The notes beneath the pieces are model-generated. The model did no database searches. It was not told where the DNA came from and saw nothing but the letters and a program-made list of their open reading frames with translations. Both the position numbers and the translations under genes were made by a program. A DNA stretch of 64,000 bases from Planobispora longispora. Lineage in GTDB: Bacteria; Actinomycetota; Actinomycetes; Streptosporangiales; Streptosporangiaceae. Of this stretch, positions 1-64,000 are shown one piece after another. The stretch is taken from positions 62,001 to 126,000 of the forward strand of contig NZ_BOOH01000045.1 in the NCBI RefSeq assembly GCF_016863135.1, given 5' to 3'. Every line of letters begins with the position of its first letter. Position 1 is the first letter of the stretch.

Positions 1-101
1 ACCCTCATGACCACCCCGCCACTCTCACGACCATCCCACCGGCCTCATGGCCGTCCCACCACCCTCACGTCACCCCGCCGAGCCCTCACGACCATCCCGC
101 C
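1..101. repeat. Degenerate 20-bp tandem repeats at the kinase stop codon
   Basis: About five imperfect copies of a 19-22 bp unit (consensus CTCACGACCATCCCGCC) start near 5, 25, 44, 65 and 85. The last copy contains the stop codon of the neighbouring sensor kinase gene, so the 3' end of that gene appears to have been reiterated downstream. There are no unique spacers, so this is not a CRISPR array. Confidence 0.75.
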
Positions 102-1291
102 ATCCCAGGCGAGCGCTCCGGCGTCGCGGCCGCCCCGTCCGGTCCGGGCGACCGCTCCCGCGTCATGGCAGCCGAGGCGCAGAGGAGCTCCGCCGTCACC
201 ACTGTCGGCCCTCCGGCCGGGCTGATCACGCTGAAGTGCCCGTCCAGCGCGGCGACCCGGCGGGCCAGACCCGACAACCCGCTCCCCGAGAGGACCGCGC
301 CGCCCTTGCCGTCGTCGATCACCTGCACCAGGATCCTGCCTTCCTCCGATGCGACCCGGACGGTGATCAGATCCGCCCCGGCATGCTTCGCCGCGTTCGT
401 CACGGCCTCGCACACCACGAAGTAGGCGGCCGTCTCGACCGTCGTGGTGGGCCGCCCGTCCAGATCGTAGGAGATCCGCACGGGCACGGCGGAGCGCTCG
501 GCCACCCCGGCGAGCGCCTCGCGCAACCCCAGGGAGTCGAGTGCGCTCGGGTAGACCCGCCAGGCCACCTCCCGTAGGTCGGACAGGGCCTGCTGCGCGT
601 CTTCGTGCGCCTGGCGGAGCAGGTCGTCCAGGAGCTCGGGCGAACGGCCGCGCCTGGCCCGGCCGATCAGCATGGCGAGGGCGACGAGGCGTTGCTGCAG
701 CCCGTCGTGCAGGTCACGCTCGATCCTGCGCCGCTCGACGTCCACCGCGGCCACGATCCCGGCGCGGGTCTCGGCCAGCTCGGCGATCCGGCGTTCGAGG
801 ATCTCCGTGGGACTGAGCCTGAGAAGGTGGGTCACCAGCCATCGCTCCAGTGTCACCACCCCGGCGATGCCGGTCAGGTTCAGGAACAGCAGGACCGTTC
901 CCAGCACCGCGATGTAGATCACGACCGGCGCGGTCGGCTCGATGCCGTCCGGACTCTCCCCCGCCAGCCAGCCGGTCACCAGCCACAGCCCGGTCCCCGC
1001 GCCGACGCCCAGAGTCAGCAGGACCAACCCGCCGAGCACGCCCGCGGCCCAGCGCACGGAGAGATAGCGGTGCGCCCGCACACCGTTGTAGCCGCCCGCC
1101 CCCATCCCCAGCCGCCGGGCCTCGAACGAGGCGATCCGGGCCGAGGCCTCCAGCACCTCGGGGCGCAGGCGCGGCAGAGCGAGGCACGGGGTGGCGGCGA
1201 GCAGCCAGAGCAGTTCCATGGCCGCGGTGAGCGTCCCCACCAGCAGTGTGAGAACCATCAGGCCGCCACGGCGCAGCCCATCACGAGGCAT
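86..1291 (-). CDS. NarL-family sensor histidine kinase
   Basis: Membrane sensor kinase. The N-terminal half has several hydrophobic segments. A HisKA_3 dimerisation domain follows with the phospho-acceptor motif ERDLHDGLQQRLV, then an HATPase_c domain with the N-box CEAVTNAAKHA and glycine motif DDGKGG. It would autophosphorylate and pass phosphate to a NarL-type response regulator, which is not seen here and may lie outside the window. The longest frame opens with TTG at 1324; I prefer the ATG at 1291, which has a G-rich upstream stretch, but an ATG at 1258 is also possible. The C-terminal tail is rich in repeated ERSPG-like residues and runs into the tandem repeats at the window edge. The signal sensed is unknown. 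Confidence 0.85.
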   Translation of the reverse strand: MPRDGLRRGGLMVLTLLVGTLTAAMELLWLLAATPCLALPRLRPEVLEASARIASFEARRLGMGAGGYNGVRAHRYLSVRWAAGVLGGLVLLTLGVGAGTGLWLVTGWLAGESPDGIEPTAPVVIYIAVLGTVLLFLNLTGIAGVVTLERWLVTHLLRLSPTEILERRIAELAETRAGIVAAVDVERRRIERDLHDGLQQRLVALAMLIGRARRGRSPELLDDLLRQAHEDAQQALSDLREVAWRVYPSALDSLGLREALAGVAERSAVPVRISYDLDGRPTTTVETAAYFVVCEAVTNAAKHAGADLITVRVASEEGRILVQVIDDGKGGAVLSGSGLSGLARRVAALDGHFSVISPAGGPTVVTAELLCASAAMTRERSPGPDGAAATPERSPGMAGWS

Positions 1292-1357
1292 GGCCGCCCC
1301 CGCGCCGCGCCGGTCGCCGTACAACTGGGATCCCCCTCATGGGAAGCAGGTTACGAG

Positions 1358-1401
1358 GGGGAGCCTCCAGCGGCGATGGGGTCGGCCGCCGGAGGCTCCT
1401 G
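1358..1401 (-). terminator. Hairpin between epoxide hydrolase and kinase genes
   Basis: Complementary arms GGAGCCTCC (1360-1368) and GGAGGCTCC (1391-1399), with further GC pairing inside the loop, lie between two genes that read leftward. A transcription terminator for the upstream epoxide hydrolase is the simplest reading; no clear U-tract follows. Confidence 0.5.
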
Positions 1402-1485
1402 GGGAAAACCGCACCTCTCATGAAGGGGCTTTCAACGGCTGTTCTCGTGGGGCTTTTCAGCGGGACTTCTCACGGACCCGGCGGG

Positions 1486-1539
1486 CCTTCTCGCGGATTC
1501 AGCGGTCCTTCTCGCGGATTCAGCGGTCCTTCTCGCGGA
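1486..1539. repeat. 21-bp tandem repeat spanning the epoxide hydrolase stop
   Basis: Two perfect 21-bp copies (1486-1506 and 1507-1527) and a 12-bp partial copy follow one another, with weaker copies to the left. The unit length is seven codons. On the gene strand the terminal residues EKDR and the stop codon are repeated in frame, so the original stop is followed by a second copy of itself. Confidence 0.9.
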
Positions 1540-2704
1540 GGGCCCGGAAGAACGCCCGCACGTCCCCGATGAGCAGGTCCGGCTCCTCCATGGCCGCGAA
1601 GTGGCCGCCCCGGTCGAACTCGGTCCAGTGCACGATGACCTCGGACCGCTCGGCGAGCTTGCGGACGGACGGCGCGACCTCGTGGGGGAAGATCGCGATG
1701 CCGGTCGGGACGGTGGAGACCTCCGGCATGCTCCAGGCGCGCGCGAACTCGTAGTACAGCTGCGCGGACGAGCCGCCCGTGTTGGTCAGCCAGTACAGCG
1801 TCACGTTCGTGAGCATCCGGTCGCGGTCGACGGCGTCCTCGGGAACCTTCTCCGAGTCCGTCCACTCCCGGAACTTCTCCACGATCCAGGCCAGCTGCCC
1901 GGCCGGGGAGTCGGCCAGGCCGTACGCCAGGGTCTGGGGCCGCGTGGACTGGATCTTCATGTATCCGGACAGGTCGTTCATGAAGCGGTCGAGGCCCTTC
2001 AGCCGCTCCCGATCCGTCTCGGTCAGCTCGTCCAGCTCCCCCGGCGCGCCGCTGGGGAAGGTGAGCAGGAAGTTCAGATGGACGCCGATGACGTGCTCGG
2101 GATCGACCACTCCGAGGTCGCGGGAGATGCCGGAACCCCAGTCCCCGCCCTGCGCGCCGTACCGCTCGTATCCCAGGCGGCTCATCAGCTCGGCCCATGC
2201 CTGGGCGATGCGGCGGATGTTCCAGCCCTGCTCGGTGACGGGGGTGGAGAAGCCGTACCCGGGGATGGACGGGATGACCACGTGGAAGGCGTCCGCGGGG
2301 TCGCCGCCGTGGGCGCGGGGGTCGGTGAGCGGCCCGATGACGTCGAGGAACTCCACGATCGATCCGGGCCAGCCGTGCGTGAGGATGAGGGGCGTGGCCT
2401 CGGGCTCGGGCGAGCGGACGTGCAGGAAGTGGATGTCCTGGCCGTCGATCGTGGTGACGTACTGGGGGAAGGCGTTGATCTTCGTCTCGTGCTCGCGCCA
2501 GTCGTAGGCCGTGGCCCAGTAGTCGACGAGCTCCTCGAGGTAGCTCTGGGGAACACCCCGCTCCCAGCCCACACCCGGCATCTCTCCCGGGAAGCGGGTG
2601 CGCAGGAGCCGGTCGCGCAGATCATCCAGATCGGCCTGGGGGATGTCGATGCGGAAGGGGCGGATCGCGGTGTCGTCGCTCATGGGGACAACACTGTCAG
2701 CCAT
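1520..2704 (-). CDS. Epoxide hydrolase (EHN-type alpha/beta hydrolase)
   Basis: Predicted to open epoxides to diols in the cytoplasm. The N-terminal EHN domain ([20 protein letters not shown]) precedes an alpha/beta hydrolase fold with the oxyanion motif HGWPGS, a nucleophile Asp in AQGGDWGSG and the catalytic His in [11 protein letters not shown]. About 394 residues fits bacterial juvenile-hormone-type epoxide hydrolases. The start chosen is the ATG at 2704 (MADSVVP); an ATG at 2683 (MSDDTAI) is an alternative, and the longer frame upstream is probably untranslated. The NmrA-like reductase gene lies upstream on the same strand, 122 bp away. Substrate is not predictable. Confidence 0.9.
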
Positions 2705-2826
2705 CGCGGAAAGGAGCTTTCCTCTATAGGGAAGAAACCTCGACGTATCTCGAAATTCCCGACAAGAGCAACGAGCGCGAGCCACCGTCCCGATGACAGG
2801 AGCGGCGTCCCGGGCGGGGCACGGGA

Positions 2827-3666
2827 TCAGCGAGCGTTCCGCAGCAGATCGGCCAGGGAGGTGGCGGGACGACCGGCGACGTCCGGTACGGCGGTGCTGA
2901 CGCCCTCCATCTCCCCCGCCGCGATGGCGGTGTAGGTCGACACCCAGGCGTCGACCTGCCACGCGGGCGCCCCGTAGGAGGCTCGGAAGGCGTAGGCCTC
3001 CTCAAGGGTCTCGGGCCGGTAGGTCACCCGGCGGCCGGTGGCCGAGCCGATGACGGCGGCGATCTCGGCGAAGGTCAGATCCTCCGGCCCGGTCAGGTCG
3101 TAGCTCCTTCCCGCGTGACCGCCGGGCGCCCGCACGACGGCGGCGGCGACGTCGGCGATGTCGTCCTGCGCCACGACGGAGACGCGGCCCTGTCCCGCCG
3201 GACCTCGGATCACGCCGTCCTCGCCGACCATCGAGGGCAGGAAGTCGGCGTAGAGGTTGTCCCGGAGGAAGGTGAACGGCAGGCCGGTGGCGCGGATGTG
3301 CTCCTCGGTGGCCCAGTGGTCACGGGCCAGGGTGAAGGTGGCGGTGGGGGACGCGCCGTAGAAGGAGATGTAGACGAGATGCCCGACGCCCGCGGCGAGC
3401 GCGGCGTCGACGAAGGCGCGGTGCCGTTCCACCCGGTCGGGGGTCTCGGCGGCCGAGACCATCAGCACGGCGCCGACGCCGTCGAGGGCCCGGCTCACGG
3501 CCTCGGCGTCGCCGTACTCGGCCCGCGCCACCGTCGCGCCCGCCAGCCGCGGCGCACGGGCCGGATCGCGGGCGATCAGCCTCTGCGTGACGCCGGCGGC
3601 GGCCAGCCGGTGGGCGACGCGGCCGCCGAGCCGCCCTGTGACGCCGGTGACGGCGATGGTCGTCAT
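2827..3666 (-). CDS. NmrA-like NAD(P)-binding oxidoreductase (atypical SDR)
   Basis: A 279-residue Rossmann protein of the NmrA/SDR_a5 type. The nucleotide-binding loop [10 protein letters not shown] is at residues 7-16, with an Arg-rich turn ([10 protein letters not shown]) that suits NADP. The middle part ([28 protein letters not shown]) matches the putative NAD(P)H:quinone reductase or sensor group. The catalytic YxxxK of classical SDRs is not evident, so it may be a redox sensor rather than an enzyme. It shares strand with the flanking epoxide hydrolase and PPOX genes, but gaps over 120 bp argue against tight coupling. Confidence 0.85.
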
Positions 3667-3706
3667 GGGACTCCTCCACGGTCGGCGAGCCGTACGCGCC
3701 GCCGAG

Positions 3707-3806
3707 GCACGCGGCCCGACAGAGAGCCGGACACACGTAGTCGGAGCACGCGCTCCGGCAGAGAGCCGGACACGCGCCGCCGGGGCACGCGGCCCGACAG
3801 AGAGCT
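3707..3806. repeat. 39-bp tandem repeat abutting the PPOX stop
   Basis: Units beginning GCACGCGGCCCGACAGAG start at 3707, 3746 and 3785, a period of exactly 39 bp. The third copy is partial and runs into the stop codon of the PPOX gene. Copies differ at a few positions. The array fills the whole gap between the PPOX and NmrA-like genes. Any peptide read through it would be a 13-residue repeat, but no start signal supports one. Confidence 0.85.
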
Positions 3807-4260
3807 AGACCAGCCAGTTCCCGTCACGCATGAGGTTACGGCCCTTGAGCTCGTTCACCTCTCGCCACGCCTGGACGCCGGTGGGCACGATCCTGAAGTA
3901 CAGGTAGTCGTCGCCGCTCTTCCTCGGGTCGAACCCGGTCTTCTCCGCGAACGCGTCCGCGAGTTCCTGCGGCATCCGGTCGGAGGGGATCGTCTCGGCC
4001 GCGCCGTCGATCATCACCACGTCGCGCGTGACCCCGAGCCCTATCCGGACGCGCCCGTTCGAGCTGAGGTTCCTCCCCGTCGGGGTGGCCAGGGAGGTGG
4101 ACACGATCAGCGCTCCGTCGTCCCAGAGGAACGAGAGCGGCACCAGGTAGGGATTGCCGTCGTCGTCCGCCGACGCCACCCAGACGTCCACGTCGTGGAC
4201 CAGCCGGGCAAGCGTGTCACGCCTGCGTTCGTCACCGCTGCGCGGCGGGGGCAAGGTCAC
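3805..4260 (-). CDS. PPOX-class (pyridoxamine 5'-phosphate oxidase-like) flavoprotein
   Basis: A 151-residue split-barrel protein. The fold is recognisable from VWVASADDDGNPYLVPLSF, the barrel strand GALIVSTSLATPTGRNL and VRIGLGVTRDVVMIDG. Members bind FMN, F420 or haem and often reduce small substrates. The start is GTG at 4260, supported by a GGAGG eight bases upstream. The gene faces away from the methyltransferase at 4584. The substrate and cofactor cannot be set from sequence alone. Confidence 0.8.
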   Translation of the reverse strand: MTLPPPRSGDERRRDTLARLVHDVDVWVASADDDGNPYLVPLSFLWDDGALIVSTSLATPTGRNLSSNGRVRIGLGVTRDVVMIDGAAETIPSDRMPQELADAFAEKTGFDPRKSGDDYLYFRIVPTGVQAWREVNELKGRNLMRDGNWLV

Positions 4261-4583
4261 CGTTCAATCCTCCAGAGATCGGCAGATGGCGGGATCCTAA
4301 CCGGACGGCGGAAGCGGACCGGGCCGCACCCCCGTGGCATGAGCCGCCCGGGACGGAATGCCTGGATCCGCTTCCGCCGTCTCTCCCGGGCCACCGCCGG
4401 CTCAGGGGCTTCGGTGCGCCCGGCAGGCAGGTCCGAATGCCGGCCCGGCAGGACCCGATGGGACCTGACAGAAAGGGCCGAACGCCCACGATCCACGGAA
4501 AAGTCACCATTCAATCTTCGATGCCGTCCTGGGACGGCTAAGTTGATCCGGAGGGAGCTGGATCTCCACGAGAGCGGGAAGCC
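4261..4583. other. Divergent intergenic region with paired repeats
   Basis: No gene is seen. Two structures are present. A perfect 15-bp inverted repeat has arms at 4304-4318 (GACGGCGGAAGCGGA) and 4367-4381, with 48 bp between. Separately, the sequence around the PPOX start (about 4254-4272, GGTCACCGTTCAATCCTCC) recurs near 4502-4520 as AGTCACCATTCAATCTTCG. The second copy looks like a duplicated translation start region, or the two could be paired regulator sites. Confidence 0.55.
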
Positions 4584-5396
4584 ATGCCGGACGCATCCTC
4601 CGAGACGACGCAGAACATCATGGACCGCATCGATCCGAGCGTGCCGCACCCCGCCCGGGTGTACGACTACTGGCTGGGCGGCAAGGACCACTTCGCCTCC
4701 GACCGCGCCGTCGGCGACGAGATCCTGGCCGTCATGCCGGGCCTGGTCACCGCCGCCCGCGCCGAACGGGAGTTCCTCGGCCGGAGCGTCCGGCACCTCG
4801 CCGGCGACCCGGGCGTCCGGCAGTTCCTCGACGTCGGCACCGGCATCCCCACCGCGAACAACACCCACGAGGTGGCCCAGCGGGTCGCTCCGGAATCCCG
4901 GATCGTCTACGTCGACAACGACCCCGTCGTCCTCAACCACGCCCGCGCCCTGCTGCGCAGCACCCCCGAGGGAGCCAGCGCCTACGTCGACGCGGACCTG
5001 CGCGAGCCCGAAACGATCCTGGGGCCGGCCGCCGAAACCCTCGACTTCAACCTGCCGATCTCGCTCATGCTGCTGGGCGTCCTGGAGTTCGTCCCCGACC
5101 AGGAGCAGGCGCTGGCAGCGGTCGGCGCGCTCGTCGACGCCCTGCCCTCCGGCAGCTACCTGACGATCACCCAGGGCATCCACACCGAGGCCATGGACGC
5201 CGCGGCGGCGGCCTGGAACGCCAGCGGGGCCACCCCGATCACTCTGCGCCACCCCGAGGAGATCCTCCGGTTCTTCGACGGCCTGGAGATCCTGGAGCCG
5301 GGTCTCGTCCCGCTGCCGCAGTGGCGTCCGGACCCCGACACCCGGTTCACCGACCACGACATCCCGCAGTACGGCGCGGTCGCCCGCAAGCCGTGA
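4584..5396 (+). CDS. SAM-dependent methyltransferase, Methyltransf_19 (DUF574) family
   Basis: A 270-residue protein with the family signature PHPARVYDYWLGGKDHF near the N-terminus, a SAM-binding glycine motif (FLDVGTGIPT) and an acidic loop (IVYVDNDPVV). This family is greatly expanded in actinomycetes and is usually annotated only as SAM-dependent methyltransferase; the substrate is unknown. The ATG has a GGGAA-type ribosome site a few bases upstream. The last seven codons, including the stop, are duplicated directly downstream. Confidence 0.9.
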   Translation: MPDASSETTQNIMDRIDPSVPHPARVYDYWLGGKDHFASDRAVGDEILAVMPGLVTAARAEREFLGRSVRHLAGDPGVRQFLDVGTGIPTANNTHEVAQRVAPESRIVYVDNDPVVLNHARALLRSTPEGASAYVDADLREPETILGPAAETLDFNLPISLMLLGVLEFVPDQEQALAAVGALVDALPSGSYLTITQGIHTEAMDAAAAAWNASGATPITLRHPEEILRFFDGLEILEPGLVPLPQWRPDPDTRFTDHDIPQYGAVARKP

Positions 5397-5417
5397 GCGG
5401 TCGCCCGCAAGCCGTGA
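5376..5417. repeat. Perfect 21-bp tandem duplication spanning the methyltransferase stop
   Basis: The 21-bp sequence GCGGTCGCCCGCAAGCCGTG(A) occurs at 5376-5396 and again, without a mismatch, at 5397-5417. Each copy ends in TGA, so the coding end VARKP-stop is present twice in frame. Confidence 0.95.
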
Positions 5418-5618
5418 ACTGAGAACCTCCGTCACAGGCGACGCCGGAGCGATCATGGCGATCCGGGCTCGCGTCTCCCTCAGCTCCTTCGGCGCCCTCG
5501 ACGACGAACGTGAGCCCCCTGCAGTCCCGGCGGGGCTCCGAGCTGGTCCGGCCCGCAAACGCGAAGCGCCCCTTCAGCACCTGATCCCCCGGCGAAACCG
5601 CGGAGGCCATCCCCCTGT

Positions 5619-6542
5619 TCAGTCCCGCCGCAGCAGCGCCATGGCGATGGCGACCTGGGCGGGTCCGAGGGCGGTCTTGCCGTCTTCGATGTCCCACAGG
5701 GCGTTTTGCAGCACGCGGCCGAGCGTCCATCCGACTGCCCGCCCCCGATCGAGGCCGAGGGCCTCGGTCAGCAGGTCGAAGCGGCGCAGCACCGCGCGAG
5801 CCACATCACCGGTGGCCTCCGCCTCCTCCCACCGGTTGTCCAGTGCCGGCAGCAACTCGAACCCCGGGTGGCCCGCCAGCGGTTCAGGGTCAATGGCCAG
5901 CCAGGGTTCCCGTTCCCCCGCCAGGACGTTGTCGTAGTGCAGGTCCCAGTGCAGCAAGCGGTCGCCGGGTTCGCCGACCAGTTCGGCCACGGCGGACGCG
6001 CAGGTGCGCACCAGTCGCCGTTCGCCAGGGTCCTGCAATGCCGGTACGGCCTGCGGGACCCGGTCGAGCATGGCCGCGGCGATGTCGGACAGCCGTCGCA
6101 GACCCCCTGGGGCGGGCAACGAGGTCAGGCGGGCCATCAGCCCGGCCAGGATCTGCACGGCCGCATCATCGTCGGCCACCGAGGATAGGGGCCGGGTCGC
6201 GTCCAGGCGTTCCAGCAACTGCGTGCCGCTTTTCTCGTCATAGTCGAGCAGGCGCACGATGCCACCGCCTTTCCACGCCCGCAGGCCGGTGGCGGTGCCG
6301 GCGGTCTCCTCCCGGAGCTGTTGAAGCTTCAGGACGGCAGGGGTCCCGTCGGCCTGAAGCACCGGCAGGACCAGCGAGGCCATGCCGTACGCGGCCGGGC
6401 CGTCGGGCCGCAGTTCCCAGCGGTCCAGGAACTCGCCGCCGAGACGCGGCAGATCGGTGATCCAAGCGCGCGCCTCGGCGCCGTTGGCGGCGTAAGACGC
6501 GGCGAACAGGTCGGGAACGTCTATGCGGGTCGACGTGTTCAT
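5619..6542 (-). CDS. Aminoglycoside phosphotransferase-like kinase (streptomycin 6-kinase type)
   Basis: A 307-residue protein kinase-like phosphotransferase. It carries the catalytic loop HWDLHYDNVL (near residue 200) and the metal-binding Asp in IDPEP, with an N-lobe Lys in AVLKLQQL. This resembles the APH(6) family that inactivates streptomycin, but many actinomycete homologs have other or unknown substrates. The ATG at 6542 is chosen because GAAGGAG sits nine bases upstream; an ATG nine bases earlier lacks room for a ribosome site. It converges on the methyltransferase gene. Confidence 0.8.
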   Translation of the reverse strand: MNTSTRIDVPDLFAASYAANGAEARAWITDLPRLGGEFLDRWELRPDGPAAYGMASLVLPVLQADGTPAVLKLQQLREETAGTATGLRAWKGGGIVRLLDYDEKSGTQLLERLDATRPLSSVADDDAAVQILAGLMARLTSLPAPGGLRRLSDIAAAMLDRVPQAVPALQDPGERRLVRTCASAVAELVGEPGDRLLHWDLHYDNVLAGEREPWLAIDPEPLAGHPGFELLPALDNRWEEAEATGDVARAVLRRFDLLTEALGLDRGRAVGWTLGRVLQNALWDIEDGKTALGPAQVAIAMALLRRD

Positions 6543-7029
6543 GAAAGACATCTCCTTCGTGGGTCCGGGGTTGAGCTGCGACGGACGAAGGAGGTCGCGG
6601 AGGCGCCCGATCACCGGGCAGGGGTCAAAGCATGCCCTCACCCTACCCGGACGCGGTCAGCGCCGATCAGGGGAATTCACGCGCGCCTGGTGGCTGATCA
6701 TCTGCGACTCTGTCCGAGATCGTGCGCGTCGCTTCGGCCGTCGATTTCCGAAGCGATCCGCCCGGTCGTCCCGGTCGTCTTCGTCGCCGGGAATGATGAG
6801 ACCCCGCCCCCGGTGCGCGGTGGAGGCGGGGCAGTGGTCGGCGGGGCGGTCATGGGAAACAACTGCTCGCCCAACCAGTTCGGATCACGAACTCACAGCT
6901 CACAGGCTCCCCGAAGTCGAAATGCACCCATATCAACGTAAGAGCTTGCGGCTAAGCGTTACTGTCATTGGAGATCAAAAAGCCCCGCACGATAATCCGT
7001 ACGGGGCGTTTGTGCTGCTCAGATGATGT
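6543..7029. other. Intergenic region upstream of the kinase-like gene
   Basis: Apart from the tRNA terminator at its right end I see no gene here. Open frames in it have no ribosome site and no recognisable protein. It probably holds the promoter of the leftward phosphotransferase gene. Confidence 0.4.
6976..7007 (-). terminator. Rho-independent terminator of the tRNA cluster
   Basis: On the minus strand a nine-pair stem (arms 6999-7007 and 6982-6990, one G-U pair) is followed directly by five T residues. It lies just downstream of tRNA-Phe and ends the Glu-Asp-Phe transcript. Confidence 0.85.
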
Positions 7030-7102
7030 GGTCAGGGGCGGGGTCGAACCGCCGACCTTCCGCTTTTCAGGCGGACGCTCGTACCAACTGAGCTACCTGA
7101 CC
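7030..7102 (-). tRNA. tRNA-Phe (GAA)
   Basis: A 73-nt cloverleaf with acceptor GGTCAGG/CCTGACC. The anticodon stem TCCGC/GCGGA encloses the loop CTGAAAA, which gives anticodon GAA. The T arm has GGTTCGACC. It is the last of three tRNAs read leftward. CCA is not encoded. Confidence 0.95.
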
Positions 7103-7131
7103 TGGATGGTGGGGTTGTCACCTACCAGAGC

Positions 7132-7205
7132 GGTCCTGACGGGACTTGAACCCGCGACCTCCACCTTGACAGGGTGGCGAGCACTCCAAACTGCTCTACA
7201 GGACC
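7132..7205 (-). tRNA. tRNA-Asp (GTC)
   Basis: A 74-nt cloverleaf with acceptor GGTCCTG/CAGGACC. The anticodon stem CCACC/GGTGG encloses CTGTCAA, anticodon GTC. It is the middle gene of the Glu-Asp-Phe cluster. Confidence 0.95.
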
Positions 7206-7313
7206 TTGCTTCGTTCGGAAGTTTTTCGCTTCCGTCCGTCTTGCCTTGCTTAGCTTACCAGGTCTTCGGAGGCCTTCGACCTGCCGTTTCCCTGGCGAGC
7301 TTTCGCTCGGCCG

Positions 7314-7386
7314 TGCCCCCAACGGGATTCGAACCCGTGTCGCCGCCTTGAAAGGGCGGTGTCCTAGGCCACTAGACGATGGGGGC
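7314..7386 (-). tRNA. tRNA-Glu (TTC)
   Basis: A 73-nt cloverleaf with acceptor GCCCCCA/TGGGGGC. The anticodon stem CCGCC/GGCGG encloses CTTTCAA, anticodon TTC. It is the first gene of the cluster; its promoter should lie in the roughly 95 bp before the metallophosphoesterase stop. Confidence 0.95.
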
Positions 7387-7482
7387 GTAAGGACTTTCGT
7401 CCCACTGCCATTGCCGTCTTCCCGCTGGAGACCTCTGAAGCATAGGGGACTTTCGCCCCCGATGCCAAAGCGGTTTCCCGGC

Positions 7483-9015
7483 TCACGGCGTCGCGGCGCC
7501 TCCGGTCGGTCCCGTCGGGGACGGGCTGATCGTCGGCTCCGGGAAAATTGTACGCCCAGGGTCACTCTCAAGGTGACGTTGGATCTGCACTGACTGCTCG
7601 CCGAGTCCCCCGAGGGTGATGTCGTCCCAGGCCCGCAGGCGGCGCGTCTCCCGGTCGAAGTACAGAACCGAGGCCATCACGGGGGTGGGTTCGTCGTGTT
7701 CGAGGGCGCGCAGGCCGGCGCCGCCGGTGGAGCCCTGGACGAGGACGCGGGTGCCGGACGGCAGCAGTTCGGTCGAGCGGGCGTGGGCGTGTCCCGCGAG
7801 GACCATGGGGACCGTGCCGGAGAAGGACCTGCCGATCGTCGCGTCGTGCACCGCCACCAGGTCGACCTGCCCGAACACCTGGGTGAGGCGGGTGGCGTGC
7901 GCCCGCCCCAGGGCGGCGAGGGAGTTGGGATCGGAGTCGACGGCGACGGACTTGTCGGGGGTGAAGCGGGGGTCGCCGAGGCCGTAGATGCGGAGCCCGG
8001 CGACGGTCTTGACGGAGTCGTCGAGCACGACCGCGCCCTTCTGCCTGGCCACGGCGCGCTGGGTGGCCTTGGAGTCGTGGTTCCCCCGGACGAAGACGTA
8101 CGGCACCCCGAGGTTGCCGATCTCCTCGACGAAGTTGTCCTCGGGGCCGGTCCCGTGGTCGGTTATGTCCCCGGTGTCGACGACGACGTCGATCTTGAAC
8201 TGGGCGGTGATGGAGCGGATGAGGTTCCACGCGATGAGGTTGAGGTGGATGTCGGAGACGTGCAGGACCCGGATCGCGGTGGGGTCGGCGTCGTAGACGG
8301 GCAGGGCCGAGACCGTGTCGTACAGCTGCGAGACGTTGTTGACCAGCTTGGCGAGCTGGCCCCGGTACGACTCGAACTTCGTCACGATCGACTCCGCGTC
8401 GCCGACCAGGGACGGCGCTCCGGCGAGCAGGCCGGTGTACTGCGGTTCCACCACCGAGTCCGGCCGGTAGGTCATGATGGCCGCCGTACCCACCCCGGCG
8501 ATCATGACGACGCCGCTCAGCAGGCCCGCCAGCGCCGCCCGGGGGCGGCGGAAGACGATCAGAGAGGCGATCAGGGCCCCCGCCAGCCCGGAGACGACGA
8601 CCCGGATGATCAGCCGGCCTATGCCCTCGCCCAGTTCCTTCTCCAGCAGGGCGGGGAGCCGGTCGGAGAGCCGGGGGTCCTCCAGCATGGCCCTGGCCCG
8701 CTCGGTGTTGATGTTCTCCAGCGTGACGCGCAGGCGTATCGGGGCGTCGTGGGTGTCGAACAGGAGCGTGCCCAGCGGACGGGCGTCGACGACGGTCTCC
8801 CCGGTCCAGGACACCTCGGCGGACATGCCCGCCTCCACGGGCCCCACCGTGGCCCGCACGGGGCCTCCCAGGGCGACCCCGAGCCACGCCCCGGCGGCGG
8901 CGACGGCCATGATCGCCGTCGCGCGCGCCACCCGTCCCGATACGGCGCGGCGGAACGCTCCGCCCCATCCCGACGTGAAGGTGCGAACGCCCCGGGTCCA
9001 CCGTCTGAAATCCAT
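7483..9015 (-). CDS. Membrane-anchored metallophosphoesterase
   Basis: A 510-residue protein. The N-terminal half has an anchor (ARATAIMAVAAAGAWLGVAL) and two further hydrophobic helices around residues 165-225. The C-terminal half is a calcineurin-like phosphoesterase with the full motif set: VSDIHLN, DTGDITDHG, GNHDS, VAVHD and GHAHA. It likely hydrolyses a phosphoester at the membrane; the substrate is unknown. The ATG at 9015 is chosen for GGAGGGG just upstream, and conserved sequence begins there. Divergent from the small zinc protease gene. Confidence 0.9.
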   Translation of the reverse strand: MDFRRWTRGVRTFTSGWGGAFRRAVSGRVARATAIMAVAAAGAWLGVALGGPVRATVGPVEAGMSAEVSWTGETVVDARPLGTLLFDTHDAPIRLRVTLENINTERARAMLEDPRLSDRLPALLEKELGEGIGRLIIRVVVSGLAGALIASLIVFRRPRAALAGLLSGVVMIAGVGTAAIMTYRPDSVVEPQYTGLLAGAPSLVGDAESIVTKFESYRGQLAKLVNNVSQLYDTVSALPVYDADPTAIRVLHVSDIHLNLIAWNLIRSITAQFKIDVVVDTGDITDHGTGPEDNFVEEIGNLGVPYVFVRGNHDSKATQRAVARQKGAVVLDDSVKTVAGLRIYGLGDPRFTPDKSVAVDSDPNSLAALGRAHATRLTQVFGQVDLVAVHDATIGRSFSGTVPMVLAGHAHARSTELLPSGTRVLVQGSTGGAGLRALEHDEPTPVMASVLYFDRETRRLRAWDDITLGGLGEQSVQIQRHLESDPGRTIFPEPTISPSPTGPTGGAATP

Positions 9016-9080
9016 GCCCCTCCGCCCGTACTCGACTCCCCAGAAGTCGCTTACCCGGAAAAGCGCGGCAGAATGGCCGT

Positions 9081-9422
9081 GTGATCGAGGTCTCGAGGGA
9101 GAAGTTCGAGGAGCTCGTGGCCGAGGCACTGGACACGATCCCTCCCGAACTGACGAAAGTCATGGACAACGTCGTCGTGGTGGTCGTGGACGATCCGCCC
9201 GAGCCGGATCTGCTGGGGCTCTACACCGGCATCCCGCTCACCGAGCGTGGCGACTGGTACGCCGGCGTGCTGCCCGACCGGATCGAGATCTACCGGAATC
9301 CGATCTGCGCGATCTGCGACACCGAGGATGACGTGGTGGAGGAGGTGCAGATCACGGTCGTTCATGAGATCGCCCACCATTTCGGCATAGACGATGACCG
9401 ACTGCACGAGCTGGGCTGGTAG
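9081..9422 (+). CDS. Minimal zinc metallopeptidase family protein
   Basis: A 113-residue protein from a GTG start. It carries the gluzincin-like motif HEIAHHFGIDDDRLHELGW near the C-terminus, where HExxH and the downstream His or Asp could hold zinc. It matches the short metallopeptidase (zincin-like) family found next to housekeeping genes in actinobacteria. Its target is unknown. Confidence 0.85.
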   Translation: MIEVSREKFEELVAEALDTIPPELTKVMDNVVVVVVDDPPEPDLLGLYTGIPLTERGDWYAGVLPDRIEIYRNPICAICDTEDDVVEEVQITVVHEIAHHFGIDDDRLHELGW

Positions 9423-9594
9423 ATAAAGCCGCATTACACATGCTCCATCCCATGCCCGATATTTCCTGATGGGGAATTACACGCTGCATGAGTTTGGCCA
9501 GTTCAGCTTGCGAAAAGGACTCCCAACGGGCACGGTAGGTCACACGGCGAATACACACAGTCAGATTCGCCTGTGAGATCACCAGCGGAGTCCC

Positions 9595-10890
9595 ATGGCG
9601 GCCACCAGGTCCGGGCGGTCCGCCGGGCGGCATCGCCGTCCGGTGGAGCGTCAAGCCACCTACGGCGAGGTCCTCGCCGTCAAGGAGTTCCGCGCGCTCT
9701 GGGGCGGCCAGGCCCTCTCGCTCCTCGGCGACCAGCTCTCCCGCGTGGCGCTGTCCGTCCTGGTCTTCGAGCGGACCGAGTCCCCGCTGGCCACCGCCTC
9801 CGTCTACGCGCTGACCTACCTGCCGCCGATCATCGGCGGCCCGCTGCTGGCGGGTCTGGCCGACCGCTACGCCCGCCGTCGCATCATGGTCGTCTGCGAC
9901 CTGCTCCGCGCCGTCATGGTCGCGGCCATGGCGGTGCCCGGCACCTCGTTCGCCACGCTGTGCGCGCTGGTCTTCTGCGTGGTGCTGCTCAGCGCCCCGT
10001 TCTCCGCCGCCCGGGCGGCGCTCCTGCCCGAGCTCCTCGAGGGCGACCGCTACGTCGCGGGCTCGGCCCTGCAGAACATGACCAACCAGGCCGCGCAGAT
10101 GCTCGGCTTCGCCGTCGGCGGCGCCCTGATCATGGGGATGGGCCCGTACCGCGCGCTGGCCCTCGACGCGGCGACCTTCATGGCCTCCGCGCTCATCCTC
10201 ATGTCGGGGATACGACGGCGCCCGGCCCCCCTCCGCGGCGACGCCGGCCGTTCCTCGATGTGGACGATGACCCGCGCCGGAGCCAGGATGGTCTTCGGCG
10301 ACCCCCGGCTGCGGATCCTGGTGCTCTTCGCCTGGCTCTGCGGCTTCTACGTGCTCCCTGAGGGCATCGCGACCCCCTACGCCGCCACGCTGACCGACGA
10401 CCCCCACCAGATCTCGTTCGTGGCCGGTCTGCTGATGGGCGCCATGCCGACCGGGACGGTCGTCGGCGCCTTCCTGTTCAGCCGATACGTCAGCCCTTCC
10501 AAACGCCTGCGCGTCATGGGCTGGATGGCGATGCTGACCTGCGCGCCGCTGATCGCCTGCGCGATGCGCCCGCCGCTCGCCGTGGTGCTGGTCCTGTGGT
10601 TCATCTCGGGCGTGGGCGGTGCGTACCAGCTCGCCGCCAACGCCGCGTTCGTGCAGTGCGTGCCCGCCGAACGGCGCGGCCAGGCCTTCGGCCTCGTCCA
10701 GTCAGGCCTGCTGGCCGTTCAGGGGATCGGCATCCTCGTCGGCGGCGCCGCCGCCGCCGAGCTCGGCCCCGAACCCGTGGTCGCACTGGCCGGCGCGGCG
10801 GGCCTGTTCGTGGCCGCCACGCTGGCCATGCTGTGGACCGAGTCCCGCAAGGAGATCATCATGAGGGTTCGCACCGGAGCGGTGGCCTGA
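9595..10890 (+). CDS. MFS transporter
   Basis: A 431-residue major facilitator. A positively charged cytoplasmic N-terminus precedes FRALWGGQALSLLGDQLSRV, typical of the enterobactin-exporter (EntS-like) branch, and the loop 2-3 motif LADRYARRRIM. About twelve hydrophobic segments follow. It would export a drug or metabolite with proton exchange; the substrate is unknown. Its 3' end nearly abuts the convergent PspC gene. Confidence 0.85.
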   Translation: MAATRSGRSAGRHRRPVERQATYGEVLAVKEFRALWGGQALSLLGDQLSRVALSVLVFERTESPLATASVYALTYLPPIIGGPLLAGLADRYARRRIMVVCDLLRAVMVAAMAVPGTSFATLCALVFCVVLLSAPFSAARAALLPELLEGDRYVAGSALQNMTNQAAQMLGFAVGGALIMGMGPYRALALDAATFMASALILMSGIRRRPAPLRGDAGRSSMWTMTRAGARMVFGDPRLRILVLFAWLCGFYVLPEGIATPYAATLTDDPHQISFVAGLLMGAMPTGTVVGAFLFSRYVSPSKRLRVMGWMAMLTCAPLIACAMRPPLAVVLVLWFISGVGGAYQLAANAAFVQCVPAERRGQAFGLVQSGLLAVQGIGILVGGAAAAELGPEPVVALAGAAGLFVAATLAMLWTESRKEIIMRVRTGAVA

Positions 10891-10891
10891 C

Positions 10892-11410
10892 TCACGCCTG
10901 CGGCGAGGAGTTGCCGTCGCCTCGCGGCGGCTCCGGAGCGGTGTACTGCGGGGGCACCGGAGGCGTGTACTGCGGGGCCGGGTTCTGGTACGGCGGAGCC
11001 GCGTCCTGGTGCATGGGGTACGGCGCCGGCTGGGCCGGGTCCTGGTGGGTGGGGTACGACCCCGCCGGCGCGTTGCGCCGCTCGGTGTGCTCGGCCCAGT
11101 GCTGCTCGGCCCTGGCCCACCCGTGCTCGGCCTTGGCCTTCGCGTCCAGCCAGACCGGGTTGTCCTTGTTCTTGTCGATCAGGTCCTGGAGGATCGACCG
11201 GTCCTTGCCCTCGTCGGGCAGGAGCAGCCAGCCGACCGCGTAGACGGCCACCCCGGCCCCGCCGAAGACGCAGGCGACGGCGAGCCCCACCCTGATGATG
11301 TTGGGGTCGATCCCGATGTAGCGGCCGAGGCCCGAGGCCACACCCGCGATGACACGTCCGTCCCTGGTCCGACGGAGCTGCTTCACGCCCGAGAAGTTGT
11401 TCTCATCCAT
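10892..11410 (-). CDS. PspC-domain envelope stress protein
   Basis: A 172-residue protein with a PspC domain at residues 8-68 (RVIAGVASGLGRYIGID, then the membrane helix VGLAVACVFGGAGVAVYAVG and WLLLPDE). The rest is hydrophilic and then Pro/Gln/Tyr-rich (PAPYPMHQDAAPPYQNP), probably disordered. PspC proteins sense or respond to envelope stress. It is a single gene, divergent from the acyl-CoA dehydrogenase. Confidence 0.85.
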   Translation of the reverse strand: MDENNFSGVKQLRRTRDGRVIAGVASGLGRYIGIDPNIIRVGLAVACVFGGAGVAVYAVGWLLLPDEGKDRSILQDLIDKNKDNPVWLDAKAKAEHGWARAEQHWAEHTERRNAPAGSYPTHQDPAQPAPYPMHQDAAPPYQNPAPQYTPPVPPQYTAPEPPRGDGNSSPQA

Positions 11411-11543
11411 GTCTTCAGACTGCCCTCCGGAGGCCTCCGGTCACATCGGGATTCCCCCTGGGCGGACCCTGAAGTCCCCGCAATACCCTGGCAGGGTCAC
11501 CACGGAACCCTGACCGGGGTCACCACGGACGAGAGGAACCCCC

Positions 11544-12701
11544 ATGGACGACCTCCTGCGCATCGATGACGAACTCTCCGAAGAGCAGCGCCTCATCCGG
11601 GACACCGTCAAGGAGTTCGTCTCCGACCGGGTGCTCCCCCACGTCGGCGACTGGTTCGAGGAGGCGGTCTTCCCCGCCCGCGAGCTCGCCCCCGTGCTCG
11701 GTGAACTCGGGCTCCTCGGCATGCACCTGGAGGGGTACGGCTGCGCCGGGCTGGACGCGGTCGCCTACGGCGTCGCCTGCCGCGAGCTGGAGGCCGGCGA
11801 CTCCGGCCTGCGCTCGTTCGTCTCCGTCCAGGGCTCGCTGGCCATGTTCCCCATCTGGAAGTACGGCTCCGCCGAGCAGAAGGAGGAGTGGCTGCCCCGG
11901 ATGGCCGCCGGTGAGGCCATCGGCTGCTTCGGCCTGACCGAGCCCGACCACGGCTCCGACCCGGCGGGCATGCGCACGCACGCCAAGCAGGACCCCTCCG
12001 GCGACTGGATCCTCAACGGCTCCAAGATGTGGATCACCAACGGGTCCATCGCCGACGTCGCCGTGGTCTGGGCCCAGACGGAGGAGGACGTCCGCGGCTT
12101 CGTGGTCCCCACCGGCACGCCGGGCTTCTCCGCCCCGGAGATCCACAAGAAGATGTCCCTGCGCGCCTCGGTGACCTCGTCTCTCTACTTCGACGACGTC
12201 CGTCTCCCGGCCTCGGCCGTACTGCCCGGGGTCCAGGGACTGAAAGGCCCGCTCTCCTGCCTGTCGGAGGCCCGTTTCGGCATCCTGTGGGGCGTCGTCG
12301 GCGCGGCCCGCGCCTGTCTGGAGTCGGCCGTCGACTACTCCAAGAGCCGCATCCAGTTCGGCAGGCCCATCGGCGGCTTCCAGCTGACCCAGGAGAAGCT
12401 CGCCTGGATGTACGTCGGCCTCGGGCAGTCCCAGCTCACCGCCCTCCACCTGGGCCGCCTGAAGGACGCCGGCGCCATCACCCCCCGCCAGGTCAGCTTC
12501 GGCAAGCTGGCCAACGTCCGCGCCGCCCTGGACATCGCCCGCCAGGCCCGCACGATCCTCGGCGGCAACGGCATCACGCTGGAGTATCCGGTGATCCGGC
12601 ACATGAACAACCTGGAGTCCGTACTGACGTACGAGGGCACGCAGGAAGTGCATTTACTGACACTGGGCAAGGCGCTCACCGGCATCGATGCCTTCCGCTG
12701 A
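11544..12701 (+). CDS. Acyl-CoA dehydrogenase (glutaryl-CoA dehydrogenase-like)
   Basis: A 385-residue FAD-dependent acyl-CoA dehydrogenase. Recognisable parts are CFGLTEPDHGSDPAGM, the FAD-binding W(I)TNG strand and the C-terminal catalytic segment TYEGTQEVHLL. The YEGT Glu is the base of the glutaryl/isovaleryl-type enzymes. It would oxidise an acyl-CoA in amino acid or fatty acid breakdown and pass electrons to ETF. The ATG has GAGAGGA upstream. A second, partial copy of its 3' end lies just downstream. Confidence 0.92.
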   Translation: MDDLLRIDDELSEEQRLIRDTVKEFVSDRVLPHVGDWFEEAVFPARELAPVLGELGLLGMHLEGYGCAGLDAVAYGVACRELEAGDSGLRSFVSVQGSLAMFPIWKYGSAEQKEEWLPRMAAGEAIGCFGLTEPDHGSDPAGMRTHAKQDPSGDWILNGSKMWITNGSIADVAVVWAQTEEDVRGFVVPTGTPGFSAPEIHKKMSLRASVTSSLYFDDVRLPASAVLPGVQGLKGPLSCLSEARFGILWGVVGAARACLESAVDYSKSRIQFGRPIGGFQLTQEKLAWMYVGLGQSQLTALHLGRLKDAGAITPRQVSFGKLANVRAALDIARQARTILGGNGITLEYPVIRHMNNLESVLTYEGTQEVHLLTLGKALTGIDAFR

Positions 12702-12735
12702 CCTGGGTCGCTTCGCTCCGTCAGTCTGTGTTCCC

Positions 12736-12813
12736 ATGACCTACGAGGGCACCCAGGAGGTGCACACGCTGGTGCTCGGCGAGGCCCTGACCGGCATCCC
12801 CGCCTATCGCTGA
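12736..12813 (+). pseudogene. 3'-terminal fragment of a second acyl-CoA dehydrogenase gene
   Basis: This 25-codon stretch plus stop reads MTYEGTQEVHTLVLGEALTG and ends IPAYR. It matches the terminal 25 residues of the upstream gene, including the catalytic YEGT motif, at most positions. It begins 34 bp after the first stop. It is either a tandem duplication of the 3' end or what is left after recombination with a paralog. It is too short to function. Confidence 0.85.
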
Positions 12814-12907
12814 CGTCCTGCCGCGAGCACCCGCGGATCCGCCGCCGAGCGACTCGCGAGTCGGCCGGCCGCTTCGCAGGCCGCTTCCCGGGCGGCGGCG
12901 GACCGTC

Positions 12908-13558
12908 CTACGAGCCGACCTGTCGCCGGCGCGCCTCCCGCTGCGGCAGGCCGCACGACGTCCACTCCGGACCCTGCGCGGCCCGCTCCAGCTCGTCGTC
13001 CCAGCATGCTCCCCGTTCGATGAACGACCGGAACAACCCCGCGGTGGCGCGGGCGTCGACCAGCGCGGCGTGCGCGTTCACGAGGGGAACCCCGGCGCGT
13101 TCGCAGCAGGCCGCGAGGGTCCACTTCCCGTTCCCCGAGGGGAGGAACCGCGGCGCGAGGCGCTGCGTGCACAGGGTCTCCGTCACCCAGTGACTGTCCG
13201 GGAGCGTCCGCAGGAAGCGCAGGTCGAAGGAGGCGTTGTGCGCCACCAGGACACGCCCGGCCACCCGGCCCCAGATTTCGTCCAGCACCTCGTGGATCAC
13301 CGGCGCGCCCGCGACCATCGCGGGGGTGATCCCGTGGACGTGCACGGCCCCGGTGTCCCGGCGGGGGTCGATGAGCGAGTGCCACTCATCGACGGTCCTG
13401 CCCTCGGCGTCCAGGGACACCAGAGCGATCTCGCATATCCGATCGCCCTTCGCGGGCGAGAATCCGGTCGTCTCCACGTCCACCACGACGTATCCGCCCC
13501 GCGCGGCCCGCCGGAGGGGGGCGTCCAGCTCTGGTCCCGATGTCGTCACAGGTACCAC
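12908..13558 (-). CDS. DEDDh 3'-5' exonuclease (DnaQ/epsilon-like)
   Basis: A 216-residue DnaQ-fold exonuclease. ExoI motif VDVETTGF gives the first Asp and Glu, ExoII is HNASFDL and ExoIII is HAALVDARA with the DEDDh His. It lacks other domains, so it may proofread for DNA polymerase III or act as a stand-alone nuclease. The start is probably GTG at 13558; another GTG at 13549 is possible. It diverges from tRNA-Lys, which starts about 108 bp away. Confidence 0.88.
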   Translation of the reverse strand: MVPVTTSGPELDAPLRRAARGGYVVVDVETTGFSPAKGDRICEIALVSLDAEGRTVDEWHSLIDPRRDTGAVHVHGITPAMVAGAPVIHEVLDEIWGRVAGRVLVAHNASFDLRFLRTLPDSHWVTETLCTQRLAPRFLPSGNGKWTLAACCERAGVPLVNAHAALVDARATAGLFRSFIERGACWDDELERAAQGPEWTSCGLPQREARRRQVGS

Positions 13559-13665
13559 TCTAGGAAGAGTCCCGTCTTCCCACGCACCCCTTGGGTGAAT
13601 CGACGTCCCTCCCGGACCTGGCAACGGACGTCGGCGGACACTATCCTCGGTACGCTGTCTTCAGC

Positions 13666-13741
13666 GGGGCGTTAGCTCAATGGTTAGAGCTGCGGACTTT
13701 TAATCCGTAGGTTCTGGGTTCGAGTCCCAGGCGCCCTACCA
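13666..13741 (+). tRNA. tRNA-Lys (TTT), integration target
   Basis: A 76-nt gene with encoded CCA. The anticodon stem GCGGA/TCCGT encloses CTTTTAA, giving anticodon TTT. D arm GCTC/GAGC and T arm CTGGG-TTCGAGT-CCCAG are intact. Its 3' 45 bp serve as attachment core for the elements downstream, so the present 3' half was probably delivered by the last element to integrate. Confidence 0.95.
13697..13741 (+). repeat. att core, copy 1 (inside tRNA-Lys)
   Basis: The 45 bp from the anticodon loop (CTTTTAATCCG) to the CCA end of tRNA-Lys. The same sequence without mismatch is found at 26149-26193 and 30206-30250, and with three mismatches at 43594-43638, all in the same direction. This is the pattern left by tyrosine integrases that use tRNA 3' ends. 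Confidence 0.95.
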
Positions 13742-14098
13742 CTCCTGACCAGGAATCTAGGCTCTGACCAGGGCTTTCATTCCCGGCGATCTTCACCGGC
13801 CCATGCAGTTGGATGCAGCCGGATGCAGGTGTCTGCCACTGGTCGCGGAACATACGCGGAATGGAATCCAGCCCGTCCGCCCAGGTCAGCATCAGGATTC
13901 CGGAAGCCGCCGGAACGGTTCCGCGCACCTCCGAAGCAGGATCCGCGCTCCCGAAGCACTGCCCAAGCCCCCCAAGTCGGTGCTGACCTACGAGATCACG
14001 TAGGAGATCCACACCCGACCTCAGGATCAGCCCCCGCACATGGTGAAGGACCCCGAGGCTTGCCCGAGGTCCTTCACCGCGTTCCGCCGTCACGGCTG
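13742..14098. other. Left arm of AICE 1 (att arm region)
   Basis: No gene is seen between tRNA-Lys and the integrase. ATGCAG occurs three times at exact 10-bp spacing (13803, 13813, 13823), one helical turn, and GGAACATACGCGGAATG lies at 13847-13863. The latter recurs with one change at 26057-26073 near the other end of the element. These are candidate Int or Xis binding sites. Confidence 0.6.
14042..14078 (-). terminator. Terminator of the int operon
   Basis: Perfect 11-bp arms GGTGAAGGACC (14042-14052) and its complement (14068-14078) just downstream of the integrase stop. Confidence 0.7.
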
Positions 14099-15481
14099 TC
14101 ACGTCGTGAGCGCTTCCATGATCCGCTTGTTGGCCGTCTCGTGCTGCCCGTCGATGCACTTGGCGTAGACCCGAAGGAGCACGTCCACCCCGTGGCCGGC
14201 GCGCTCGGCGACCTCCGGGGCGTGGACTCCGGCGTTCAGCCACAGGGACACCGCCGCGTGCCGCAGGTCGTACGGCCGACCCGCCAGGGGCGAGGCCACC
14301 TGATCGGGGGTGAAAGCGTACATGCGCGCCTGCTTCCAGACCATCGAGACCGTCGAGCCGGGGAAGCTCTTACCGCTCCGGGTCCGGAATAGCCGCCCGT
14401 CCTCGGCGACGCCGTACCGGTCGATGTGCTCGCGGAGAACGGCCACCAGCTCCGGCGGGATCGGCACGCGCCGAGTCGCCTTGCGGCCCCGATGCTTGAG
14501 GCCGCGCTCATCGTTGGCCTCCCCCGAGTCGGTGTAGCGCGTGTTGCTCTCCGGCCGGGTCGTCTCCAGGGTCAGGACGCCCCAGCCCGTTGCCGGAAGG
14601 CCGCAGTTCGCCTCGCGGAGTCCGGCCGCCTCAGCCGGGCGGAGGCCGGCGAAGTACATGCAGGCGAACATGGCTGCCATCATCGGCCCCCGGGTACGGC
14701 CCGCATACGTCACGGCGACCAGGAGCCGACGGGCCTGCTCCGGACTGACCACCGAACGCCGGTCGATCTCGCCCGTGGACTTGACCTTGCGGAACTTGAC
14801 CTTGTGGATCGGATTCGCCGAAAGCTCCCCGAGTTCCACGGCGTACTCCAAGACCTGGTGGAAGACGGCCCGCTTCCGCCGGTAGGTCGAAGCCGCCGCG
14901 GCCTTGCCGTCCAGGCGCAGGGAGATGGCCTCCAAGGCCGCCCGCGTGTGCTTGGGGTCCTCCAACGCGCTCAAGGGCAGCGAAGCCGCTTCCAGCCACC
15001 GCACCACCTTCAGGACTTTCGGCGAGGGAGGCGGACGGCGGTCCTCGGGCACGAAGGAGTACTCAAGCAACGTCCGCCGGATCTCCTCGTCATCGGGACG
15101 GCCGGACACGTCGCCCGTCAGGACGGGGGTGATGTAGGCGAGGGAGTCGGTCATGCCCTCGCGGGTCTTGGCCGCCGCATGAGGCCACCAGGCGTGGACG
15201 TAGGAGACGGCCAGGGAGTACCAGGTTCGCGTGTCCTTGGCCTTGACCATCGAGCCGGGAAGGCCGCTCTCCGGGTCGAACGCCTCCCCGTTCCTGGCCG
15301 CCTGGCGCAGGTCGGACAGAAAGCTCTCGGCGAGTCCCTTGGTCTTGAAGGTCGATGACTTCTCCCGGTTGTCCACAGTCCAGCGCACGGTGTGGGAAAC
15401 GATCCGGGGTTTCTTGCCCACACCCTGGGGCCGTGTGTTGGTACGGATGCCCCAGAACTTGACCTTGTACGAGGTGGTCAC
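14099..15481 (-). CDS. int: Tyrosine site-specific integrase of AICE 1
   Basis: A 460-residue tyrosine recombinase. The N-terminal third has the arm-binding and SAM-like domain, and the C-terminal catalytic domain has the first Arg in AGLRPAEA, the box II DLRHAAVSL, a His in AGHGVDVLLRVY and the nucleophile Tyr in RVYAK. It would recombine attP with the 3' end of tRNA-Lys. It overlaps xis by four bases (ATGA-type), so the two are translated together. It reads toward the tRNA, the usual AICE arrangement. Confidence 0.95.
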   Translation of the reverse strand: MTTSYKVKFWGIRTNTRPQGVGKKPRIVSHTVRWTVDNREKSSTFKTKGLAESFLSDLRQAARNGEAFDPESGLPGSMVKAKDTRTWYSLAVSYVHAWWPHAAAKTREGMTDSLAYITPVLTGDVSGRPDDEEIRRTLLEYSFVPEDRRPPPSPKVLKVVRWLEAASLPLSALEDPKHTRAALEAISLRLDGKAAAASTYRRKRAVFHQVLEYAVELGELSANPIHKVKFRKVKSTGEIDRRSVVSPEQARRLLVAVTYAGRTRGPMMAAMFACMYFAGLRPAEAAGLREANCGLPATGWGVLTLETTRPESNTRYTDSGEANDERGLKHRGRKATRRVPIPPELVAVLREHIDRYGVAEDGRLFRTRSGKSFPGSTVSMVWKQARMYAFTPDQVASPLAGRPYDLRHAAVSLWLNAGVHAPEVAERAGHGVDVLLRVYAKCIDGQHETANKRIMEALTT

Positions 15482-15669
15482 GCGGCCTCCCGGAGAGATT
15501 CGAGCCAGGCTTCGAACTCGCTCCGGTACAGCCGGAGGTCACCGTTGGGCAGCCGGAACCCGGCGGGGAACTTGCCGATCTCGCGCCAGCGGTAGAAGGT
15601 GCGGGCCGAGATCCCACCCAGTTCTTCGAGGATCTGGGGAACGGTCATCAGCTCGTCCTTCTTCTTCAC
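15478..15669 (-). CDS. xis: Excisionase (MerR-like HTH)
   Basis: A 63-residue protein with a winged-helix excisionase pattern: MTVPQILEELGG then ISARTFYRWREIGKFP, followed by a basic strand (RLPNGDLRLYRSEF). It would bend att arm DNA and steer Int toward excision. It overlaps both int and repSA by four bases, forming one translational unit. Confidence 0.92.
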   Translation of the reverse strand: MKKKDELMTVPQILEELGGISARTFYRWREIGKFPAGFRLPNGDLRLYRSEFEAWLESLREAA

Positions 15670-17417
15670 GCCGCCACCTCCAGCCTCGGAGTTGCCGAAA
15701 ATTCTTCGACGGGCTGTCCCTCCGCTCTGGCCTGGAGTTCGAGGAGCCGGGCACGGGTGCGTTGGCGGTCGGCCACGGCGCGCAGCAGTCGTTTGGCCAA
15801 CGGGGTGCGGGTCGGGTCCTTAGTGGAGACCGGCTTCCAGACGTAGCGGTGCGGGTCGGTCTGGGCGGGGTCTTCGGCCAGGCCGAGCGCGTCGAGGATC
15901 CAGGCTCGCCGGTCGGCTTTGTGTTCGGCCAGGGTCTTGTTCGACCACTTGCGGGAGACCAGAACCCGGCGCCCGGCGTAGCCGAGGTGTTCGGGCTTGT
16001 GCGCCTTGCTGCGGCACCGGCCCGGCATCATGCCCGGCTTGGCACCTTTGGGCTGCACGCCGTAGCGGAGCCAGTTCGCACACATCGGAGAGCAGGGTTC
16101 GTAGCGCAACGCCTCCACCATCCGGGCCGCGTGGTCGCGTCGAGCGCAGTCGTCAGTGTCGAGCGTTTCGCCGAGACTCTTGGTCAGGTACTTCGACAGG
16201 TAGCGGATGCACTGATCGGCGTCCGGGGTGCCGGCGAGTACGCCTTGGGCGTCGACCTGGTCGCCGAAGCGGAGTACATGCAGGGGGCTGGCGTCCTCGT
16301 CGGCGTCGAGCCGGTCGAGGGCTTCGTCCCAGGTAGGCAGGATCTCACCGGTTTCCGGGTCGAGGTAGTCGCCGTCTTGGCCGTCCAGGTGGCTTTCGCC
16401 GTCCGGGAGGTCGGCCCGGGGAGTCCACACCGGGAGGTGTTCTCCCTCGAATCGGATCTCCTCGGTCGCCGGCCACCACACCTGGTGGTAGGTCGCCGCC
16501 GCGATGGCCTTGATCTCCGCTCGTGGCAGGGTGCCCCGGATGGCCATGTGCAGGTGTGGGGCGAGTCGTTTCTGCGGTTCCACGGTGGCGAAGTACTGCA
16601 CGTCATAGCCGGCGACCCGGCGGAGGTTCTGCACGAACCGGTCGACCAGCTTGGAGAAGTGCAGCGCGTCCCGGGCCGCCCGCCGGTAGTCGTAGGTGCT
16701 CGGGTCGACCGGCACGCCTTGCCCGGATCGGATGCTGCCGTAGGAGGGCAGGGTGAGCGTGATGAACATCGACGGCCGGTAGACCGTACCGCCGGCTCCG
16801 GTGAAGGACCGGCCGAGTGTGCTGGGGCTCATGGCCCGCTTCGGTAGGTCCGGGGCGTCCTGTCGGCGCCGGGTCGAGCGTGAACGTCGCGGAGCCGCCC
16901 GGCCGCCCAGTACGCTGCCCCGCATCCCGGCCGCGTTGATCTCGACGTCGATCTCCCGGATCGCCGCATCCCAGTCGGCGACCTCCTCGACGTCACCAAC
17001 GCGTTCGGCGTGATCGCGCTTGGCCTGCACATCGGCGCGGAACTCGATCAACCATTGCTGCTCTTCGGTAGCGGGGGCCGGTGTGGTGACGGGTTCGGCT
17101 TCCAGGTGCCAGCCTTCCCGACACTGGGCCATGCGCAGGTAGCGGTTGCGCTTGGCACACGGCAGGCACTTGGCCTCTTGGGTGGCGCCGCACGGGATGT
17201 CGAAGGTCTCTTCCTGGCCGGTGACGATGTCGAGGCGCCGCATCTCGACGGGGCGGATGCACACGCCGTTGAGCTTGGCCATCTCGATCGCCACGTCTAG
17301 GGCCAGCGGCATCCGGGCGCGTACGGCGCGGGCGAGGCGGGGGTGGGAGGCGTCTGCCGGGGCGGTCGGGTCAGTGGTCGGAGGGGTCGATGGGACAAGG
17401 GCAGAGGTGTGGGTCAC
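15666..17417 (-). CDS. repSA: RepSA-like rolling-circle replication initiator
   Basis: A 583-residue protein of the AICE RepSA family. An N-terminal cysteine cluster (CLPCAKRNRYLRMAQC) may bind zinc. The HUH motif is PHLHMAIRG near residue 286, and the tyrosine motif YLSKYLTKS is near residue 404, giving a nicking-joining initiator that loads on a double-strand origin. The GTG start at 17417 follows AAGGAGG and overlaps the stop of the preceding small gene (ATGTGA); the longer frame upstream is not used. It would replicate the excised circle before transfer. Confidence 0.92.
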   Translation of the reverse strand: MTHTSALVPSTPPTTDPTAPADASHPRLARAVRARMPLALDVAIEMAKLNGVCIRPVEMRRLDIVTGQEETFDIPCGATQEAKCLPCAKRNRYLRMAQCREGWHLEAEPVTTPAPATEEQQWLIEFRADVQAKRDHAERVGDVEEVADWDAAIREIDVEINAAGMRGSVLGGRAAPRRSRSTRRRQDAPDLPKRAMSPSTLGRSFTGAGGTVYRPSMFITLTLPSYGSIRSGQGVPVDPSTYDYRRAARDALHFSKLVDRFVQNLRRVAGYDVQYFATVEPQKRLAPHLHMAIRGTLPRAEIKAIAAATYHQVWWPATEEIRFEGEHLPVWTPRADLPDGESHLDGQDGDYLDPETGEILPTWDEALDRLDADEDASPLHVLRFGDQVDAQGVLAGTPDADQCIRYLSKYLTKSLGETLDTDDCARRDHAARMVEALRYEPCSPMCANWLRYGVQPKGAKPGMMPGRCRSKAHKPEHLGYAGRRVLVSRKWSNKTLAEHKADRRAWILDALGLAEDPAQTDPHRYVWKPVSTKDPTRTPLAKRLLRAVADRQRTRARLLELQARAEGQPVEEFSATPRLEVAA

Positions 17418-17608
17418 ATGGCCTCCTTCCGGGTGTCCAGGTCGGCGCACAGCCGGTAGGCGTCGCTGTAGGGGTCTTTGCACAGGTGGGCGGTGTCCAG
17501 GTTGATGATCAGGACTACTTCGCCCAGGTCGCAGCCGTCGAAGGTCCGCAGTCGACGGAAGGACAGCGCGTTGATCTCGGCGGCGGTGCCGTGAATGGTG
17601 ATCCTCAT
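17414..17608 (-). CDS. Small conserved AICE protein of unknown function
   Basis: A 64-residue protein beginning MRITIHGTAAEINALSF and containing GCDLGEVVLIINLD. It overlaps the preceding traB-like stop (ATGA) and the following repSA start, so it belongs to the same transcript. Proteins in this position are often labelled mobile element transfer protein; no function is established. Confidence 0.75.
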   Translation of the reverse strand: MRITIHGTAAEINALSFRRLRTFDGCDLGEVVLIINLDTAHLCKDPYSDAYRLCADLDTRKEAM

Positions 17609-19032
17609 CAGACCGCCTCCTCCGTCTCGAACAGCGCGGCCATGTCGCGGATGTCGGCATCGGAGACGTAGGCGGCCCGGACCCGGATCGGGTCGGGTGA
17701 GGTCTCCAGGCGCACGTAACCGATGCCCGCGCCCTCTTCGGGGACCGATGAGATGTGGTCGGCCAGCGCGCCCCGATCGCGGGCTCCGTCGCCGAGGACC
17801 ATGTCCACCTGTTCGGACTCGTCCAGCCGCAGCGCGATCTTGTCGGGGAACAGGTTGCGGATGGTCAGGACATCCTTGCGCGGGTCCTGGAGAGCGGCCA
17901 AGACGCCGAAGCCGACCGCGCGCCCCTGAGTGGTGAGGGTGGCCAGCGCGGCCATGATGCGCTGTTTCAAGGTCCGGTCGCTCTGGTAGGCGGTCAGGAA
18001 GGCCACCTCGTCGACCACGATGAGGATGAACGGGTCCTCGACGGTGGGGATGTGCTCGCGCTGGACTCCGGCGAACTTCGCGGCGCGCTTCTGCATCAGG
18101 GATACGGCCTCCTCCAGCAGGTCGGCGCACTCCTCCGGGGTGGCGGCATAGCGGCCCTCGAAGATGGCCCGGCCGAAGGACAGCTCCATGAGCTTGGGAT
18201 CCAGCCCCCAGACCTGGGCCACGCCGGTCCAGATGGCCGGGATCAGGGCGCGGATGACCGACCACAGGATGGAGCCCTTGCCGGCCCCGGTCGCACCGGC
18301 CACCAGCACATGCGTGCCGTGGATCTTCAAGTGCCAGGGGCGGCCGTCCTCGCAGATGCCGATCTCCAGCGGCCCGACCGAGACCGTCGCGGGTAGCGCG
18401 ATGGCCGGTAAGGGCACGGCCAGCGGGTCGCGCCGGGGAAAGGTCAGCAGCAGGCGGCCGGCACGGGCGACGGAGACGCGGCATGAGGTAGCGCCGAAAC
18501 CATGGGCCAGGTGCTCGATGCGGTCGGCCCAGTCGGTGACGGCTTGGCCGGTGAGCATCTTGACGCTGACCAGGTCCGCCCAGGAGGTGCAGCGTACGCG
18601 GATCAGGTGGGGGACGTAGTCGCGTCCTTGGAGGTGGCGAGCCAGCCCGGAAACGGTCATGACCGCGTGCCAGTGCCGCCGGTAGACCCAGATCAATCGC
18701 CAGAAGGCCAGCAGTCGCCAGCCGATCCAGGCGTTGAAGGACTCCCGGTCAAACAGTGCCCACGGGATGAGCACTGACAGCGGAATCGTGACCGCGACCA
18801 GGACGACGCGCCAGCCGTACAGCCAGCCGAGGACGACGGGGATGGCGGACACGGCTACAGCGACAGGGTGACGCCAGATGAGACGGGCGAGCCCGACCAG
18901 CAGGCGACCAATGAAGATCGCGATAGTGACGGCGGCCGGGGTACGGACGATCGCCGGGCGGAAGACCACGGCGGTATCGGGTGTAGTGGAGACGAGGTTG
19001 CGTGTCTCGTCTCCGGGCAGTTTCTTGAGCAT
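17608..19032 (-). CDS. FtsK/SpoIIIE-like conjugal DNA translocase (TraB/TraSA type)
   Basis: A 474-residue membrane ATPase. Two or three hydrophobic segments lie at residues 30-95 (VTIAIFIGRLLVGL, HPVAVAVSAIPVVLGW). The motor follows with Walker A GATGAGKGS and Walker B ILIVVDEVA. Single proteins of this type move double-stranded plasmid DNA between mycelia in Streptomyces, without a relaxase. The recognition helix (gamma-like) would be at the C-terminus. It is first in the tightly overlapping traB-orf-repSA-xis-int run. Confidence 0.92.
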   Translation of the reverse strand: MLKKLPGDETRNLVSTTPDTAVVFRPAIVRTPAAVTIAIFIGRLLVGLARLIWRHPVAVAVSAIPVVLGWLYGWRVVLVAVTIPLSVLIPWALFDRESFNAWIGWRLLAFWRLIWVYRRHWHAVMTVSGLARHLQGRDYVPHLIRVRCTSWADLVSVKMLTGQAVTDWADRIEHLAHGFGATSCRVSVARAGRLLLTFPRRDPLAVPLPAIALPATVSVGPLEIGICEDGRPWHLKIHGTHVLVAGATGAGKGSILWSVIRALIPAIWTGVAQVWGLDPKLMELSFGRAIFEGRYAATPEECADLLEEAVSLMQKRAAKFAGVQREHIPTVEDPFILIVVDEVAFLTAYQSDRTLKQRIMAALATLTTQGRAVGFGVLAALQDPRKDVLTIRNLFPDKIALRLDESEQVDMVLGDGARDRGALADHISSVPEEGAGIGYVRLETSPDPIRVRAAYVSDADIRDMAALFETEEAV

Positions 19033-19116
19033 TAGACTTCGGCTCTCTCTGTGATTCGCATCTGGGGAGATGAGGGGCCGCCGGAAGGACCAGTTCCAGC
19101 GGCCCCGCTTTGTGTG

Positions 19117-19539
19117 TCAGGCCGCGATGTCCTTGCCGGCCGGAGGCTGCTTGGCCGGGGAGCCGGAACGCGGGGCGCGCATGACGGTGGCCCGGATGGA
19201 GTAGGCCAGCCGACCGACCTGGGAGACGTACGGCGTGACGCTCATGCCGTCGAACTCGACCGGCGTGAACGGCAGGCCCGGCAGCGGGGGCGGGGGCACC
19301 GGCTGCACCGGGGAGAGGATCTTGACCGCCACGGTCTTCTGTCCGGCCTTGAGCGCCGGGTCGGCGTCCATGACCGGGACCTGCCAGACGAGTTCACCGG
19401 TGGTCTTGTCCTTGGCGTAGACGGTCCGGCCGTTGGTCGAGGCGTCGAAGTCCTTGACCTGTTCGACCTCGCCGACGACGTAGCAGCCGTGCGGGAAGAC
19501 CTGCTCGAAGGTGATGGGGATGGGTCCTTGGAGTGCCAT
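19117..19539 (-). CDS. pra: Pra-like activator of replication, integration and excision
   Basis: A 140-residue protein starting MALQGPIPITFEQVFPHG, with RTVYAKDKTTGELVWQVPVM and LPFTPVEFDGMSVTPYVS. This is the pattern of AICE proteins annotated as plasmid replication, integration and excision activator, named after pSAM2 Pra. In pSAM2 Pra activates the rep-xis-int operon and is itself repressed by KorSA. The ATG at 19539 has AGGA upstream; the longer frame is not supported. The C-terminal tail is basic and Pro-rich. Confidence 0.8.
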   Translation of the reverse strand: MALQGPIPITFEQVFPHGCYVVGEVEQVKDFDASTNGRTVYAKDKTTGELVWQVPVMDADPALKAGQKTVAVKILSPVQPVPPPPLPGLPFTPVEFDGMSVTPYVSQVGRLAYSIRATVMRAPRSGSPAKQPPAGKDIAA

Positions 19540-19648
19540 GATGTGATCCTGTCGTCTACTCGTTAACTTGTATTGTCGTGTTGAAGTTAACTCTGAAACG
19601 CTTGCTCGACAAGACGAGTTTCCGAGAAGGTATGTGACTTGAGTCACA
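19540..19648. promoter_or_regulatory. Pra promoter region with candidate KorSA operator
   Basis: A perfect inverted repeat GTTAACTT...AAGTTAAC spans 19562-19591 with 14 bp between arms, about 25 bp upstream of the pra start. ACTCGTTAACTT at 19557 and the ACGAGT element near 19613 form a second partial symmetry. By analogy with pSAM2, where KorSA represses pra and its own gene, this is the likely operator. A related ACTCGACTTATCG string is upstream of korSA near 20402. Confidence 0.6.
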
Positions 19649-20386
19649 TCACAGGCTGTAGGCGTCTTCCAACTCGTGCAGCGTGCCGGGAAGCGCGACC
19701 TCAATGATCAGCACAGGGCGGCCGGATCCATCGAAGATGCGTGACAGCACAGCCAGGACGGCAGTGGTCTTGGCGAGCCCCAGCGCCTTGATCTCCTCAG
19801 GCAGTGGGTGCCGGGCGGCCAGGCGCTCGATGACGTGATCCAGTTTCACACCCTTGATCCGCTGCATGTGCTGCCGCACTCCCACGGTCAACGGCTCCAT
19901 ACCGCCGAGGTCGGTCCCTTCGGCCAGCTCGATCGGGCACCAGAAGGTGACCAGCTCACACGGCTTTCCCGCATCGGCGAACAGCACCCGGCGCATCACG
20001 ACCGGGGCGCTCTCCGGCAGAGAGAACATCGCCGCCACATTGGCCGGGGCCGGACGAGAACCCGCCTCCAGGATCGTCGCCCCTTCTCGCGTCTCGACGC
20101 GGTCCAGCACCGCGCGCCCTGGACGGGAGGAGTCTTCTTCGGCCGCCGGCGGAGCGGGCTTCACGAACGACCCCTTGCCGTGCTCACGATCGATCACGCC
20201 CCGGAGCTGCAAGACCTGGAGCGCCCGTACGACGGTCGGACGGGAGACGGCGAACTCGCGGACTAGCTGGGTCTCTGAGGGCAGCTGGGAGCCGGGAGGG
20301 TAGGTGCCGTCAGCGATCTTCCGCCGGATCGCCTGCACGATCTGGGCGTACTTCGGCGGCGCGTACTCGTCATCAGAGATCGACAT
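19649..20386 (-). CDS. korSA: GntR/HutC-type repressor (KorSA-like)
   Basis: A 245-residue regulator. The winged helix covers residues 10-75 (LPSETQLVREFAVSRPTVVR then GVIDREHGKGSFV). A UTRA effector-binding domain follows to the C-terminus (VMRRVLFADAGKPCELVTFW, VLAVLSRIFDGSGRPVLIIE). KorSA represses pra and itself in pSAM2; the position upstream of pra on the same strand fits. The ATG at 20386 is chosen over the longer frame because the wHTH begins ten residues later. Confidence 0.88.
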   Translation of the reverse strand: MSISDDEYAPPKYAQIVQAIRRKIADGTYPPGSQLPSETQLVREFAVSRPTVVRALQVLQLRGVIDREHGKGSFVKPAPPAAEEDSSRPGRAVLDRVETREGATILEAGSRPAPANVAAMFSLPESAPVVMRRVLFADAGKPCELVTFWCPIELAEGTDLGGMEPLTVGVRQHMQRIKGVKLDHVIERLAARHPLPEEIKALGLAKTTAVLAVLSRIFDGSGRPVLIIEVALPGTLHELEDAYSL

Positions 20387-20536
20387 GACAACAACCCAAC
20401 TACTCGACTTATCGTCAGCATAGAGATCAATGGAGATGTTGCCTAGACCGTCAGATGTACCGGCGGTGAGTACGGCGGCACGAGACGCATGGCCCCCTCC
20501 ACTTCTCGGCCAGGTCGACCGCACCGCCGTACCCGT

Positions 20537-20830
20537 CTAGCGAACGCGCCCGGCCAGCAGATCAGTCCAGATGGCCTGAGCCTCCCGCAAAGGCCACGAC
20601 CGGCTTTCCAATACCTGATGACCGTCCTCACCCTGGACCGTCCGCCGGATGAATCCCAACCCCGCACCCGCGCACAGCTCGTAGATCACCGAGCGGCACA
20701 CGCAGGTCCACGCCACCGGCCGCACCCGCTCCAGCACCGGGTACGGCTCCCGCCACTCCAGGCGCACGCAATCCCGCTGGACCATGGCGATGTGCGGGCT
20801 GATCCCCGCGCAGTCATCGAGGGGAAGCAC
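20537..20830 (-). CDS. Small conserved AICE protein, unknown function
   Basis: A 97-residue protein from a GTG start preceded by GGAGG at six bases. It reads VLPLDDCAGISPHIAMVQRD then WTCVCRSVIYELCAGAGLGF and ends AIWTDLLAGRVR. Cys residues (VCRS, LCAG) are notable. The start lies inside the end of the next gene upstream, so the two are coupled. No family is recognised with confidence. Confidence 0.7.
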   Translation of the reverse strand: MLPLDDCAGISPHIAMVQRDCVRLEWREPYPVLERVRPVAWTCVCRSVIYELCAGAGLGFIRRTVQGEDGHQVLESRSWPLREAQAIWTDLLAGRVR

Positions 20831-21170
20831 CGTGCGCCTCCGTGAGCGCTGCGGGCAGCGGATGCGCCCTAGCCAGCTCGGCATACCGGAAGGCGATCCG
20901 ACGCGCGGCCCGTCCCGGTTCCATGGCTGTATGCCAGGCGTAGACGGCCCGGCCCCGCCGTATGTCCCAGCCACCGGTACGCCACCAGAACCGGCGTCCG
21001 TCGGACCAGACCACCAATCCGGCCCAGACCGACACCACGGCGAGCCCGTATCCGTCGTTGACATCGGCCGTGATGTCCAACCTGCTCAGCTCACTGCGCA
21101 GGCACTTCGCGGCGTCCACGGCCGAGACCGCCCCGTCCCCCGGTTGCGATGCCTGCACCAGCCCGTTCAT
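20814..21170 (-). CDS. Small conserved AICE protein, unknown function
   Basis: A 118-residue protein (MNGLVQASQPGDGAVSAVDA at its start) with a Trp-rich middle, VVSVWAGLVVWSDGRRFWW. The ATG at 21170 has GGAG at six bases; a GTG at 21188 overlapping the upstream stop (GTGA) is an alternative. It sits in a three-gene run with overlapping ends. Function unknown. Confidence 0.7.
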   Translation of the reverse strand: MNGLVQASQPGDGAVSAVDAAKCLRSELSRLDITADVNDGYGLAVVSVWAGLVVWSDGRRFWWRTGGWDIRRGRAVYAWHTAMEPGRAARRIAFRYAELARAHPLPAALTEAHGASPR

Positions 21171-21184
21171 GCCCGACTCCGCGC

Positions 21185-21370
21185 TCACGCCGCCGCAGGG
21201 AAACCGAGTCCCTGACACGTCGAGCAGATGTCCCGCACGCGCGGCAAGGGCGGTACCGGACCGGCAGGGCTGGCGATCAGCGCCCGCCGGAAGCTGACGT
21301 ACTTCCAGCCGCGTCCCTCGCAGGCGAAACACGACCGCTCGACCTGTTCACCGATCTGATCGCTTCTCAT
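21185..21370 (-). CDS. Small zinc-ribbon-like protein
   Basis: A 61-residue protein with two CxxCxGxG half-sites, CFACEGRGW and CSTCQGLGF, as in a DnaJ-type zinc ribbon. It starts at ATG 21370. Such small proteins are common between korSA and the XRE gene in actinomycete elements; role unknown. Confidence 0.7.
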   Translation of the reverse strand: MRSDQIGEQVERSCFACEGRGWKYVSFRRALIASPAGPVPPLPRVRDICSTCQGLGFPAAA

Positions 21371-21492
21371 GCATTCCAGCGTCGTTAGCTGCGACGCTTA
21401 CGCCCATTCCTCGGCGGTATCCCTTGACGGGATAGGTCATCGACGGGTCAGGATGGGATCACCGCGCGACCTCGGATCCCCCGCGAAGGGAC

Positions 21493-22926
21493 ATGGCCCC
21501 GATGCCCGAGATTCCCGGCTCCATCTGGCAACGGCCCGACATGCTGGCCGCGCTGCGGGCACGCGACATCGGCCGGGTCTTCCACCTGGTGCGCCAGTAC
21601 GCCGGAGTGTCGCAAACCGCCATCGGCAGCATGATCGGCATGAGCCAGGGCAAGGTCAGCGGCATCATGAGCGGCAGCCAGCAGGTGACCGCACTGGAGG
21701 TCTTCGAGCGCATCGCCGACGGCTTGGACATGCCGGACGCCGCCCGGCTGGCTCTGGGTCTTGCTCCCCGTACGGCCTCAGTTCCGGCTATCCCCTCCCG
21801 GGATGACCACCGCCGGCAGACGCCGATCTTCTCGGCTTCGTCTCGTAGCGTGGAGTCCGTCCAGCGAGGGGAGGACGAGACCGCCGTGCGACGTCGCGAA
21901 TTCGTCGGTCTGGCCGGGGCCGCGCTGTTCGGAGCCGTCATCTCCGACGGTGCTCCGGCCGCCGAGCCCGTATCCGGCATCGAGGACCTGGCCGCCGCGC
22001 TGACCGAGTACCCGATGCCAGCTCCCAGTGCTCCGGAGCTCGCTTCCTTGGCCGCCGCCGTTGCCCAAGCCAAACAGGACTACCAGGCGTGTCACTACGG
22101 CGAGGTGCTGACCGCGTTGCCCGCGCTGCTGCGCTCTCTGCGCGCCGCCTGCACCGTGCTGGAGGGTGACGACCGGTTGAAGGCTCATGCGCTGTCGGCC
22201 GAGGCGTACCACGTGGCCGCCTCCATCATGCTCAAGCAGGAAGACAAGGGCCTGGCCTGGCTGGCAGCCGACCGCAGCGTCCAGGCTGCTCACCTGTCCG
22301 AAAGCCCGTTGATGATCGGCTCCAGCGCCCGCATCATCACCCACGCCCTGATGGACGGAGGCCACCATCGAGCCGCCGCCGGCAACGCCAGCACCGCCGC
22401 CCAACGCATGGACACCCACCTTGCCCGGCCCTCCGACGATGAGCTGTCGATCTACGGCGCGCTGCTGCTCCGGGGCGCCATCGCCGCCGCCCAGCACGGC
22501 CACCGCCCCACCGCCACCGAACTGCTGGACGAGGCCGAGCAGGCCGGCCACCGCCTCGGACATGAGGGCAACCACATGTGGACCGCCTTCGGCCCCAACA
22601 ACGTGCTGTGTCACCGAGTCAACGCCGCTCTCACCATGGGTGATGCAGGAAGCGCGATCGACTACGCCCGCCGGGTGAACATCGACGCCCTGCCGATCAA
22701 CGAACGCAAGGCCACGCTCCTGCTCGACACCGCCCGCGCCTTCCTGATGTGGGGCAAGCACGATCGAGTCCTGCACATCCTGCGCGCCGCCGAGCAGATC
22801 GCCCCCGAGGAGATCACCGGCCGTCCCGCCACGTTACGGTTGGTCCGAGATCTGCTGATCACCGCGCCGATCAGCATCCGCCGCGAGGCCCGCGAGTTCG
22901 CCGACGCCCTGGGAGTCAGCGCATGA
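21493..22926 (+). CDS. XRE-family regulator with TPR-like C-terminus
   Basis: A 477-residue protein. A helix-turn-helix lies at about residues 28-75 (YAGVSQTAIGSMIGMSQGKV). A linker follows, then RRREFVGLAGAALFGAVIS, a segment often seen in these actinomycete regulators, and an all-helical TPR-like region rich in Ala to the end (YHVAASIMLKQEDKGLAWLA). The C-terminal part may bind a peptide or small ligand. It overlaps the flavoprotein gene by ATGA and is divergent from the int-rep module. Confidence 0.88.
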   Translation: MAPMPEIPGSIWQRPDMLAALRARDIGRVFHLVRQYAGVSQTAIGSMIGMSQGKVSGIMSGSQQVTALEVFERIADGLDMPDAARLALGLAPRTASVPAIPSRDDHRRQTPIFSASSRSVESVQRGEDETAVRRREFVGLAGAALFGAVISDGAPAAEPVSGIEDLAAALTEYPMPAPSAPELASLAAAVAQAKQDYQACHYGEVLTALPALLRSLRAACTVLEGDDRLKAHALSAEAYHVAASIMLKQEDKGLAWLAADRSVQAAHLSESPLMIGSSARIITHALMDGGHHRAAAGNASTAAQRMDTHLARPSDDELSIYGALLLRGAIAAAQHGHRPTATELLDEAEQAGHRLGHEGNHMWTAFGPNNVLCHRVNAALTMGDAGSAIDYARRVNIDALPINERKATLLLDTARAFLMWGKHDRVLHILRAAEQIAPEEITGRPATLRLVRDLLITAPISIRREAREFADALGVSA

Positions 22927-23459
22927 ACCGGACCGGCAAGGTCCTGTACATCATCGTGTGCGCCGCCGGCCCCGCCGCCGAGGTCGGCCGCCTGGTCGCC
23001 CTGGCCCAGGACGAAGGCTGGACCGTGCAGGTCATCGCCACCCCGTCCGCGCTGGACTTCATCGACATCGACGCGCTGGAGAAGCAGACCGGCCGCCCGG
23101 TCCGCAGCCGCTACCGCAAGCCGGGTGAGCCCAGGTCCCCGAGGGCCGATGCCATCATCGTGGCGCCGGCCACCTACAACACCATCAACAAATTCGCGCA
23201 AGGCATCGCCGACACCTACGCCCTCGGCCTCCTGGCCGAAGCCCCGGGCTTAGGCATCCCCGTGGTGGTGCTGCCCTTCGTCAACACCGCGTTCGCCTCC
23301 CGCGCCCCGTTCCGCCGCAGCGTCGAACAGCTCCGCGCCGAAGGCATACACGTCCTACTTGGCCCCGGTCAGTTCGAGCCTCATGTTCCTAGTTCTGGAG
23401 CCGACCGCACCAATGCCTACCCCTGGCACTTAGCTCTGAAGCAGCTCACCGATTCCTAG
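22923..23459 (+). CDS. Flavoprotein (HFCD / phosphopantothenoylcysteine decarboxylase-like)
   Basis: A 178-residue flavoprotein-fold protein. It has the P-loop-like start VLYIIVCAAGPAAEVGRLVA and the HFCD signature APATYNTINKFAQGIADTYA, where members bind FMN and decarboxylate C-terminal cysteine groups. It is translated with the upstream XRE regulator. Such pairs recur in Streptomyces elements; whether it acts on a small molecule that the regulator senses is unknown. Confidence 0.85.
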   Translation: MNRTGKVLYIIVCAAGPAAEVGRLVALAQDEGWTVQVIATPSALDFIDIDALEKQTGRPVRSRYRKPGEPRSPRADAIIVAPATYNTINKFAQGIADTYALGLLAEAPGLGIPVVVLPFVNTAFASRAPFRRSVEQLRAEGIHVLLGPGQFEPHVPSSGADRTNAYPWHLALKQLTDS

Positions 23460-23932
23460 CCTCGGTCAAGGATGACCGCCATGACACCGGCCAGGCCAGA
23501 AAACGTCGAGCCAATACATGCCAGGGTCGCTACTCGCTCCTTGGGAGAGATCCAGAGACCTCGATTCCATTCCTTGAGGCGGTCACGGCCAAGCCTTCGC
23601 GTGAAATTCTGTCGCTTATGTTCTCGCACCTGATTGCAGCCAAACAACAGCCCCTTGGCGTTGTTCCTGCAAGGCCCTTGCCTGCCTCGCGCACCGCATG
23701 TACGAGGAACACGGAAGAGGAAGTAGATAATCGCTAACACAGATCCAATGATCAGCAGAGGGGCGACCTCCCCCTTGTCATCGGCAGCCCACCAGCCCCA
23801 GATAAGGGCAAGCAGAACGCCATAACCCCAGTATTTACTGATGAAACTCTGCTTCTTCCTCGCCACGTTTGGAACGTACCGAACGAAAAAGGGAACGACT
23901 AGGAAGAAGCAGGTTCCCACCCAGTTAGGCAA
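23456..23932 (-). CDS. Hypothetical membrane protein with Cys motif
   Basis: A 158-residue protein with two or three hydrophobic segments (GTCFFLVVPFFVRYV, YGVLLALIWGWWA, LLIIGSVLAIIYFLF), then a CGARGRQGPCRNNAKGLLFG motif followed by C and H residues that could bind a metal. Base composition is clearly lower in GC than the core element genes. It converges on the flavoprotein gene with a four-base overlap. No ortholog is recognised. Confidence 0.65.
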   Translation of the reverse strand: MPNWVGTCFFLVVPFFVRYVPNVARKKQSFISKYWGYGVLLALIWGWWAADDKGEVAPLLIIGSVLAIIYFLFRVPRTCGARGRQGPCRNNAKGLLFGCNQVREHKRQNFTRRLGRDRLKEWNRGLWISPKERVATLACIGSTFSGLAGVMAVILDRG

Positions 23933-24002
23933 CTCTGCATTGACAGCCGTACCGCCACAGGCTCTACACAGCTTGGATCATTGCCGAATTGGTCTTATAT
24001 GA

Positions 24003-24105
24003 ATCAAGGGCGGCGCTCCGCGCCGCCTCGCGGCCCTCGCCCGGCTCGCACGCTGCGCGTGCGGCCTGGGGGCCGTTCTCGCGCGCGGCCGGCTCGGGCC
24101 GCTAC
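24003..24105. other. GC-rich palindromic stretch
   Basis: Short GC palindromes follow one another (GCGGCGCTCCGCGCCGC, CGCACGCTGCGCGTGCG and similar) in a gap between the membrane protein and the HNH gene. It could terminate the HNH transcript or serve as a structured single-strand site for the rolling-circle cycle. No further evidence decides between these. Confidence 0.45.
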
Positions 24106-24112
24106 TCAAGCC

Positions 24113-24790
24113 CTACACCTCTTCGGATCCCTTCCCCTGCATAGCGAGTTCATGGCGAACCACTTCCCTCAGCAACTCGGCCATCGTTCCAGTTGAGATG
24201 CCGACCCCCCAGTGCATCGACACTCCTCCGATCCGGCGTTCTGCCTCATGAAGACGGTTCAGTAGAGCATCAGGAGCATTCTCATAGATCGCTCGCAGTA
24301 CTTGGAACTCATCGGCTGATAGAGAGGCCAAGGCATGAAGGTCCTTGGCCTGTGGCCCGGTGTAGTCGCGCGCACGGGAATCATGAGGACCCGCGATCTC
24401 CGCGAGGTAGGCAATAGTTCCGTTCCTGGGATGCTCGACGACCCACCGCCAGAACCGTGCCGCATCGGCTGTGTCAGGCGCATCCCTGTGACAACGCTGA
24501 CAGAGAAGGATCACGTTCTCCACAGCGTCTGGGCCGCCGAGGGCACGGGGCACTACGTGGGCCCGTTCCAGCCCTTTCCAGAGCATTGCTAGAGCCTTCT
24601 TGGAGCGCACTTGCTCCACCCGACACCAGCCGCAGGCGAAACACTCCGGTTCGCCGAGATCATCAAAGGGAATGTAGTCGCTACCCGGTAGCGCTCTCCC
24701 ACACCAATATCTGGCGATCTCTTCGTGTGTTGGCACACCCGTGTCCGAGAACTTGTGCACGGCAAGCAACATACGGGGAGGGACCGACAC
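24113..24790 (-). CDS. HNH endonuclease-domain protein
   Basis: A 225-residue protein. A CxxC pair (CFACGWC) at about residues 50-56 is followed by ERAHVVPRALGGPDAVENVI and LLCQRCHRDAPD: the His, Asn and zinc-binding CxxC-H of an HNH nuclease. The C-terminal half is helical (LSADEFQVLRAIYENAPDAL) and resembles no family I can name; it may be a recombinase- or resolvase-like specificity part. As AICE cargo it may cut foreign DNA or aid element processing. Confidence 0.8.
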   Translation of the reverse strand: MSVPPRMLLAVHKFSDTGVPTHEEIARYWCGRALPGSDYIPFDDLGEPECFACGWCRVEQVRSKKALAMLWKGLERAHVVPRALGGPDAVENVILLCQRCHRDAPDTADAARFWRWVVEHPRNGTIAYLAEIAGPHDSRARDYTGPQAKDLHALASLSADEFQVLRAIYENAPDALLNRLHEAERRIGGVSMHWGVGISTGTMAELLREVVRHELAMQGKGSEEV

Positions 24791-24891
24791 TTTCGGGCGG
24801 CATGCCTCTGGCGGGGGGCTCCGGCTCCGGGATGATCGCTACAGGCTGCTCATCGCCACCGGCCAGTTGGTGGCTGGGGTAGGGGCCTGCC

Positions 24892-25032
24892 CATCCCGTC
24901 TGCCATCGACCCAGGACAAGCCGAGTGGAGCAGGGCCAGAGGGTCAAGGTCGTTCGTCCAGCAGGGCGCTCCACCTTGACCCTCTGGCCCTGCTCCACTT
25001 CCCCTGCGGGCGGGTCGACGGCAGACGGGATG
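24892..25032. repeat. 141-bp nested inverted repeat (27-bp perfect inner arms)
   Basis: Inner arms 24924-24950 (begin AGTGGAGCAGGGCCAGAG) and 24973-24999 are perfectly complementary over 27 bp with a 22-base loop. Outer arms 24892-24912 and 25012-25032 match at 20 of 21 positions. A transcript or single strand would fold into one long hairpin with an internal bulge. It lies in a 384-bp gap between divergent HNH and HEPN-like genes that holds no other gene. It could be a replication or priming structure, a MITE, or a structured RNA. Confidence 0.9.
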
Positions 25033-25174
25033 AGCAGGCGGGCGGAGTGTGCGGCATGAGGCCACGTGCTCCCTATTCTCCGAGGCTGGTTGAGCTGGGC
25101 AAACACAGGGAGCAGGTCGGAGGACATGGTATTTGGATATCCCAGACGTGCGCTAAGTGCCATACTCCCGTTCT

Positions 25175-25921
25175 ATGCCTCGCGCCGATCGTGTCAGCCT
25201 TACCCGGGAAGCACTTGCGATACCCACAGTAGATCACCTTTCGAATAACGGTACGCTCAACGTTCTCCTAGATCGGGTCCTCTCAGGTCTTCCGTCTGGC
25301 CTTCCACCAGATCGAACGATGGTTGGCCTGTTCATGAACTTCGCCAGGCTGACAGATAAAGCGTTGCGTGAATACGACGCGGCACGAGCCGAATTGCTGC
25401 TTTTCGTCTCCCCTCACCCAGGACTGCGCACAAGCCCTTACCTGAGAGCTATCGACCACATGGAGAACTGCGTGAGTGCAACCCATCGCGCGGTTCTTAA
25501 TGCGCGAGCACTTCGAGAAAATAAGGTAGGCCGAGGAGCGCCAACCCTGACTCAGCGCCAGGAAGAGCGTCTAAAATTTCTGCGTAACGCGATAGAACAT
25601 TCCGACGAAAAGATCCTCGGTAAGCAGAAATACAAGAATAGTCCGATTTTTGATAAAGCCGATCCATATTCACTTCGCCTTTCGAATACATCCATGGTGA
25701 TCGGGTCACACGTCTTAACATACAAGGAACTCGTGTCGGCAATGACAAAATGCTGCCAGACAATTGAGAAAATACGAGGTATTCCTACAGGCATACCTGG
25801 CGCCGACTTTCCGAATGCCAAGCTGCGAACAACCGTGGATAAAACAAATCCAGGGCTAGGTCAATTCCGGTCCAGTGACTACCTTAGAGAGCTAGCTCGA
25901 CTCGTCGTCACTCATTCCTGA
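25175..25921 (+). CDS. Hypothetical protein with HEPN-like RNAIEH motif
   Basis: A 248-residue, largely helical protein. FMNFARLTDKALREYDAAR and YLRAIDHMENCVSATHRAVL look like helices of a HEPN bundle, and FLRNAIEHSDEKI contains R-N-x3-H, the pattern of HEPN ribonuclease sites. GC content is markedly below the surrounding genes, a sign of recent transfer. I chose the ATG at 25175; a GTG at 25157 is possible, and neither has a clear ribosome site. It stands alone near the right end of AICE 1. Function is inferred only. Confidence 0.6.
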   Translation: MPRADRVSLTREALAIPTVDHLSNNGTLNVLLDRVLSGLPSGLPPDRTMVGLFMNFARLTDKALREYDAARAELLLFVSPHPGLRTSPYLRAIDHMENCVSATHRAVLNARALRENKVGRGAPTLTQRQEERLKFLRNAIEHSDEKILGKQKYKNSPIFDKADPYSLRLSNTSMVIGSHVLTYKELVSAMTKCCQTIEKIRGIPTGIPGADFPNAKLRTTVDKTNPGLGQFRSSDYLRELARLVVTHS

Positions 25922-26148
25922 CGAGATCTTCTCGCGGGTCCCTGATCTTGTTCCTCAGCGCCGGCCCATCGGGCATCGTGGTGACGAGGCGTACTCTGAC
26001 AGGAGAATGGACCGAGTTGCGGAGATCTTCGACTACGAAGCCTCATCCCAAGATCCGGAACATACACGGAATGCCTTCAGTGCATCTGGCTAGCGCATCC
26101 CGCTAAGCTCCAGGTCAGAGGGCTGAGCGGTCCATAAGAAGCCTTCCT
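25922..26148. other. Right arm of AICE 1
   Basis: No gene. GGAACATACACGGAATG at 26057-26073 matches 16 of 17 bases of the left-arm site at 13847-13863, in the same orientation. It is a candidate integrase arm site. Confidence 0.6.
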
Positions 26149-26193
26149 CTTTTAATCCGTAGGTTCTGGGTTCGAGTCCCAGGCGCCCTACCA
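26149..26193 (+). repeat. att core, copy 2
   Basis: Perfect 45-bp copy of the tRNA-Lys 3' end. Identity starts at the anticodon loop (CTTTTAATCCG) and ends with CCA. It is the right end of AICE 1 and the left end of the next element. Confidence 0.95.
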
Positions 26194-26628
26194 TTCGCAC
26201 CCCGTCTGACCTGCGATTTCTCGGATCAGACGGGCTCTGCGCGAGCCGGAGAACGGCGATGTTTGCTCCATGTTTGCTCGCGGGCACGGACCGAGCACAC
26301 GGGTAGATCGTTTAGAGCCGTTCCTTCAGGTCAGACCCCGCAGACGGGCATCGGAAGACCAGGACCGAAGACCTCGCCGGGCTACCGTACCCCGGAAGAG
26401 CATGCCGACGGTCAACAGCCGACAGGCCAGCCGAGCTGCGGCGACAAGTAATCCGCAGGGCCCCTCAGAGTGAAGGGGTACTCCCGCATCGCTCCTACCG
26501 AACGACTCCTATGCCCCGCTAGAACCGTTCTCGACATGCCGATCTTGACGGCGATTCAGCCACATGATCAAAAGGAGGAGTTGGCCCGTCTCGCCAAAGG
26601 ACGGGCCGCTTCAAGAGGGGAAGCCGTT
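26194..26628. other. Left arm of element 2 and collagen gene leader
   Basis: Holds a hairpin (CCCGTCTGA 26201-26209 with its complement 26226-26234), two ATGTTTGCTC repeats at 26259 and 26270 (11-bp spacing), and a GGCCCGTC/GACGGGCC stem near 26583-26607 just before the collagen-like gene. No protein-coding sequence is convincing here. Confidence 0.6.
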
Positions 26629-27282
26629 ATGGGTGTCGGGAAAGGCGGGCGCCTGGTTACGCTCGCATCAGTGGGTGCGTTGACGGCAGTGCTGCTACCG
26701 ACAGGGGGTATGGCTACCGCTTCGTCCGCCACACCTCAGGTTCACGCCTGCGTCAGCAAGATCACTCGCGTTACCCGGATAGTCGACCCTGGAACTGAGT
26801 GTCTCTTCACTGAGGTTGCCGTCCAATGGGGTGCTGAAGGACCGGCTGGGCCGGAGGGTCCAGCCGGTCCTGCTGGATCGCAGGGCGAGCAGGGGCCCAA
26901 GGGTGACATCGGCCCCGCCGGCCCCCAAGGCGAGGAGGGAAAGACCGGCCCGCAAGGCCCCAAAGGTGACACTGGAGAGGTCGGCCCACAAGGTGAACAG
27001 GGGCCCCCGGGACCGCAAGGACCCAAGGGCGAGAAGGGCGATCCAGGAGGGGTAAGGGGAGCCCAAGTCAAGGAGGCGCCCTTCACTGGCGGCTCCGGTG
27101 GCGTCATGTGCGACCCTGGCCAGTACGCGACTGGCGGTGGCTACAAGGTCAATAACGGCACGGGTCAGGTCTACCAGAGCCTTCCCGTCTTCGGAGTGTC
27201 CAAAGAACCCCGAGGCTGGGAAATCATGGCCACCGGCTCAGCCAACGGAACCGTCTACGTCATCTGCGTCCCCTGGAGTTAA
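26629..27282 (+). CDS. Secreted collagen-like (Gly-X-Y) protein
   Basis: A 217-residue protein. Residues 1-34 form a signal peptide ([20 protein letters not shown]). A short globular part with three Cys follows, then about 24 uninterrupted Gly-X-Y triplets (such as [19 protein letters not shown]) at residues 70-145, and a C-terminal domain with Cys and GGGYKVNNG. It should form a triple helix outside the cell; bacterial collagens act in adhesion or the spore or hyphal surface. The ATG at 26629 is preceded by AGAGGGGAAG; the longer frame adds a non-signal extension. Confidence 0.9.
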
Positions 27283-27390
27283 CTACCCGGCAAGATCTCT
27301 TGACTTCCGGCGTCCCGAACACCCGTGAATGAACCACGCCGGATTTCACGGAGACCAGCGCCGCTCCCGTTTCCCGCTTAGTTCTCAACA

Positions 27391-27433
27391 AACAGTGAAG
27401 CCCGCTGGCGTACCACCAGCGGGCTTCACTGTT
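27391..27433. terminator. Bidirectional terminator
   Basis: Perfect 18-bp arms (27391-27408, AACAGTGAAGCCCGCTGG, and 27416-27433) with a seven-base loop separate the collagen-like gene from the convergent integrase stump. Confidence 0.9.
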
Positions 27434-27446
27434 CACCCCACGTTGA

Positions 27447-27708
27447 TCAGAGGGTTGTATCCAACCTCGCACCCGGTAGAGCAACCAGCCTCACCTTCGA
27501 CCCGATCGCACCAGGGATGACCATGGCGGCGGTGGACTCGGCGGCGGCCTGAGCAACCTCGGGGTAGACGCTGGTGTAGGTGTCGCGGGTGAAGGTGGAA
27601 GAGACATGACCGAGGGTTTCCTGGACCACCTTCAGCTCCACCCCGGCGGCGAGCATCAGCGAGGCGGCGCCGTGGCGCAGGTCGTGCAGCCGGACCGGCG
27701 GGAGCCCG
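27447..27708 (-). pseudogene. C-terminal stump of a tyrosine integrase
   Basis: The frame reads RLHDLRHGAASLMLAAGVEL, ETLGHVSSTFTRDTYTSVYP and ends RLDTTL. These are box II, the GH motif and the catalytic Tyr region of a tyrosine recombinase. The 5' part is gone: an insertion sequence begins directly upstream and no integrase sequence follows on its other side, so a deletion accompanied or followed the insertion. Confidence 0.88.
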
Positions 27709-28875
27709 TGTGGGTGCCAGAAACTCGGCCACCCTATGCGACCTGCGCATACTCATGTATCAGCCCGCCGAGACGATCACGGCGGATGACCTCGATATCG
27801 GCCTCGACCGGGTCGGGCAGGGCTCGAAGGGGAGCGGCCTGCCCCAGGGATCGGTGCGGGCGGTGCTCGTTGAAGTGGGTCTCGTACTCGGTCAGCACCC
27901 GTCGTAGATGGCGAGCGTTGACGATCAGCATCCGGTCGAGGACCTCTCGGCGCAGCCCACCGATCCACCGCTCGATGTAGGCGTTCGCCCGCGGAGCCCG
28001 CGGCGGCGTCTTCAGAATCCGAATGCCCATACTGGTGAACACCTCATCGAACGCGGTGGTGAACTTCGTGTCCCGGTCCCGGATGAGGAACCGGAAGCCC
28101 TTGGCCCGATCTCCCAGCTCGATCATCAGGTTCCGGGCCTGCTGAGCGACCCAGTGCCCGGTGGGGTGATCGGTGACGCCGAGCAGGTGCACTCGCCGGG
28201 TGGCAACCTCCATGACGACCATGCCGTACAGGCGTTTGAGCAGCACAGTGTCGCAGTGGAAGAAGTCGCATGCCAGGATGCCGGAGGCTTGGGCGCACAG
28301 GAACTCGCTCCAGGTCGGTCCCGTACGCCGCGGCGCCGGATCAAGGCCGGCCTTCCTCAAGATGAGCCACACGGTGGAAGCACCGACGCGATACCCCAGG
28401 CCGGAGAGTTCCCCGGCGATCCGCCGATACCCCCACAACGGGTTCTCTCGGGCCATGCGAAGGACCAATGATCGCACCGAAGACCGTGTCGCCGGCCGCC
28501 CCTGTCTGCGGCGCTTGAACGTCCAGCGCTGCCGTACCAGATCAGCATGCCAGCGCAGCAGTGTGCTCGGCGTCACGAACACCTTCAGGCGGTCGGCTGC
28601 GGGCAGCAGCCGCGCCAGTGCGCTGATCACCGCCCGATCCGCCCAGGAGGGTCGCGGGCGGGCGACCTGGCGGCGCAGCACCACGAGCTGATGCCGGAGC
28701 ACGAGAATCTCGACGTCCTTCGACGCATCCGAGCGGACCAACAGCATCAGCCAGCCCGAAAGCTGGAGAAAGATCAGATAGAGCAACCGCAACGCCATGA
28801 ACAACGATCATGTACAGCGAACGCTCACGCACCAAACCGCAGGTCACCTCACTGGCCGAGTTTCCGGCACCCACA
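27709..28875. mobile_element. Insertion sequence (DDE, rve-type), about 1.17 kb
   Basis: Ends are inverted repeats of at least 23 bp with one mismatch: TGTGGGTGCCAGAAACTCGG at the left and TGTGGGTGCCGGAAACTCGG inverted at the right. It encodes a single transposase. No obvious target-site duplication is seen, in line with a later deletion of one flank. It cuts the element 2 integrase. Confidence 0.88.
27734..28798 (-). CDS. IS transposase with integrase core (DDE)
   Basis: A 354-residue transposase. The N-terminal part has a hydrophobic start and an HTH (VFVTPSTLLRWHADLVRQRW), then NPLWGYRRIAGELSGLGYRV. The rve core supplies the catalytic acids in ILACDFFHCDTV, IRDRDTKFTTAFDE and ANAYIERWIGGLRREV. 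The C-terminal YETHFNEHRPHRSLGQAAPL is typical of this group. It looks intact; ATG at 28798. Confidence 0.9.
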   Translation of the reverse strand: MALRLLYLIFLQLSGWLMLLVRSDASKDVEILVLRHQLVVLRRQVARPRPSWADRAVISALARLLPAADRLKVFVTPSTLLRWHADLVRQRWTFKRRRQGRPATRSSVRSLVLRMARENPLWGYRRIAGELSGLGYRVGASTVWLILRKAGLDPAPRRTGPTWSEFLCAQASGILACDFFHCDTVLLKRLYGMVVMEVATRRVHLLGVTDHPTGHWVAQQARNLMIELGDRAKGFRFLIRDRDTKFTTAFDEVFTSMGIRILKTPPRAPRANAYIERWIGGLRREVLDRMLIVNARHLRRVLTEYETHFNEHRPHRSLGQAAPLRALPDPVEADIEVIRRDRLGGLIHEYAQVA

Positions 28876-28949
28876 GGCTCGGGGAAGCAGTCAATTGCCT
28901 ATCTGCAGCAGCCACAAGCTCAGCGAACGAAACGGCGGGAGGGATGCCG

Positions 28950-29594
28950 TCACTCGCTCTTTCTCAGCTCCTTCTCCCACACGCCGAAGCGTTCTCTGAG
29001 GGCCTCTGCCTCGGCCGTGTCGACGCCGTACACGCCGAACTCCTCATCGGTGCGGCGACGCACGTACGCCAGCATCTCCGCGAACACCTCCCGGTCGAAC
29101 CCGGCGTCCCGGCGAGCGGCCAGCTCCAGAAGCTGATCGCGCGTGTACCGGCCGGACTCCACGAGCGCGTCCACGTCGATGAAGTCACGCGCGAGCGCGC
29201 GGTTGAACAGCGCCTCGGTCTTTCCGGCCGCCACGTCGTCAGGATGGAGGACCGGGCCCATCTCCATCCGCACCGGCGGCCGAAACCGTACATCCGCGAC
29301 GACCTCGACCTTGCATCCCTGATCCGTACCATGCTCGGAGATCCACATCCGGACATACCGCTCAGTGCTCTGCAGGATCTCAGCCTGATACCCGGCTGCA
29401 CGGTACGCCTCGGCCACGTGATCCGCTGCCGCTGGACAGTCCATGTCCAGCGCGCCGAACAGATCGACGTCCTCGCTGGGGCGCTCCACGATCCCGTACG
29501 CCTGAACGGCGTACCCACCGGCCAGCGCGAAGCCGTACTGATCAGCGACGCTCAGACCGATCTCGATCAACCGCCGATGGAAAGGGTCCATCAC
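28950..29594 (-). CDS. Nucleotidyltransferase-fold protein (AbiEii/MNT-like)
   Basis: A 214-residue protein with a minimal nucleotidyltransferase core: FALAGGYAVQAYGIVER then SEDVDLFGAL, the GG and D-x-D motifs, with a helical C-terminal half (YTRDQLLELAARRDAGFDRE). Related proteins are toxins that modify tRNA or other targets in type IV-like toxin-antitoxin pairs. It overlaps the upstream small gene by ATGA, the usual arrangement of such a pair. Confidence 0.8.
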   Translation of the reverse strand: MMDPFHRRLIEIGLSVADQYGFALAGGYAVQAYGIVERPSEDVDLFGALDMDCPAAADHVAEAYRAAGYQAEILQSTERYVRMWISEHGTDQGCKVEVVADVRFRPPVRMEMGPVLHPDDVAAGKTEALFNRALARDFIDVDALVESGRYTRDQLLELAARRDAGFDREVFAEMLAYVRRRTDEEFGVYGVDTAEAEALRERFGVWEKELRKSE

Positions 29595-29911
29595 GCGGCC
29601 CGGTCACGCAGCCCGGTGAAGCGCGACTCCCACAAGCGGCGGACCCGCACCGGCAAGATCAGATCAGGCCAGATGCGAACCAGCAGATCGGCGTTCAGGT
29701 ACGCCTTTAGATCTTGCTCTCGGCCCTCCTGGATGACCTGCTCATACATCATCCGCAGCGCCGCCGGATCGGACAGGTCGTAGGAGCGCCGCGGACTCCA
29801 GTCCAGCCAACCGGGCAGCGCGACGACCCCGCCCGCAGGCCCGGTCAACTCCTCCAGAGCACCGGGAACCGCATACGGGCGGATGTTCGCGTAATTCAAC
29901 GCCCTGTCCAT
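29591..29911 (-). CDS. Partner of the nucleotidyltransferase (putative antitoxin)
   Basis: A 106-residue protein starting MDRALNYANIRPYAVPGAL with YDLSDPAALRMMYEQVIQEG and a basic C-terminus. The ATG at 29911 has GGAG right upstream. It is the first gene of a two-gene operon with the nucleotidyltransferase. Similar small proteins precede nucleotidyltransferase genes in other actinomycetes; an antitoxin role is inferred from position only. Confidence 0.65.
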   Translation of the reverse strand: MDRALNYANIRPYAVPGALEELTGPAGGVVALPGWLDWSPRRSYDLSDPAALRMMYEQVIQEGREQDLKAYLNADLLVRIWPDLILPVRVRRLWESRFTGLRDRAA

Positions 29912-30205
29912 GTCTCCAGTGTGACATTTCCTCCAGCACCGCACCCCCGCGATGAGGCAACCTCACGCCGCGCCGAGCAAACTACCGGGTATCGCGGTCG
30001 ACGCCGGCGACCACACCGTGAAGGCCACCCGAACCGCTCTGAACACGGGCAACGGTCAAGGTCCCTATGTTTGCTCGGTGGTTGCTCGCCTGTCGCGGTA
30101 CGGCGCGGCACGCGACACCACCATCCGGCAGGACAAAAAGGACAGCTCCGGACAGGGAGTCACCAGGCGGTACGGCGCGGCGCCGGACGACAGTGAACCC
30201 GCCGG
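29912..30205. other. Right arm of element 2
   Basis: No gene. ATGTTTGCTC at 30067 and GTGGTTGCTC at 30078 (11-bp spacing) echo the left-arm repeats. The last 54 bp before the att core (30155-30208) recur at 31051-31104 with about 80 percent identity. Confidence 0.6.
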
Positions 30206-30250
30206 CTTTTAATCCGTAGGTTCTGGGTTCGAGTCCCAGGCGCCCTACCA
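30206..30250 (+). repeat. att core, copy 3
   Basis: Perfect 45-bp copy of the tRNA-Lys 3' end. The sequence after it (CCCGTCTG hairpin, then ATGTTCGCTC and ATGTTTGCTC at 30316 and 30327) repeats the left arm of element 2. Confidence 0.95.
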
Positions 30251-31104
30251 CCCGCACCCCGTCTGACTTGAACTTTCTCGGTCCAGACGGGCTCTGCGCG
30301 AGCCGGAGATCGCCGATGTTCGCTCCATGTTTGCTCACGTGTATCGGATCCCGGCTCTCGCAAGATGGTGAATTCGAGGGGCCCTCTTCCACGTCAGACC
30401 TGGCAGGCGGCCATGGGAAGACCAAGAAAGAAGATCCCGCCGGGCCGCTGTACCTCACAGCGTTGAATCCCCGGTAACCTCGCGCCAAGCCGTCGGGCGA
30501 GTACCCCCGTAATCCCATGTCACCTTCCCGTCGATGACCGAGTGCCCTCCGCGCACATACTGCCTCCTGAGCGTGGCCTACCCGAGCAGCAGTACGGAGG
30601 GCTTGCATCCGGTACCCGGGTACAGCCCCACCGTCGAGGTGGCCGCCCTGATCCCGACACGGGGCGGCAGACCCGAAACGCGCCGGCCGCAGCCGGGGCG
30701 ATCTTCCACGCCGATTATGGATCGCAGCACACCGCGGCCGCCTTCGCTGCCGTATGCACGCAGCTGGGGGTGCGCCGGTCGATGGGCGCGGTCGGCTCCA
30801 GCGCCGACAACGCGCTGGCCGAGGCGTTCAATGCCACCCTCAAGCGCGAGACGCTGCAGGGAGCCAGAAGCTGGTCGTCGGCTGGCCGGGTCCGATTGGA
30901 GATCTTCAAGTGGATCACCCGTTACAACGCCCGCAGGAGGCATTCCGGGCTGGGCTACCTCAGCCCGATCGACTACGAGCGGCGCTCCGATAGGGTGCTG
31001 CTCGCCGCATGACAGCAGGTGTCCACCCTTCGGGGCGAGCCCCCTGGACCGGGCGTCATCAGGTGGCACGTCGCGGCACCGGACGGCATTGAACCTGTCG
31101 GCTT
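30251..31104. mobile_element. Element 3 remnant
   Basis: Begins with a diverged copy of the element 2 left arm and ends at 31051-31104 with a diverged copy of the element 2 right arm. The homology stops exactly where the att core should begin (CTT shared), after which the sigma factor gene starts. Inside is only an IS3 transposase fragment. The stretch 30251-30702 holds arm sequence and no gene. Confidence 0.7.
30703..31012 (+). pseudogene. IS3-family transposase OrfB, C-terminal fragment
   Basis: The frame reads IFHADYGSQHTAAAFAAVC, SMGAVGSSADNALAEAFNAT and WITRYNARRRHSGLGYLSP: the second and third catalytic blocks of an IS3-type DDE transposase. The first half of the gene is missing, so it is dead. 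Confidence 0.9.
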
Positions 31105-32534
31105 CAGTCGCGTTCGGGCACGAGGGTGATCAGTTGATCGGCCGAGCCGGTGTAGGCGCCGTAGAGGATGAACGCGGTCGGCGGGTGCTTGCCGCCGAAC
31201 TCCTTGCCGATGGACAGCGCCATGCCGGTGGGGACGTTGACCAGGCGGGACACGCCGTCACTGAAAGTGGGCCTGTTCCAGCGCTGGGCCGGGGCGTCAG
31301 AGCAGGATGCGAGCCGGACCGCGCGGATGCCCCCGCCGTTGAAGGAGACGGTGTCGTACTTCTCGGCCGCCGTCAGGCAGCGCCCACTGGCGACATTGAT
31401 GAGCCGGAACCGGTGAGGGTCGCCCTTCGTGTGCCAGGCCGTCCTCGGGTCGGCGCAGCGCAGTGCCGCGACCCTGTCGTCCGCTGCGCCGACGCACCGG
31501 CCCGCATGGGCGATCCGGGTGCCCGCGACCGTCTCCGGGACAGCGCTCCGGGTGGGTTTCGGGACAGCGCTCCGGGTGGGTTTCGGAGCACGTGTCAGCG
31601 CGGGTTCTGGGACTTTCTCGAGTGCGGGTGATGTGCTCCGCGTCGGTACGGCGGCCGTCGGCGGAGACGGGGGATCCGCCGGAAGTGAGAGCACGATCAC
31701 GGCTACGGCGGCGGTGGCCGCCGTCACGACCGTCGTGGTGGCCGCCCGGCCGAACACCCCGCCGGAGACGCCCTTCGACGCGACGGCCTTGCCCAGTCCT
31801 TCCACGGCTGGCGGCAGCAGCCCGATCGGCAGCGTGGCCCGCAACGCGGCGTTGAGATCGAGCAGTTCGCCTCGCGCCCGAGCACAACTCGGGCAGGACT
31901 CCAAATGCGCGCGCAGCGCTCGCGGCAGACGGCCGTTCTTCTTGCGTACGGCCGCCGCCAGCGGTTCGGCGTATTCGCGGCAGCGAGGCGATGTACCCGC
32001 GAGGTGGGCGGCCAGATACGCCTTGCGCAGCCCTTCGCGTGCCCGGAAGGCCAGCACGCCCACGTTACCGGGGGTGATGCCCAGGATCTTCGCGATCTGC
32101 TCGGGCTCCTCGTCCTCGATCACAGTGTGCCACAGCACGGTCTGCCAGCGCGGCGGCAGCGACCGGTAGGCGCGGGTCACCAGATCGTCGGGCGGCTCCG
32201 GCCCGGCCACCGTCAGGTCGTCCTCCCGGAATTCGGCGGTGAGGACCCGCCGCTGGTCGGAGTGCGCCCATTCGGCCGCGGTGTTGCGCACCACCGCGTA
32301 CAGGTAGGGACGCCACCCGCCGGACGGACCGGCCGCGCCGGTGCGGACGGTCCGCAGGGTGCGGGCGAACGCCTCACTGGCCAGGTCCTCCGCGGTGTAC
32401 GGATCCGGGCACAGGCGACGGGCGAAGGCGAGGACCGCGGCGTGGTGCCGCTCGTACAGCTCGGCCACGGCATGACTGTCCCCGGCCCTGACCAAGCGCG
32501 TCAGGGCCGAGTCGTCGCTGGTCGGGCCGTTCAT
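31104..32534 (-). CDS. ECF sigma factor fused to zinc-finger, membrane helix and ricin lectin domain
   Basis: A 476-residue chimera. Residues 1-165 are an ECF sigma factor: region 2 (LASEAFARTLRTVRTG) and region 4 (DEEPEQIAKILGITPGNVGV). Residues 170-215 hold an anti-sigma-like zinc finger (HLESCPSCARA), then a membrane helix (VVTAATAAVAVIVLSLPA), a Pro/Thr linker with a perfect 24-bp tandem repeat, and a C-terminal ricin-type beta-trefoil (AGRCVGAADDR, GRCLTAAEKYD). It would be held at the membrane and released, perhaps by proteolysis, when the outer lectin domain binds sugar. The next gene upstream is a secreted lectin-protease. Confidence 0.88.
   Translation of the reverse strand: MNGPTSDDSALTRLVRAGDSHAVAELYERHHAAVLAFARRLCPDPYTAEDLASEAFARTLRTVRTGAAGPSGGWRPYLYAVVRNTAAEWAHSDQRRVLTAEFREDDLTVAGPEPPDDLVTRAYRSLPPRWQTVLWHTVIEDEEPEQIAKILGITPGNVGVLAFRAREGLRKAYLAAHLAGTSPRCREYAEPLAAAVRKKNGRLPRALRAHLESCPSCARARGELLDLNAALRATLPIGLLPPAVEGLGKAVASKGVSGGVFGRAATTTVVTAATAAVAVIVLSLPADPPSPPTAAVPTRSTSPALEKVPEPALTRAPKPTRSAVPKPTRSAVPETVAGTRIAHAGRCVGAADDRVAALRCADPRTAWHTKGDPHRFRLINVASGRCLTAAEKYDTVSFNGGGIRAVRLASCSDAPAQRWNRPTFSDGVSRLVNVPTGMALSIGKEFGGKHPPTAFILYGAYTGSADQLITLVPERD
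31537..31584. repeat. 24-bp tandem repeat in the sigma factor linker
   Basis: Two perfect copies (31537-31560 and 31561-31584) encode the repeated octapeptide PKPTRSAV in the extracytoplasmic linker between membrane helix and lectin domain. Confidence 0.9.
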
Positions 32535-34322
32535 TTATCCAATCGTGAACTTGAGAGATTTTTTGACATATGTGGCTTTAGCATAGATATGGGTAGGTTT
32601 GGCAGAAAAACGGATGATTCGGGTGGCATTCGTCGTGGCGCTCTTCAGCGTCACGGCACCGCCCCGCTGCGGTTCGAGCAGCCAGCGCTGCCCCTTGCTC
32701 GTCTTGCTGCACTTGGCGAGGACGACCGACCGCTTGGCACCGTTGACCGGTCCGAGTGCCAGGCAGCGGCTCTTGAACCGCACCTGCACCGACTTGCCTG
32801 CCACCGGCACCAGCTGCCACTTCGTCCGGCAGGACCCGAGCCTCGCCGTCGCACGGTAGGCGGTCAGGCAGGTGCCGTATGCGCTCTTGAGGGTGACAGT
32901 CCGCGTCGGGGTCTTCGTCGGGGCCGGCGCGTCCTCCGGTCCCGGCGTCGAGGACGGTCCCGGCGCGGAGGTCGGGACCGAGGTGGGGGCCGTGGTCGGT
33001 TCGGACGCCGTGGTCGAGGACGCGCTCGGCGTCGGAGCCGGAGCCGGAGCCGGGAAGCCCACCGGGCTCGTCTTGAACATCTGGTCGGCCAGCGGCTCGA
33101 ACTTGAGGGTGCTCCCGTTGGCGCGCACCACCGGCGCACCGTCGCGGGCCTCACGCTTCGGAACGGCGAGCCCCGGTCCGGACTTCCCATCGGCACGGTT
33201 GGTAAAGTTGATCTTGTCCTGGCCCGCGCCGGGCAGCCACTGCTGCGACGGGTTCTTCGCCGCGCACACCGTGGTGACCACGGGCTTGGAACCGTCCGCG
33301 GCGGTGGCGCCCGTCAGGCACTGGTGGTTCCCGACGTTGCGGATCGTCACGTAGCCGGCACCGTCGATGGTCCGGCGCCAGACCGTCCCGTTGTCCGAGC
33401 ACGGCACCTGCACCGCCTGCTGGCCGTCGACGCCGACGCACTTCCCGCTCTCCACGATGCGCAGCCGGAAGTCCACCGGCGGGGCCGGCTGGTCCTGGAT
33501 CAGGTACGGGCTGGACGCGACGTTTCTGATCTCCGGCAGCGGCTCCCCCTTCGGCTGCGACGCCGGCGTCGGCTCGAAATAGCGGAACTCGTCCGTCCGG
33601 CACGAGTCGAGGTGGTAGTTCGACGCGGGGTCACCCGTGCACTCGGGCCGGCTGCCCATGTTGCGGCAGACCGGGTCGTTGCCGTTCACGCCGCCGCCGT
33701 TGCAGTGGCTGAGCCCGAAGGAGTGGATCATCTCGTGGGTGAACCCGGCCTCGCTCCAGCACCAGCGCGGCAGGATGACGCCGCCGTTGCTGAGCCCGGC
33801 GTTGGCCCCGCCCCCGGTGCACGAGTCGGTCATCTCGTTGTCCCGGCCGAAGAACATCAACTTCACCCGGTTGGTGGCCACGAGCTCACGCACCCGGGCC
33901 GGCTGGGAGGCGATGTTCTCCGTGAGCGCCTTCCCCATCTCGGCCCGGTTGCGGCCCTTGAGGAAGGACACCTTCGCCACGATCGGGCGGCACTGGTCAT
34001 CCTGCACGACCCTGAGCCGTCGGGAGACCCCGAACCGCCGGGCGCTCGACTCGAAGGTCTGGTCGGTCTCCCAGACGGTCCGCAGGACCGACTCCACCTC
34101 GGAGTCGTAGGAGTCCTGACCGGGCTGGTGAACGTAGACCGGCAGCACCCATCCCTCGGCCGGGGAATCGGTCCCGTCGCAGGCGAACCCGGACGTGCCC
34201 AATGCCCGCGTCGCCGCGGAGGCGGCCGCCTGCGGCACGGGCGCGGCGGACACCGGCCCGGCCAGGACGCTCGCGGCCACCGTCATCAGTGACAGCACGA
34301 GCACTAATTTGATCTTTCTCAT
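32535..34322 (-). CDS. Secreted zinc metalloprotease with ricin-type lectin domains
   Basis: A 595-residue exported protein. A signal peptide ends near residue 26 (VLVLSLMTVAASVLAGPVSA). A zincin domain has the extended motif HEMIHSFGLSH near residue 196 and many Cys. Two beta-trefoil-like stretches follow, at about 285-400 (SGKCVGVDGQQ, HQCLTGATA) and 490-590 (YGTCLTAYRA, SRCLALGPV), joined by a Pro/Thr/Ser linker. The ATG has AGAGGAG upstream. It ends one base before the sigma-lectin gene on the same strand, so both are probably co-transcribed and may respond to the same glycan. Confidence 0.85.
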   Translation of the reverse strand: MRKIKLVLVLSLMTVAASVLAGPVSAAPVPQAAASAATRALGTSGFACDGTDSPAEGWVLPVYVHQPGQDSYDSEVESVLRTVWETDQTFESSARRFGVSRRLRVVQDDQCRPIVAKVSFLKGRNRAEMGKALTENIASQPARVRELVATNRVKLMFFGRDNEMTDSCTGGGANAGLSNGGVILPRWCWSEAGFTHEMIHSFGLSHCNGGGVNGNDPVCRNMGSRPECTGDPASNYHLDSCRTDEFRYFEPTPASQPKGEPLPEIRNVASSPYLIQDQPAPPVDFRLRIVESGKCVGVDGQQAVQVPCSDNGTVWRRTIDGAGYVTIRNVGNHQCLTGATAADGSKPVVTTVCAAKNPSQQWLPGAGQDKINFTNRADGKSGPGLAVPKREARDGAPVVRANGSTLKFEPLADQMFKTSPVGFPAPAPAPTPSASSTTASEPTTAPTSVPTSAPGPSSTPGPEDAPAPTKTPTRTVTLKSAYGTCLTAYRATARLGSCRTKWQLVPVAGKSVQVRFKSRCLALGPVNGAKRSVVLAKCSKTSKGQRWLLEPQRGGAVTLKSATTNATRIIRFSAKPTHIYAKATYVKKSLKFTIG

Positions 34323-34396
34323 TCAAACTCCTCTCACTGGAGAGGAGTCGAATCGCCCGTGTGGATTACGCGCTTTCCAGAATTTTTCTGCTGAAT

Positions 34397-35080
34397 TCAC
34401 CGCACGGGTTCACCGCAGGCCTCGGTGAACCAGCGGGTGACGGTCGTCGGGTGGGTGATGGCGGTGCCGACGACGACGGCGTGGGCACCGCGCAGGAGGG
34501 CCTCGGCAGCCTGTCCGGGCGTGTGGATCCGGCCTTCGGCGATCACCGGGACGGGCAGATCGGTGGAGAGCCGGGCGACCAGATCGAGGTCCGGTCCGGG
34601 GCCGGTGCGCGAGTAGGGGGTGTATCCGGCGAGGGTCGTCCCGACCACGTCGGCACCGGCCTCGGCTGCGGCCACGCCTTCCTCGTAGGTCGAGACGTCG
34701 GCCATGACCAGCCGCCCGGTGCGCTCGTGCACCGCCCGGACGATCTCGGCGAGCGTACGGCCGTCCGGGCGGGGACGGCCGGTGGCGTCGAGGGCGACGA
34801 CGTCGGCCCCGGTCCCGGCCACCGCGAGGGCGTGGTCGAGGGTGGGCGTGATGAAGACGTCGCCGTCGCCGTCCTTCCACAGGCCGATGAGCGGCAGGTC
34901 GAGCGCGGCCCGGATGAGCCGCAGGTCCTCCAGCCCCTGGGCGCGGATGCCCGCCGCCCCGCCGGCCGCGACCGCCTGCGCCACCCGGCGCATCGTGTCC
35001 GGGTGACGCATCGGCTCGCCCGGGTAGGCCTGGCAGGACACCACGAGACGGCCGCGCAGCGCCGCGAGCACCGGACTCAT
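34397..35080 (-). CDS. nanE: N-acetylmannosamine-6-phosphate 2-epimerase
   Basis: A 227-residue TIM-barrel protein of the NanE family: VVSCQAYPGEPMRHPDTM at the N-terminus, ADVSTYEEGVAAAEAGADV with the catalytic region, and PVIAEGRIHTPGQA. It converts ManNAc-6-phosphate to GlcNAc-6-phosphate, the third step of sialic acid breakdown. It overlaps nanK by ATGA and is the last gene of the operon. Confidence 0.92.
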   Translation of the reverse strand: MSPVLAALRGRLVVSCQAYPGEPMRHPDTMRRVAQAVAAGGAAGIRAQGLEDLRLIRAALDLPLIGLWKDGDGDVFITPTLDHALAVAGTGADVVALDATGRPRPDGRTLAEIVRAVHERTGRLVMADVSTYEEGVAAAEAGADVVGTTLAGYTPYSRTGPGPDLDLVARLSTDLPVPVIAEGRIHTPGQAAEALLRGAHAVVVGTAITHPTTVTRWFTEACGEPVR

Positions 35081-36039
35081 GTCTCCACCTCCAGGACCAG
35101 CCGGGCCGCACCGAGCAGGGCGGCGTCGCCGCCGAGCACGGCGGGCTCGACGGGAATGTCACACAGCGCGGGCAGAACCTCGGCGCGGACCGCCTCTCGG
35201 AGCGCGTCCCACCAGGGCGCACCGCATCCGGCGACGCCTCCGCCGATCACGACGATCTCCGGGTCGATGACGTTCACCAGCCCGCCGATCGCTGAGCCGA
35301 GCGCGCTCGCCCCCTCGGCCAGGACGATCGCGGCGACCGAGTCGCCCGCCTCGGCGAGCAGGGCGACCTCGGCCAGGTGCGTGACCCCGGCCCCGGTGCG
35401 ACGACGGTACTCGGCGAGCAGGGCCGGGCCCGCGGCCACCGCCTCGACGTGCCCGCGTCCGCCGCACGGGCAGGGCCGGCCGGCGGCCGCGGCGACCGGC
35501 AGGTGGCCGGCGTGACCGGCCACGGAGCGCGCGCCGTGCCGTACCCGGCCGCCGAGCAGGAGGGAGGCCCCGATCCCGGTGCCGGCCGCGACCAGCAGCA
35601 CGTCGCGGCGGCCCGCGGCGGCCCCGCGCCACTGCTCGCCGAGCAGGTGCGCGTGCACGTCGTTGTCCACCGCGACCGGCAGGCCGAGCTCCCGGGAGAG
35701 CTCGCCGCGCAGATCGGTTCCGGCCCATCCGGCGATGGCGCCGGTCGCCGAGACGACCACACCGCGCCCGGAGTCGATGACTCCCGCGCTGGCGACGCCC
35801 ACCGCCGTCACCGCCCCCGCACCGCCGGGCACCGCGAGCTCCGCGAGCTCGCGGACCAGTTCGGCGGCGGTCCGCACGACCTCGGCCGCTCCCCGGGTCG
35901 CGGGGGTCGGCCGGGTCCGTACGGCCAGCAGCCCGCCGGACGGATCGACCAGCCCGGCGGAGGTCTTGGTGCCACCGATGTCCACTCCGACGACCGGCCC
36001 CGCGGCGGCCGGGCCTTCCGGCTCGGAGACGCTCACCAC
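35077..36039 (-). CDS. nanK: ROK-family kinase, putative N-acetylmannosamine kinase
   Basis: A 320-residue ROK kinase with the ATP motif VVGVDIGGTKTSAG, the sugar-binding segment VDNDVHAHLLGEQW and a variant ROK zinc motif (HAGHLPVAAAAG followed by CPCGGRGHVEA, His replacing the usual last Cys). Position between nanA and nanE points to phosphorylation of ManNAc. It begins with tandem GTG codons (36039, 36036). Confidence 0.88.
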   Translation of the reverse strand: MVSVSEPEGPAAAGPVVGVDIGGTKTSAGLVDPSGGLLAVRTRPTPATRGAAEVVRTAAELVRELAELAVPGGAGAVTAVGVASAGVIDSGRGVVVSATGAIAGWAGTDLRGELSRELGLPVAVDNDVHAHLLGEQWRGAAAGRRDVLLVAAGTGIGASLLLGGRVRHGARSVAGHAGHLPVAAAAGRPCPCGGRGHVEAVAAGPALLAEYRRRTGAGVTHLAEVALLAEAGDSVAAIVLAEGASALGSAIGGLVNVIDPEIVVIGGGVAGCGAPWWDALREAVRAEVLPALCDIPVEPAVLGGDAALLGAARLVLEVET

Positions 36040-36082
36040 GGCAGGACCTGTCCGCGCACGGCGGTCCCGGCTGCGATCGTGA

Positions 36083-37012
36083 TCACAGCAGTCCGGCCTC
36101 CTCCAGGCGGGCGGCCACGGCGCGGGTCTCGTCCTCGGTCAGCTCGCGCATCGGCGCCGATACGGCCGCGGTCGCGATGACGCCGCGCAGGGCGAGCGCC
36201 GTCTTGAACGCGCCGACACCCCTGGTGCTGCCCCCGGCGGTCGCCGGGTCCACCGCCTCGACGATGCCGAACAGCCTGGTCAGGCGGTCCTGCTCGGCCC
36301 TGGCCTCCGCCCAGCGGCCCTCGGCGCAGGCGCGGACCAGACGCACGTAGCCGTGCGGGTCGACGTTGCCCAGGCCCGGCACGGCGCCGTCCGCCCCGGC
36401 GAGCATCATCGCGTCGACGACGACCTCGTGGCCGGTCAGCGCCGAGAAGCCGGCCAGGCCGGCGGCGCCGAGAACCACCTGACGGAAGCCGACGTCGTCA
36501 CCGCTGGAGTCCTTCAGCCCGTCGATCACCCCGTCGGCGGCCAGCGCCAGCACCTGGCCCACAGACAGCTTGCTGTGCACCGAGACCGGCACGTCGTAGG
36601 CGAGCATCGGCAGGTCGACCGCGGCCCGGACCGCCCGGAAGTGCCGGTCGATCTCCAGGGGGTGGATACGGGTGTAGAACGGCGCGGTCACCACGGTGGC
36701 GTCGGCGCCGAGCTTCGCGGCGATCTCGGCTCGCTCGATCGCCCGTGCGGTCGTCGTCTCGATGCAGCCGGCGAGGACGGGGACCCGGCCCGCGGCCGTC
36801 CCGATCACGACCTCCAGCGCCTTGTCGCGCCGGGCGTCGGTGAGGAAGGCGGACTCGCCGGAGCTGCCGAGCGCGAACAGGCCGGTGACACCGGCCTCGA
36901 TCTGGAAGTCGACCAGCCGCTCCAGCGAGGCGGTGTCGACCTCGCCGTCCGGCGTCAGGGGGGTGACGACCGGCGGGACGACTCCACCGAAGCGGGGTTC
37001 ACGGGCGCTCAC
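36083..37012 (-). CDS. nanA: N-acetylneuraminate lyase (DHDPS/NAL family)
   Basis: A 309-residue class I aldolase. GVVPPVVTPLTPDGEVD opens the barrel, ALGSSGESAFL is the substrate carboxylate loop, AYDVPVSVH carries the Tyr, and the Schiff-base Lys is in IDGLKDSSGDD. In this operon it should split Neu5Ac into ManNAc and pyruvate. The GTG at 37012 follows AAGGAG at proper spacing and matches the family start; an ATG at 37066 that overlaps the transporter gene is the alternative. Confidence 0.88.
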   Translation of the reverse strand: MSAREPRFGGVVPPVVTPLTPDGEVDTASLERLVDFQIEAGVTGLFALGSSGESAFLTDARRDKALEVVIGTAAGRVPVLAGCIETTTARAIERAEIAAKLGADATVVTAPFYTRIHPLEIDRHFRAVRAAVDLPMLAYDVPVSVHSKLSVGQVLALAADGVIDGLKDSSGDDVGFRQVVLGAAGLAGFSALTGHEVVVDAMMLAGADGAVPGLGNVDPHGYVRLVRACAEGRWAEARAEQDRLTRLFGIVEAVDPATAGGSTRGVGAFKTALALRGVIATAAVSAPMRELTEDETRAVAARLEEAGLL

Positions 37013-37062
37013 AGAATGCTCCTTGTCTGGATTTTCCAGGTAAATCAGGGTTTTGGGATGAG

Positions 37063-38127
37063 TCATGCGGAGAGTCCGGCCGGGCGATGCCCACCGTCAC
37101 GCGGGGCCTCCGGGTGGACGCAGTGCCAGGAGTGGCGGCCGGCCGGGTCCGCCTGCGCGGCGTGCGGGAACTCCGTCGCGCACTCGTCGGTCGCCTTCCA
37201 GCAGCGGGTGCGGAACGGGCAGCCCGACGGCGGGTGGGTGGCCGACGGCACCGGACCGGTCAGCACGATCCGCTCGCTCCCGCCGAGCAGGCTCGGGGTG
37301 GCGGAGAACAGCGCGCGGGTGTAAGGGTGACGGGCCGCGCCGCCGACGTCGGCGGCCGGGCCTTCCTCGACCACGCGGCCGAGGTACATGACCGCGATCC
37401 GGTCGGCGAGGTAGCGGACCGTCTGGATGTCGTGCGAGATGAACACCAGGCCGAGCCCGAGACGCGCGCGCAGGTCCACCAGGAGGTTGAGCACCTGGGC
37501 GCGGACCGAGACGTCGAGCGCGCTGGTGGGCTCGTCGGCGACGATCACGTCGGGTTCGAGCGCCAGTGCGCGGGCCACGGCCACCCGCTGGCGCTGCCCC
37601 CCGGAGAGCCCGCCGGGCAGCGCGTCGGCGACATGACCGGGCAGCCCGACCAGGCCGAGCAGCTCGCGCACCCGCTCCTCGCGCTGCCGTACGCTCCCCC
37701 GCCCGTGCACGTCCAGCGGGTCGCGCAGGATGCGCCGTACGGGCAGCCGGGGGTTGAGCGCGGTGGAGGCGTCCTGGAAGACCATGGCGACGGCCGAGCC
37801 GAAGCTCTCGCGCCGCGTCCTGGCCGGCATCGCCCACAGGTCCTCGCCGCGGAAGCGCACCGTGCCCGAGGTGGGCGGCTGGAGGCCGACCACCACCTTG
37901 GCCAGCGTGGACTTGCCGCAGCCCGACTCCCCGACGACGCCGAGGATCTCACCCCGCCCGACGGACACGGTGGCGTCGGTGAGGGCGTGGACCCGGTCGC
38001 GGCGCAGCAGCCCGCCGCTGCGCGCGGTGTGCACGACGTGCACCCCTTCGAGGCTGACGACCGGCCCGTTCCCGGCAGGCGCGACGGGCTCCCCCGTAAC
38101 GGATCCGTTCATGACCGGCTCGTTCAC
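37063..38127 (-). CDS. ABC transporter ATPase (SatD-like, oligopeptide family)
   Basis: A 354-residue nucleotide-binding protein with Walker [10 protein letters not shown], signature LSGGQRQRV and Walker B VIVADEPTSALD. It ends with the oligopeptide-transporter C-terminal motif GCPFRTRC. The GTG start at 38127 has AAGGAGG upstream and overlaps the previous gene. It forms the second ATPase of the sialic acid importer. Confidence 0.9.
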   Translation of the reverse strand: MNEPVMNGSVTGEPVAPAGNGPVVSLEGVHVVHTARSGGLLRRDRVHALTDATVSVGRGEILGVVGESGCGKSTLAKVVVGLQPPTSGTVRFRGEDLWAMPARTRRESFGSAVAMVFQDASTALNPRLPVRRILRDPLDVHGRGSVRQREERVRELLGLVGLPGHVADALPGGLSGGQRQRVAVARALALEPDVIVADEPTSALDVSVRAQVLNLLVDLRARLGLGLVFISHDIQTVRYLADRIAVMYLGRVVEEGPAADVGGAARHPYTRALFSATPSLLGGSERIVLTGPVPSATHPPSGCPFRTRCWKATDECATEFPHAAQADPAGRHSWHCVHPEAPRDGGHRPAGLSA

Positions 38128-40118
38128 GGCCGTCCTCCTTCGTGGGCGCCGCTCGGCTGCAGCCGCTCCCCGGCCTGTACGGTGCCCGGGTGGAAGCAGG
38201 CGTGCGCGTGGACGTGCGGGTCGCCGTCGGGCTCCGGCTGCGTCGTGCGGCAGATCGCGGTCGCCGCCGCGCACCGGCCGGCGAAACGGCAGCCGGGGCC
38301 GAAGTCCTGCGGCGCGGGCACCACGCCGGGGACCTGGTGCAGCCGCGCCGCCCCGGCCTCCAGGGAGAGCACGGAGCCGAGCAAGCCGCGGGCGTAGTGG
38401 TGCCGGACCCCGGAGAACAACGCCGTGGCCGTGCCGACCTCCGCGAGCTGACCGGCGTACATCACCGCGATCCGGTGCGCCAGCTCACCGACCAGGCCGA
38501 GGTCGTGCGAGACGAGCACCATGGCGAAGCCGAGCTCGTCGCGCAGCTGCCCGAGCAGCTCGACCACCTGAGCCTGCACGGTCACGTCGAGTGCCGTCGT
38601 CGGTTCGTCGGCGACGAGCAGGCGCGGACTGCGGGAGAGCGCCATGGCGATCAGCACCCGCTGGCGCTGGCCGCCGGAGAGCTCGTGCGGGTAGCTGCGC
38701 AGGGTCCGCCGGGGATCCAGGCCGACCAGTTCGAGCAGTTCCCCGGGGCTGCGCGTGCCGCCCCGGCGGGTGAGCTGGCGCAGCTGGGCGCCGACGAGGA
38801 CCGACGGGTTCAGGGACGACATCGCGTCCTGGTAGACCATGGCGATCTCCGGACCGGAGATCGCCCGCCGCTGCCGGGGCGTCAGAGTGAGGATGTCCCG
38901 CCCGCCGTACTCGATCCGGCCGCCGACCTGCGCGCCGCGCGGGAGCAGGCCCATGACGGCGAGGCTGGTCAGACTCTTGCCGCAGCCGGACTCCCCGACC
39001 AGGCCGAGCGTCTCGCCCGAGCGCACGTCGAAGGAGAGCGACTGCACGACCGGGACGTCACCGTAGCGCTGCGGGAAGCGGATCGTGAGGTCCCGGACCG
39101 AGAGGAGGGTCTCGGCCTCCGGAGGCAGGGGGGCGACCCGGGGGCCGCGCCCGGCCGTCACGGCGGCCAGGCGGGCCAGTGCGGCCTGCACCGCGTCATC
39201 CGTACCGGGTCCCGCCGTCTCCCCCGCGGCCGGTACGGCGGTCGCCGCCTGCGGAGCGGTTCGGGGGGCCGTGCGCGGGGCGGCCCAGGCGTCGGTCAGC
39301 CCTTCGGCGAGCAGGTTGAGCGCGAGCACCGTGACCAGGATCGCCAGGCCCGGGAAGAACGTGGCCCACCAGCCGCCGGACAGGACGATCTGCCTGCCGT
39401 ACGCCAGCACGTTGCCCCAGCTCGGCGCCGGGTCCTGGATGCCCGCGCCGATGAACGACAGGCTCGCCTCGAAGATGATCGCGTCGGCCACCAGCACGGT
39501 GGCGAAGACCATGATCGGTGCGGCGCAGTTGATCGCGACGTGCCTGATGAGGATGTAGCGGCGCGGGGCCCCGATCACCCGTTCGGCCGCGACGTAGTCC
39601 TCCCCGTACTGGGCCAGGACGTTGGCCCGCACCACCCGGGTGAGCTGCGGCACGTACAGGAAGGCGATGGTCAGGATCAGCACCGGGAGGTTGCGGCCGA
39701 AGACCGCCACCAACACCGCGGCGAGCGCGATGCCCGGGAAGGACATCACCACGTCGAGGACGCGCATGATGCCTTCGCTGACGAGCTTGCGGGAGGTGGC
39801 CGCGAGGCTGCCGAGCACCGCTCCGGCGAGCACCGCGACCGCGGTCGCCCCCAGGCCGATCAGCAACGAGGAGCGCGCGCCGTGCACGACGCGGGCCAGG
39901 ACGTCACGGCCGGCCCTGTCGGTGCCGAACCAGTGCTCGGCATCGGGCGGGGTGGCCGGGACGCCGGTGGCGAGCGGGTCGCCCGCCACCAGCGGGGCCG
40001 CTGCGGCCAGCAGCCCGACCACCGCCAGGACGGCCAGGGAGACGGCCGCGGCCGGGGAGAGTCTGGACAAGCGGATGCCCGGACGGGAGAGCCGGGTCGT
40101 GAGCTGGGATCGGAACAT
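38124..40118 (-). CDS. Fused ABC permease-ATPase (SatC-like)
   Basis: A 664-residue fusion. Residues 20-300 are a DppC-type permease ([20 protein letters not shown], the EAA-like loop [18 protein letters not shown]). After an Ala/Pro linker comes an ATPase with [18 protein letters not shown] and [12 protein letters not shown]. Fused permease-ATPase subunits are described for the Haemophilus ducreyi Sat sialic acid transporter, to my recollection. It starts two bases after the first permease gene ends. Confidence 0.9.
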
Positions 40119-40120
40119 GG

Positions 40121-41071
40121 TCACACCACCCGGATCCGCGGGTTGACGACGAGGTAGAGCAGGTCGACGACGAGGTTGACCACGAGGAACGTCACCGCGA
40201 TCGCCAGCACCGCCCCCTGCACCAGGGCGACGTCGCCGTTGGTGACGCCGTCGAGGATGAGTTTGCCCATCCCGGGCAGGTCGAAGATGGTCTCGATGAC
40301 CACGGCGCCGCTGAGCAGGTAGCCCACCCGCAGGCCGAGCACGGTCAGCGGGGTGATGAGCGCGTTGCGCAGCGCGCCGCGCACGACGATCACCCGGGGC
40401 AGGCCGTTGCCCGTGGCGGTGCGGACGTAGTCGCGGTCGAGCTCCTCGACCATCGAGGTGCGCACCAGGCGCGCCAGCGAGGCCGCGACGGGCACGGCGA
40501 TGGCGACGGCCGGGAGGGCGAGCGAGCGCAGCCACCCGGTGAAGGAGTCGGCGGGGTTGACGTAACCGCCGGTCGGGAAGAGCTCGGCGCCGAGCGCGAA
40601 CTCCTGGATCAGCAGGATGCCGAGCCAGAAGGACGGCACCGCCACGCCCGCGATCGACAGCAACCGGGTCAGCTGGTCCGGCCAGCGGTCGCGGAAGAGC
40701 GCGCCGGTGATGCCGAGGGCGAGGGCGCCGGCGACCGCGAGCACGAGTCCGAGCAGGGTGAGCTGCACGGTCAGCGGGAAGGCCGTGGCGATGCGGTCGG
40801 CCACCGGGGCGGCCGGCGGGGCGGTGTAGCCGAGGTCGCCCTGCGCCAGCTGCCCCAGGAACCGGGCGTACCTCACCGGGAGCGGGTCGTTCAGCCCGTG
40901 GGTCTCCGCATAGGCCGCCCGTGCCTGCGGGCTCGCGCTCTCGCCGAGCGCGTTGTAGGCCGGGTCGTTCGGCGAGAACTGCAGGACGACGAAGACGAGC
41001 AGGGTGACTCCGGCGAGCATGAGCGGCAGGGTCACCAGCCGTCTCGTGGCCAGTCGTAGGAACGCGAACAT
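40121..41071 (-). CDS. ABC transporter permease (SatB-like, DppB type)
   Basis: A 316-residue DppB-type permease with about six membrane helices. MFAFLRLATRRLVTLPLMLA begins the protein; the coupling loop is YVRTATGNGLPRVIVVRGAL. It pairs with the permease half of the fused subunit downstream. Part of the sialic acid import operon. Confidence 0.9.
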   Translation of the reverse strand: MFAFLRLATRRLVTLPLMLAGVTLLVFVVLQFSPNDPAYNALGESASPQARAAYAETHGLNDPLPVRYARFLGQLAQGDLGYTAPPAAPVADRIATAFPLTVQLTLLGLVLAVAGALALGITGALFRDRWPDQLTRLLSIAGVAVPSFWLGILLIQEFALGAELFPTGGYVNPADSFTGWLRSLALPAVAIAVPVAASLARLVRTSMVEELDRDYVRTATGNGLPRVIVVRGALRNALITPLTVLGLRVGYLLSGAVVIETIFDLPGMGKLILDGVTNGDVALVQGAVLAIAVTFLVVNLVVDLLYLVVNPRIRVV

Positions 41072-41120
41072 GGTGTCTTTCTCGTCGCGGGCGGGTCAGC
41101 GGATCGGCCGGGCCGGCCGA

Positions 41121-42710
41121 TCAGGCGAGACCGACGTCGAGGAACGACAGACCCGTGGTGGGGATGGGCTTGAAGCCGGTGAGCTTCTTCTCGTTCCAGG
41201 CGGTGGGCAGCTTGCGGTGCAGGATCGGGTAGAGCGGGACCTCCTCGGCGATGACGTCGACCGCCTGGGCCCACAGCTTCCCCTGCTCGGCGGCGTCGTC
41301 CGTCTTCGCCGCCGCATCCAGCAACTGCAGGACTTTCTTCGCCTCGGCGGTCCCGTTCCAGCGGAACCGCTTCTCGGGCCAGAGGCCGTCGAAGAACCAG
41401 CGCAGCAGCAGGTCCATGTCGTTGCCGAAGACGGACGGGTCGCCGGGTGCCACCAGGACCTGGAACTTCCCGGGGTCGATCTTGTTGGTGTACTGCCCGC
41501 CGGACTGGCCGATGTCGAGGGTGGTGCTCACGCCGACGGCGTCCCAGCCCTCCTTGATGACCGGGACGGCGTCCTTCACCCAGCCGGCGTCGGTGGTGAC
41601 CATGGTGACGTTCAGGCCGGAGACGCCGGCCTCCTTCAGCAGGGCCCTGGCCTTGTCGGGGTCATAGCCGTAGACGGTCGCGGCCTTGGCGTAGGCCGGG
41701 TGGGTCTGCTGGACGTAGCCGGTGGCCGCGGCGGCGTTGCCGAGCATGGCTGTCTTGATCAGCTTCTCGGTGTCGATGGCGTAGTGCAGTGCCTGCCGTA
41801 CGCGCTTGTCGTCGAAGGGTTTCTCGGCGCAGTTGAACATCAGGAAGAGCAGGCCGAAGGACTGGGCGGCCTCCAGCTTGTGCTTGCCGGCGACCTTCTC
41901 GACATCGATGTAGGGGACGTCCTCGATGGCCGTGACCCGGCCGGACTCCAGCGCGGTGACGCGGGCCGACGGGTCGGACAGCAGCCGCCAGATCATGTTC
42001 TTGGCCTTGGCCGGGCGGGTGCCGTTGTACTTGTCCCACCGCTCGAAGACGATCTTGTCTTCCTTGGTGGCCTCGATGAGCCGGTACGGCCCGGAGCCGA
42101 CGGGCTTGGCGTCGAACGCGGTCTTGTCCTTCTCCACGAGCGCCTTGGGCACGATCTTGACGACCGCGAGCCGCTCCTTGAGCAGCGGGAAGGCGTACTT
42201 GAGCTTGATCTCCACGTTCTTCGGATCGGTCGCGGTGACGCTCTCGATGAACGGGATGAACTGCACCATGAGCGAGGCGTTCGCCGGGTCCATCACGCGC
42301 CGGAAGCTGAAGACCACGTCCTCGGCCGTCACCGGGGAACCGTCGTGGAAGGTGGCGCCCTCGCGGAGCGCGACCCTGTAGGTCGTCTCGTCCGCCTGTT
42401 CCAACTCGCCGGCCGCCAGCGCGGCATAGGATTCGCGGCTCACCGGGTCGAGGTCGAACAACGCCTCGAAGACGTGCATGTTGGCCGCGACCGGGGTGGC
42501 GCCGGATGAGGTCATCGGGTCGAACCCGGTGGACAGGGCGTAGGAGATGCCGGCCTCGATGGTGTCGGCGGCGACCGGGGCCGCACCCCCGGTGGAGGCC
42601 GGGCCGGAGCACGCGGCCAGCGAACCGGTGAACGCGGCGGCGGCGCCGGCTGCTCCGACGAACCGGAGAAACCCTCGGCGGTCCAGAGACACGGCGGTGG
42701 GATGGGTCAC
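41121..42710 (-). CDS. Extracellular solute-binding lipoprotein, family 5 (SatA-like)
   Basis: A 529-residue SBP_bac_5 protein. The N-terminus has a Tat-like motif ([12 protein letters not shown]), a hydrophobic stretch and the lipobox LAAC, so it is an exported lipoprotein. Core family marks include [20 protein letters not shown]. The GTG at 42710 has GAGGAG nine bases upstream, which rules out the longer frame. Family 5 proteins bind peptides or, as in SatA, sialic acid; the neighbours favour the latter. Confidence 0.9.
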
Positions 42711-42832
42711 GTCGTCTGCTCCTCTTCGATCGCGGCCTCCGGGGCCGCAGGAGGCTGATTGATCATATGACGTCTGATGTCTGATACCTGTAGGGTTGGA
42801 ATGTAGAGGGGACCCCACGAAAGGGCAAGAGG
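42711..42832. promoter_or_regulatory. Divergent control region of the nan operon
   Basis: It lies between the SBP gene and the gntR regulator. GTCTGAT occurs twice in direct repeat within GACGTCTGATGTCTGATACC (about 42772-42791), next to a TCATATGA palindrome. This is the likely operator of the neighbouring GntR protein and holds both promoters. Confidence 0.5.
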
Positions 42833-43600
42833 TTGGTCGAGATCGCGCCCATCCCGCGATCGCCGCGCGGCGCGATGCTGCGCCAGCGCGAGGTCGCGGA
42901 ACGCATCAAGCAGTACATCCTGCACAACCACCTGGGGCCGGGTGACGCGCTGCCCACCGAGGCGGAGCTGTGCGAGGCGGTGGGAGCCAGCCGTTCCAGC
43001 GTCCGCGAGGCCATCAAGACCCTCACCGCGCTGGACATCGTCGAGGTGCGTCACGGGCACGGGACCTACGTCGGACGGCTCTCCCTGGCCGCACTCGTGG
43101 AGAGCCTGGCCTTTCGAGGCCTGCTCAGCCGGGCCGACGACTTCCGGGTCCTGTCCGAACTGGTCGAGGTCCGCCAGACGATAGAGCAGGGGATGGCCGC
43201 CTCCATCGTCACCGCCTCCGACGAAGCCCTCCACGGCGAGCTGCTCGATCTCGCCGAGCAGATGGCCGAGTGCGCGGCCCGCGGCGAGTCCTTCATCGAG
43301 CAGGACCGCGAGTTTCACCTGCTGCTCATGGAGCCGCTCGGCAACGAGCTGCTCACCCAGCTCACCGCCGCCTTCTGGGACGTGCACGCCATCGTGGCGC
43401 CCTCGCTCGACACGACCCCCGAGTCAGTGCGGGAAACCGTCGAGGCGCACCGCGCGATCGCCCGCGCGGTCATGGCCCGTGACGTCGCGGCGTTCGTCCG
43501 CGCCGTCGAGGCCCACTACGCCCCCGTACGGGACAACCTCAGGGAGGGACTCCAGAGCGGCGGGTCAGGGCCGGTCCCCGCCGGGCCGGGCGACTTTTAA
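42833..43600 (+). CDS. GntR-family regulator, FadR/FCD type (probable nan regulator)
   Basis: A 255-residue protein. The winged helix ([20 protein letters not shown], then [10 protein letters not shown]) is at residues 20-85; an all-helical FCD domain follows with the metal-site residues in [13 protein letters not shown] and [14 protein letters not shown]-type GntR proteins such as NanR bind sialic acid or similar acids. It starts at TTG 42833 or, less likely, ATG 42875. Its stop codon lies inside the decayed att core, so the C-terminus ([10 protein letters not shown]) may have been changed by integration. Confidence 0.85.
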
Positions 43601-43638
43601 TCCGGAGGTTCTGGGTTCGCGTCCCAGGCGCCGTACCA
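43594..43638 (+). repeat. att core, copy 4 (decayed)
   Basis: Matches the tRNA-Lys 3' 45 bp at 42 positions; changes are at the sites corresponding to TCCGTAGG, TTCGAGT and GCGCCCT. Direct orientation. As the most diverged and most distal copy it is probably the displaced original 3' end of the tRNA gene, and so marks the far boundary of the island. Confidence 0.9.
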
Positions 43639-43647
43639 CCTCCGCTT

Positions 43648-43675
43648 GCGGGTTCTCCCGGCCGGGAGAACCCGC
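43648..43675. terminator. 28-bp perfect palindrome, terminator
   Basis: GCGGGTTCTCCCGG followed at once by its complement. It lies 10 bp after the decayed att core, where the terminator of the ancestral tRNA-Lys gene would be expected. It now separates gntR from the convergent FtsX gene. Confidence 0.85.
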
Positions 43676-43769
43676 GATCACGGCCTGGGTCACAGCTGGG
43701 TCCTGCGCGCCGGCCGAGCGACTCCGCGAGAGGCGGGACGACCACCCGCAGGACGACCGGATCCGCAGG

Positions 43770-46199
43770 TCAGGAGATCGCCTCGACGGGGCGGGCACGG
43801 AGGACGAACCGCACGGGAAGGGCGGTGGCGGCCAGGGTCAGGACGGCCACCGAGGCGACCAGGGCCAGGTAGGCCGGCGGCGGCACGTACGGCTGCGCCG
43901 AACCGGTCATGCCCAGGCTGAAGGCCGTCAGCGTGACCAACGAGATCACTGTGCCGCCGGCCACCGAGACCAGCACCGCGGTCAGCGTCTCCAGACGGGC
44001 CATCCGCAGCACCTGCCGGCGCGTGGTGCCGACGAGACGGAGCAGGGCGAACTCGCGGGAGCGGTCCGAGGCGGACATCGCCAGCGTGTTGACCGCGGCG
44101 ATCGCGGTGAACGCGATGATCAGACCCATCGTCACGTAGTTGACCTCGGCGTTCGGCGTTCCCACCGCGGCGGCCCGGGCCCCGTCGAGCACCGCGATGC
44201 CGGGCGCGGCCCGCTCCAGGGCCGCGCGGGAGAGCGACGGCGCCGAGACCAGGGCGGTGGAGAACGGGTCGTCCACGTGCGGACGCACCAGCTCGTGCGC
44301 CAGGAGGAGCTCGCCGTACCCGAGGCCCCGATCGTAGAGGGCGACGACGCGGAGCGTCACGGGAGTGCCGTCGCCGAGGGTGAGCCGGAGCGGCGAGCCG
44401 ACCGACACCCCGAGGCGGGACGCGGCGGTGCTGCTGACGGCGACCGTCGCCGGGCCGAGCCCGTGCAGCGACCCGGCGACCACCCCGGGGTCGAGCGTCA
44501 GCGAGAGCCCCGCGGGCGTGACGGCCTGCGCGCCGTACTTCTCCAGGCCGACCCGGACCGAGGTGTGCAGCACCTCGGTGACCGCCTCCACGCCCGGCAC
44601 CCCGCGTACGGCCTCGGCCGCGGCGGCGGAAACCCGCGTGCCGAGCACGTAGTCGGCGCGGTCGCCCGCCGCCGCCTCCTCCTGGGCGGCGTGCCCCATC
44701 GTGGTCTGCACGAACAGGATCGTGCACGTCATCGCGACCATCAGACTGAGTGGAGTGATCACCAAGGCCAGCCGGTGCGACCCGGCCCGAAGGTTCGCGG
44801 CGGCGAGGTGCCCGCTCACCCGGGAGGCGCGCAGCACCACTCCGAGCAGCGCGACGGCCACCCGGGCGATCACCGGGCCGAGCAGGGCGGCCGCGACCGT
44901 CCACACCAGTGCGGTCACCATCGTCACCGGGCCGGACGCCGCCTCGGTGGACAGCCCCGACAGCACCGCCGTCAGAACGGCACCGCCCGCGGCGCACGAC
45001 AGCCCGGCGAGCATCCGTCCCCGGGACAGGCGCACGGCCGGCATCGCCGCCTCGCCGAGGGCCTCGACCGGGCGGATGCGGGCGGTCCTGCGGGCGGAGA
45101 CGCGGGCGGCGGTCCAGGCGGCCAGGACGGTCGCCGCGAGCGCGGCGAGTACCGGGAACGGGCTCACCACGAGCCGCAGGTTCTCCGGCATCACCCCCAG
45201 CGCGACGAACCGGGAGCGCAACCAGAATCCCAGGCCGATTCCCAGGGCGGACCCCAGGGTTCCGGCGACGGCGCCGAGCACGAGCGCCTCGCCGCCGAGC
45301 AGCCGGCGCACCTGCCGGGGTGTCGCCGCGATCGCTCTCAGCAGGGCGATCTCACGGTGGCGCTGCTGGACGGAGAGCGCGAACGTGCCGACCACGACGA
45401 GGACCGCGACCAGCAGCGCGGTACCGCCGAGGGCCCCGCCCATGCTGATCAGCTTCAGCCGTGCCTGCTCCGCGTCGAGGAACTCGGCCGCGCCGCGCTC
45501 GTCGCCGGTGTGGACGACCGCGCCGCCGGGCACCGGGGTCAGGTCGATCCGGGGTGCGCCGGAGCGGGGGAAGACGCCGATCGCGCTGACCAGACCGGGG
45601 CGGCCGGCCAGGCGGCGGGCCTCGGAGGCGGCGAAGAACAGCGTGTCCTGGCTGGGCAGGGCCTCGGCGGTGACGCCCGTCACCCGGTAGACCCGTGATC
45701 CCGCCGGTGACTCCACGGTCACCTCGGCGCCCACGTCCAGCCCGGCCCGCGCGTCCGCCACCAGTTCGTTCCCGTCCCTGGGCGCGCGTCCGGCGCGCAG
45801 GGTGAACGGAGTGAGCGGGGCCGACTCCCAGCCGTGCCCCCAGAAGGACCGGCCCGCGACCACGACGGGGAACGTCACCTCGGTGACCACCCGCCCGACC
45901 CCCGGGATCCGGCCCAGTTCCCCGGCGAGGGAGGCGGGGATCCACCGGCGCTCCGACAGGGCCTTGGCCTTCGTCTTGGTCTTCTCCTCCGACTTCCGGA
46001 CCGTCTCGCGGACGTACCGGTCGCCCGCGACGATCATCGGGGCGCCCGCGTAGCGCTCGGGGGCGACGCCGCCGCGCAGCCCGGTCTCCAGCAGCATCCC
46101 GCAGGCGCAGACCAGGGCCGCCGCGCACATCAGGGCGAGGAAGGCACCCGCGAAGCCGGCCTTGCGGTGCCGGATCGCCCGCAACGCGAAGAAGATCAT
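43770..46199 (-). CDS. ABC transporter permease, FtsX/MacB type
   Basis: An 809-residue permease with two FtsX domains and about ten helices. A large extracytoplasmic domain follows the first helix (ALRAIRHRKAGFAGAFLALM). The DRSREFALLRLVGTTRRQVL and RHREIALLRAIAATPRQVRR loops are typical of FtsX coupling regions. It starts at ATG 46199, overlapping the ATPase stop (TAATG). With the ATPase it would export or extract a peptide or lipid; the adjacent two-component genes suggest a peptide stress module. Confidence 0.9.
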   Translation of the reverse strand: MIFFALRAIRHRKAGFAGAFLALMCAAALVCACGMLLETGLRGGVAPERYAGAPMIVAGDRYVRETVRKSEEKTKTKAKALSERRWIPASLAGELGRIPGVGRVVTEVTFPVVVAGRSFWGHGWESAPLTPFTLRAGRAPRDGNELVADARAGLDVGAEVTVESPAGSRVYRVTGVTAEALPSQDTLFFAASEARRLAGRPGLVSAIGVFPRSGAPRIDLTPVPGGAVVHTGDERGAAEFLDAEQARLKLISMGGALGGTALLVAVLVVVGTFALSVQQRHREIALLRAIAATPRQVRRLLGGEALVLGAVAGTLGSALGIGLGFWLRSRFVALGVMPENLRLVVSPFPVLAALAATVLAAWTAARVSARRTARIRPVEALGEAAMPAVRLSRGRMLAGLSCAAGGAVLTAVLSGLSTEAASGPVTMVTALVWTVAAALLGPVIARVAVALLGVVLRASRVSGHLAAANLRAGSHRLALVITPLSLMVAMTCTILFVQTTMGHAAQEEAAAGDRADYVLGTRVSAAAAEAVRGVPGVEAVTEVLHTSVRVGLEKYGAQAVTPAGLSLTLDPGVVAGSLHGLGPATVAVSSTAASRLGVSVGSPLRLTLGDGTPVTLRVVALYDRGLGYGELLLAHELVRPHVDDPFSTALVSAPSLSRAALERAAPGIAVLDGARAAAVGTPNAEVNYVTMGLIIAFTAIAAVNTLAMSASDRSREFALLRLVGTTRRQVLRMARLETLTAVLVSVAGGTVISLVTLTAFSLGMTGSAQPYVPPPAYLALVASVAVLTLAATALPVRFVLRARPVEAIS

Positions 46200-46930
46200 T
46201 ACACCCACGCTCCCAGTCTGGTCATCCGCTCGGCCACCCGGTCGGAGGTCGGCGCGGTCATCGCGTCCACGATCCGGCCGTCGGCCAGGAACAGGACGGT
46301 GTCGGCGTAGGAGGCCGCCACCGGGTCGTGGGTGACCATCACCACGGTCTGGCCCATGCCGTCCACCACCTCGCGGAGCAGCCTCAGCACGTCACGGGCG
46401 GTCATCGTGTCGAGCGCGCCGGTGGGCTCGTCGCCGAAGACCACCTCGGGCCGGATCGCCAGCGCCCGGGCGATGGCCACCCGCTGCTGCTGCCCGCCGG
46501 AGAGCTGGGCGGGCCGGTGCCCGGTCCGCCCGTCCAGGCCGACCCGCGAGACGATCTCGCGGAGCCAGGCCCGATCCACCCGGCTTCCCGAGAGCCGGAG
46601 CGGCAACGTGATGTTCTCGGCCACGGTCAGCGAGGGCACCAGGTTGAACGCCTGGAACACGAATCCGATCCGCTGCCTGCGCAGCTTCGTCAGCCGCGTC
46701 TCGTCCATCCCGGTCAGCTCGGTGCCGCCCAGCCGTACCGAGCCCGAGGACGGTGAGTCCAGCCCGGCCGCGCAGTGCAGGAACGTGCTCTTCCCCGACC
46801 CCGAGGGTCCCATCACCGCGGTGAAGCTCCCCTGCGGGATGCCCACCGTCACCTCGCGCAGGGCCGCCACCGCGCCCTGCCCTGTGCCGTACACCTTGCT
46901 CACCGCGTCCAAACGCACCACGTCCGTCAT
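46199..46930 (-). CDS. ABC transporter ATPase (MacB/LolD type)
   Basis: A 243-residue ATPase with Walker [10 protein letters not shown], signature LSGGQQQRV and Walker [13 protein letters not shown]. It is the partner of the FtsX permease and is translated just ahead of it. Divergent from the response regulator gene, 97 bp apart. Confidence 0.93.
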
Positions 46931-47027
46931 GCCTGCCAGCCTGCTGGCCTGCGATCGGCCAGGCCAGAGATGTGATCACCGAAGGACCGTGACATCGTCA
47001 TGATCCGGGCACTGATAGACATGTCCC

Positions 47028-47636
47028 GTGATCCGTGTGCTGTTGGCCGAGGACCAGTACATCGTCCGGGGCGCCCTGGCGGCGCTGCTGGGCCTGGAGG
47101 AGGACCTGGAGGTCGTCGCCGCCGTCGAGTCGGGCGACGCCGTGGTGCCCGCCGCGCTCCTGCACCGGCCCGACGTCGCGGTGCTCGACATCGACATGCC
47201 CGGCGCGCTCGACGGCCTCGCCGCCGCGGGAGAGCTCCGCGTGCGACTGCCCGCCTGCCGGACGATCATCCTCACCGCGTACGGCAAGCCGGGCCATCTC
47301 CGCCGGGCGCTCGGTGCGCAGGTGGACGGGTTCCTGCTGAAGACCGCACCTCCGGAGGAACTGGTGGCCGCCATCCGCGCGGTGGCCGGCGGCGCGCGGG
47401 TGCTCGACCCCTCGCTGGCGGTGACGGCCTGGGACCTGGCCGACAATCCGCTCACCCCCCGCGAGGCCGACGTGCTCCGGCTGGTGGCCGAGGGGATCGA
47501 CGCCGCCGAGATCGCCGGGCGCCTCTTCCTGAGCGCGGGAACCGTGCGCAACTACATCACCGCGATCGTCGCCAAGCTCAACGCCCGCAACCGGGTCGAC
47601 GCCGTGCGCATCGCGAGGGGGGCGGGCTGGATCTGA
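47028..47636 (+). CDS. NarL/FixJ-family response regulator
   Basis: A 202-residue regulator. The receiver domain has acidic residues ED near the start, the phospho-acceptor in VAVLDIDMPG and Lys in FLLKTAPP. A LuxR-type HTH follows (LTPREADVLRLVAEGIDAAE). The GTG start lacks a clear ribosome site, so the mRNA may be leaderless. It faces the doubled kinase gene downstream and the ABC genes upstream; together they look like one regulated module. Confidence 0.92.
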   Translation: MIRVLLAEDQYIVRGALAALLGLEEDLEVVAAVESGDAVVPAALLHRPDVAVLDIDMPGALDGLAAAGELRVRLPACRTIILTAYGKPGHLRRALGAQVDGFLLKTAPPEELVAAIRAVAGGARVLDPSLAVTAWDLADNPLTPREADVLRLVAEGIDAAEIAGRLFLSAGTVRNYITAIVAKLNARNRVDAVRIARGAGWI

Positions 47637-47653
47637 CCGCGCCGCGGGGAGCC

Positions 47654-49810
47654 TCAGCCGGCGGGTACGGACGTCGTGAGGGATGCGGCGGGGACACGGG
47701 CCTCGATCTCGAACCGCTCGCCGTCGCGGGTGGTGGCGAGGCTGCCGCCGAGGGCGGCCAGCCGCGTGGTCAGGTTGCCGACTCCCGCCGAGCCGCGGCG
47801 GCCCGCGGTCCGGTCCGGGGCGGGGCCGCCGGCGGGAACCTCGGCCGGGGGCACGCCGTCGTTGCGCACGCGGAGCCGTACCTCACCCCGCTCGCGGTCC
47901 GTCGCGATCGTGCAGCGGCGTGCGGCACTGTGCCGGAGCACGTTGGTCACCGCCTCACGCAGCACCGTGCTCAGCACGGTCTCGACCTCCGCGGCGACCC
48001 GGCCGTGGCCCAGCTCGACCGTGACCTCGATGCCCGCGGCGCCCAGGAGCGAGCGCGCCGACTCCGCCTCGGCGGCCAGCGACATCTCGTGCCGCTCCCC
48101 GGACACGGAGCGCATGTCGGCCTCGGCCTTCTCCACCATCTCGAGCACGTCCTCGATCTCGGCGCGGGCCCGGACGGGGTCGAGCCTCCTGGCCAGCTCG
48201 CACTTGAGGAGGATCGCCGCCATGCTGTGGCCGAGCAGGTCGTGCAGGTCCCGGGCGGCGCGCAGGCGCTCCTCGACCACCGCCGACCGGGCCAGCTCCT
48301 CCTTGACCGCCTGGACCTCCTCCGCCAGCAGGGCCAGCCGGAGGAGCCCGTAGACGACCAGGCCGGTCACCAGTGTGCTCACGGTGTAGTTCACCGTCAC
48401 GGCGGGCTCCAGCCCGAGGACGACGCCGATCACCGCGGCGCTCGCCGTCACGGAGGCGACGAGCGGCCAGGCGAGCGCCGCGGGGAAGGCCAGCAGGAGC
48501 GGTCCGGAGAGGAAACCGGCGACGCCCAGCCAGACCTCGCCGAAGGCGGGGATCGGGAGATAGGTGAGCAGGGCCATAACCGCCAGTGACCGCAGGTGGC
48601 GGCCGGACACCATGCGCAGCTGCAGGAGGAGGATCAACCCGAGGCAGACGGTCGCCGGGAGCAGCGATCCCGCCGGGAGCCGGAGCAGCGCCTTGGCGCT
48701 GAACCCGGCCAGGACGACGGCCAGCAGGGTGAAGGAGAGAACGGAGGCGTGCCGGTCGTCCGGCGGGAGCGACGGAGCGGATCCGATGCCGGGAAGCACG
48801 ACGGAGACGGTGAAACGGCCGGTGGGGGACAGGCCCGTCGTGAGCGATCCGCCCGCCTCCGCGACCCGGCCGGGGAGGTCGCTCAGGCTCTCGTCCTCCG
48901 CGGTCCTGGCTCCGTCGTTGGAGACGCGGAGCCGGACTCCGCCCTCGGACGTGTCGGTCTCGATCTCGCACGTCGTCGCCGTGCCGCGCCGTACGACCTC
49001 GGTCACCGCCTCCCGGAGCACGGCCGCGAGCAGCGCGCCCGCGGGCCCCAGCGGTTCGGCGTGGCCGACGCGCACGTGCGCGGTCACGCCCGCGGCCGCC
49101 AGCATCGCGCGGGCGGTGGTGATCTCGGGCGCCAGGGACATGGCGCGGTACCCGGAGGCGGCGGCCCGCGCCTCGGCCAGGGCGCGCCGTGCCGTGCCCG
49201 CGACCTCTCCGAGGATCTCGGCCGTGCGTTCCGGCTCGGCCAGGGCGCGCCCGCCGCCTGCGGCGATCATGGTGAGGCCTCGCCCGAGACCGTCGCTCAG
49301 TTCGGCGGCGATGCGCAGCCGCTCCTCGGCGACGGCGGCCACGGCGAGGGCGAGCCTGGCGGAATGCAGCTGGTCGACCTGCTCGGTGAGCCGGGTCAGG
49401 CCGTAGACCACCAGCGCGATCAGGATCATCGTGATCGTGGCGTCGGCCGTGGCGGACGCTTCGCCGTACCGGACGGAGCCGATCACCGCCGCCGCCACGG
49501 CGACCGCCGGAGCGAGCGGCCACAGCCGCGACAGCAGCAGTGACCCGGCCAGGAAGCCGAGCATGGCGACGGACGCGCCGGAAGCGAGAACGCCCCAGAA
49601 CCCGGTTCCGGCCTGTACGGCGAACAGCATCGGCCCCCGGAACCGCCTGAGCACCGGCAGGACATGGACGAGCTGCAGCGCGAACACGACGATCGCGATC
49701 GGCACCCCGGCCAGCAGGTACACGCTCGCGAACGCGCCCAGAACGGCGAGGGTGATCCCCCGGGCCAGGTGGGGCGCCTGAATCTGTGGCAAATCCGTAC
49801 CCCCGAACAT
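47654..49810 (-). CDS. Tandem two-module sensor kinase; first module lacks the His
   Basis: A 718-residue protein made of two copies of a membrane-plus-HisKA_3-plus-HATPase unit. The second unit is intact: EERLRAARDLHDLLGHSMAA with the phospho-His, and the N-box LREAVTNVLRHSAARR. The first has EERLRIAAELSDGLGRGLTM, with Ser in place of His, and the N-box degenerates to LREAVTEVVRRG. The first module is therefore a pseudokinase, likely regulatory. The ATG at 49810 is my start; six-base CCCCCG/CGGGGG arms surround it. It converges with the response regulator. Confidence 0.88.
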   Translation of the reverse strand: MFGGTDLPQIQAPHLARGITLAVLGAFASVYLLAGVPIAIVVFALQLVHVLPVLRRFRGPMLFAVQAGTGFWGVLASGASVAMLGFLAGSLLLSRLWPLAPAVAVAAAVIGSVRYGEASATADATITMILIALVVYGLTRLTEQVDQLHSARLALAVAAVAEERLRIAAELSDGLGRGLTMIAAGGGRALAEPERTAEILGEVAGTARRALAEARAAASGYRAMSLAPEITTARAMLAAAGVTAHVRVGHAEPLGPAGALLAAVLREAVTEVVRRGTATTCEIETDTSEGGVRLRVSNDGARTAEDESLSDLPGRVAEAGGSLTTGLSPTGRFTVSVVLPGIGSAPSLPPDDRHASVLSFTLLAVVLAGFSAKALLRLPAGSLLPATVCLGLILLLQLRMVSGRHLRSLAVMALLTYLPIPAFGEVWLGVAGFLSGPLLLAFPAALAWPLVASVTASAAVIGVVLGLEPAVTVNYTVSTLVTGLVVYGLLRLALLAEEVQAVKEELARSAVVEERLRAARDLHDLLGHSMAAILLKCELARRLDPVRARAEIEDVLEMVEKAEADMRSVSGERHEMSLAAEAESARSLLGAAGIEVTVELGHGRVAAEVETVLSTVLREAVTNVLRHSAARRCTIATDRERGEVRLRVRNDGVPPAEVPAGGPAPDRTAGRRGSAGVGNLTTRLAALGGSLATTRDGERFEIEARVPAASLTTSVPAG

Positions 49811-49937
49811 CCGGGGGAACAGCCTAGACGAGCCGGCCTGCCGATCGCCGCCGACAAGGCACGCGTCTCCGCCGAACACGACGCCCTGTGGGTGCTGGGG
49901 CGCGGGCAACCGCAGCCCCAGCACCGCACTGGGATCG

Positions 49938-50360
49938 CTATGCGTGACAATCGACGTATTTGCGCACCGCGTCGATGCGAGAGCCGAACTTGCCTTCGTA
50001 CTTGTACGCCCGGGAGTAGTCACCGAGGGCGACCTTGACGTACAGGCGCGGGTCCCAGTCGATGAAGCAGCCGACCGAGTTGGCGTAGAACGAGCCGACG
50101 TTGTCGTGCAGGTAGGGCGGCAGGTCGCGGTAACCGTTCTGCGGCTTCCAGCGCCATGGGGTGCCTACGTAGTCATTGCGTTCCCAGAAGCAGATCTCTC
50201 CCGGTCCGCACTGCTCGGCCGCCCTCTGCAGCGCGGCGCTCTCTGAGGCGGTGGCGGCGGCGGAAGGTGCTGCCGTCACGCTCAGGGTGGCGAGCAGGGT
50301 CACCGCGGTGGCGAGCAGGAGGGTGGCCGGGCGGCGGGACTGCTGGAAGGTGAAACTCAT
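49938..50360 (-). CDS. Secreted peptidase-inhibitor-family I36-like protein
   Basis: A 140-residue exported protein. The signal peptide is PATLLLATAVTLLATLSVTA. The mature part (GPGEICFWERNDYVGTPWRW then DNVGSFYANSVGC) has the beta/gamma-crystallin-like fold of the Streptomyces metalloproteinase inhibitor family I36, with three Cys. AAAGGA precedes the ATG at 50360. It may inhibit proteases outside the cell. Confidence 0.82.
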   Translation of the reverse strand: MSFTFQQSRRPATLLLATAVTLLATLSVTAAPSAAATASESAALQRAAEQCGPGEICFWERNDYVGTPWRWKPQNGYRDLPPYLHDNVGSFYANSVGCFIDWDPRLYVKVALGDYSRAYKYEGKFGSRIDAVRKYVDCHA

Positions 50361-50443
50361 GGATTGGTCCTTTCCGGTTGTCGTCTCATATCGAGAGTCC
50401 ACGCCGCGGCCGGACCTGTCCTTACGGGGGAGCGCACAGGTGT

Positions 50444-50800
50444 TTAGTCTGGGTGCACTCCCGGATGACCCCTCATGCTCCGCCGACGGAACCGGCGCGG
50501 TGACAGACCGCAGGTGCCGCGGAACACCTGGCTGAAGTGCGCGGGGCTGGTGAAGCCCCATCGGGCCGCGATCGCGGCGAGATGTGGTGCGCCGCGGCGA
50601 CCGATCCCGGCGTCAGATCGGGGTCGCCGAGGTTCTGCCGGATGAAGGCGTGGATCGGGGCCGGCAGCGCTTGCCGCTCGAATACGGCGTCGTGGTCATC
50701 AGCGTCGCCTCCACCGGGCCCAGTTGGCTGATACCGATCTGAGCCCGGAACCGGTCCTCCAGTTTAGACTCGGGAACCCCCGCTGCGGTTGGAGATCAGG
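50444..50800 (-). pseudogene. AraC-family regulator, multiply deleted
   Basis: Three pieces are readable in order: EDRFRAQIGISQLGPVEA (sensor domain), LPAPIHAFIRQNLGDPDLTP with SVAAAHHIS (first HTH), and AAIAARWGFTSPAHFSQVFR with GLSPRRFRRR (second HTH). Segments between them are missing and the frame shifts at the last join, so no functional protein is made. Confidence 0.82.
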
Positions 50801-50924
50801 CGTCCACCCGGAGGGTGGCGGATCACGTGCGGCGGAAAGCGCCGGCGGCCCCTGCCCGGTCCCCGTGGATTGCGGGGCGGACATCGGCTCTGCGCCACCT
50901 GACGGGAGGCGTGCGCTCTTCGCT

Positions 50925-50958
50925 TCAGAAGCGGAAGCGGGTCAGAAGCGGAAGCGGG
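50925..50958. repeat. 17-bp tandem duplication spanning the PPOX stop
   Basis: TCAGAAGCGGAAGCGGG occurs at 50925-50941 and 50942-50958. The second copy holds the codons for the terminal TRFRF-stop of the PPOX gene. The period is not a multiple of three. Confidence 0.95.
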
Positions 50959-51466
50959 TCAGGCCGCCCGGCTCCGTCGCAAGGACCACCGTCGCCGAGC
51001 GTGGCTCGATGCGATACACGTTCCACGGCGGTGGCCCTTGCGACGGTGCGTTGAACGGGGCAGTGATGCCCGATCCGCTCTCATCGGGCTCCGCCGGCCA
51101 ACCGTTGTCCGCCCACGCCTCGGCGATGCGCGCCACTGCGCCCGGCTCGGTCACCCGCACCGCGGCGCCCTCGATCACGACGTCCGCGTCGTGGATCGAC
51201 ACCGCGACCGAACACCGCGGATCGCGCGCGACGTTGCGCCCCTTGCGTGTACCCGCGCCTGTCTGGAACCAGAAGGCGCCGTCCACCCAGAGGGCGCCCA
51301 CCGCGGTCACGTGCGGGCTGCCGTCCTCGTTGACGGTGCACAGCCACGTCGTACGGGCGTTCGCCGCGTCCGGTCGCGGTGCCGACCCCGCATCGAGCTT
51401 CTCGACGACGGCGGCCCAATCCACCGGCGGCAGGCCATCCGCCTCACCCAGATTGATGGTCTCCAT
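50942..51466 (-). CDS. PPOX-class flavoprotein
   Basis: A 174-residue split-barrel protein: TTWLCTVNEDGSPHVTAVGA, then ALWVDGAFWFQTGAGTRKGR and RCSVAVSIHDADVVIEG. It belongs to the pyridoxamine 5'-phosphate oxidase-like superfamily, probably the FMN- or F420-binding actinobacterial branch. It diverges from doxX. Not closely similar to the PPOX protein near 4 kb. Confidence 0.85.
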   Translation of the reverse strand: METINLGEADGLPPVDWAAVVEKLDAGSAPRPDAANARTTWLCTVNEDGSPHVTAVGALWVDGAFWFQTGAGTRKGRNVARDPRCSVAVSIHDADVVIEGAAVRVTEPGAVARIAEAWADNGWPAEPDESGSGITAPFNAPSQGPPPWNVYRIEPRSATVVLATEPGGLTRFRF

Positions 51467-51675
51467 ATCCAGAACCTAGCTGCCCGCCCTCCCCCGGCAA
51501 GCGCAGTCCGCAACGAAACCCCGGATCACATGGTGGAGAAGTCGGGCGGCACGTCGCCGGGCAGCGGCGGCGCCGGCAGGGTGCCGCCGCCGATCGGGCG
51601 GACATGTGTCCCTGCGGCCTCGCCGCAGGACCCGGGGACGGAGAGGCGGACCCGTCGGGCGGCGGAGGAGGGGCC

Positions 51676-52137
51676 ATGGTGCCCACCGCAATACGGGATG
51701 CAGCGCTCCTGCTCGCCCGTCTGGGCCTCGGCGTGGTGTTCGTCGCCCACGGCTGGCAGAAAATCGCCACCAACGGCATCGCCGGCACGGCGGCGTTCTT
51801 CGAGCAGGTCGGAGCACCTCTGCCGACCTTGTCGGCCTGGTTCGCCGCGCTGGTGGAGCTGGTGGCCGGCGCTGCACTGATCATCGGCCTGGCGGTGCCC
51901 GTCGCCGGTCTGCTGCTGGCCCTCGACATGCTCGGCGCCTACGTGTTCGTCCACGCAGGCAAGGGCCTGTTCATCGATACCGGCGGCGCCGAGCTGGTCA
52001 TGGCGCTCGGCGCGGGAAGCCTGGCGCTGGCCGCGGCCGGTTCCGGCCGGTTCGGCCTGGACCACCTGCTCGCGCCCCGGCTGCGGCCCCGGCAACGCGA
52101 TCGGGAACGCCACCGCGAGCACGCCGGTCGCTCCTGA
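51676..52137 (+). CDS. DoxX-family membrane protein
   Basis: A 153-residue four-helix membrane protein. RLGLGVVFVAHGWQKIATNG and ALVELVAGAALIIGLAVPVA are family marks. The ATG at 51676 follows GGAGGAGGGG. DoxX proteins take part in redox or detoxification complexes; the partner is unknown. Confidence 0.88.
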   Translation: MVPTAIRDAALLLARLGLGVVFVAHGWQKIATNGIAGTAAFFEQVGAPLPTLSAWFAALVELVAGAALIIGLAVPVAGLLLALDMLGAYVFVHAGKGLFIDTGGAELVMALGAGSLALAAAGSGRFGLDHLLAPRLRPRQRDRERHREHAGRS

Positions 52138-52473
52138 GGCCGGCCCCAGGCCGCCCCGGCGGACCGTGACGTGCCGGTGCACGATCAGAACTGCCCTGTA
52201 CCGCTTCAGAACTCTCCGCATGAGGCTCGGCCTGGCGTTTCGGTGCCGTAGGAGTGGATGCCGGTGCCGGTCAGGGCTTGTGCGGGATCCGGCGGGAACC
52301 CGCCTCTGGCCGGGGGCGCGGTGCGGTGGCAGGCCGTCAGTGCGCCCGGGTATCGAAGACAGTGCCCGTCGGTGTGGAGGCAGGGTGGCCGGGCCCGCTT
52401 CGCACGGAAGCAGGTGGCCGGAGTCGGACTCGCTCGGGCTGGCGTTCATATCGTCGCGCCATGTGAGGTTCAC
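52138..52473. other. Gap between doxX and cheB
   Basis: Open frames are present but none has a ribosome site with recognisable sequence. I see no gene here; it probably holds the cheB promoter. Confidence 0.4.
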
Positions 52474-52998
52474 GTGGACATTCCCGAGTCGCAGCCCGCC
52501 GTCGAGGTGGTGGCGCTGGTGGCGTCGGCCGGGGGGCTGGAGGCGTTCACCGCGGTGCTGAAGGACCTGCCGCCGGATCTGCCCGCGGCGGTGGTGGTGC
52601 AGCACCACTTGGGCGGTCAGGCCAGCGTGCTACCGCGGATACTGGCCAAACGGACAGGTCACGACATGGTGTGGGCGGTGGACGGCGAGCCGGTCTCGCC
52701 GGGCCGGATCCTGTTCTGCCCGCCACGTGTGCAACTCGAGATCCTGCCGGACCGGACCTGCTCACTCACTCCGCTGGCGCCGTCCGGGAATCGTCCGCAC
52801 GACGCGCTGCTGACGTCGCTGGCGGACTCCTTCGGGCCGGCGGCTCTCGGGGTCGTGCTGACCGGAGTCGGCCGCGACGGCGCCGCGGGGACGGCCGCCG
52901 GGCGGAAAGCACACCGCGGCTTCAGCCCGGACCGTTATCGGGTGGGGGCGCCGGGGCAGGTGGTGTCTTCGGCGGGCAGGACGCCGTCGAGCAGATAG
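52474..52998 (+). CDS. CheB-type methylesterase, C-terminally truncated
   Basis: A 174-residue stand-alone CheB catalytic domain. The triad is visible: Ser in LVASAGGLEA, His in VVQHHLGG and Asp in GVGRDGAAGTAA. CheB domains normally run about 60 residues past that Asp; here the sequence changes character at GRKAHRGFSPDRYRVG and ends inside the convergent hydrolase gene. The GTG at 52474 has GAGG upstream. It is probably a broken gene, although the active site residues survive. No chemotaxis genes are near. Confidence 0.75.
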   Translation: MDIPESQPAVEVVALVASAGGLEAFTAVLKDLPPDLPAAVVVQHHLGGQASVLPRILAKRTGHDMVWAVDGEPVSPGRILFCPPRVQLEILPDRTCSLTPLAPSGNRPHDALLTSLADSFGPAALGVVLTGVGRDGAAGTAAGRKAHRGFSPDRYRVGAPGQVVSSAGRTPSSR

Positions 52999-54494
52999 CG
53001 GCCGACGGCGTCGTCGACGCAGGCGTCGGGGGTGGCGGTGAACACCCGGGAGACCAGGTGGCGGAAGGCGCCGCGCACGGTGACCATGCGGGAGCCGCTC
53101 AGGGCCCGGCGCATCGCCCGCTGGCCCGGATAGGGGGTCTTGGGGTCGCCGGAGGCCCCGACGATCAGGGCCGGGACGTCGTTGCGGATCCGGGTGGGAG
53201 GCTCGGCGGGAGAGGCCGGCCAGAACGCGCACGGGAGATTCATAGCGCGGGTCAGCGGGCCGAACAGGGGCTCGTCGGCCCGGTGGGCCCGGATGTCGCG
53301 GTAGTAGGCGCCGGCATCGCGGGAAGCCGGCCCGTCCGCGCAGGTGATCGCCATCCGCGCGCTGCCGGCCCCGCCGGTCTCCGGTGAGGACAGGTACGCC
53401 AGTCCCTCCTCCAGGGAGGGGGCCGAGGTGATCTCGGCTCCGCGGGCCGCGTCGTTGAGGATCTTGAGGTCGGCGGCCAGGGCGGCGTAGGCCTGCTCGC
53501 TGTCCCGGCCCAGGCTGAGCAGCAGGATCGCCGGGAAGACGTGGGTGTCGACCCGGTGGCGGCCGATCCGCAGCGGGGTACGGGCCGCGGCCCGGTCGAC
53601 GCGGTTGACGGTGGCCAGCACCCGGGCGGTGGTGGAGCCCAGGCGGTAGCGGCCGTGGTGGCGGGCGGCCCAGCCGGCCCACTCCTTCAGCGCCGCGGCC
53701 AGGTACGGCCCCATCGAGCGGGCGTAGCCGGGTCCGGCGGCCGCGGGATCCAGGGCGCTGTCCAGGACGAACCGGTCGACGCGGGCGGGGAACAGTTGCA
53801 TGTAGACCGCACCCAGGTAGGTGCCGTACGACCCGCCGAGATAGGACAGCTTCGACTCGCCCAGGGCGGCGCGGATGACGTCCATGTCGCGGGCGGTGGC
53901 GCGGGCCGAGGCGTGCGGCAGCAGCTCCCGCTGTCCCGCGCAGCGGGCGGCCAGGTCCTCGGCCTGTGCGGCGATCCGGCCGAAGCCGCGCCGGTCGTGG
54001 CCGGTCGAGCGCACGTAGTCGCCGATGGGCCACTGGCAGTTCACCGGGGTGCTGCGCCCGGTGAAGCGGGGGTCCATGCCGATCAGGTCGTAGCGGGCCG
54101 CCAGAGTGGGCTCGGCCGCCTTGAGCAGCGGCGCGTAGACCCTTCCGGGGTCGCCGGGGCCGCCGGGATTGATCAGCAGCGCTCCGCGCCGGCGCCCGGG
54201 GTCGGTGGCCTGCAGCCGGGAGATCGCGACCTTGACGGTGGGCCCGTCCGGGCGACTGTGGTCCAGCGGAACCGTGACCTCGGCGCAGCGCGCTCCGGCG
54301 GCGTCCAGGTGGGCGCCGATTTCGTCCTGGGCGTCGGCCTGGCAGCGGTGCCAGGTGATCTTCTGTTGCTCGAACCGGGCGAGCCCGCCGTCCGGGCCGG
54401 ACGGCCGGGGTCCGGAGGCGGCCAGGGCGCCCGCGCCTCCGGACGAGGCGAGCAGGGCGACGGTTACGGCGGTGGCCACGGAGGTCTTTCTCAT
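52935..54494 (-). CDS. Secreted alpha/beta hydrolase (tripeptidyl aminopeptidase-like)
   Basis: A 519-residue exported hydrolase. A signal peptide (TAVTVALLASSGGAGALAAS) leads into ITWHRCQADAQDEIGAHLDA, the family start. Catalytic Ser is in GGSYGTYLG, Asp in GASGDPKTPYP and His probably in GAFRHLVSRVF. It matches the Streptomyces Tap/SlpD-type proteases that remove N-terminal tripeptides outside the cell. ATG at 54494. Confidence 0.88.
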   Translation of the reverse strand: MRKTSVATAVTVALLASSGGAGALAASGPRPSGPDGGLARFEQQKITWHRCQADAQDEIGAHLDAAGARCAEVTVPLDHSRPDGPTVKVAISRLQATDPGRRRGALLINPGGPGDPGRVYAPLLKAAEPTLAARYDLIGMDPRFTGRSTPVNCQWPIGDYVRSTGHDRRGFGRIAAQAEDLAARCAGQRELLPHASARATARDMDVIRAALGESKLSYLGGSYGTYLGAVYMQLFPARVDRFVLDSALDPAAAGPGYARSMGPYLAAALKEWAGWAARHHGRYRLGSTTARVLATVNRVDRAAARTPLRIGRHRVDTHVFPAILLLSLGRDSEQAYAALAADLKILNDAARGAEITSAPSLEEGLAYLSSPETGGAGSARMAITCADGPASRDAGAYYRDIRAHRADEPLFGPLTRAMNLPCAFWPASPAEPPTRIRNDVPALIVGASGDPKTPYPGQRAMRRALSGSRMVTVRGAFRHLVSRVFTATPDACVDDAVGRYLLDGVLPAEDTTCPGAPTR

Positions 54495-54666
54495 GGGGCC
54501 AGCGTCGCGACCGCGCCGTACGGCCCGCATCGGCCATCGAGCCGATCAAGGACCCGCACGTCTCGGCCGTTCGGCCAGGAGACGGCGCGCCATGGCGCGG
54601 GTCGTGCAATCGCCTGGAGGGCCTGTTCCACGTCAGGCCCCGCTGACGTGGAAGGCGGTACGGGGT

Positions 54667-55695
54667 TCAGCAGGTGGCGGGGAGATCGAAGGCGGGGAAC
54701 AGGCCGGGGGCGAACGAGGTGATCTCCGCGATCCGGCCCTCGGCCACCCGCAGCACCTCCAGCACCTGTGCCCGGTACAGGGTGTCGCCCGGCCGGCGGA
54801 GGTAGTGCGCGACCGCCGGCTGCCGGTTGGCCCGGGTCGGCAGCCGGCGCCAATGCCCCAGGTAGCCCGGTCCGGCCGGGTCCAGGATCTCGGCGAGCGC
54901 CGCGGTGAACGCCTCACGCCCGGCCCACAGCGTCTCCCGCGTGCCGGACTCGCACGGCTGCGGCATCGGCATGGTCACGCGGATGTCCTCGTGGAGCAGT
55001 TCCGCCACGGCGCCGGTGTCGGCCCGCTCCAGCAGCGCCAGGTAGCGCTGCACGAGCGTGCGTTCGGCCTCCGTCGGGTCCGCGGCGGGCGCCCACTCCA
55101 GCCGCCGTGGCGGCAGGTGGGACCGCAGGGTGGCGCGGGCCCGGGGCAGCGCGCTGTTCACCGACGCGACGCTGAGGCCGAGCATGTCCGCGGTGTCCGC
55201 GGCCGGCCAGCCCAGGATGTCGCGCACGATGAGCACGGCCCGTTGCCTCGGCGGCAGGTGCTGGACGGCGATCAGGAACGCCAGCTCGATCGTCTCCTTC
55301 TCGATGACCGCGGCGTCGGGCTCGGCGTCGTGGGGCGCGGCCCGGTCGAGCAGCAGGTCCGGGTACGGCTCGAGCCAGGGAACCAGGTCCGGTGACCGCG
55401 CCGCCGATCCGTCCGCCGGCGCGCCGGTCACGCCCCCGGCGCGCGGCCTGCGCTGGACGCTGTCGAGGAAGTCGAGGCACACGTTGGTCGCGATGCGGTA
55501 GAGCCAGGCCCGCGCGGTCGATCTCCCCTGGAAGGTGTCACGCTTGCGCCAGGCCCGCAGCAGGGCCTCCTGCACCAGGTCCTCGGAGTCCGAGAACGAC
55601 CCGACCATCCGGTAGCAGTGCACCCGCAACTCGTGCCGGTGCGCCTGCACCAGACCGCTGAACGCGGGCTCGTCGAGCACCTGCACCGGGTTCAC
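54667..55695 (-). CDS. ECF sigma factor with SnoaL-like C-terminal domain (SigG/SigX5 type)
   Basis: A 342-residue sigma factor. Region 2 is FSDSEDLVQEALLRAWRK and region 4 is WPAADTADMLGLSVASVNSA. Residues 220-342 form an NTF2/SnoaL-like domain (RYLALLERADTGAVAELLHE) that in related ECF groups controls activity without an anti-sigma protein. The GTG at 55695 has GGAGG upstream and overlaps the MFS stop (GTGA). Last gene of a three-gene operon. Confidence 0.9.
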   Translation of the reverse strand: MNPVQVLDEPAFSGLVQAHRHELRVHCYRMVGSFSDSEDLVQEALLRAWRKRDTFQGRSTARAWLYRIATNVCLDFLDSVQRRPRAGGVTGAPADGSAARSPDLVPWLEPYPDLLLDRAAPHDAEPDAAVIEKETIELAFLIAVQHLPPRQRAVLIVRDILGWPAADTADMLGLSVASVNSALPRARATLRSHLPPRRLEWAPAADPTEAERTLVQRYLALLERADTGAVAELLHEDIRVTMPMPQPCESGTRETLWAGREAFTAALAEILDPAGPGYLGHWRRLPTRANRQPAVAHYLRRPGDTLYRAQVLEVLRVAEGRIAEITSFAPGLFPAFDLPATC

Positions 55696-57296
55696 CGGCG
55701 GTCCTCCACCGTCTGGCCGGACTCCGCCGGCAGGCCCGGCATCGGCATGTCGCCGAGGGACGGCAGATGCCCGAGACCGATCCGCGCGACCACCGCGAGC
55801 GCGAGGAAGATGACGACCGACACGATCGCGATGATATGCAGTCCATCGGTGAACGCCGCTCGCGCCGAGGCCAGCAACGCGGTGCCGGCATCGGCCGGCA
55901 GCGCGGGCACGGCCGCGACCGCACCGGCGATGTTGTCCTGGGCCGCGGCCGCGACGTCTCCCGGCACGCCGTCGGGGACGTCGATCCGGCTCCGGTAGGC
56001 GGCGCTGCCGATGACGCCGAGGATCGCCACGCCGAGCGCGACGCCCAGTTCGCCGGCGGTCGACGCCAGCGAGCCGGCGGCTCCCGCCTTCTGCGGCGGC
56101 GCCGACGACATCACCAGGAACGGCGCCATCGGGCCGACCGACGCGCCGCCGGCGTACACGACCGTGATCCCGGCGAGCAGCACCGCGAGGCCGGAGGTGT
56201 CGGGTACCCGGGTGAGCACGACCATGCCGGCCGCGGCGATGATCGACCCGGTCATGAGGATGGAGGCGGGGCGTACCTTGCGGGCGAGCGCGGGCGCGGC
56301 GTTCCCGACGATGATCATGACCGCCGACGGCAGCAGCAGCCACAATCCGGTCTCGTACGGCGAGAGGCCGGCGACCAGTTGCAGGTACAGCGTTCCCATC
56401 AGGCCGACCCCGCCCATCACGAACGCGATGAGCAGCGCGAGCACCAGCGTGGCCGACAGCGCCCGGGTGCCGAACAGGCTGAGGTCCAGCAGCGGGTTGG
56501 TGACGCGGCGCTGCCGCAGGACGAACACCGCCCCGAGCAGGAGACCGGCGGCCGACGCCGCCGCCGGCGCCGTCTCCCAACCGCCGCGCGCCAGGGTCTT
56601 GAGTCCGTAGATGAACGGCAGCACCGCCGCCACCGACAGCACCACGCTGACGAGATCCAGCCGTCGCGCGGCCGGGTCGCGGGAATCCGGCACCAGGAAC
56701 GGCGCTGTCAGCAGCAGCAGCGCCATGACCGGCACCGCCATGAGGAAGATCGATCCCCACCAGAACGACTTGAGCAGCAGGCCGCCGAGCACCGGGCCGA
56801 GCACCATGCCGGCCATCAGCGAGGTGCCCCACACGCCCATGGCCGCGCCCATCTGCCTCGGGTCCTTGAACATCTCGCGCAGCAGCGCCAGGACCGACGG
56901 GATCAGGGTGGCGCCCGCGATGCCGAGCACCGCCCGTGCGCCCATCAGCATGCCCGGCGAGACGGCGTACGCCGCCGCGATCGACGCGACGAGGAACAGC
57001 GCCGCACCGCCGAGCAGCACGGTCCGCCGCCCGATCCGGTCGCCGAGGTTGCCCGCCGTGATCAGCAGGCCGGCGATGAGGAAGCCGTAGACGTCCGATA
57101 TCCAGAGCTGCTCGGTGCCGCTTGCGCCGAGGTCCGCGCTCAGGTGCGGCAACGCCAGGAACGTTATGTTGACGTCGACCGCCGCGAGCATGGTCGGCAG
57201 GCACAGCACGGCCAGGCCGAGCCACTCCCGTACGGTGGCCCTGCGCGGGCGATCCGGTACCGCCGGCGCGGCGGCCGGCGCATCGTGGGCGGTCAT
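55692..57296 (-). CDS. MFS drug exporter, 14-helix DHA2 type
   Basis: A 534-residue transporter: WLGLAVLCLPTMLAAVDVNI in helix 1, the motif A loop GNLGDRIGRRTVLL and LMAGMVLGPVLGGLLL of motif C. About 14 helices. Likely exports cationic or hydrophobic drugs by proton antiport. The ATG at 57296 overlaps the stop of the upstream gene (ATGA). Confidence 0.92.
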   Translation of the reverse strand: MTAHDAPAAAPAVPDRPRRATVREWLGLAVLCLPTMLAAVDVNITFLALPHLSADLGASGTEQLWISDVYGFLIAGLLITAGNLGDRIGRRTVLLGGAALFLVASIAAAYAVSPGMLMGARAVLGIAGATLIPSVLALLREMFKDPRQMGAAMGVWGTSLMAGMVLGPVLGGLLLKSFWWGSIFLMAVPVMALLLLTAPFLVPDSRDPAARRLDLVSVVLSVAAVLPFIYGLKTLARGGWETAPAAASAAGLLLGAVFVLRQRRVTNPLLDLSLFGTRALSATLVLALLIAFVMGGVGLMGTLYLQLVAGLSPYETGLWLLLPSAVMIIVGNAAPALARKVRPASILMTGSIIAAAGMVVLTRVPDTSGLAVLLAGITVVYAGGASVGPMAPFLVMSSAPPQKAGAAGSLASTAGELGVALGVAILGVIGSAAYRSRIDVPDGVPGDVAAAAQDNIAGAVAAVPALPADAGTALLASARAAFTDGLHIIAIVSVVIFLALAVVARIGLGHLPSLGDMPMPGLPAESGQTVEDRR

Positions 57297-57913
57297 CACC
57301 GCCGCCCGAGGTAGGCCAGCAGGCGTGCCTGCTCGTCGGCGTCCGGACCGACCTCCACCTCGGGGCCCGCCATCATGCCCCGCACGACGTCATGCCCGAT
57401 GATCCTGAGCGTGGCCCAGACCTGCTGGATCTCCACCGGGTCGATCCGGTCGTCCTGGCCGGTGGCGCGGGCCAGGTCCCATCCGTGGACGACGAGCTCG
57501 GTGCATATCGATCGATCGATGCCCTCGGCGAAGGTCCACCGGCCGAACCGACCGGTGTACATCTCCTCCGCCCGCCCCCGGTCGTCGAGGTCGGCCTGCA
57601 CCTGATCGCGGATCACCGCGAAGGCGCCGAGCGGATCCCGGTCGACGCCCGGGCGGGCGAGCGGCCGGCGGTCCACCTGGAACAGGTGGACTTCGTGCAT
57701 CGCCACCACGTGCCCCACGAGGTCTCTCACCGACCAGTCGGTACATGGCGTCGGGTCGCCCCACTCGTCCGCGCCGACGCCTTCCAGCTTCGCGGTGAAG
57801 GCTGCGGCCAGGCTGCGGTACCGGTCGGCGGTGACACCGCACGGCCGGACGCCTCCCGGCGCGTGCGCCTCGGGTGCCAGCCCCTCCGTACCGCCCGGGC
57901 TTCCTGATGTCAT
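57296..57913 (-). CDS. TIGR03086-family metal-binding protein (DinB-like)
   Basis: A 205-residue four-helix-bundle protein. WSVRDLVGHVVAMHEVHLF and ICTELVVHGWDLARATG carry the His residues expected to bind zinc. Relatives include mycothiol-dependent maleylpyruvate isomerases. It is the first gene of the operon with the MFS pump and sigma factor, perhaps a mycothiol-linked detoxification unit. Confidence 0.87.
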   Translation of the reverse strand: MTSGSPGGTEGLAPEAHAPGGVRPCGVTADRYRSLAAAFTAKLEGVGADEWGDPTPCTDWSVRDLVGHVVAMHEVHLFQVDRRPLARPGVDRDPLGAFAVIRDQVQADLDDRGRAEEMYTGRFGRWTFAEGIDRSICTELVVHGWDLARATGQDDRIDPVEIQQVWATLRIIGHDVVRGMMAGPEVEVGPDADEQARLLAYLGRR

Positions 57914-58334
57914 ATGAGCTACTCCCTGTCGCCGATATCGCTCGCCGGCGCCGACCGCCGGACCTCACACCGATATGACGGCCGGCGCCGCGGAAACTGA
58001 GCACCGCGTCCCCGGCGGGATGCTCGGCGAGGCCGAACAGGTGCACTCTCCGGGTGGAGAGCTCCATTCACTGCGCACCATCAAGCAGGCGGACGGAGGA
58101 GACGGCACGCGGACGTCCTCGGCGCCGGGGTGCGCAGACCGCGGCATGGCGACGCCGTAACAGGCCACGGCGGTATAGGCCCCCGCGGCTCCAAGGCGTG
58201 CAGCGCGTGATCACCGGCCGACGCTCTGGCTGCGCGGATGAAACGAGAGTGGATGCCTGCCGACCGGAGATCGATCCGCCGCCGAAATGGGCGGTATCTG
58301 AACCGCTCGATCCGGCCGGCAGGCGGCATGTGGG
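57914..58334. other. Gap with IS remnant
   Basis: Contains a roughly 90-bp minus-strand transposase fragment at about 57995-58085: MELSTRRVHLFGLAEHPAGD, related to MEVATRRVHLLGVTDHPTG in the IS at 27.7 kb. The right part (58235-58334) is the outer end of the DUF5994 inverted duplication. No intact gene. Confidence 0.7.
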
Positions 58335-58922
58335 TCACGCCGACGGCGGCCTGGCGGAGGACAGGGCGTCCTGCCCAGCGGTGGCCGGCCCTCCTCCGTT
58401 CTTCCAACGGGCCAAGCTGTCGGCGGCCATCGCGCGGGGAAGGAAGTCGGTTGGCAGGTGCGCGATGGGAAGGATGTCGTCGGGAGTCAAGCCGGTGGTG
58501 TCCTGGGCGGTGAGCTTGAGGATGGCCTCAGCGGAGCCGACGGCGGTGCCCGGCGGGATGACCAGCAAGACGATCGGCTCAGCGGCCGCGAAGATCAGAG
58601 TGATCACACGGGAGTCGGCGTAGCGGAACCAGCCGACCCGGATGGCCCGCTCGCGTGCCGGGATGCGGTGCGGGATGCGTTCCCACACGTCCTGGTGCAC
58701 GCCGACCCGGACCGTGGCACGGTCGAGCAGCCGGTCGACGGCGACGATGAGCCCGGGCAGTTCGGCGGTCGCGTCACAGGAGTAGGGCCACCAGGCTCCG
58801 TCCACCGCCGCTCTTCGATTCAGCACCGAGGGGAGGCTGAGCCGCAGCGGGGAATCGCCTTGATGGAGCCCGGCGGAAACGGTCCCCGGCGGCGTCAGCT
58901 GCGAAGGAAGCGTTGGCGTCAT
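58335..58922 (-). CDS. DUF5994-family protein (copy A)
   Basis: A 195-residue protein: VDGAWWPYSCDATAELPGLI, IRVGWFRYADSRVITLIFAA and VLLVIPPGTAVGSAEAILKL are the conserved blocks. The family is actinobacterial and functionally uncharacterised. The start at ATG 58922 is shared with the paralog at 59545, and the roughly 90 bp upstream are also similar. It is one arm of an inverted duplication. Confidence 0.82.
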   Translation of the reverse strand: MTPTLPSQLTPPGTVSAGLHQGDSPLRLSLPSVLNRRAAVDGAWWPYSCDATAELPGLIVAVDRLLDRATVRVGVHQDVWERIPHRIPARERAIRVGWFRYADSRVITLIFAAAEPIVLLVIPPGTAVGSAEAILKLTAQDTTGLTPDDILPIAHLPTDFLPRAMAADSLARWKNGGGPATAGQDALSSARPPSA

Positions 58923-59005
58923 AGTCGCCTGACCTGTCCAGACCCCTGCGAACGGGGCCGTAGCGGTGGTTCGCCGGGGGCGACGCCGACCTGAGCGCCA
59001 ACGCA

Positions 59006-59463
59006 CGAAGTGTCCTCGGTATCTCCACCGTACCTCATGATTTCCGGAAACAGCCTGATGGAGTGATTTCCGGAAACGTGTTCGGCGAGCGGCCCCGGCC
59101 CGCTGGGTGTTGGCCGCAGCCGCCTTCGTGCTCGGCGCCGCTGTCGATGCCTTGCTGTCCATGGCCTCGCCGACCGGGCCTCCTCGGCTATGGCTGCCCT
59201 TGCGCAGGACGATCGGCCCCGCGCTCGTCATCACGATCGGTCTGGAGGTCCTCAAGACCCTCGGCCGCGGTGAGGAGCCCGAGCCCACACGACACCGACA
59301 TCGTGTAGCGCATCGTTCACTCCAGCACTCCGGCCTGCGCGGGCGGATTCTCGGCACCCGCAGGTACAGGGTATTTCCGGAAGCTAATCGAGCATCCTCC
59401 TTCCGGAATCGGGAATTCCGGAAACCGTGAGGTAGGCTAAAGAAACCGAGGGCTTTTTGAGCG
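59006..59463. promoter_or_regulatory. Centre of the inverted duplication with five TTCCGGAA sites
   Basis: The palindrome TTCCGGAA occurs at 59042, 59068, 59375, 59401 and 59416; the first two are inside a 14-bp direct repeat (TGATTTCCGGAAAC) 26 bp apart. It separates divergent DUF5994 genes and should hold both promoters. A frame at 59107-59430 (FVLGAAVDALLSMA, IGPALVITIGLEVLKTL) looks like a membrane protein fragment, but its start is weak and it is probably not a gene. Confidence 0.6.
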
Positions 59464-59544
59464 TTGACACTCAAGTCGGCGCCGCCCTCCGGTGAACCAC
59501 CACCGGCCTCCTTTTTGAAGGGGGCCCGGACGGGCCAGGCGACC

Positions 59545-60144
59545 ATGACGCCGACACTTCTTTCTCAACTCTCTCACCGCACACCGCTCAGCTCTGTCTC
59601 ATCTGCGATCCCCCGGGTCGATTCCGCATTGCGGCTCGCTCTCCCCCCGGTGCCGAATCGGCGAGCGGCGATAGACGGGGCCTGGTGGCCCTATTCCCGC
59701 GACGCGGCGGCCGAGCTGCCCGATCTCATCGCCGCCGTCGACCAGCGGCTGGGCCGGACCACGCTGCGGGTAGGCGTGCACCAGGACGCGTGGCAGAGCA
59801 TCCCTCGCCGCATCCCGGCACGCGGCAGGCAGGTCCGCATCGGCTGGTTCCGCCACGCCGACCCGCACGTGATCACTCTCATCTTCGCCGCCGGCGAGCC
59901 GGTCGTCTTGCTGGTCATCCCGCCCGACACCGCCGTCGGCGCCGCCCAGACCATGCTCACGTTCACCGTCCGGGACACCACCGGCCTGACCGCCGAGGAC
60001 ATCCTCACCCTGCCGAGCCCGTCACCCGATCCCGCGTTCGGCGTGCGGACCGCCGACAGCCCGGCCCGCTGGGAGAACGAAGGCGGATCGGTCATCGCGC
60101 AGGAGGCGCCCCCTCCAGGCGACCGACCGTCGGGACCGGCGTGA
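59545..60144 (+). CDS. DUF5994-family protein (copy B)
   Basis: A 199-residue paralog of copy A with the same blocks: IDGAWWPYSRDAAAELPDLI, VRIGWFRHADPHVITLIFAA and VLLVIPPDTAVGAAQTMLTF. It lies about 120 bp before a STAS-domain gene on the same strand, which suggests a link to sigma-factor control. Function unknown. Confidence 0.83.
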   Translation: MTPTLLSQLSHRTPLSSVSSAIPRVDSALRLALPPVPNRRAAIDGAWWPYSRDAAAELPDLIAAVDQRLGRTTLRVGVHQDAWQSIPRRIPARGRQVRIGWFRHADPHVITLIFAAGEPVVLLVIPPDTAVGAAQTMLTFTVRDTTGLTAEDILTLPSPSPDPAFGVRTADSPARWENEGGSVIAQEAPPPGDRPSGPA

Positions 60145-60266
60145 GGTCACCGTACCGCCTGCCGGCCGGATCGAGCGGTTCCGGCACCGTCCGTTCTGAC
60201 GGCGATCCGATCTCCGGCCGGCAGGCGTCGGGTCTCATATCAGCTTCTCCGAACAGGAGATCTTCC

Positions 60267-60590
60267 ATGGCCGTCATCGACACCGCCGCGCTCGGCAGAG
60301 CGAACGCCCCGGCACCGACCCTCGTGCACCTGTCGGGAGACATCGACATCCTCACCACGACTCAACTGCGCCGGCGGCTGCTGAACGCTCTCGACAACAG
60401 CACCGACCTGCTCGTCCTGGACCTGTCCCGGGTCACCTTCTGCGGGGCCGGCGGGCTCGGCTTGATGATCGACGTGCAAAGCCGCGCCCGGGCACGGGGC
60501 ATCACGCTGGCCCTGACCGGCCTTCCGCCGAGTATCGCCCGGCTGCTGTGCATCGCCGGCCTGAACCGCCGCTTCCCGATCGTGGCGTGA
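60267..60590 (+). CDS. STAS-domain protein (anti-sigma factor antagonist-like)
   Basis: A 107-residue STAS protein with VHLSGDIDILTTTQL and LVLDLSRVTFCGAGGLGLM. The position of the usual phospho-Ser (DSxG) is occupied by Ala in FCGAGGL, so it cannot be switched off by the standard kinase. AGGAG lies seven bases before the ATG. Possibly co-expressed with DUF5994 copy B. Confidence 0.88.
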   Translation: MAVIDTAALGRANAPAPTLVHLSGDIDILTTTQLRRRLLNALDNSTDLLVLDLSRVTFCGAGGLGLMIDVQSRARARGITLALTGLPPSIARLLCIAGLNRRFPIVA

Positions 60591-60705
60591 CGCCGACGGC
60601 GGTCATGGCATTCTCCGCGAAGACCGGGGTGAGTACACGGGCATCGGCGTGGCGGAACCAGTCGACCCGGATTGTGCCGCCACGTCGCGGGACGGCACCG
60701 GTCGC
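60591..60705 (-). pseudogene. DUF5994 fragment (third copy)
   Basis: The minus-strand frame reads VPRRGGTIRVDWFRHADARV then LTPVFAENAMTAVGVTP, matching the middle of the two intact DUF5994 proteins. Both ends are missing. It directly abuts the STAS stop codon. The rest of the gap to the zinc-finger gene (up to 60931) shows no other gene. Confidence 0.75.
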
Positions 60706-60931
60706 CCTGCCCAGCCGCGTCGCGGGCTTCCGCCGGCGAGATCCCACCGAGGCCTCCGGAGCGTGATCAGTCAGAGGACCGATTCCCGGGAGACGACCGG
60801 ATGCCGGGCTCGGCAATCGCAATAGATGATGAGGTTTGCTCAAATCAGACGTTTCCACTGGTCCGCCCATCGCATTGACTCAAGGGGAACCAGCCGGTGC
60901 AACTCGCACCGCTGTCGATGAGAGGGTCGTG

Positions 60932-61255
60932 ATGACCCTGGATATACAACTGGGTGCACAAGGCGCCGACATCCCGGCACGCGGAAGCCTGAATGGGAAG
61001 AGCGCGTGCTGTGACCACCTGGACACGGTTCCGGCCGCCGAGCACGGACCGCCGGAATGCGCGCAGTGCCTGGCCCGGGGACTGACCTGGACGAGCCTGT
61101 GGGCTTGCCTGACCTGCGGCTGGGTGGCGTGTTCCGACGATTCACCGGGCGGCCACGCGAGGAAGCACTACGAGGAGACCGACCACGCGGTGGTCGTCTC
61201 GCTGGAACCGAATACGACCTGGCGCTGGTGTTACGTACACGGACGGATCGCATGA
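60932..61255 (+). CDS. UBP-type zinc finger protein
   Basis: A 107-residue protein with a ubiquitin-hydrolase-type zinc finger: CCDHLDTV, PECAQCLARGLTW, LWACLTCGWVACSDD and GHARKHYEETDHAVVVSLE. All Cys and His positions of the ZnF-UBP fold are present. Bacterial members have no ubiquitin and unknown partners. GAGAGGG precedes the ATG. It is 19 bp ahead of the desaturase gene, so the two likely form an operon. Confidence 0.87.
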   Translation: MTLDIQLGAQGADIPARGSLNGKSACCDHLDTVPAAEHGPPECAQCLARGLTWTSLWACLTCGWVACSDDSPGGHARKHYEETDHAVVVSLEPNTTWRWCYVHGRIA

Positions 61256-61274
61256 CCGAGACAGAAAGAAACTC

Positions 61275-62252
61275 ATGACCCTCTCCCCCGAGGCGATAAA
61301 ACGCCGCGCGGACTACGACGGCGACTCCCCCTTCCCCGAGGCCGTGCACGATTTCACGGCGAGCAGGTTCCAGATCGGGCTGACGGCGGCTCTCGTCGTC
61401 ATACCGTTGGCCGCGCTGGGTGCAGGCGTCTGGCTGGCGTGGGGCAACGGGCTCGCGCTCCACGATCTGCTGCTGGCCGGAGTCCTCTACGTGGTCACCG
61501 GGCTGGGAGTGACCGTCGGGTTCCACCGGCTGCTCACCCATGGTTCCTTCACCGCCCGACCGTGGCTGCGGGTGGCGCTGGCGATCGCCGGGTCGATGAG
61601 CTTCCAGGGCAACGTCGTCGACTGGGTGGCGATCCACCGCCGCCATCACGCCTTCACCGATCGCCCGGGTGATCCCCACTCCCCTTACCGGTACGGCACC
61701 AGCCTGCGCGGGCAGCTGCGAGGGCTCGCCCACGCGCATCTCGGCTGGATGTTCACCGGTGATCCGACTCCGGCCGCCCGGTACGCTCCCGATCTGCTCG
61801 CCGATCCGGCGATGGTCAAGGTGGCACGCGCCTTTCCCGCCCTGTCCGCCGGATCCCTGGCACTGCCGTTCCTGGCCGGTTGGGCGATCAGCGGAAGCCT
61901 GTACGGCGGGCTGACCACGTTCCTGTGGGCCGGACTGATCCGCGTCGCCCTGCTGCAGCACATCACCTGGAGCGTCAACTCCCTCTGCCACGTCATGGGC
62001 AGCCGGCCGTTCAGAACCCGCCGTCATGATCGGGCGACGAACCTGTGGCCGCTGGCCCTGTTGTCGTTCGGGGAGAGCTGGCACAACGGCCACCACAGCG
62101 AGCCCACATGCGCCCGCCACGGCATGGACCGCCATCAGATCGACCCTTCTGCCGGGTTCATCCGTCTCCTCGAACGGCTCGGCTGGGCCGAGGCCGTACG
62201 CTGGCCCGACCCCCACCGCATGGAAAGCCGCCGGTCCGGCGCATCCGAATGA
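61275..62252 (+). CDS. Acyl-CoA (delta-9 type) fatty acid desaturase
   Basis: A 325-residue membrane di-iron desaturase. The three histidine boxes are HRLLTH, HRRHH and HNGHH, with four hydrophobic helices between. It would introduce a cis double bond into acyl chains and so tune membrane fluidity. The upstream zinc-finger protein may modulate it, but this is inference from position only. Confidence 0.93.
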   Translation: MTLSPEAIKRRADYDGDSPFPEAVHDFTASRFQIGLTAALVVIPLAALGAGVWLAWGNGLALHDLLLAGVLYVVTGLGVTVGFHRLLTHGSFTARPWLRVALAIAGSMSFQGNVVDWVAIHRRHHAFTDRPGDPHSPYRYGTSLRGQLRGLAHAHLGWMFTGDPTPAARYAPDLLADPAMVKVARAFPALSAGSLALPFLAGWAISGSLYGGLTTFLWAGLIRVALLQHITWSVNSLCHVMGSRPFRTRRHDRATNLWPLALLSFGESWHNGHHSEPTCARHGMDRHQIDPSAGFIRLLERLGWAEAVRWPDPHRMESRRSGASE

Positions 62253-62267
62253 GATGAGTTCTCCAGC

Positions 62268-62307
62268 GTTCGGATGGGCTCGCCACTGTTCGGATGGGTT
62301 CGCCACC
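62268..62307. repeat. 20-bp direct repeat upstream of lysR
   Basis: GTTCGGATGGGCTCGCCACT at 62268-62287 is followed directly by a near copy (one or two changes) at 62288-62307. A candidate binding site for the LysR protein on its own promoter, or a slippage product. Confidence 0.65.
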
Positions 62308-62392
62308 GTATCGTGGCCCGGCGGCCGCGAGGACCTATGGTGGAACCAGACGGTCCGCATCGGCGCCGCCCGGTGGGGAAGGGGTGGCGGGC

Positions 62393-63352
62393 ATGGAACT
62401 GCGCCAACTCCGCTATTTCGTGACTCTGGCGGAAGAGTTGCACTTCGGCCGGGCGGCAATCCGCGAGCACATCGTGCAGTCGGCGTTGAGCCAGCAGATA
62501 CAGCGACTCGAACGCGAGCTCGGGACGCGCCTGCTGAATCGCAGCACCCACCATGTCGAGCTCACCCCGGCCGGCGCCGCCTTCCTCGTCGAGGCACGTC
62601 AGATCCTCGATCACGTGGGCCGGGCGGTGCATACCGCACGCAACGTCGCCGCCACCCCGCGCACGCTCCGGGCCGGCATCGTCGACGCCGCCTACGATTC
62701 CATGCCGCAGATCCTGCGCGATGTCCAGCGGCGCTTTCCGGACCTGACGATTCACCAGGTCGAAGCCGGCACTCCCGATCAGTATCGGCAGTTGGCCGAC
62801 GGACGTCTGGACATCGGGATCGGGCGCGCCTCCCAGACGCCTCCCGAAATCGCCTCCGAGGTGATCCGGCTCGACCCGCTCGGTGTGCTGGTCCCCGCCG
62901 ACCACCGCTTCGCCGCCCAGGAGGGGGTGCCCGTCGCCGCGCTGTCCGGCGAACTGCTCCTTTTCGGCGAGGAAACCCGATCACCGGAGTTCAACCAGTT
63001 CGTCATCGAGCTATGCCGTACGGCCGGTTTCGCCCCCAACGTCTATGAGGGGACCGTCGAGAGCACCCGCGCCGCCGCCGACCTCGTGCTCCAGCACCGC
63101 TGTGTGCTCTGCCTCCCCGTCTCCTCTCGCACCTCCGGCCAGCCGGGCACCGTCTGGCGGCCTCTGATCGAGCCCGTGGCGCACTACCCCTGGTCGCTCC
63201 TGTGGCGTGTCGGTGACCGACCCGCCCACGTCACCGCCGTCATCGGCAGCGCCAGACAGCTCGCCCGCCGGCTCGACTGGCTGCGACCCGTCATGCCGCC
63301 CACCGGCCTGGGTGCGGCGACGGCCATCGGCGGCGGCGACGAGCCTTCCTGA
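62393..63352 (+). CDS. LysR-family transcriptional regulator
   Basis: A 319-residue LysR regulator. The HTH is MELRQLRYFVTLAEELHFGR to QRLERELGTRLLNR. The effector domain has LRAGIVDAAYDSMPQILRDV and PLGVLVPADHRFAA, with effector-binding likely in the cleft. The ATG at 62393 is set by the standard LysR start. Its target genes are not evident; it reads away from the desaturase. Confidence 0.93.
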   Translation: MELRQLRYFVTLAEELHFGRAAIREHIVQSALSQQIQRLERELGTRLLNRSTHHVELTPAGAAFLVEARQILDHVGRAVHTARNVAATPRTLRAGIVDAAYDSMPQILRDVQRRFPDLTIHQVEAGTPDQYRQLADGRLDIGIGRASQTPPEIASEVIRLDPLGVLVPADHRFAAQEGVPVAALSGELLLFGEETRSPEFNQFVIELCRTAGFAPNVYEGTVESTRAAADLVLQHRCVLCLPVSSRTSGQPGTVWRPLIEPVAHYPWSLLWRVGDRPAHVTAVIGSARQLARRLDWLRPVMPPTGLGAATAIGGGDEPS

Positions 63353-63402
63353 GCTTTCCGGATCTCACCGCCAGAGAAGCCGAGCGGGCCGCCTCGTTCA
63401 GA

Positions 63403-63603
63403 TCATCTTTTTCCGAGGGGATCCGTACACGTCAGCCTGATACCGGAAGAGGTTTCCCTCACCGTGAACCGAGCGGTGGAACTGCCCCCCTCGGGCATCA
63501 TCGCGTCATACAGCTCGGCGTTGCCGATCTCCACTACGCCACCCGCCCTGCGGATCATCACGAGCATCATGGCTCGGATGTCGGCATCACTGGGCTCGCT
63601 CAT
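63403..63603 (-). CDS. Small hypothetical protein
   Basis: A 66-residue protein starting MSEPSDADIRAMMLVMIRRA and containing GGVVEIGNAELYDAMMPEGG. The ATG at 63603 is preceded by GGGAGG at good spacing, which supports translation. No family is recognised; it could be a small DNA- or partner-binding protein. Confidence 0.6.
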   Translation of the reverse strand: MSEPSDADIRAMMLVMIRRAGGVVEIGNAELYDAMMPEGGSSTARFTVRETSSGIRLTCTDPLGKR

Positions 63604-64000
63604 CGTGGCCTCCCGGCTCGACCCGCCGATCGTCCCCTGCCATGCTCCAACCGGCGACACATCCACCGGCGCCGACCCCTGCGAACACCCCGGCGGCTCA
63701 GCGACACCGGCTCGCGCGACGAGAGCAGCAACACCACAGCAGAGCGGATTCCCTGAACTCGATTCCACCCTACCCCTTCCTTACATCCCCTCCGGGGTGG
63801 CATCCGGAAAAATTACGACAGTTGCCCCTACCAAAGCGTGATCCGGGCAACTTGAGCGGATAATTCAACCGATAAGCGCACGGGGCAGGCGATCGACACC
63901 GAGCCGGCGCGACGGCTCCGAACGCAGCCGGCATCGGTCAGGAGCCTGACACCGCAGCATCGCCGAACCGCACAGAAACCAGGCGTGGTCCCGGAAATGC
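63604..64000. other. Non-coding end of the window
   Basis: No gene is seen on either strand. Composition drops in GC around 63780-63870, as in a promoter region, presumably for the small leftward gene or for a gene beyond the window. Confidence 0.4.

Follow-up and report, generated by a model that had tools for sequence, protein, structure and literature searches.

How do four copies of the 3' end of one tRNA gene come to lie in the same orientation on a single stretch of DNA, what did each of them bring along, and does their order reveal their age? The locus lies in a 64-kb stretch of contig C45 (the window) from Planobispora longispora (genome G000; 8.84 Mb, 120 contigs), and it can be compared with three other genomes of the same genus, the congeners G001, G002 and G003 (G003 being P. 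takensis), as well as with further members of the family. We are quite confident that elements of several integrase families have accreted here, forming an array at the 3' half of tRNA-Lys(TTT) in which a nan/lectin block is a passenger that splits the attR of a type-1 element. The tRNA gene and its displaced ends are the following:

13666-13741, + strand: intact tRNA-Lys(TTT), whose 45-bp 3' end (13697-13741) is att core copy 1
26149-26193, + strand: att core copy 2, 0 mismatches
30206-30250, + strand: att core copy 3, 0 mismatches
43594-43638, + strand: att core copy 4, 3 mismatches, the sole diverged core

A mismatch scan agrees with the first-pass annotation on the starting point: the four direct 45-bp ends of tRNA-Lys(TTT) are real, with three identical and the fourth bearing three changes. 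The core-to-core intervals are 12452, 4057 and 13388 bp, and no further 45-bp core was found on either strand of the 64-kb window in a scan that allowed up to 16 mismatches in 45. When the full tRNA was compared with the whole genome (E<=0.001), ten places were matched, namely the four cores and six matches of 78-82% on other contigs. With at least three direct att cores, elements between them and one tRNA, the locus is an accretion array; the process was already known, and the example is new.

The interval that adjoins the tRNA contains the genes and sites of an AICE:

13742-26148: element 1, the AICE, between copies 1 and 2
13847-13863, + strand: putative Int arm motif GGAACATACGCGGAATG in the right arm of element 1 (motif scan)
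14099-15481, - strand: int, a 460-aa integrase
15478-15669, - strand: xis-like HTH (HTH_17, 63 aa)
15666-17660, - strand: RepSA (E 4.5e-102)
17608-19032, - strand: FtsK-type transfer ATPase (FtsK_SpoIIIE, E 5.6e-9)
19649-20524, - strand: GntR
21493-22926, + strand: HTH_31
22749-23459, + strand: flavoprotein
24113-24790, - strand: HNH
26057-26073, + strand: arm motif of element 1 in its left arm, 1 mismatch

This gene set bears out the proposal that an intact-looking AICE adjoins the tRNA. A tyrosine integrase lies at one end, beside the att site; its match to the Phage_integrase model (E 4e-5, 23.9 bits) is below the Pfam cut-off of 27.1, its match to the XerC model (1.2e-9) is likewise below the cut-off, and it has a homologue in P. 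takensis that is 83% identical. The element also carries a pSAM2-type replication initiator (RepSA) and a DNA translocase of the FtsK/SpoIIIE type, which matches the TraB model far under that model's cut-off. The small HTH ORF, a predicted excisionase, overlaps the int ORF by 4 bp, and the flanking direct repeats are the identical copies 1 and 2, one of which completes the tRNA. Within one mismatch, GGAACATACRCGGAATG occurs in the 64 kb only at 13847, to the right of copy 1, and at 26057, to the left of copy 2. In P. takensis the AICE motif likewise lies on both sides of the AICE, with 1 and 2 mismatches, and in G008 it brackets an element, with 0 and 1; the single motifs without a partner in G119 and G018 are read as remnants. 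The AICE can probably still excise, either alone as a circle spanning 13.7-26.1 kb of the window or together with its neighbours.

Farther from the tRNA lie two elements with another kind of arm:

26194-30205: element 2, between copies 2 and 3, no integrase found
26259 and 26270: right arm of element 2, ATGTTTGCTC twice (motif scan)
26470-27282, + strand: collagen-like ORF of element 2
27734-28804, - strand: IS481/IS3-type transposase of element 2
28950-29594, - strand: AbiEii of element 2
30067: left-arm motif of element 2 (motif scan)
30251-31104: element 3, a 0.85-kb remnant with a type-1 right arm (motifs at 30316, 1 mismatch, and 30327)
30542-31012: transposase fragment of element 3
31042-31104: left-arm end of element 3, which stops at core bases CTT

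In the 64-kb scan, exact copies of ATGTTTGCTC are found only at 26259, 26270, 30067 and 30327, and copies with one mismatch at 30316 and 60832. Because the motifs pair the ends, copies 1 and 2 bound the AICE and copies 2 and 3 bound an element of a second type; copy 3 opens a third element, of the same type as element 2. From their position and pairing, we infer that these motifs, found by eye plus scan, are integrase arm sites. Element 2 had been described as a decayed relative of the AICE. This is only partly right: none of the 12 ORFs scanned across 26194-30205 is an int, rep or tra gene or matches any other AICE gene, and the arm motif differs from that of the AICE. The remnant proposed farther out is indeed present as element 3, and the cores together with the paired motifs uphold site-specific stacking at tRNA-Lys.

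Is the DNA between copies 3 and 4 likewise an element with ends of its own? Its content is as follows:

31104-34330, - strand: passenger part A, a sigma-70/ricin-B protein plus a ricin-B lectin
31104-32534, - strand: sigma-70/ricin-B protein
32535-34322, - strand: ricin-B lectin
34397-43585: passenger part B, with NanE, ROK kinase, DHDPS-family (NanA-type) protein, ABC transporter proteins, SBP_bac_5 and GntR/NanR-like regulator
42833-43600, + strand: GntR/FCD regulator, whose stop TAA (43598-43600) lies inside the att core

The left arm at one core in G002 shares 87% identity with the 60 bp at 31042-31101, and the arm of copy 3 shares 78%; the similarity continues through the core bases CTT and then ceases; the remainder of the core resumes 12.49 kb on, at copy 4 (43594). 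Because the arm and CTT end at 31104 and the core resumes at 43594, the block splits the attR of element 3. Copy 4 is a true att core, as had been supposed: G002 and G003 share both this core and its right flank, and have no nan block there. An integrative element should have its own integrase and att arms at both ends. No integrase was found among the 10 ORFs scanned in the block, a motif scan of the 64 kb found no arm motif to the left of copy 4, and the left edge has no core beyond CTT.

The two edges coincide with gene ends. On the left, the block begins with the stop codon of the lectin gene; on the right, it ends just ahead of the position (43586) at which the TGA of the GntR homologue in G083 aligns by eye, ungapped and in frame. 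In G000 the GntR frame continues for four codons past that position, into the core, and ends at the TAA. A possible hairpin formed from the two ends of the nan block was also seen by eye and was given no weight. In G083, the sequence to the left of one core does not resemble arm A; this might have been another instance of a cut at the core edge, but as a natural variant of the arm is equally likely, no use was made of it.

The distribution of the block also sets it apart from its surroundings. The GntR end is matched in 17 of 341 family genomes and the lectin part in 16 of 341 (E<=1e-60; G000 counted in both). Five other genomes match both parts (G008, G096, G246, G349 and G352), with the parts on different contigs, and at this threshold neither part is matched in any of the three congeners. 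The congeners do have weaker matches, of 66-72%, to ABC genes of the nan part, which are taken as paralogues because G000 has such copies elsewhere too. Against G083, third-codon identity is 81-91% for seven nan genes and 71-82% for four flanking genes. The first-pass annotation had named nan loci without an adjacent att copy as the finding that would speak against its view, and all six nan loci read, in G083, G351, G352, G008, G015 and G026, are of this kind; each was read over 17-20 kb, with nanK close to the end of the G083 stretch. The sole core match within 12 mismatches in these six loci is a tRNA-Lys(CTT) gene in G015, about 2.4 kb past the GntR end. Thus the block gives the impression of a composite that, in the genomes sampled, is foreign to the genus and lacks the boundaries of an element, and it looks like a late passenger rather than the oldest element.

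How did the passenger enter? Illegitimate recombination in at least two steps, first the lectin part and then the nan part, is a strong contender that falls only a little short of being the probable route; the ends at the core edge would then be coincidental, or would have been kept as both end genes stay usable. The composite origin of the block fits such a history, as do a left edge at the lectin stop, a right edge just before a G083-type GntR stop, and the failure to find a recombinase in the block. However, the two breakpoints fall within 3 bp (left) and 8 bp (right) of the same core edge, which would be rare for independent random events. Insertion of a single circle at CTT would be one simple entry route. 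In a more specific version, orphan att cores act as capture points, and an integrase supplied in trans put a 12.49-kb circle, with a CTT overlap and no integrase, into the dead attR core; we regard this as a speculative proposal and quite unlikely. Were the capture reading true, the regulator gene would have come to end at the stop triplet that the anticodon loop of the tRNA supplies. These alternatives concern only the route of entry into what we read as an accretion array with a passenger in a type-1 attR.

Beyond copy 4, two further features bear on what the array was built upon:

43639-43711, + strand: T-type right arm, probably the end of an older integrative element that is otherwise lost
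43648-43675: perfect 28-bp palindrome within the T-type arm

The palindrome had been taken for the original terminator of the tRNA gene. In relatives, the T sequence recurs at a core away from the tRNA in G001, G002, G003, G083 and G119. In G083 and G003, where this core is distant from the tRNA, the end of an integrase gene lies about 62 bp beyond it, and G002 retains T-integrase fragments between T and the FtsX gene. In G090, T sits directly at the tRNA, between it and an integrase gene, and the second core of that genome is followed by a second T-like arm and a decayed T-type integrase (pieces 48-69% identical). Because integrases adjoin T in G083, G003 and G090, T is an element arm in these relatives and most simply in G000 too, where most simply only the first stretch of the T element remains. 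The palindrome after copy 4 is therefore most likely the right arm of another element, and the same arm followed at once by an integrase in three genomes disfavours the original terminator. It is difficult to reconcile the G083, G003, G002 and G090 arrangements with the alternative that the palindrome is the native tRNA-Lys terminator, of which T-type integrases merely carry a copy in attP; we consider it unlikely, even with a strong hairpin (z -3.75) and with G142, which has a single core and then T with no integrase found behind, in its favour. G142 at first resembled an empty site and is ambiguous. G090 was rejected as an empty site, being occupied by a T-type element and then by a second, decayed one.

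The arms also show how many kinds of element have used this tRNA. Array loci were read in 11 genomes (G000-G003, G008, G018, G083, G090, G119, G142 and G146), with contig breaks concealing parts of the array in G001 (92% complete), G002, G003 and G083. In 10 of the 11, the sequence to the right of the cores belongs to five recurring arm types, the sole exception being the sequence beside the G008 tRNA, which belongs to none of them. For G146, the eleventh, core positions were established, and close to the first core there is a type-3-like integrase (78% over 211 residues). Four right-arm ends survive in G000, namely that of the AICE (type 2), two of type 1, and one of T-type at copy 4. Pfam-matched integrase genes lie beside type 2 (the AICE), type 3 (G018, and a remnant in G002), type 4 (G083) and T (G083, G090 and G003, where the gene is cut by the contig end), and integrases of different arm families are 25-33% identical where BLASTP aligns them. 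Since no type-1 integrase was found in the array loci of the 11 genomes, type 1 is defined as a family by its arms. When six arm types (seven sequences) were folded, strong hairpins appeared close behind the tRNA end in type 1 (z -3.5 and -3.1), T (z -3.75) and type 3 (z -5.1), and those of type 2 (z -0.94), type 4 (z -0.86) and G008 (z -0.36) did not stand out. With strong hairpins in three of the six arm types, it is plausible that some families, but not all, bring a replacement terminator. More widely, the core pattern (up to 2 mismatches) occurs at least once in 182 of 338 family genomes, at least twice in 99, at least three times in 57 and at least four times in 19, as counted without checking matches singly, and second tRNA genes could be among the 99 and the 57. 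The 3' half of tRNA-Lys(TTT) is a family-wide dock.

Where the array ends on the right depends on one more block, outside the span of the first-pass annotation:

43764-49900: FtsX / ABC ATPase / response regulator / histidine kinase block, variable in position

Relatives had been predicted to show the tRNA, then the palindrome, then FtsX, and this order was not seen in the genomes read. The FtsX block follows T in G000 and G002 and precedes the T core inside the array in G119 (another genus). In G001 (mid-contig) and G003 it does not share a contig with the T core, and in G003 at least about 5 kb must separate the two. Its third-codon identity is 94-98% in G001, G002, G003 and G119, against 67-92% for four flanking genes. 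Because its position varies among relatives, the block cannot anchor an empty site, and it was rejected as an anchor for the right end as well. To the right of it, gene order is shuffled among relatives for tens of kilobases, and no chromosomal boundary of the array could be placed there, the reciprocal matches of the G000 right region (three with G142 and two with G090) being too few.

If each new element pushed the older ones outward, the distal block would have come first and the AICE last, as had been proposed. The AICE also occupies the same tRNA in P. takensis, and third-codon identity between the two genomes is 68-83% for six AICE genes and equally 68-83% for four flanking genes, which fits an old insertion common to both; losses in congeners or parallel entry of the AICE could also account for the pattern. 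In G001, a similar AICE body (third-codon identity 75-98%, five genes) is on another contig and a type-3 arm is at the tRNA, hinting at an exchange of the integrase end. Because the AICE is shared with G003 and the nan block is found only in G000 within the genus, array position does not rank age. That the oldest element lies between copies 3 and 4 and carried the nan/lectin block as its cargo is very improbable. The block does sit between those copies, and copy 4 is the only diverged core. However, the interval has no arm motif left of copy 4, a scan of 10 ORFs in the block revealed no integrase, and at 31104, within the interval, an att left arm comes to its end, so that the block interrupts an attR. 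The five other genomes that match both the lectin and the nan part carry these two on separate contigs, and the block was not found in the three congeners, whereas the AICE is shared with G003.

The accretion reading works as follows. Elements with tyrosine recombinases of different families carry the same core, which starts at the anticodon loop; the crossover is presumably in that loop, with entry presumably by the action of Int. Each integration would rebuild the tRNA, and several families would place their own hairpin just behind it. The 12.49-kb nan/lectin passenger broke the attR of the type-1 remnant in two at the edge of the core, probably once the genus had already split.

The concept of site-specific accretion is said to come from Pavlovic 2004. 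A CIME is an integrase-less element between two att cores that may be moved in cis by a neighbour; the likeness here is in sequence, an element between att cores in which no integrase was found. In Frankia sp. EAN1pec, according to excerpts of PMC3218068, two AICEs (Fean5518/Fean5534) are stacked in tRNA-Lys and excise singly and together. That tandem AICE-type stacking in tRNA-Lys is like the present case, but the Frankia locus has two elements with closely related integrases, and ours has four right-arm ends of three arm types plus the passenger. In a Streptomyces population, as described in parts of PMC9513070, tRNA-Arg holds one to three AICEs with different integrases, an old remnant and identical direct repeats. 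Different integrases and a remnant at one tRNA are thus common to both; the tRNA and the host differ, and a split attR with a catabolic passenger was not found in those parts. Islander, in the sections of PMC4383910 consulted, marks each island by a tDNA with displaced fragments, treats anticodon-centred sites as one site class, and tabulates 125 tandems of at least two and 4 of at least three among 3919 islands; it demands an integrase for each array member, whereas none was found here in elements 2 and 3. Tandem AICEs in tRNA-Lys, AICE accretion with a remnant, and tandem tRNA islands are therefore already published; the only feature for which the portions seen of PMC3218068, PMC9513070 and PMC4383910 offer no parallel is an attR split by a catabolic passenger. 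No literature on sialic acid with an AICE was found, which does not prove its absence in print.

For the family, the finding means that one tRNA serves at least four integrase families as a common dock within a single family of actinomycetes, and that arm motifs allow the ends of elements to be told apart inside such arrays. Position in the array is no clock: DNA found in none of the congeners lies far out, and the shared AICE lies nearest the tRNA.

T and type 4 are among the arm types that recur to the right of the tRNA-Lys att cores. In one genome of the family (G090), a T-type element, of the type that holds the 28-bp palindrome, lies at the tRNA (stretch L110, 1-7245), and its second core is followed by a T-like arm and a decayed T-type integrase (L133, 19193-19997). 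In the congener taken as P. takensis (G003), a type-4 integrase is found at the end of one contig (L054, 15867-16895) and a type-4 arm at the end of another (L053, core at 594), which suggests that the two contigs of this array join at their type-4 ends.

Within the nan/lectin passenger block, window 31104-32534 encodes a sigma-70-like protein whose C-terminal part has a ricin-B-type lectin domain, and a second ricin-B protein adjoins it. The stop codon of the GntR regulator is a TAA (43598-43600) that falls within the tRNA anticodon-loop copy, the stop of its homologue in G083 (TGA) being absent here. At the nan locus of G015, a tRNA-Lys(CTT) gene (L118, 2257-2332) lies about 2.4 kb beyond the GntR end. 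The sensor kinase/regulator/ABC/FtsX block (window 43764-49900) differs in location among relatives, and its similarity between them exceeds that of four flanking genes.

Where they align, the AbiEii-type gene of element 2 (28950-29594) and its counterparts in G002, G003, G119, G083 and G018 share 94-99% amino-acid identity. The AICE contains an inverted repeat at 24924-24999, with 36-bp arms spaced by 4 bp. In the congener G001, the AICE body occupies one contig (L050, 1296-10180), and a different right arm is found at the tRNA (L045, 12743). This arrangement suggests that the integrase end of the AICE has been swapped, with the int gene hidden by the contig break.
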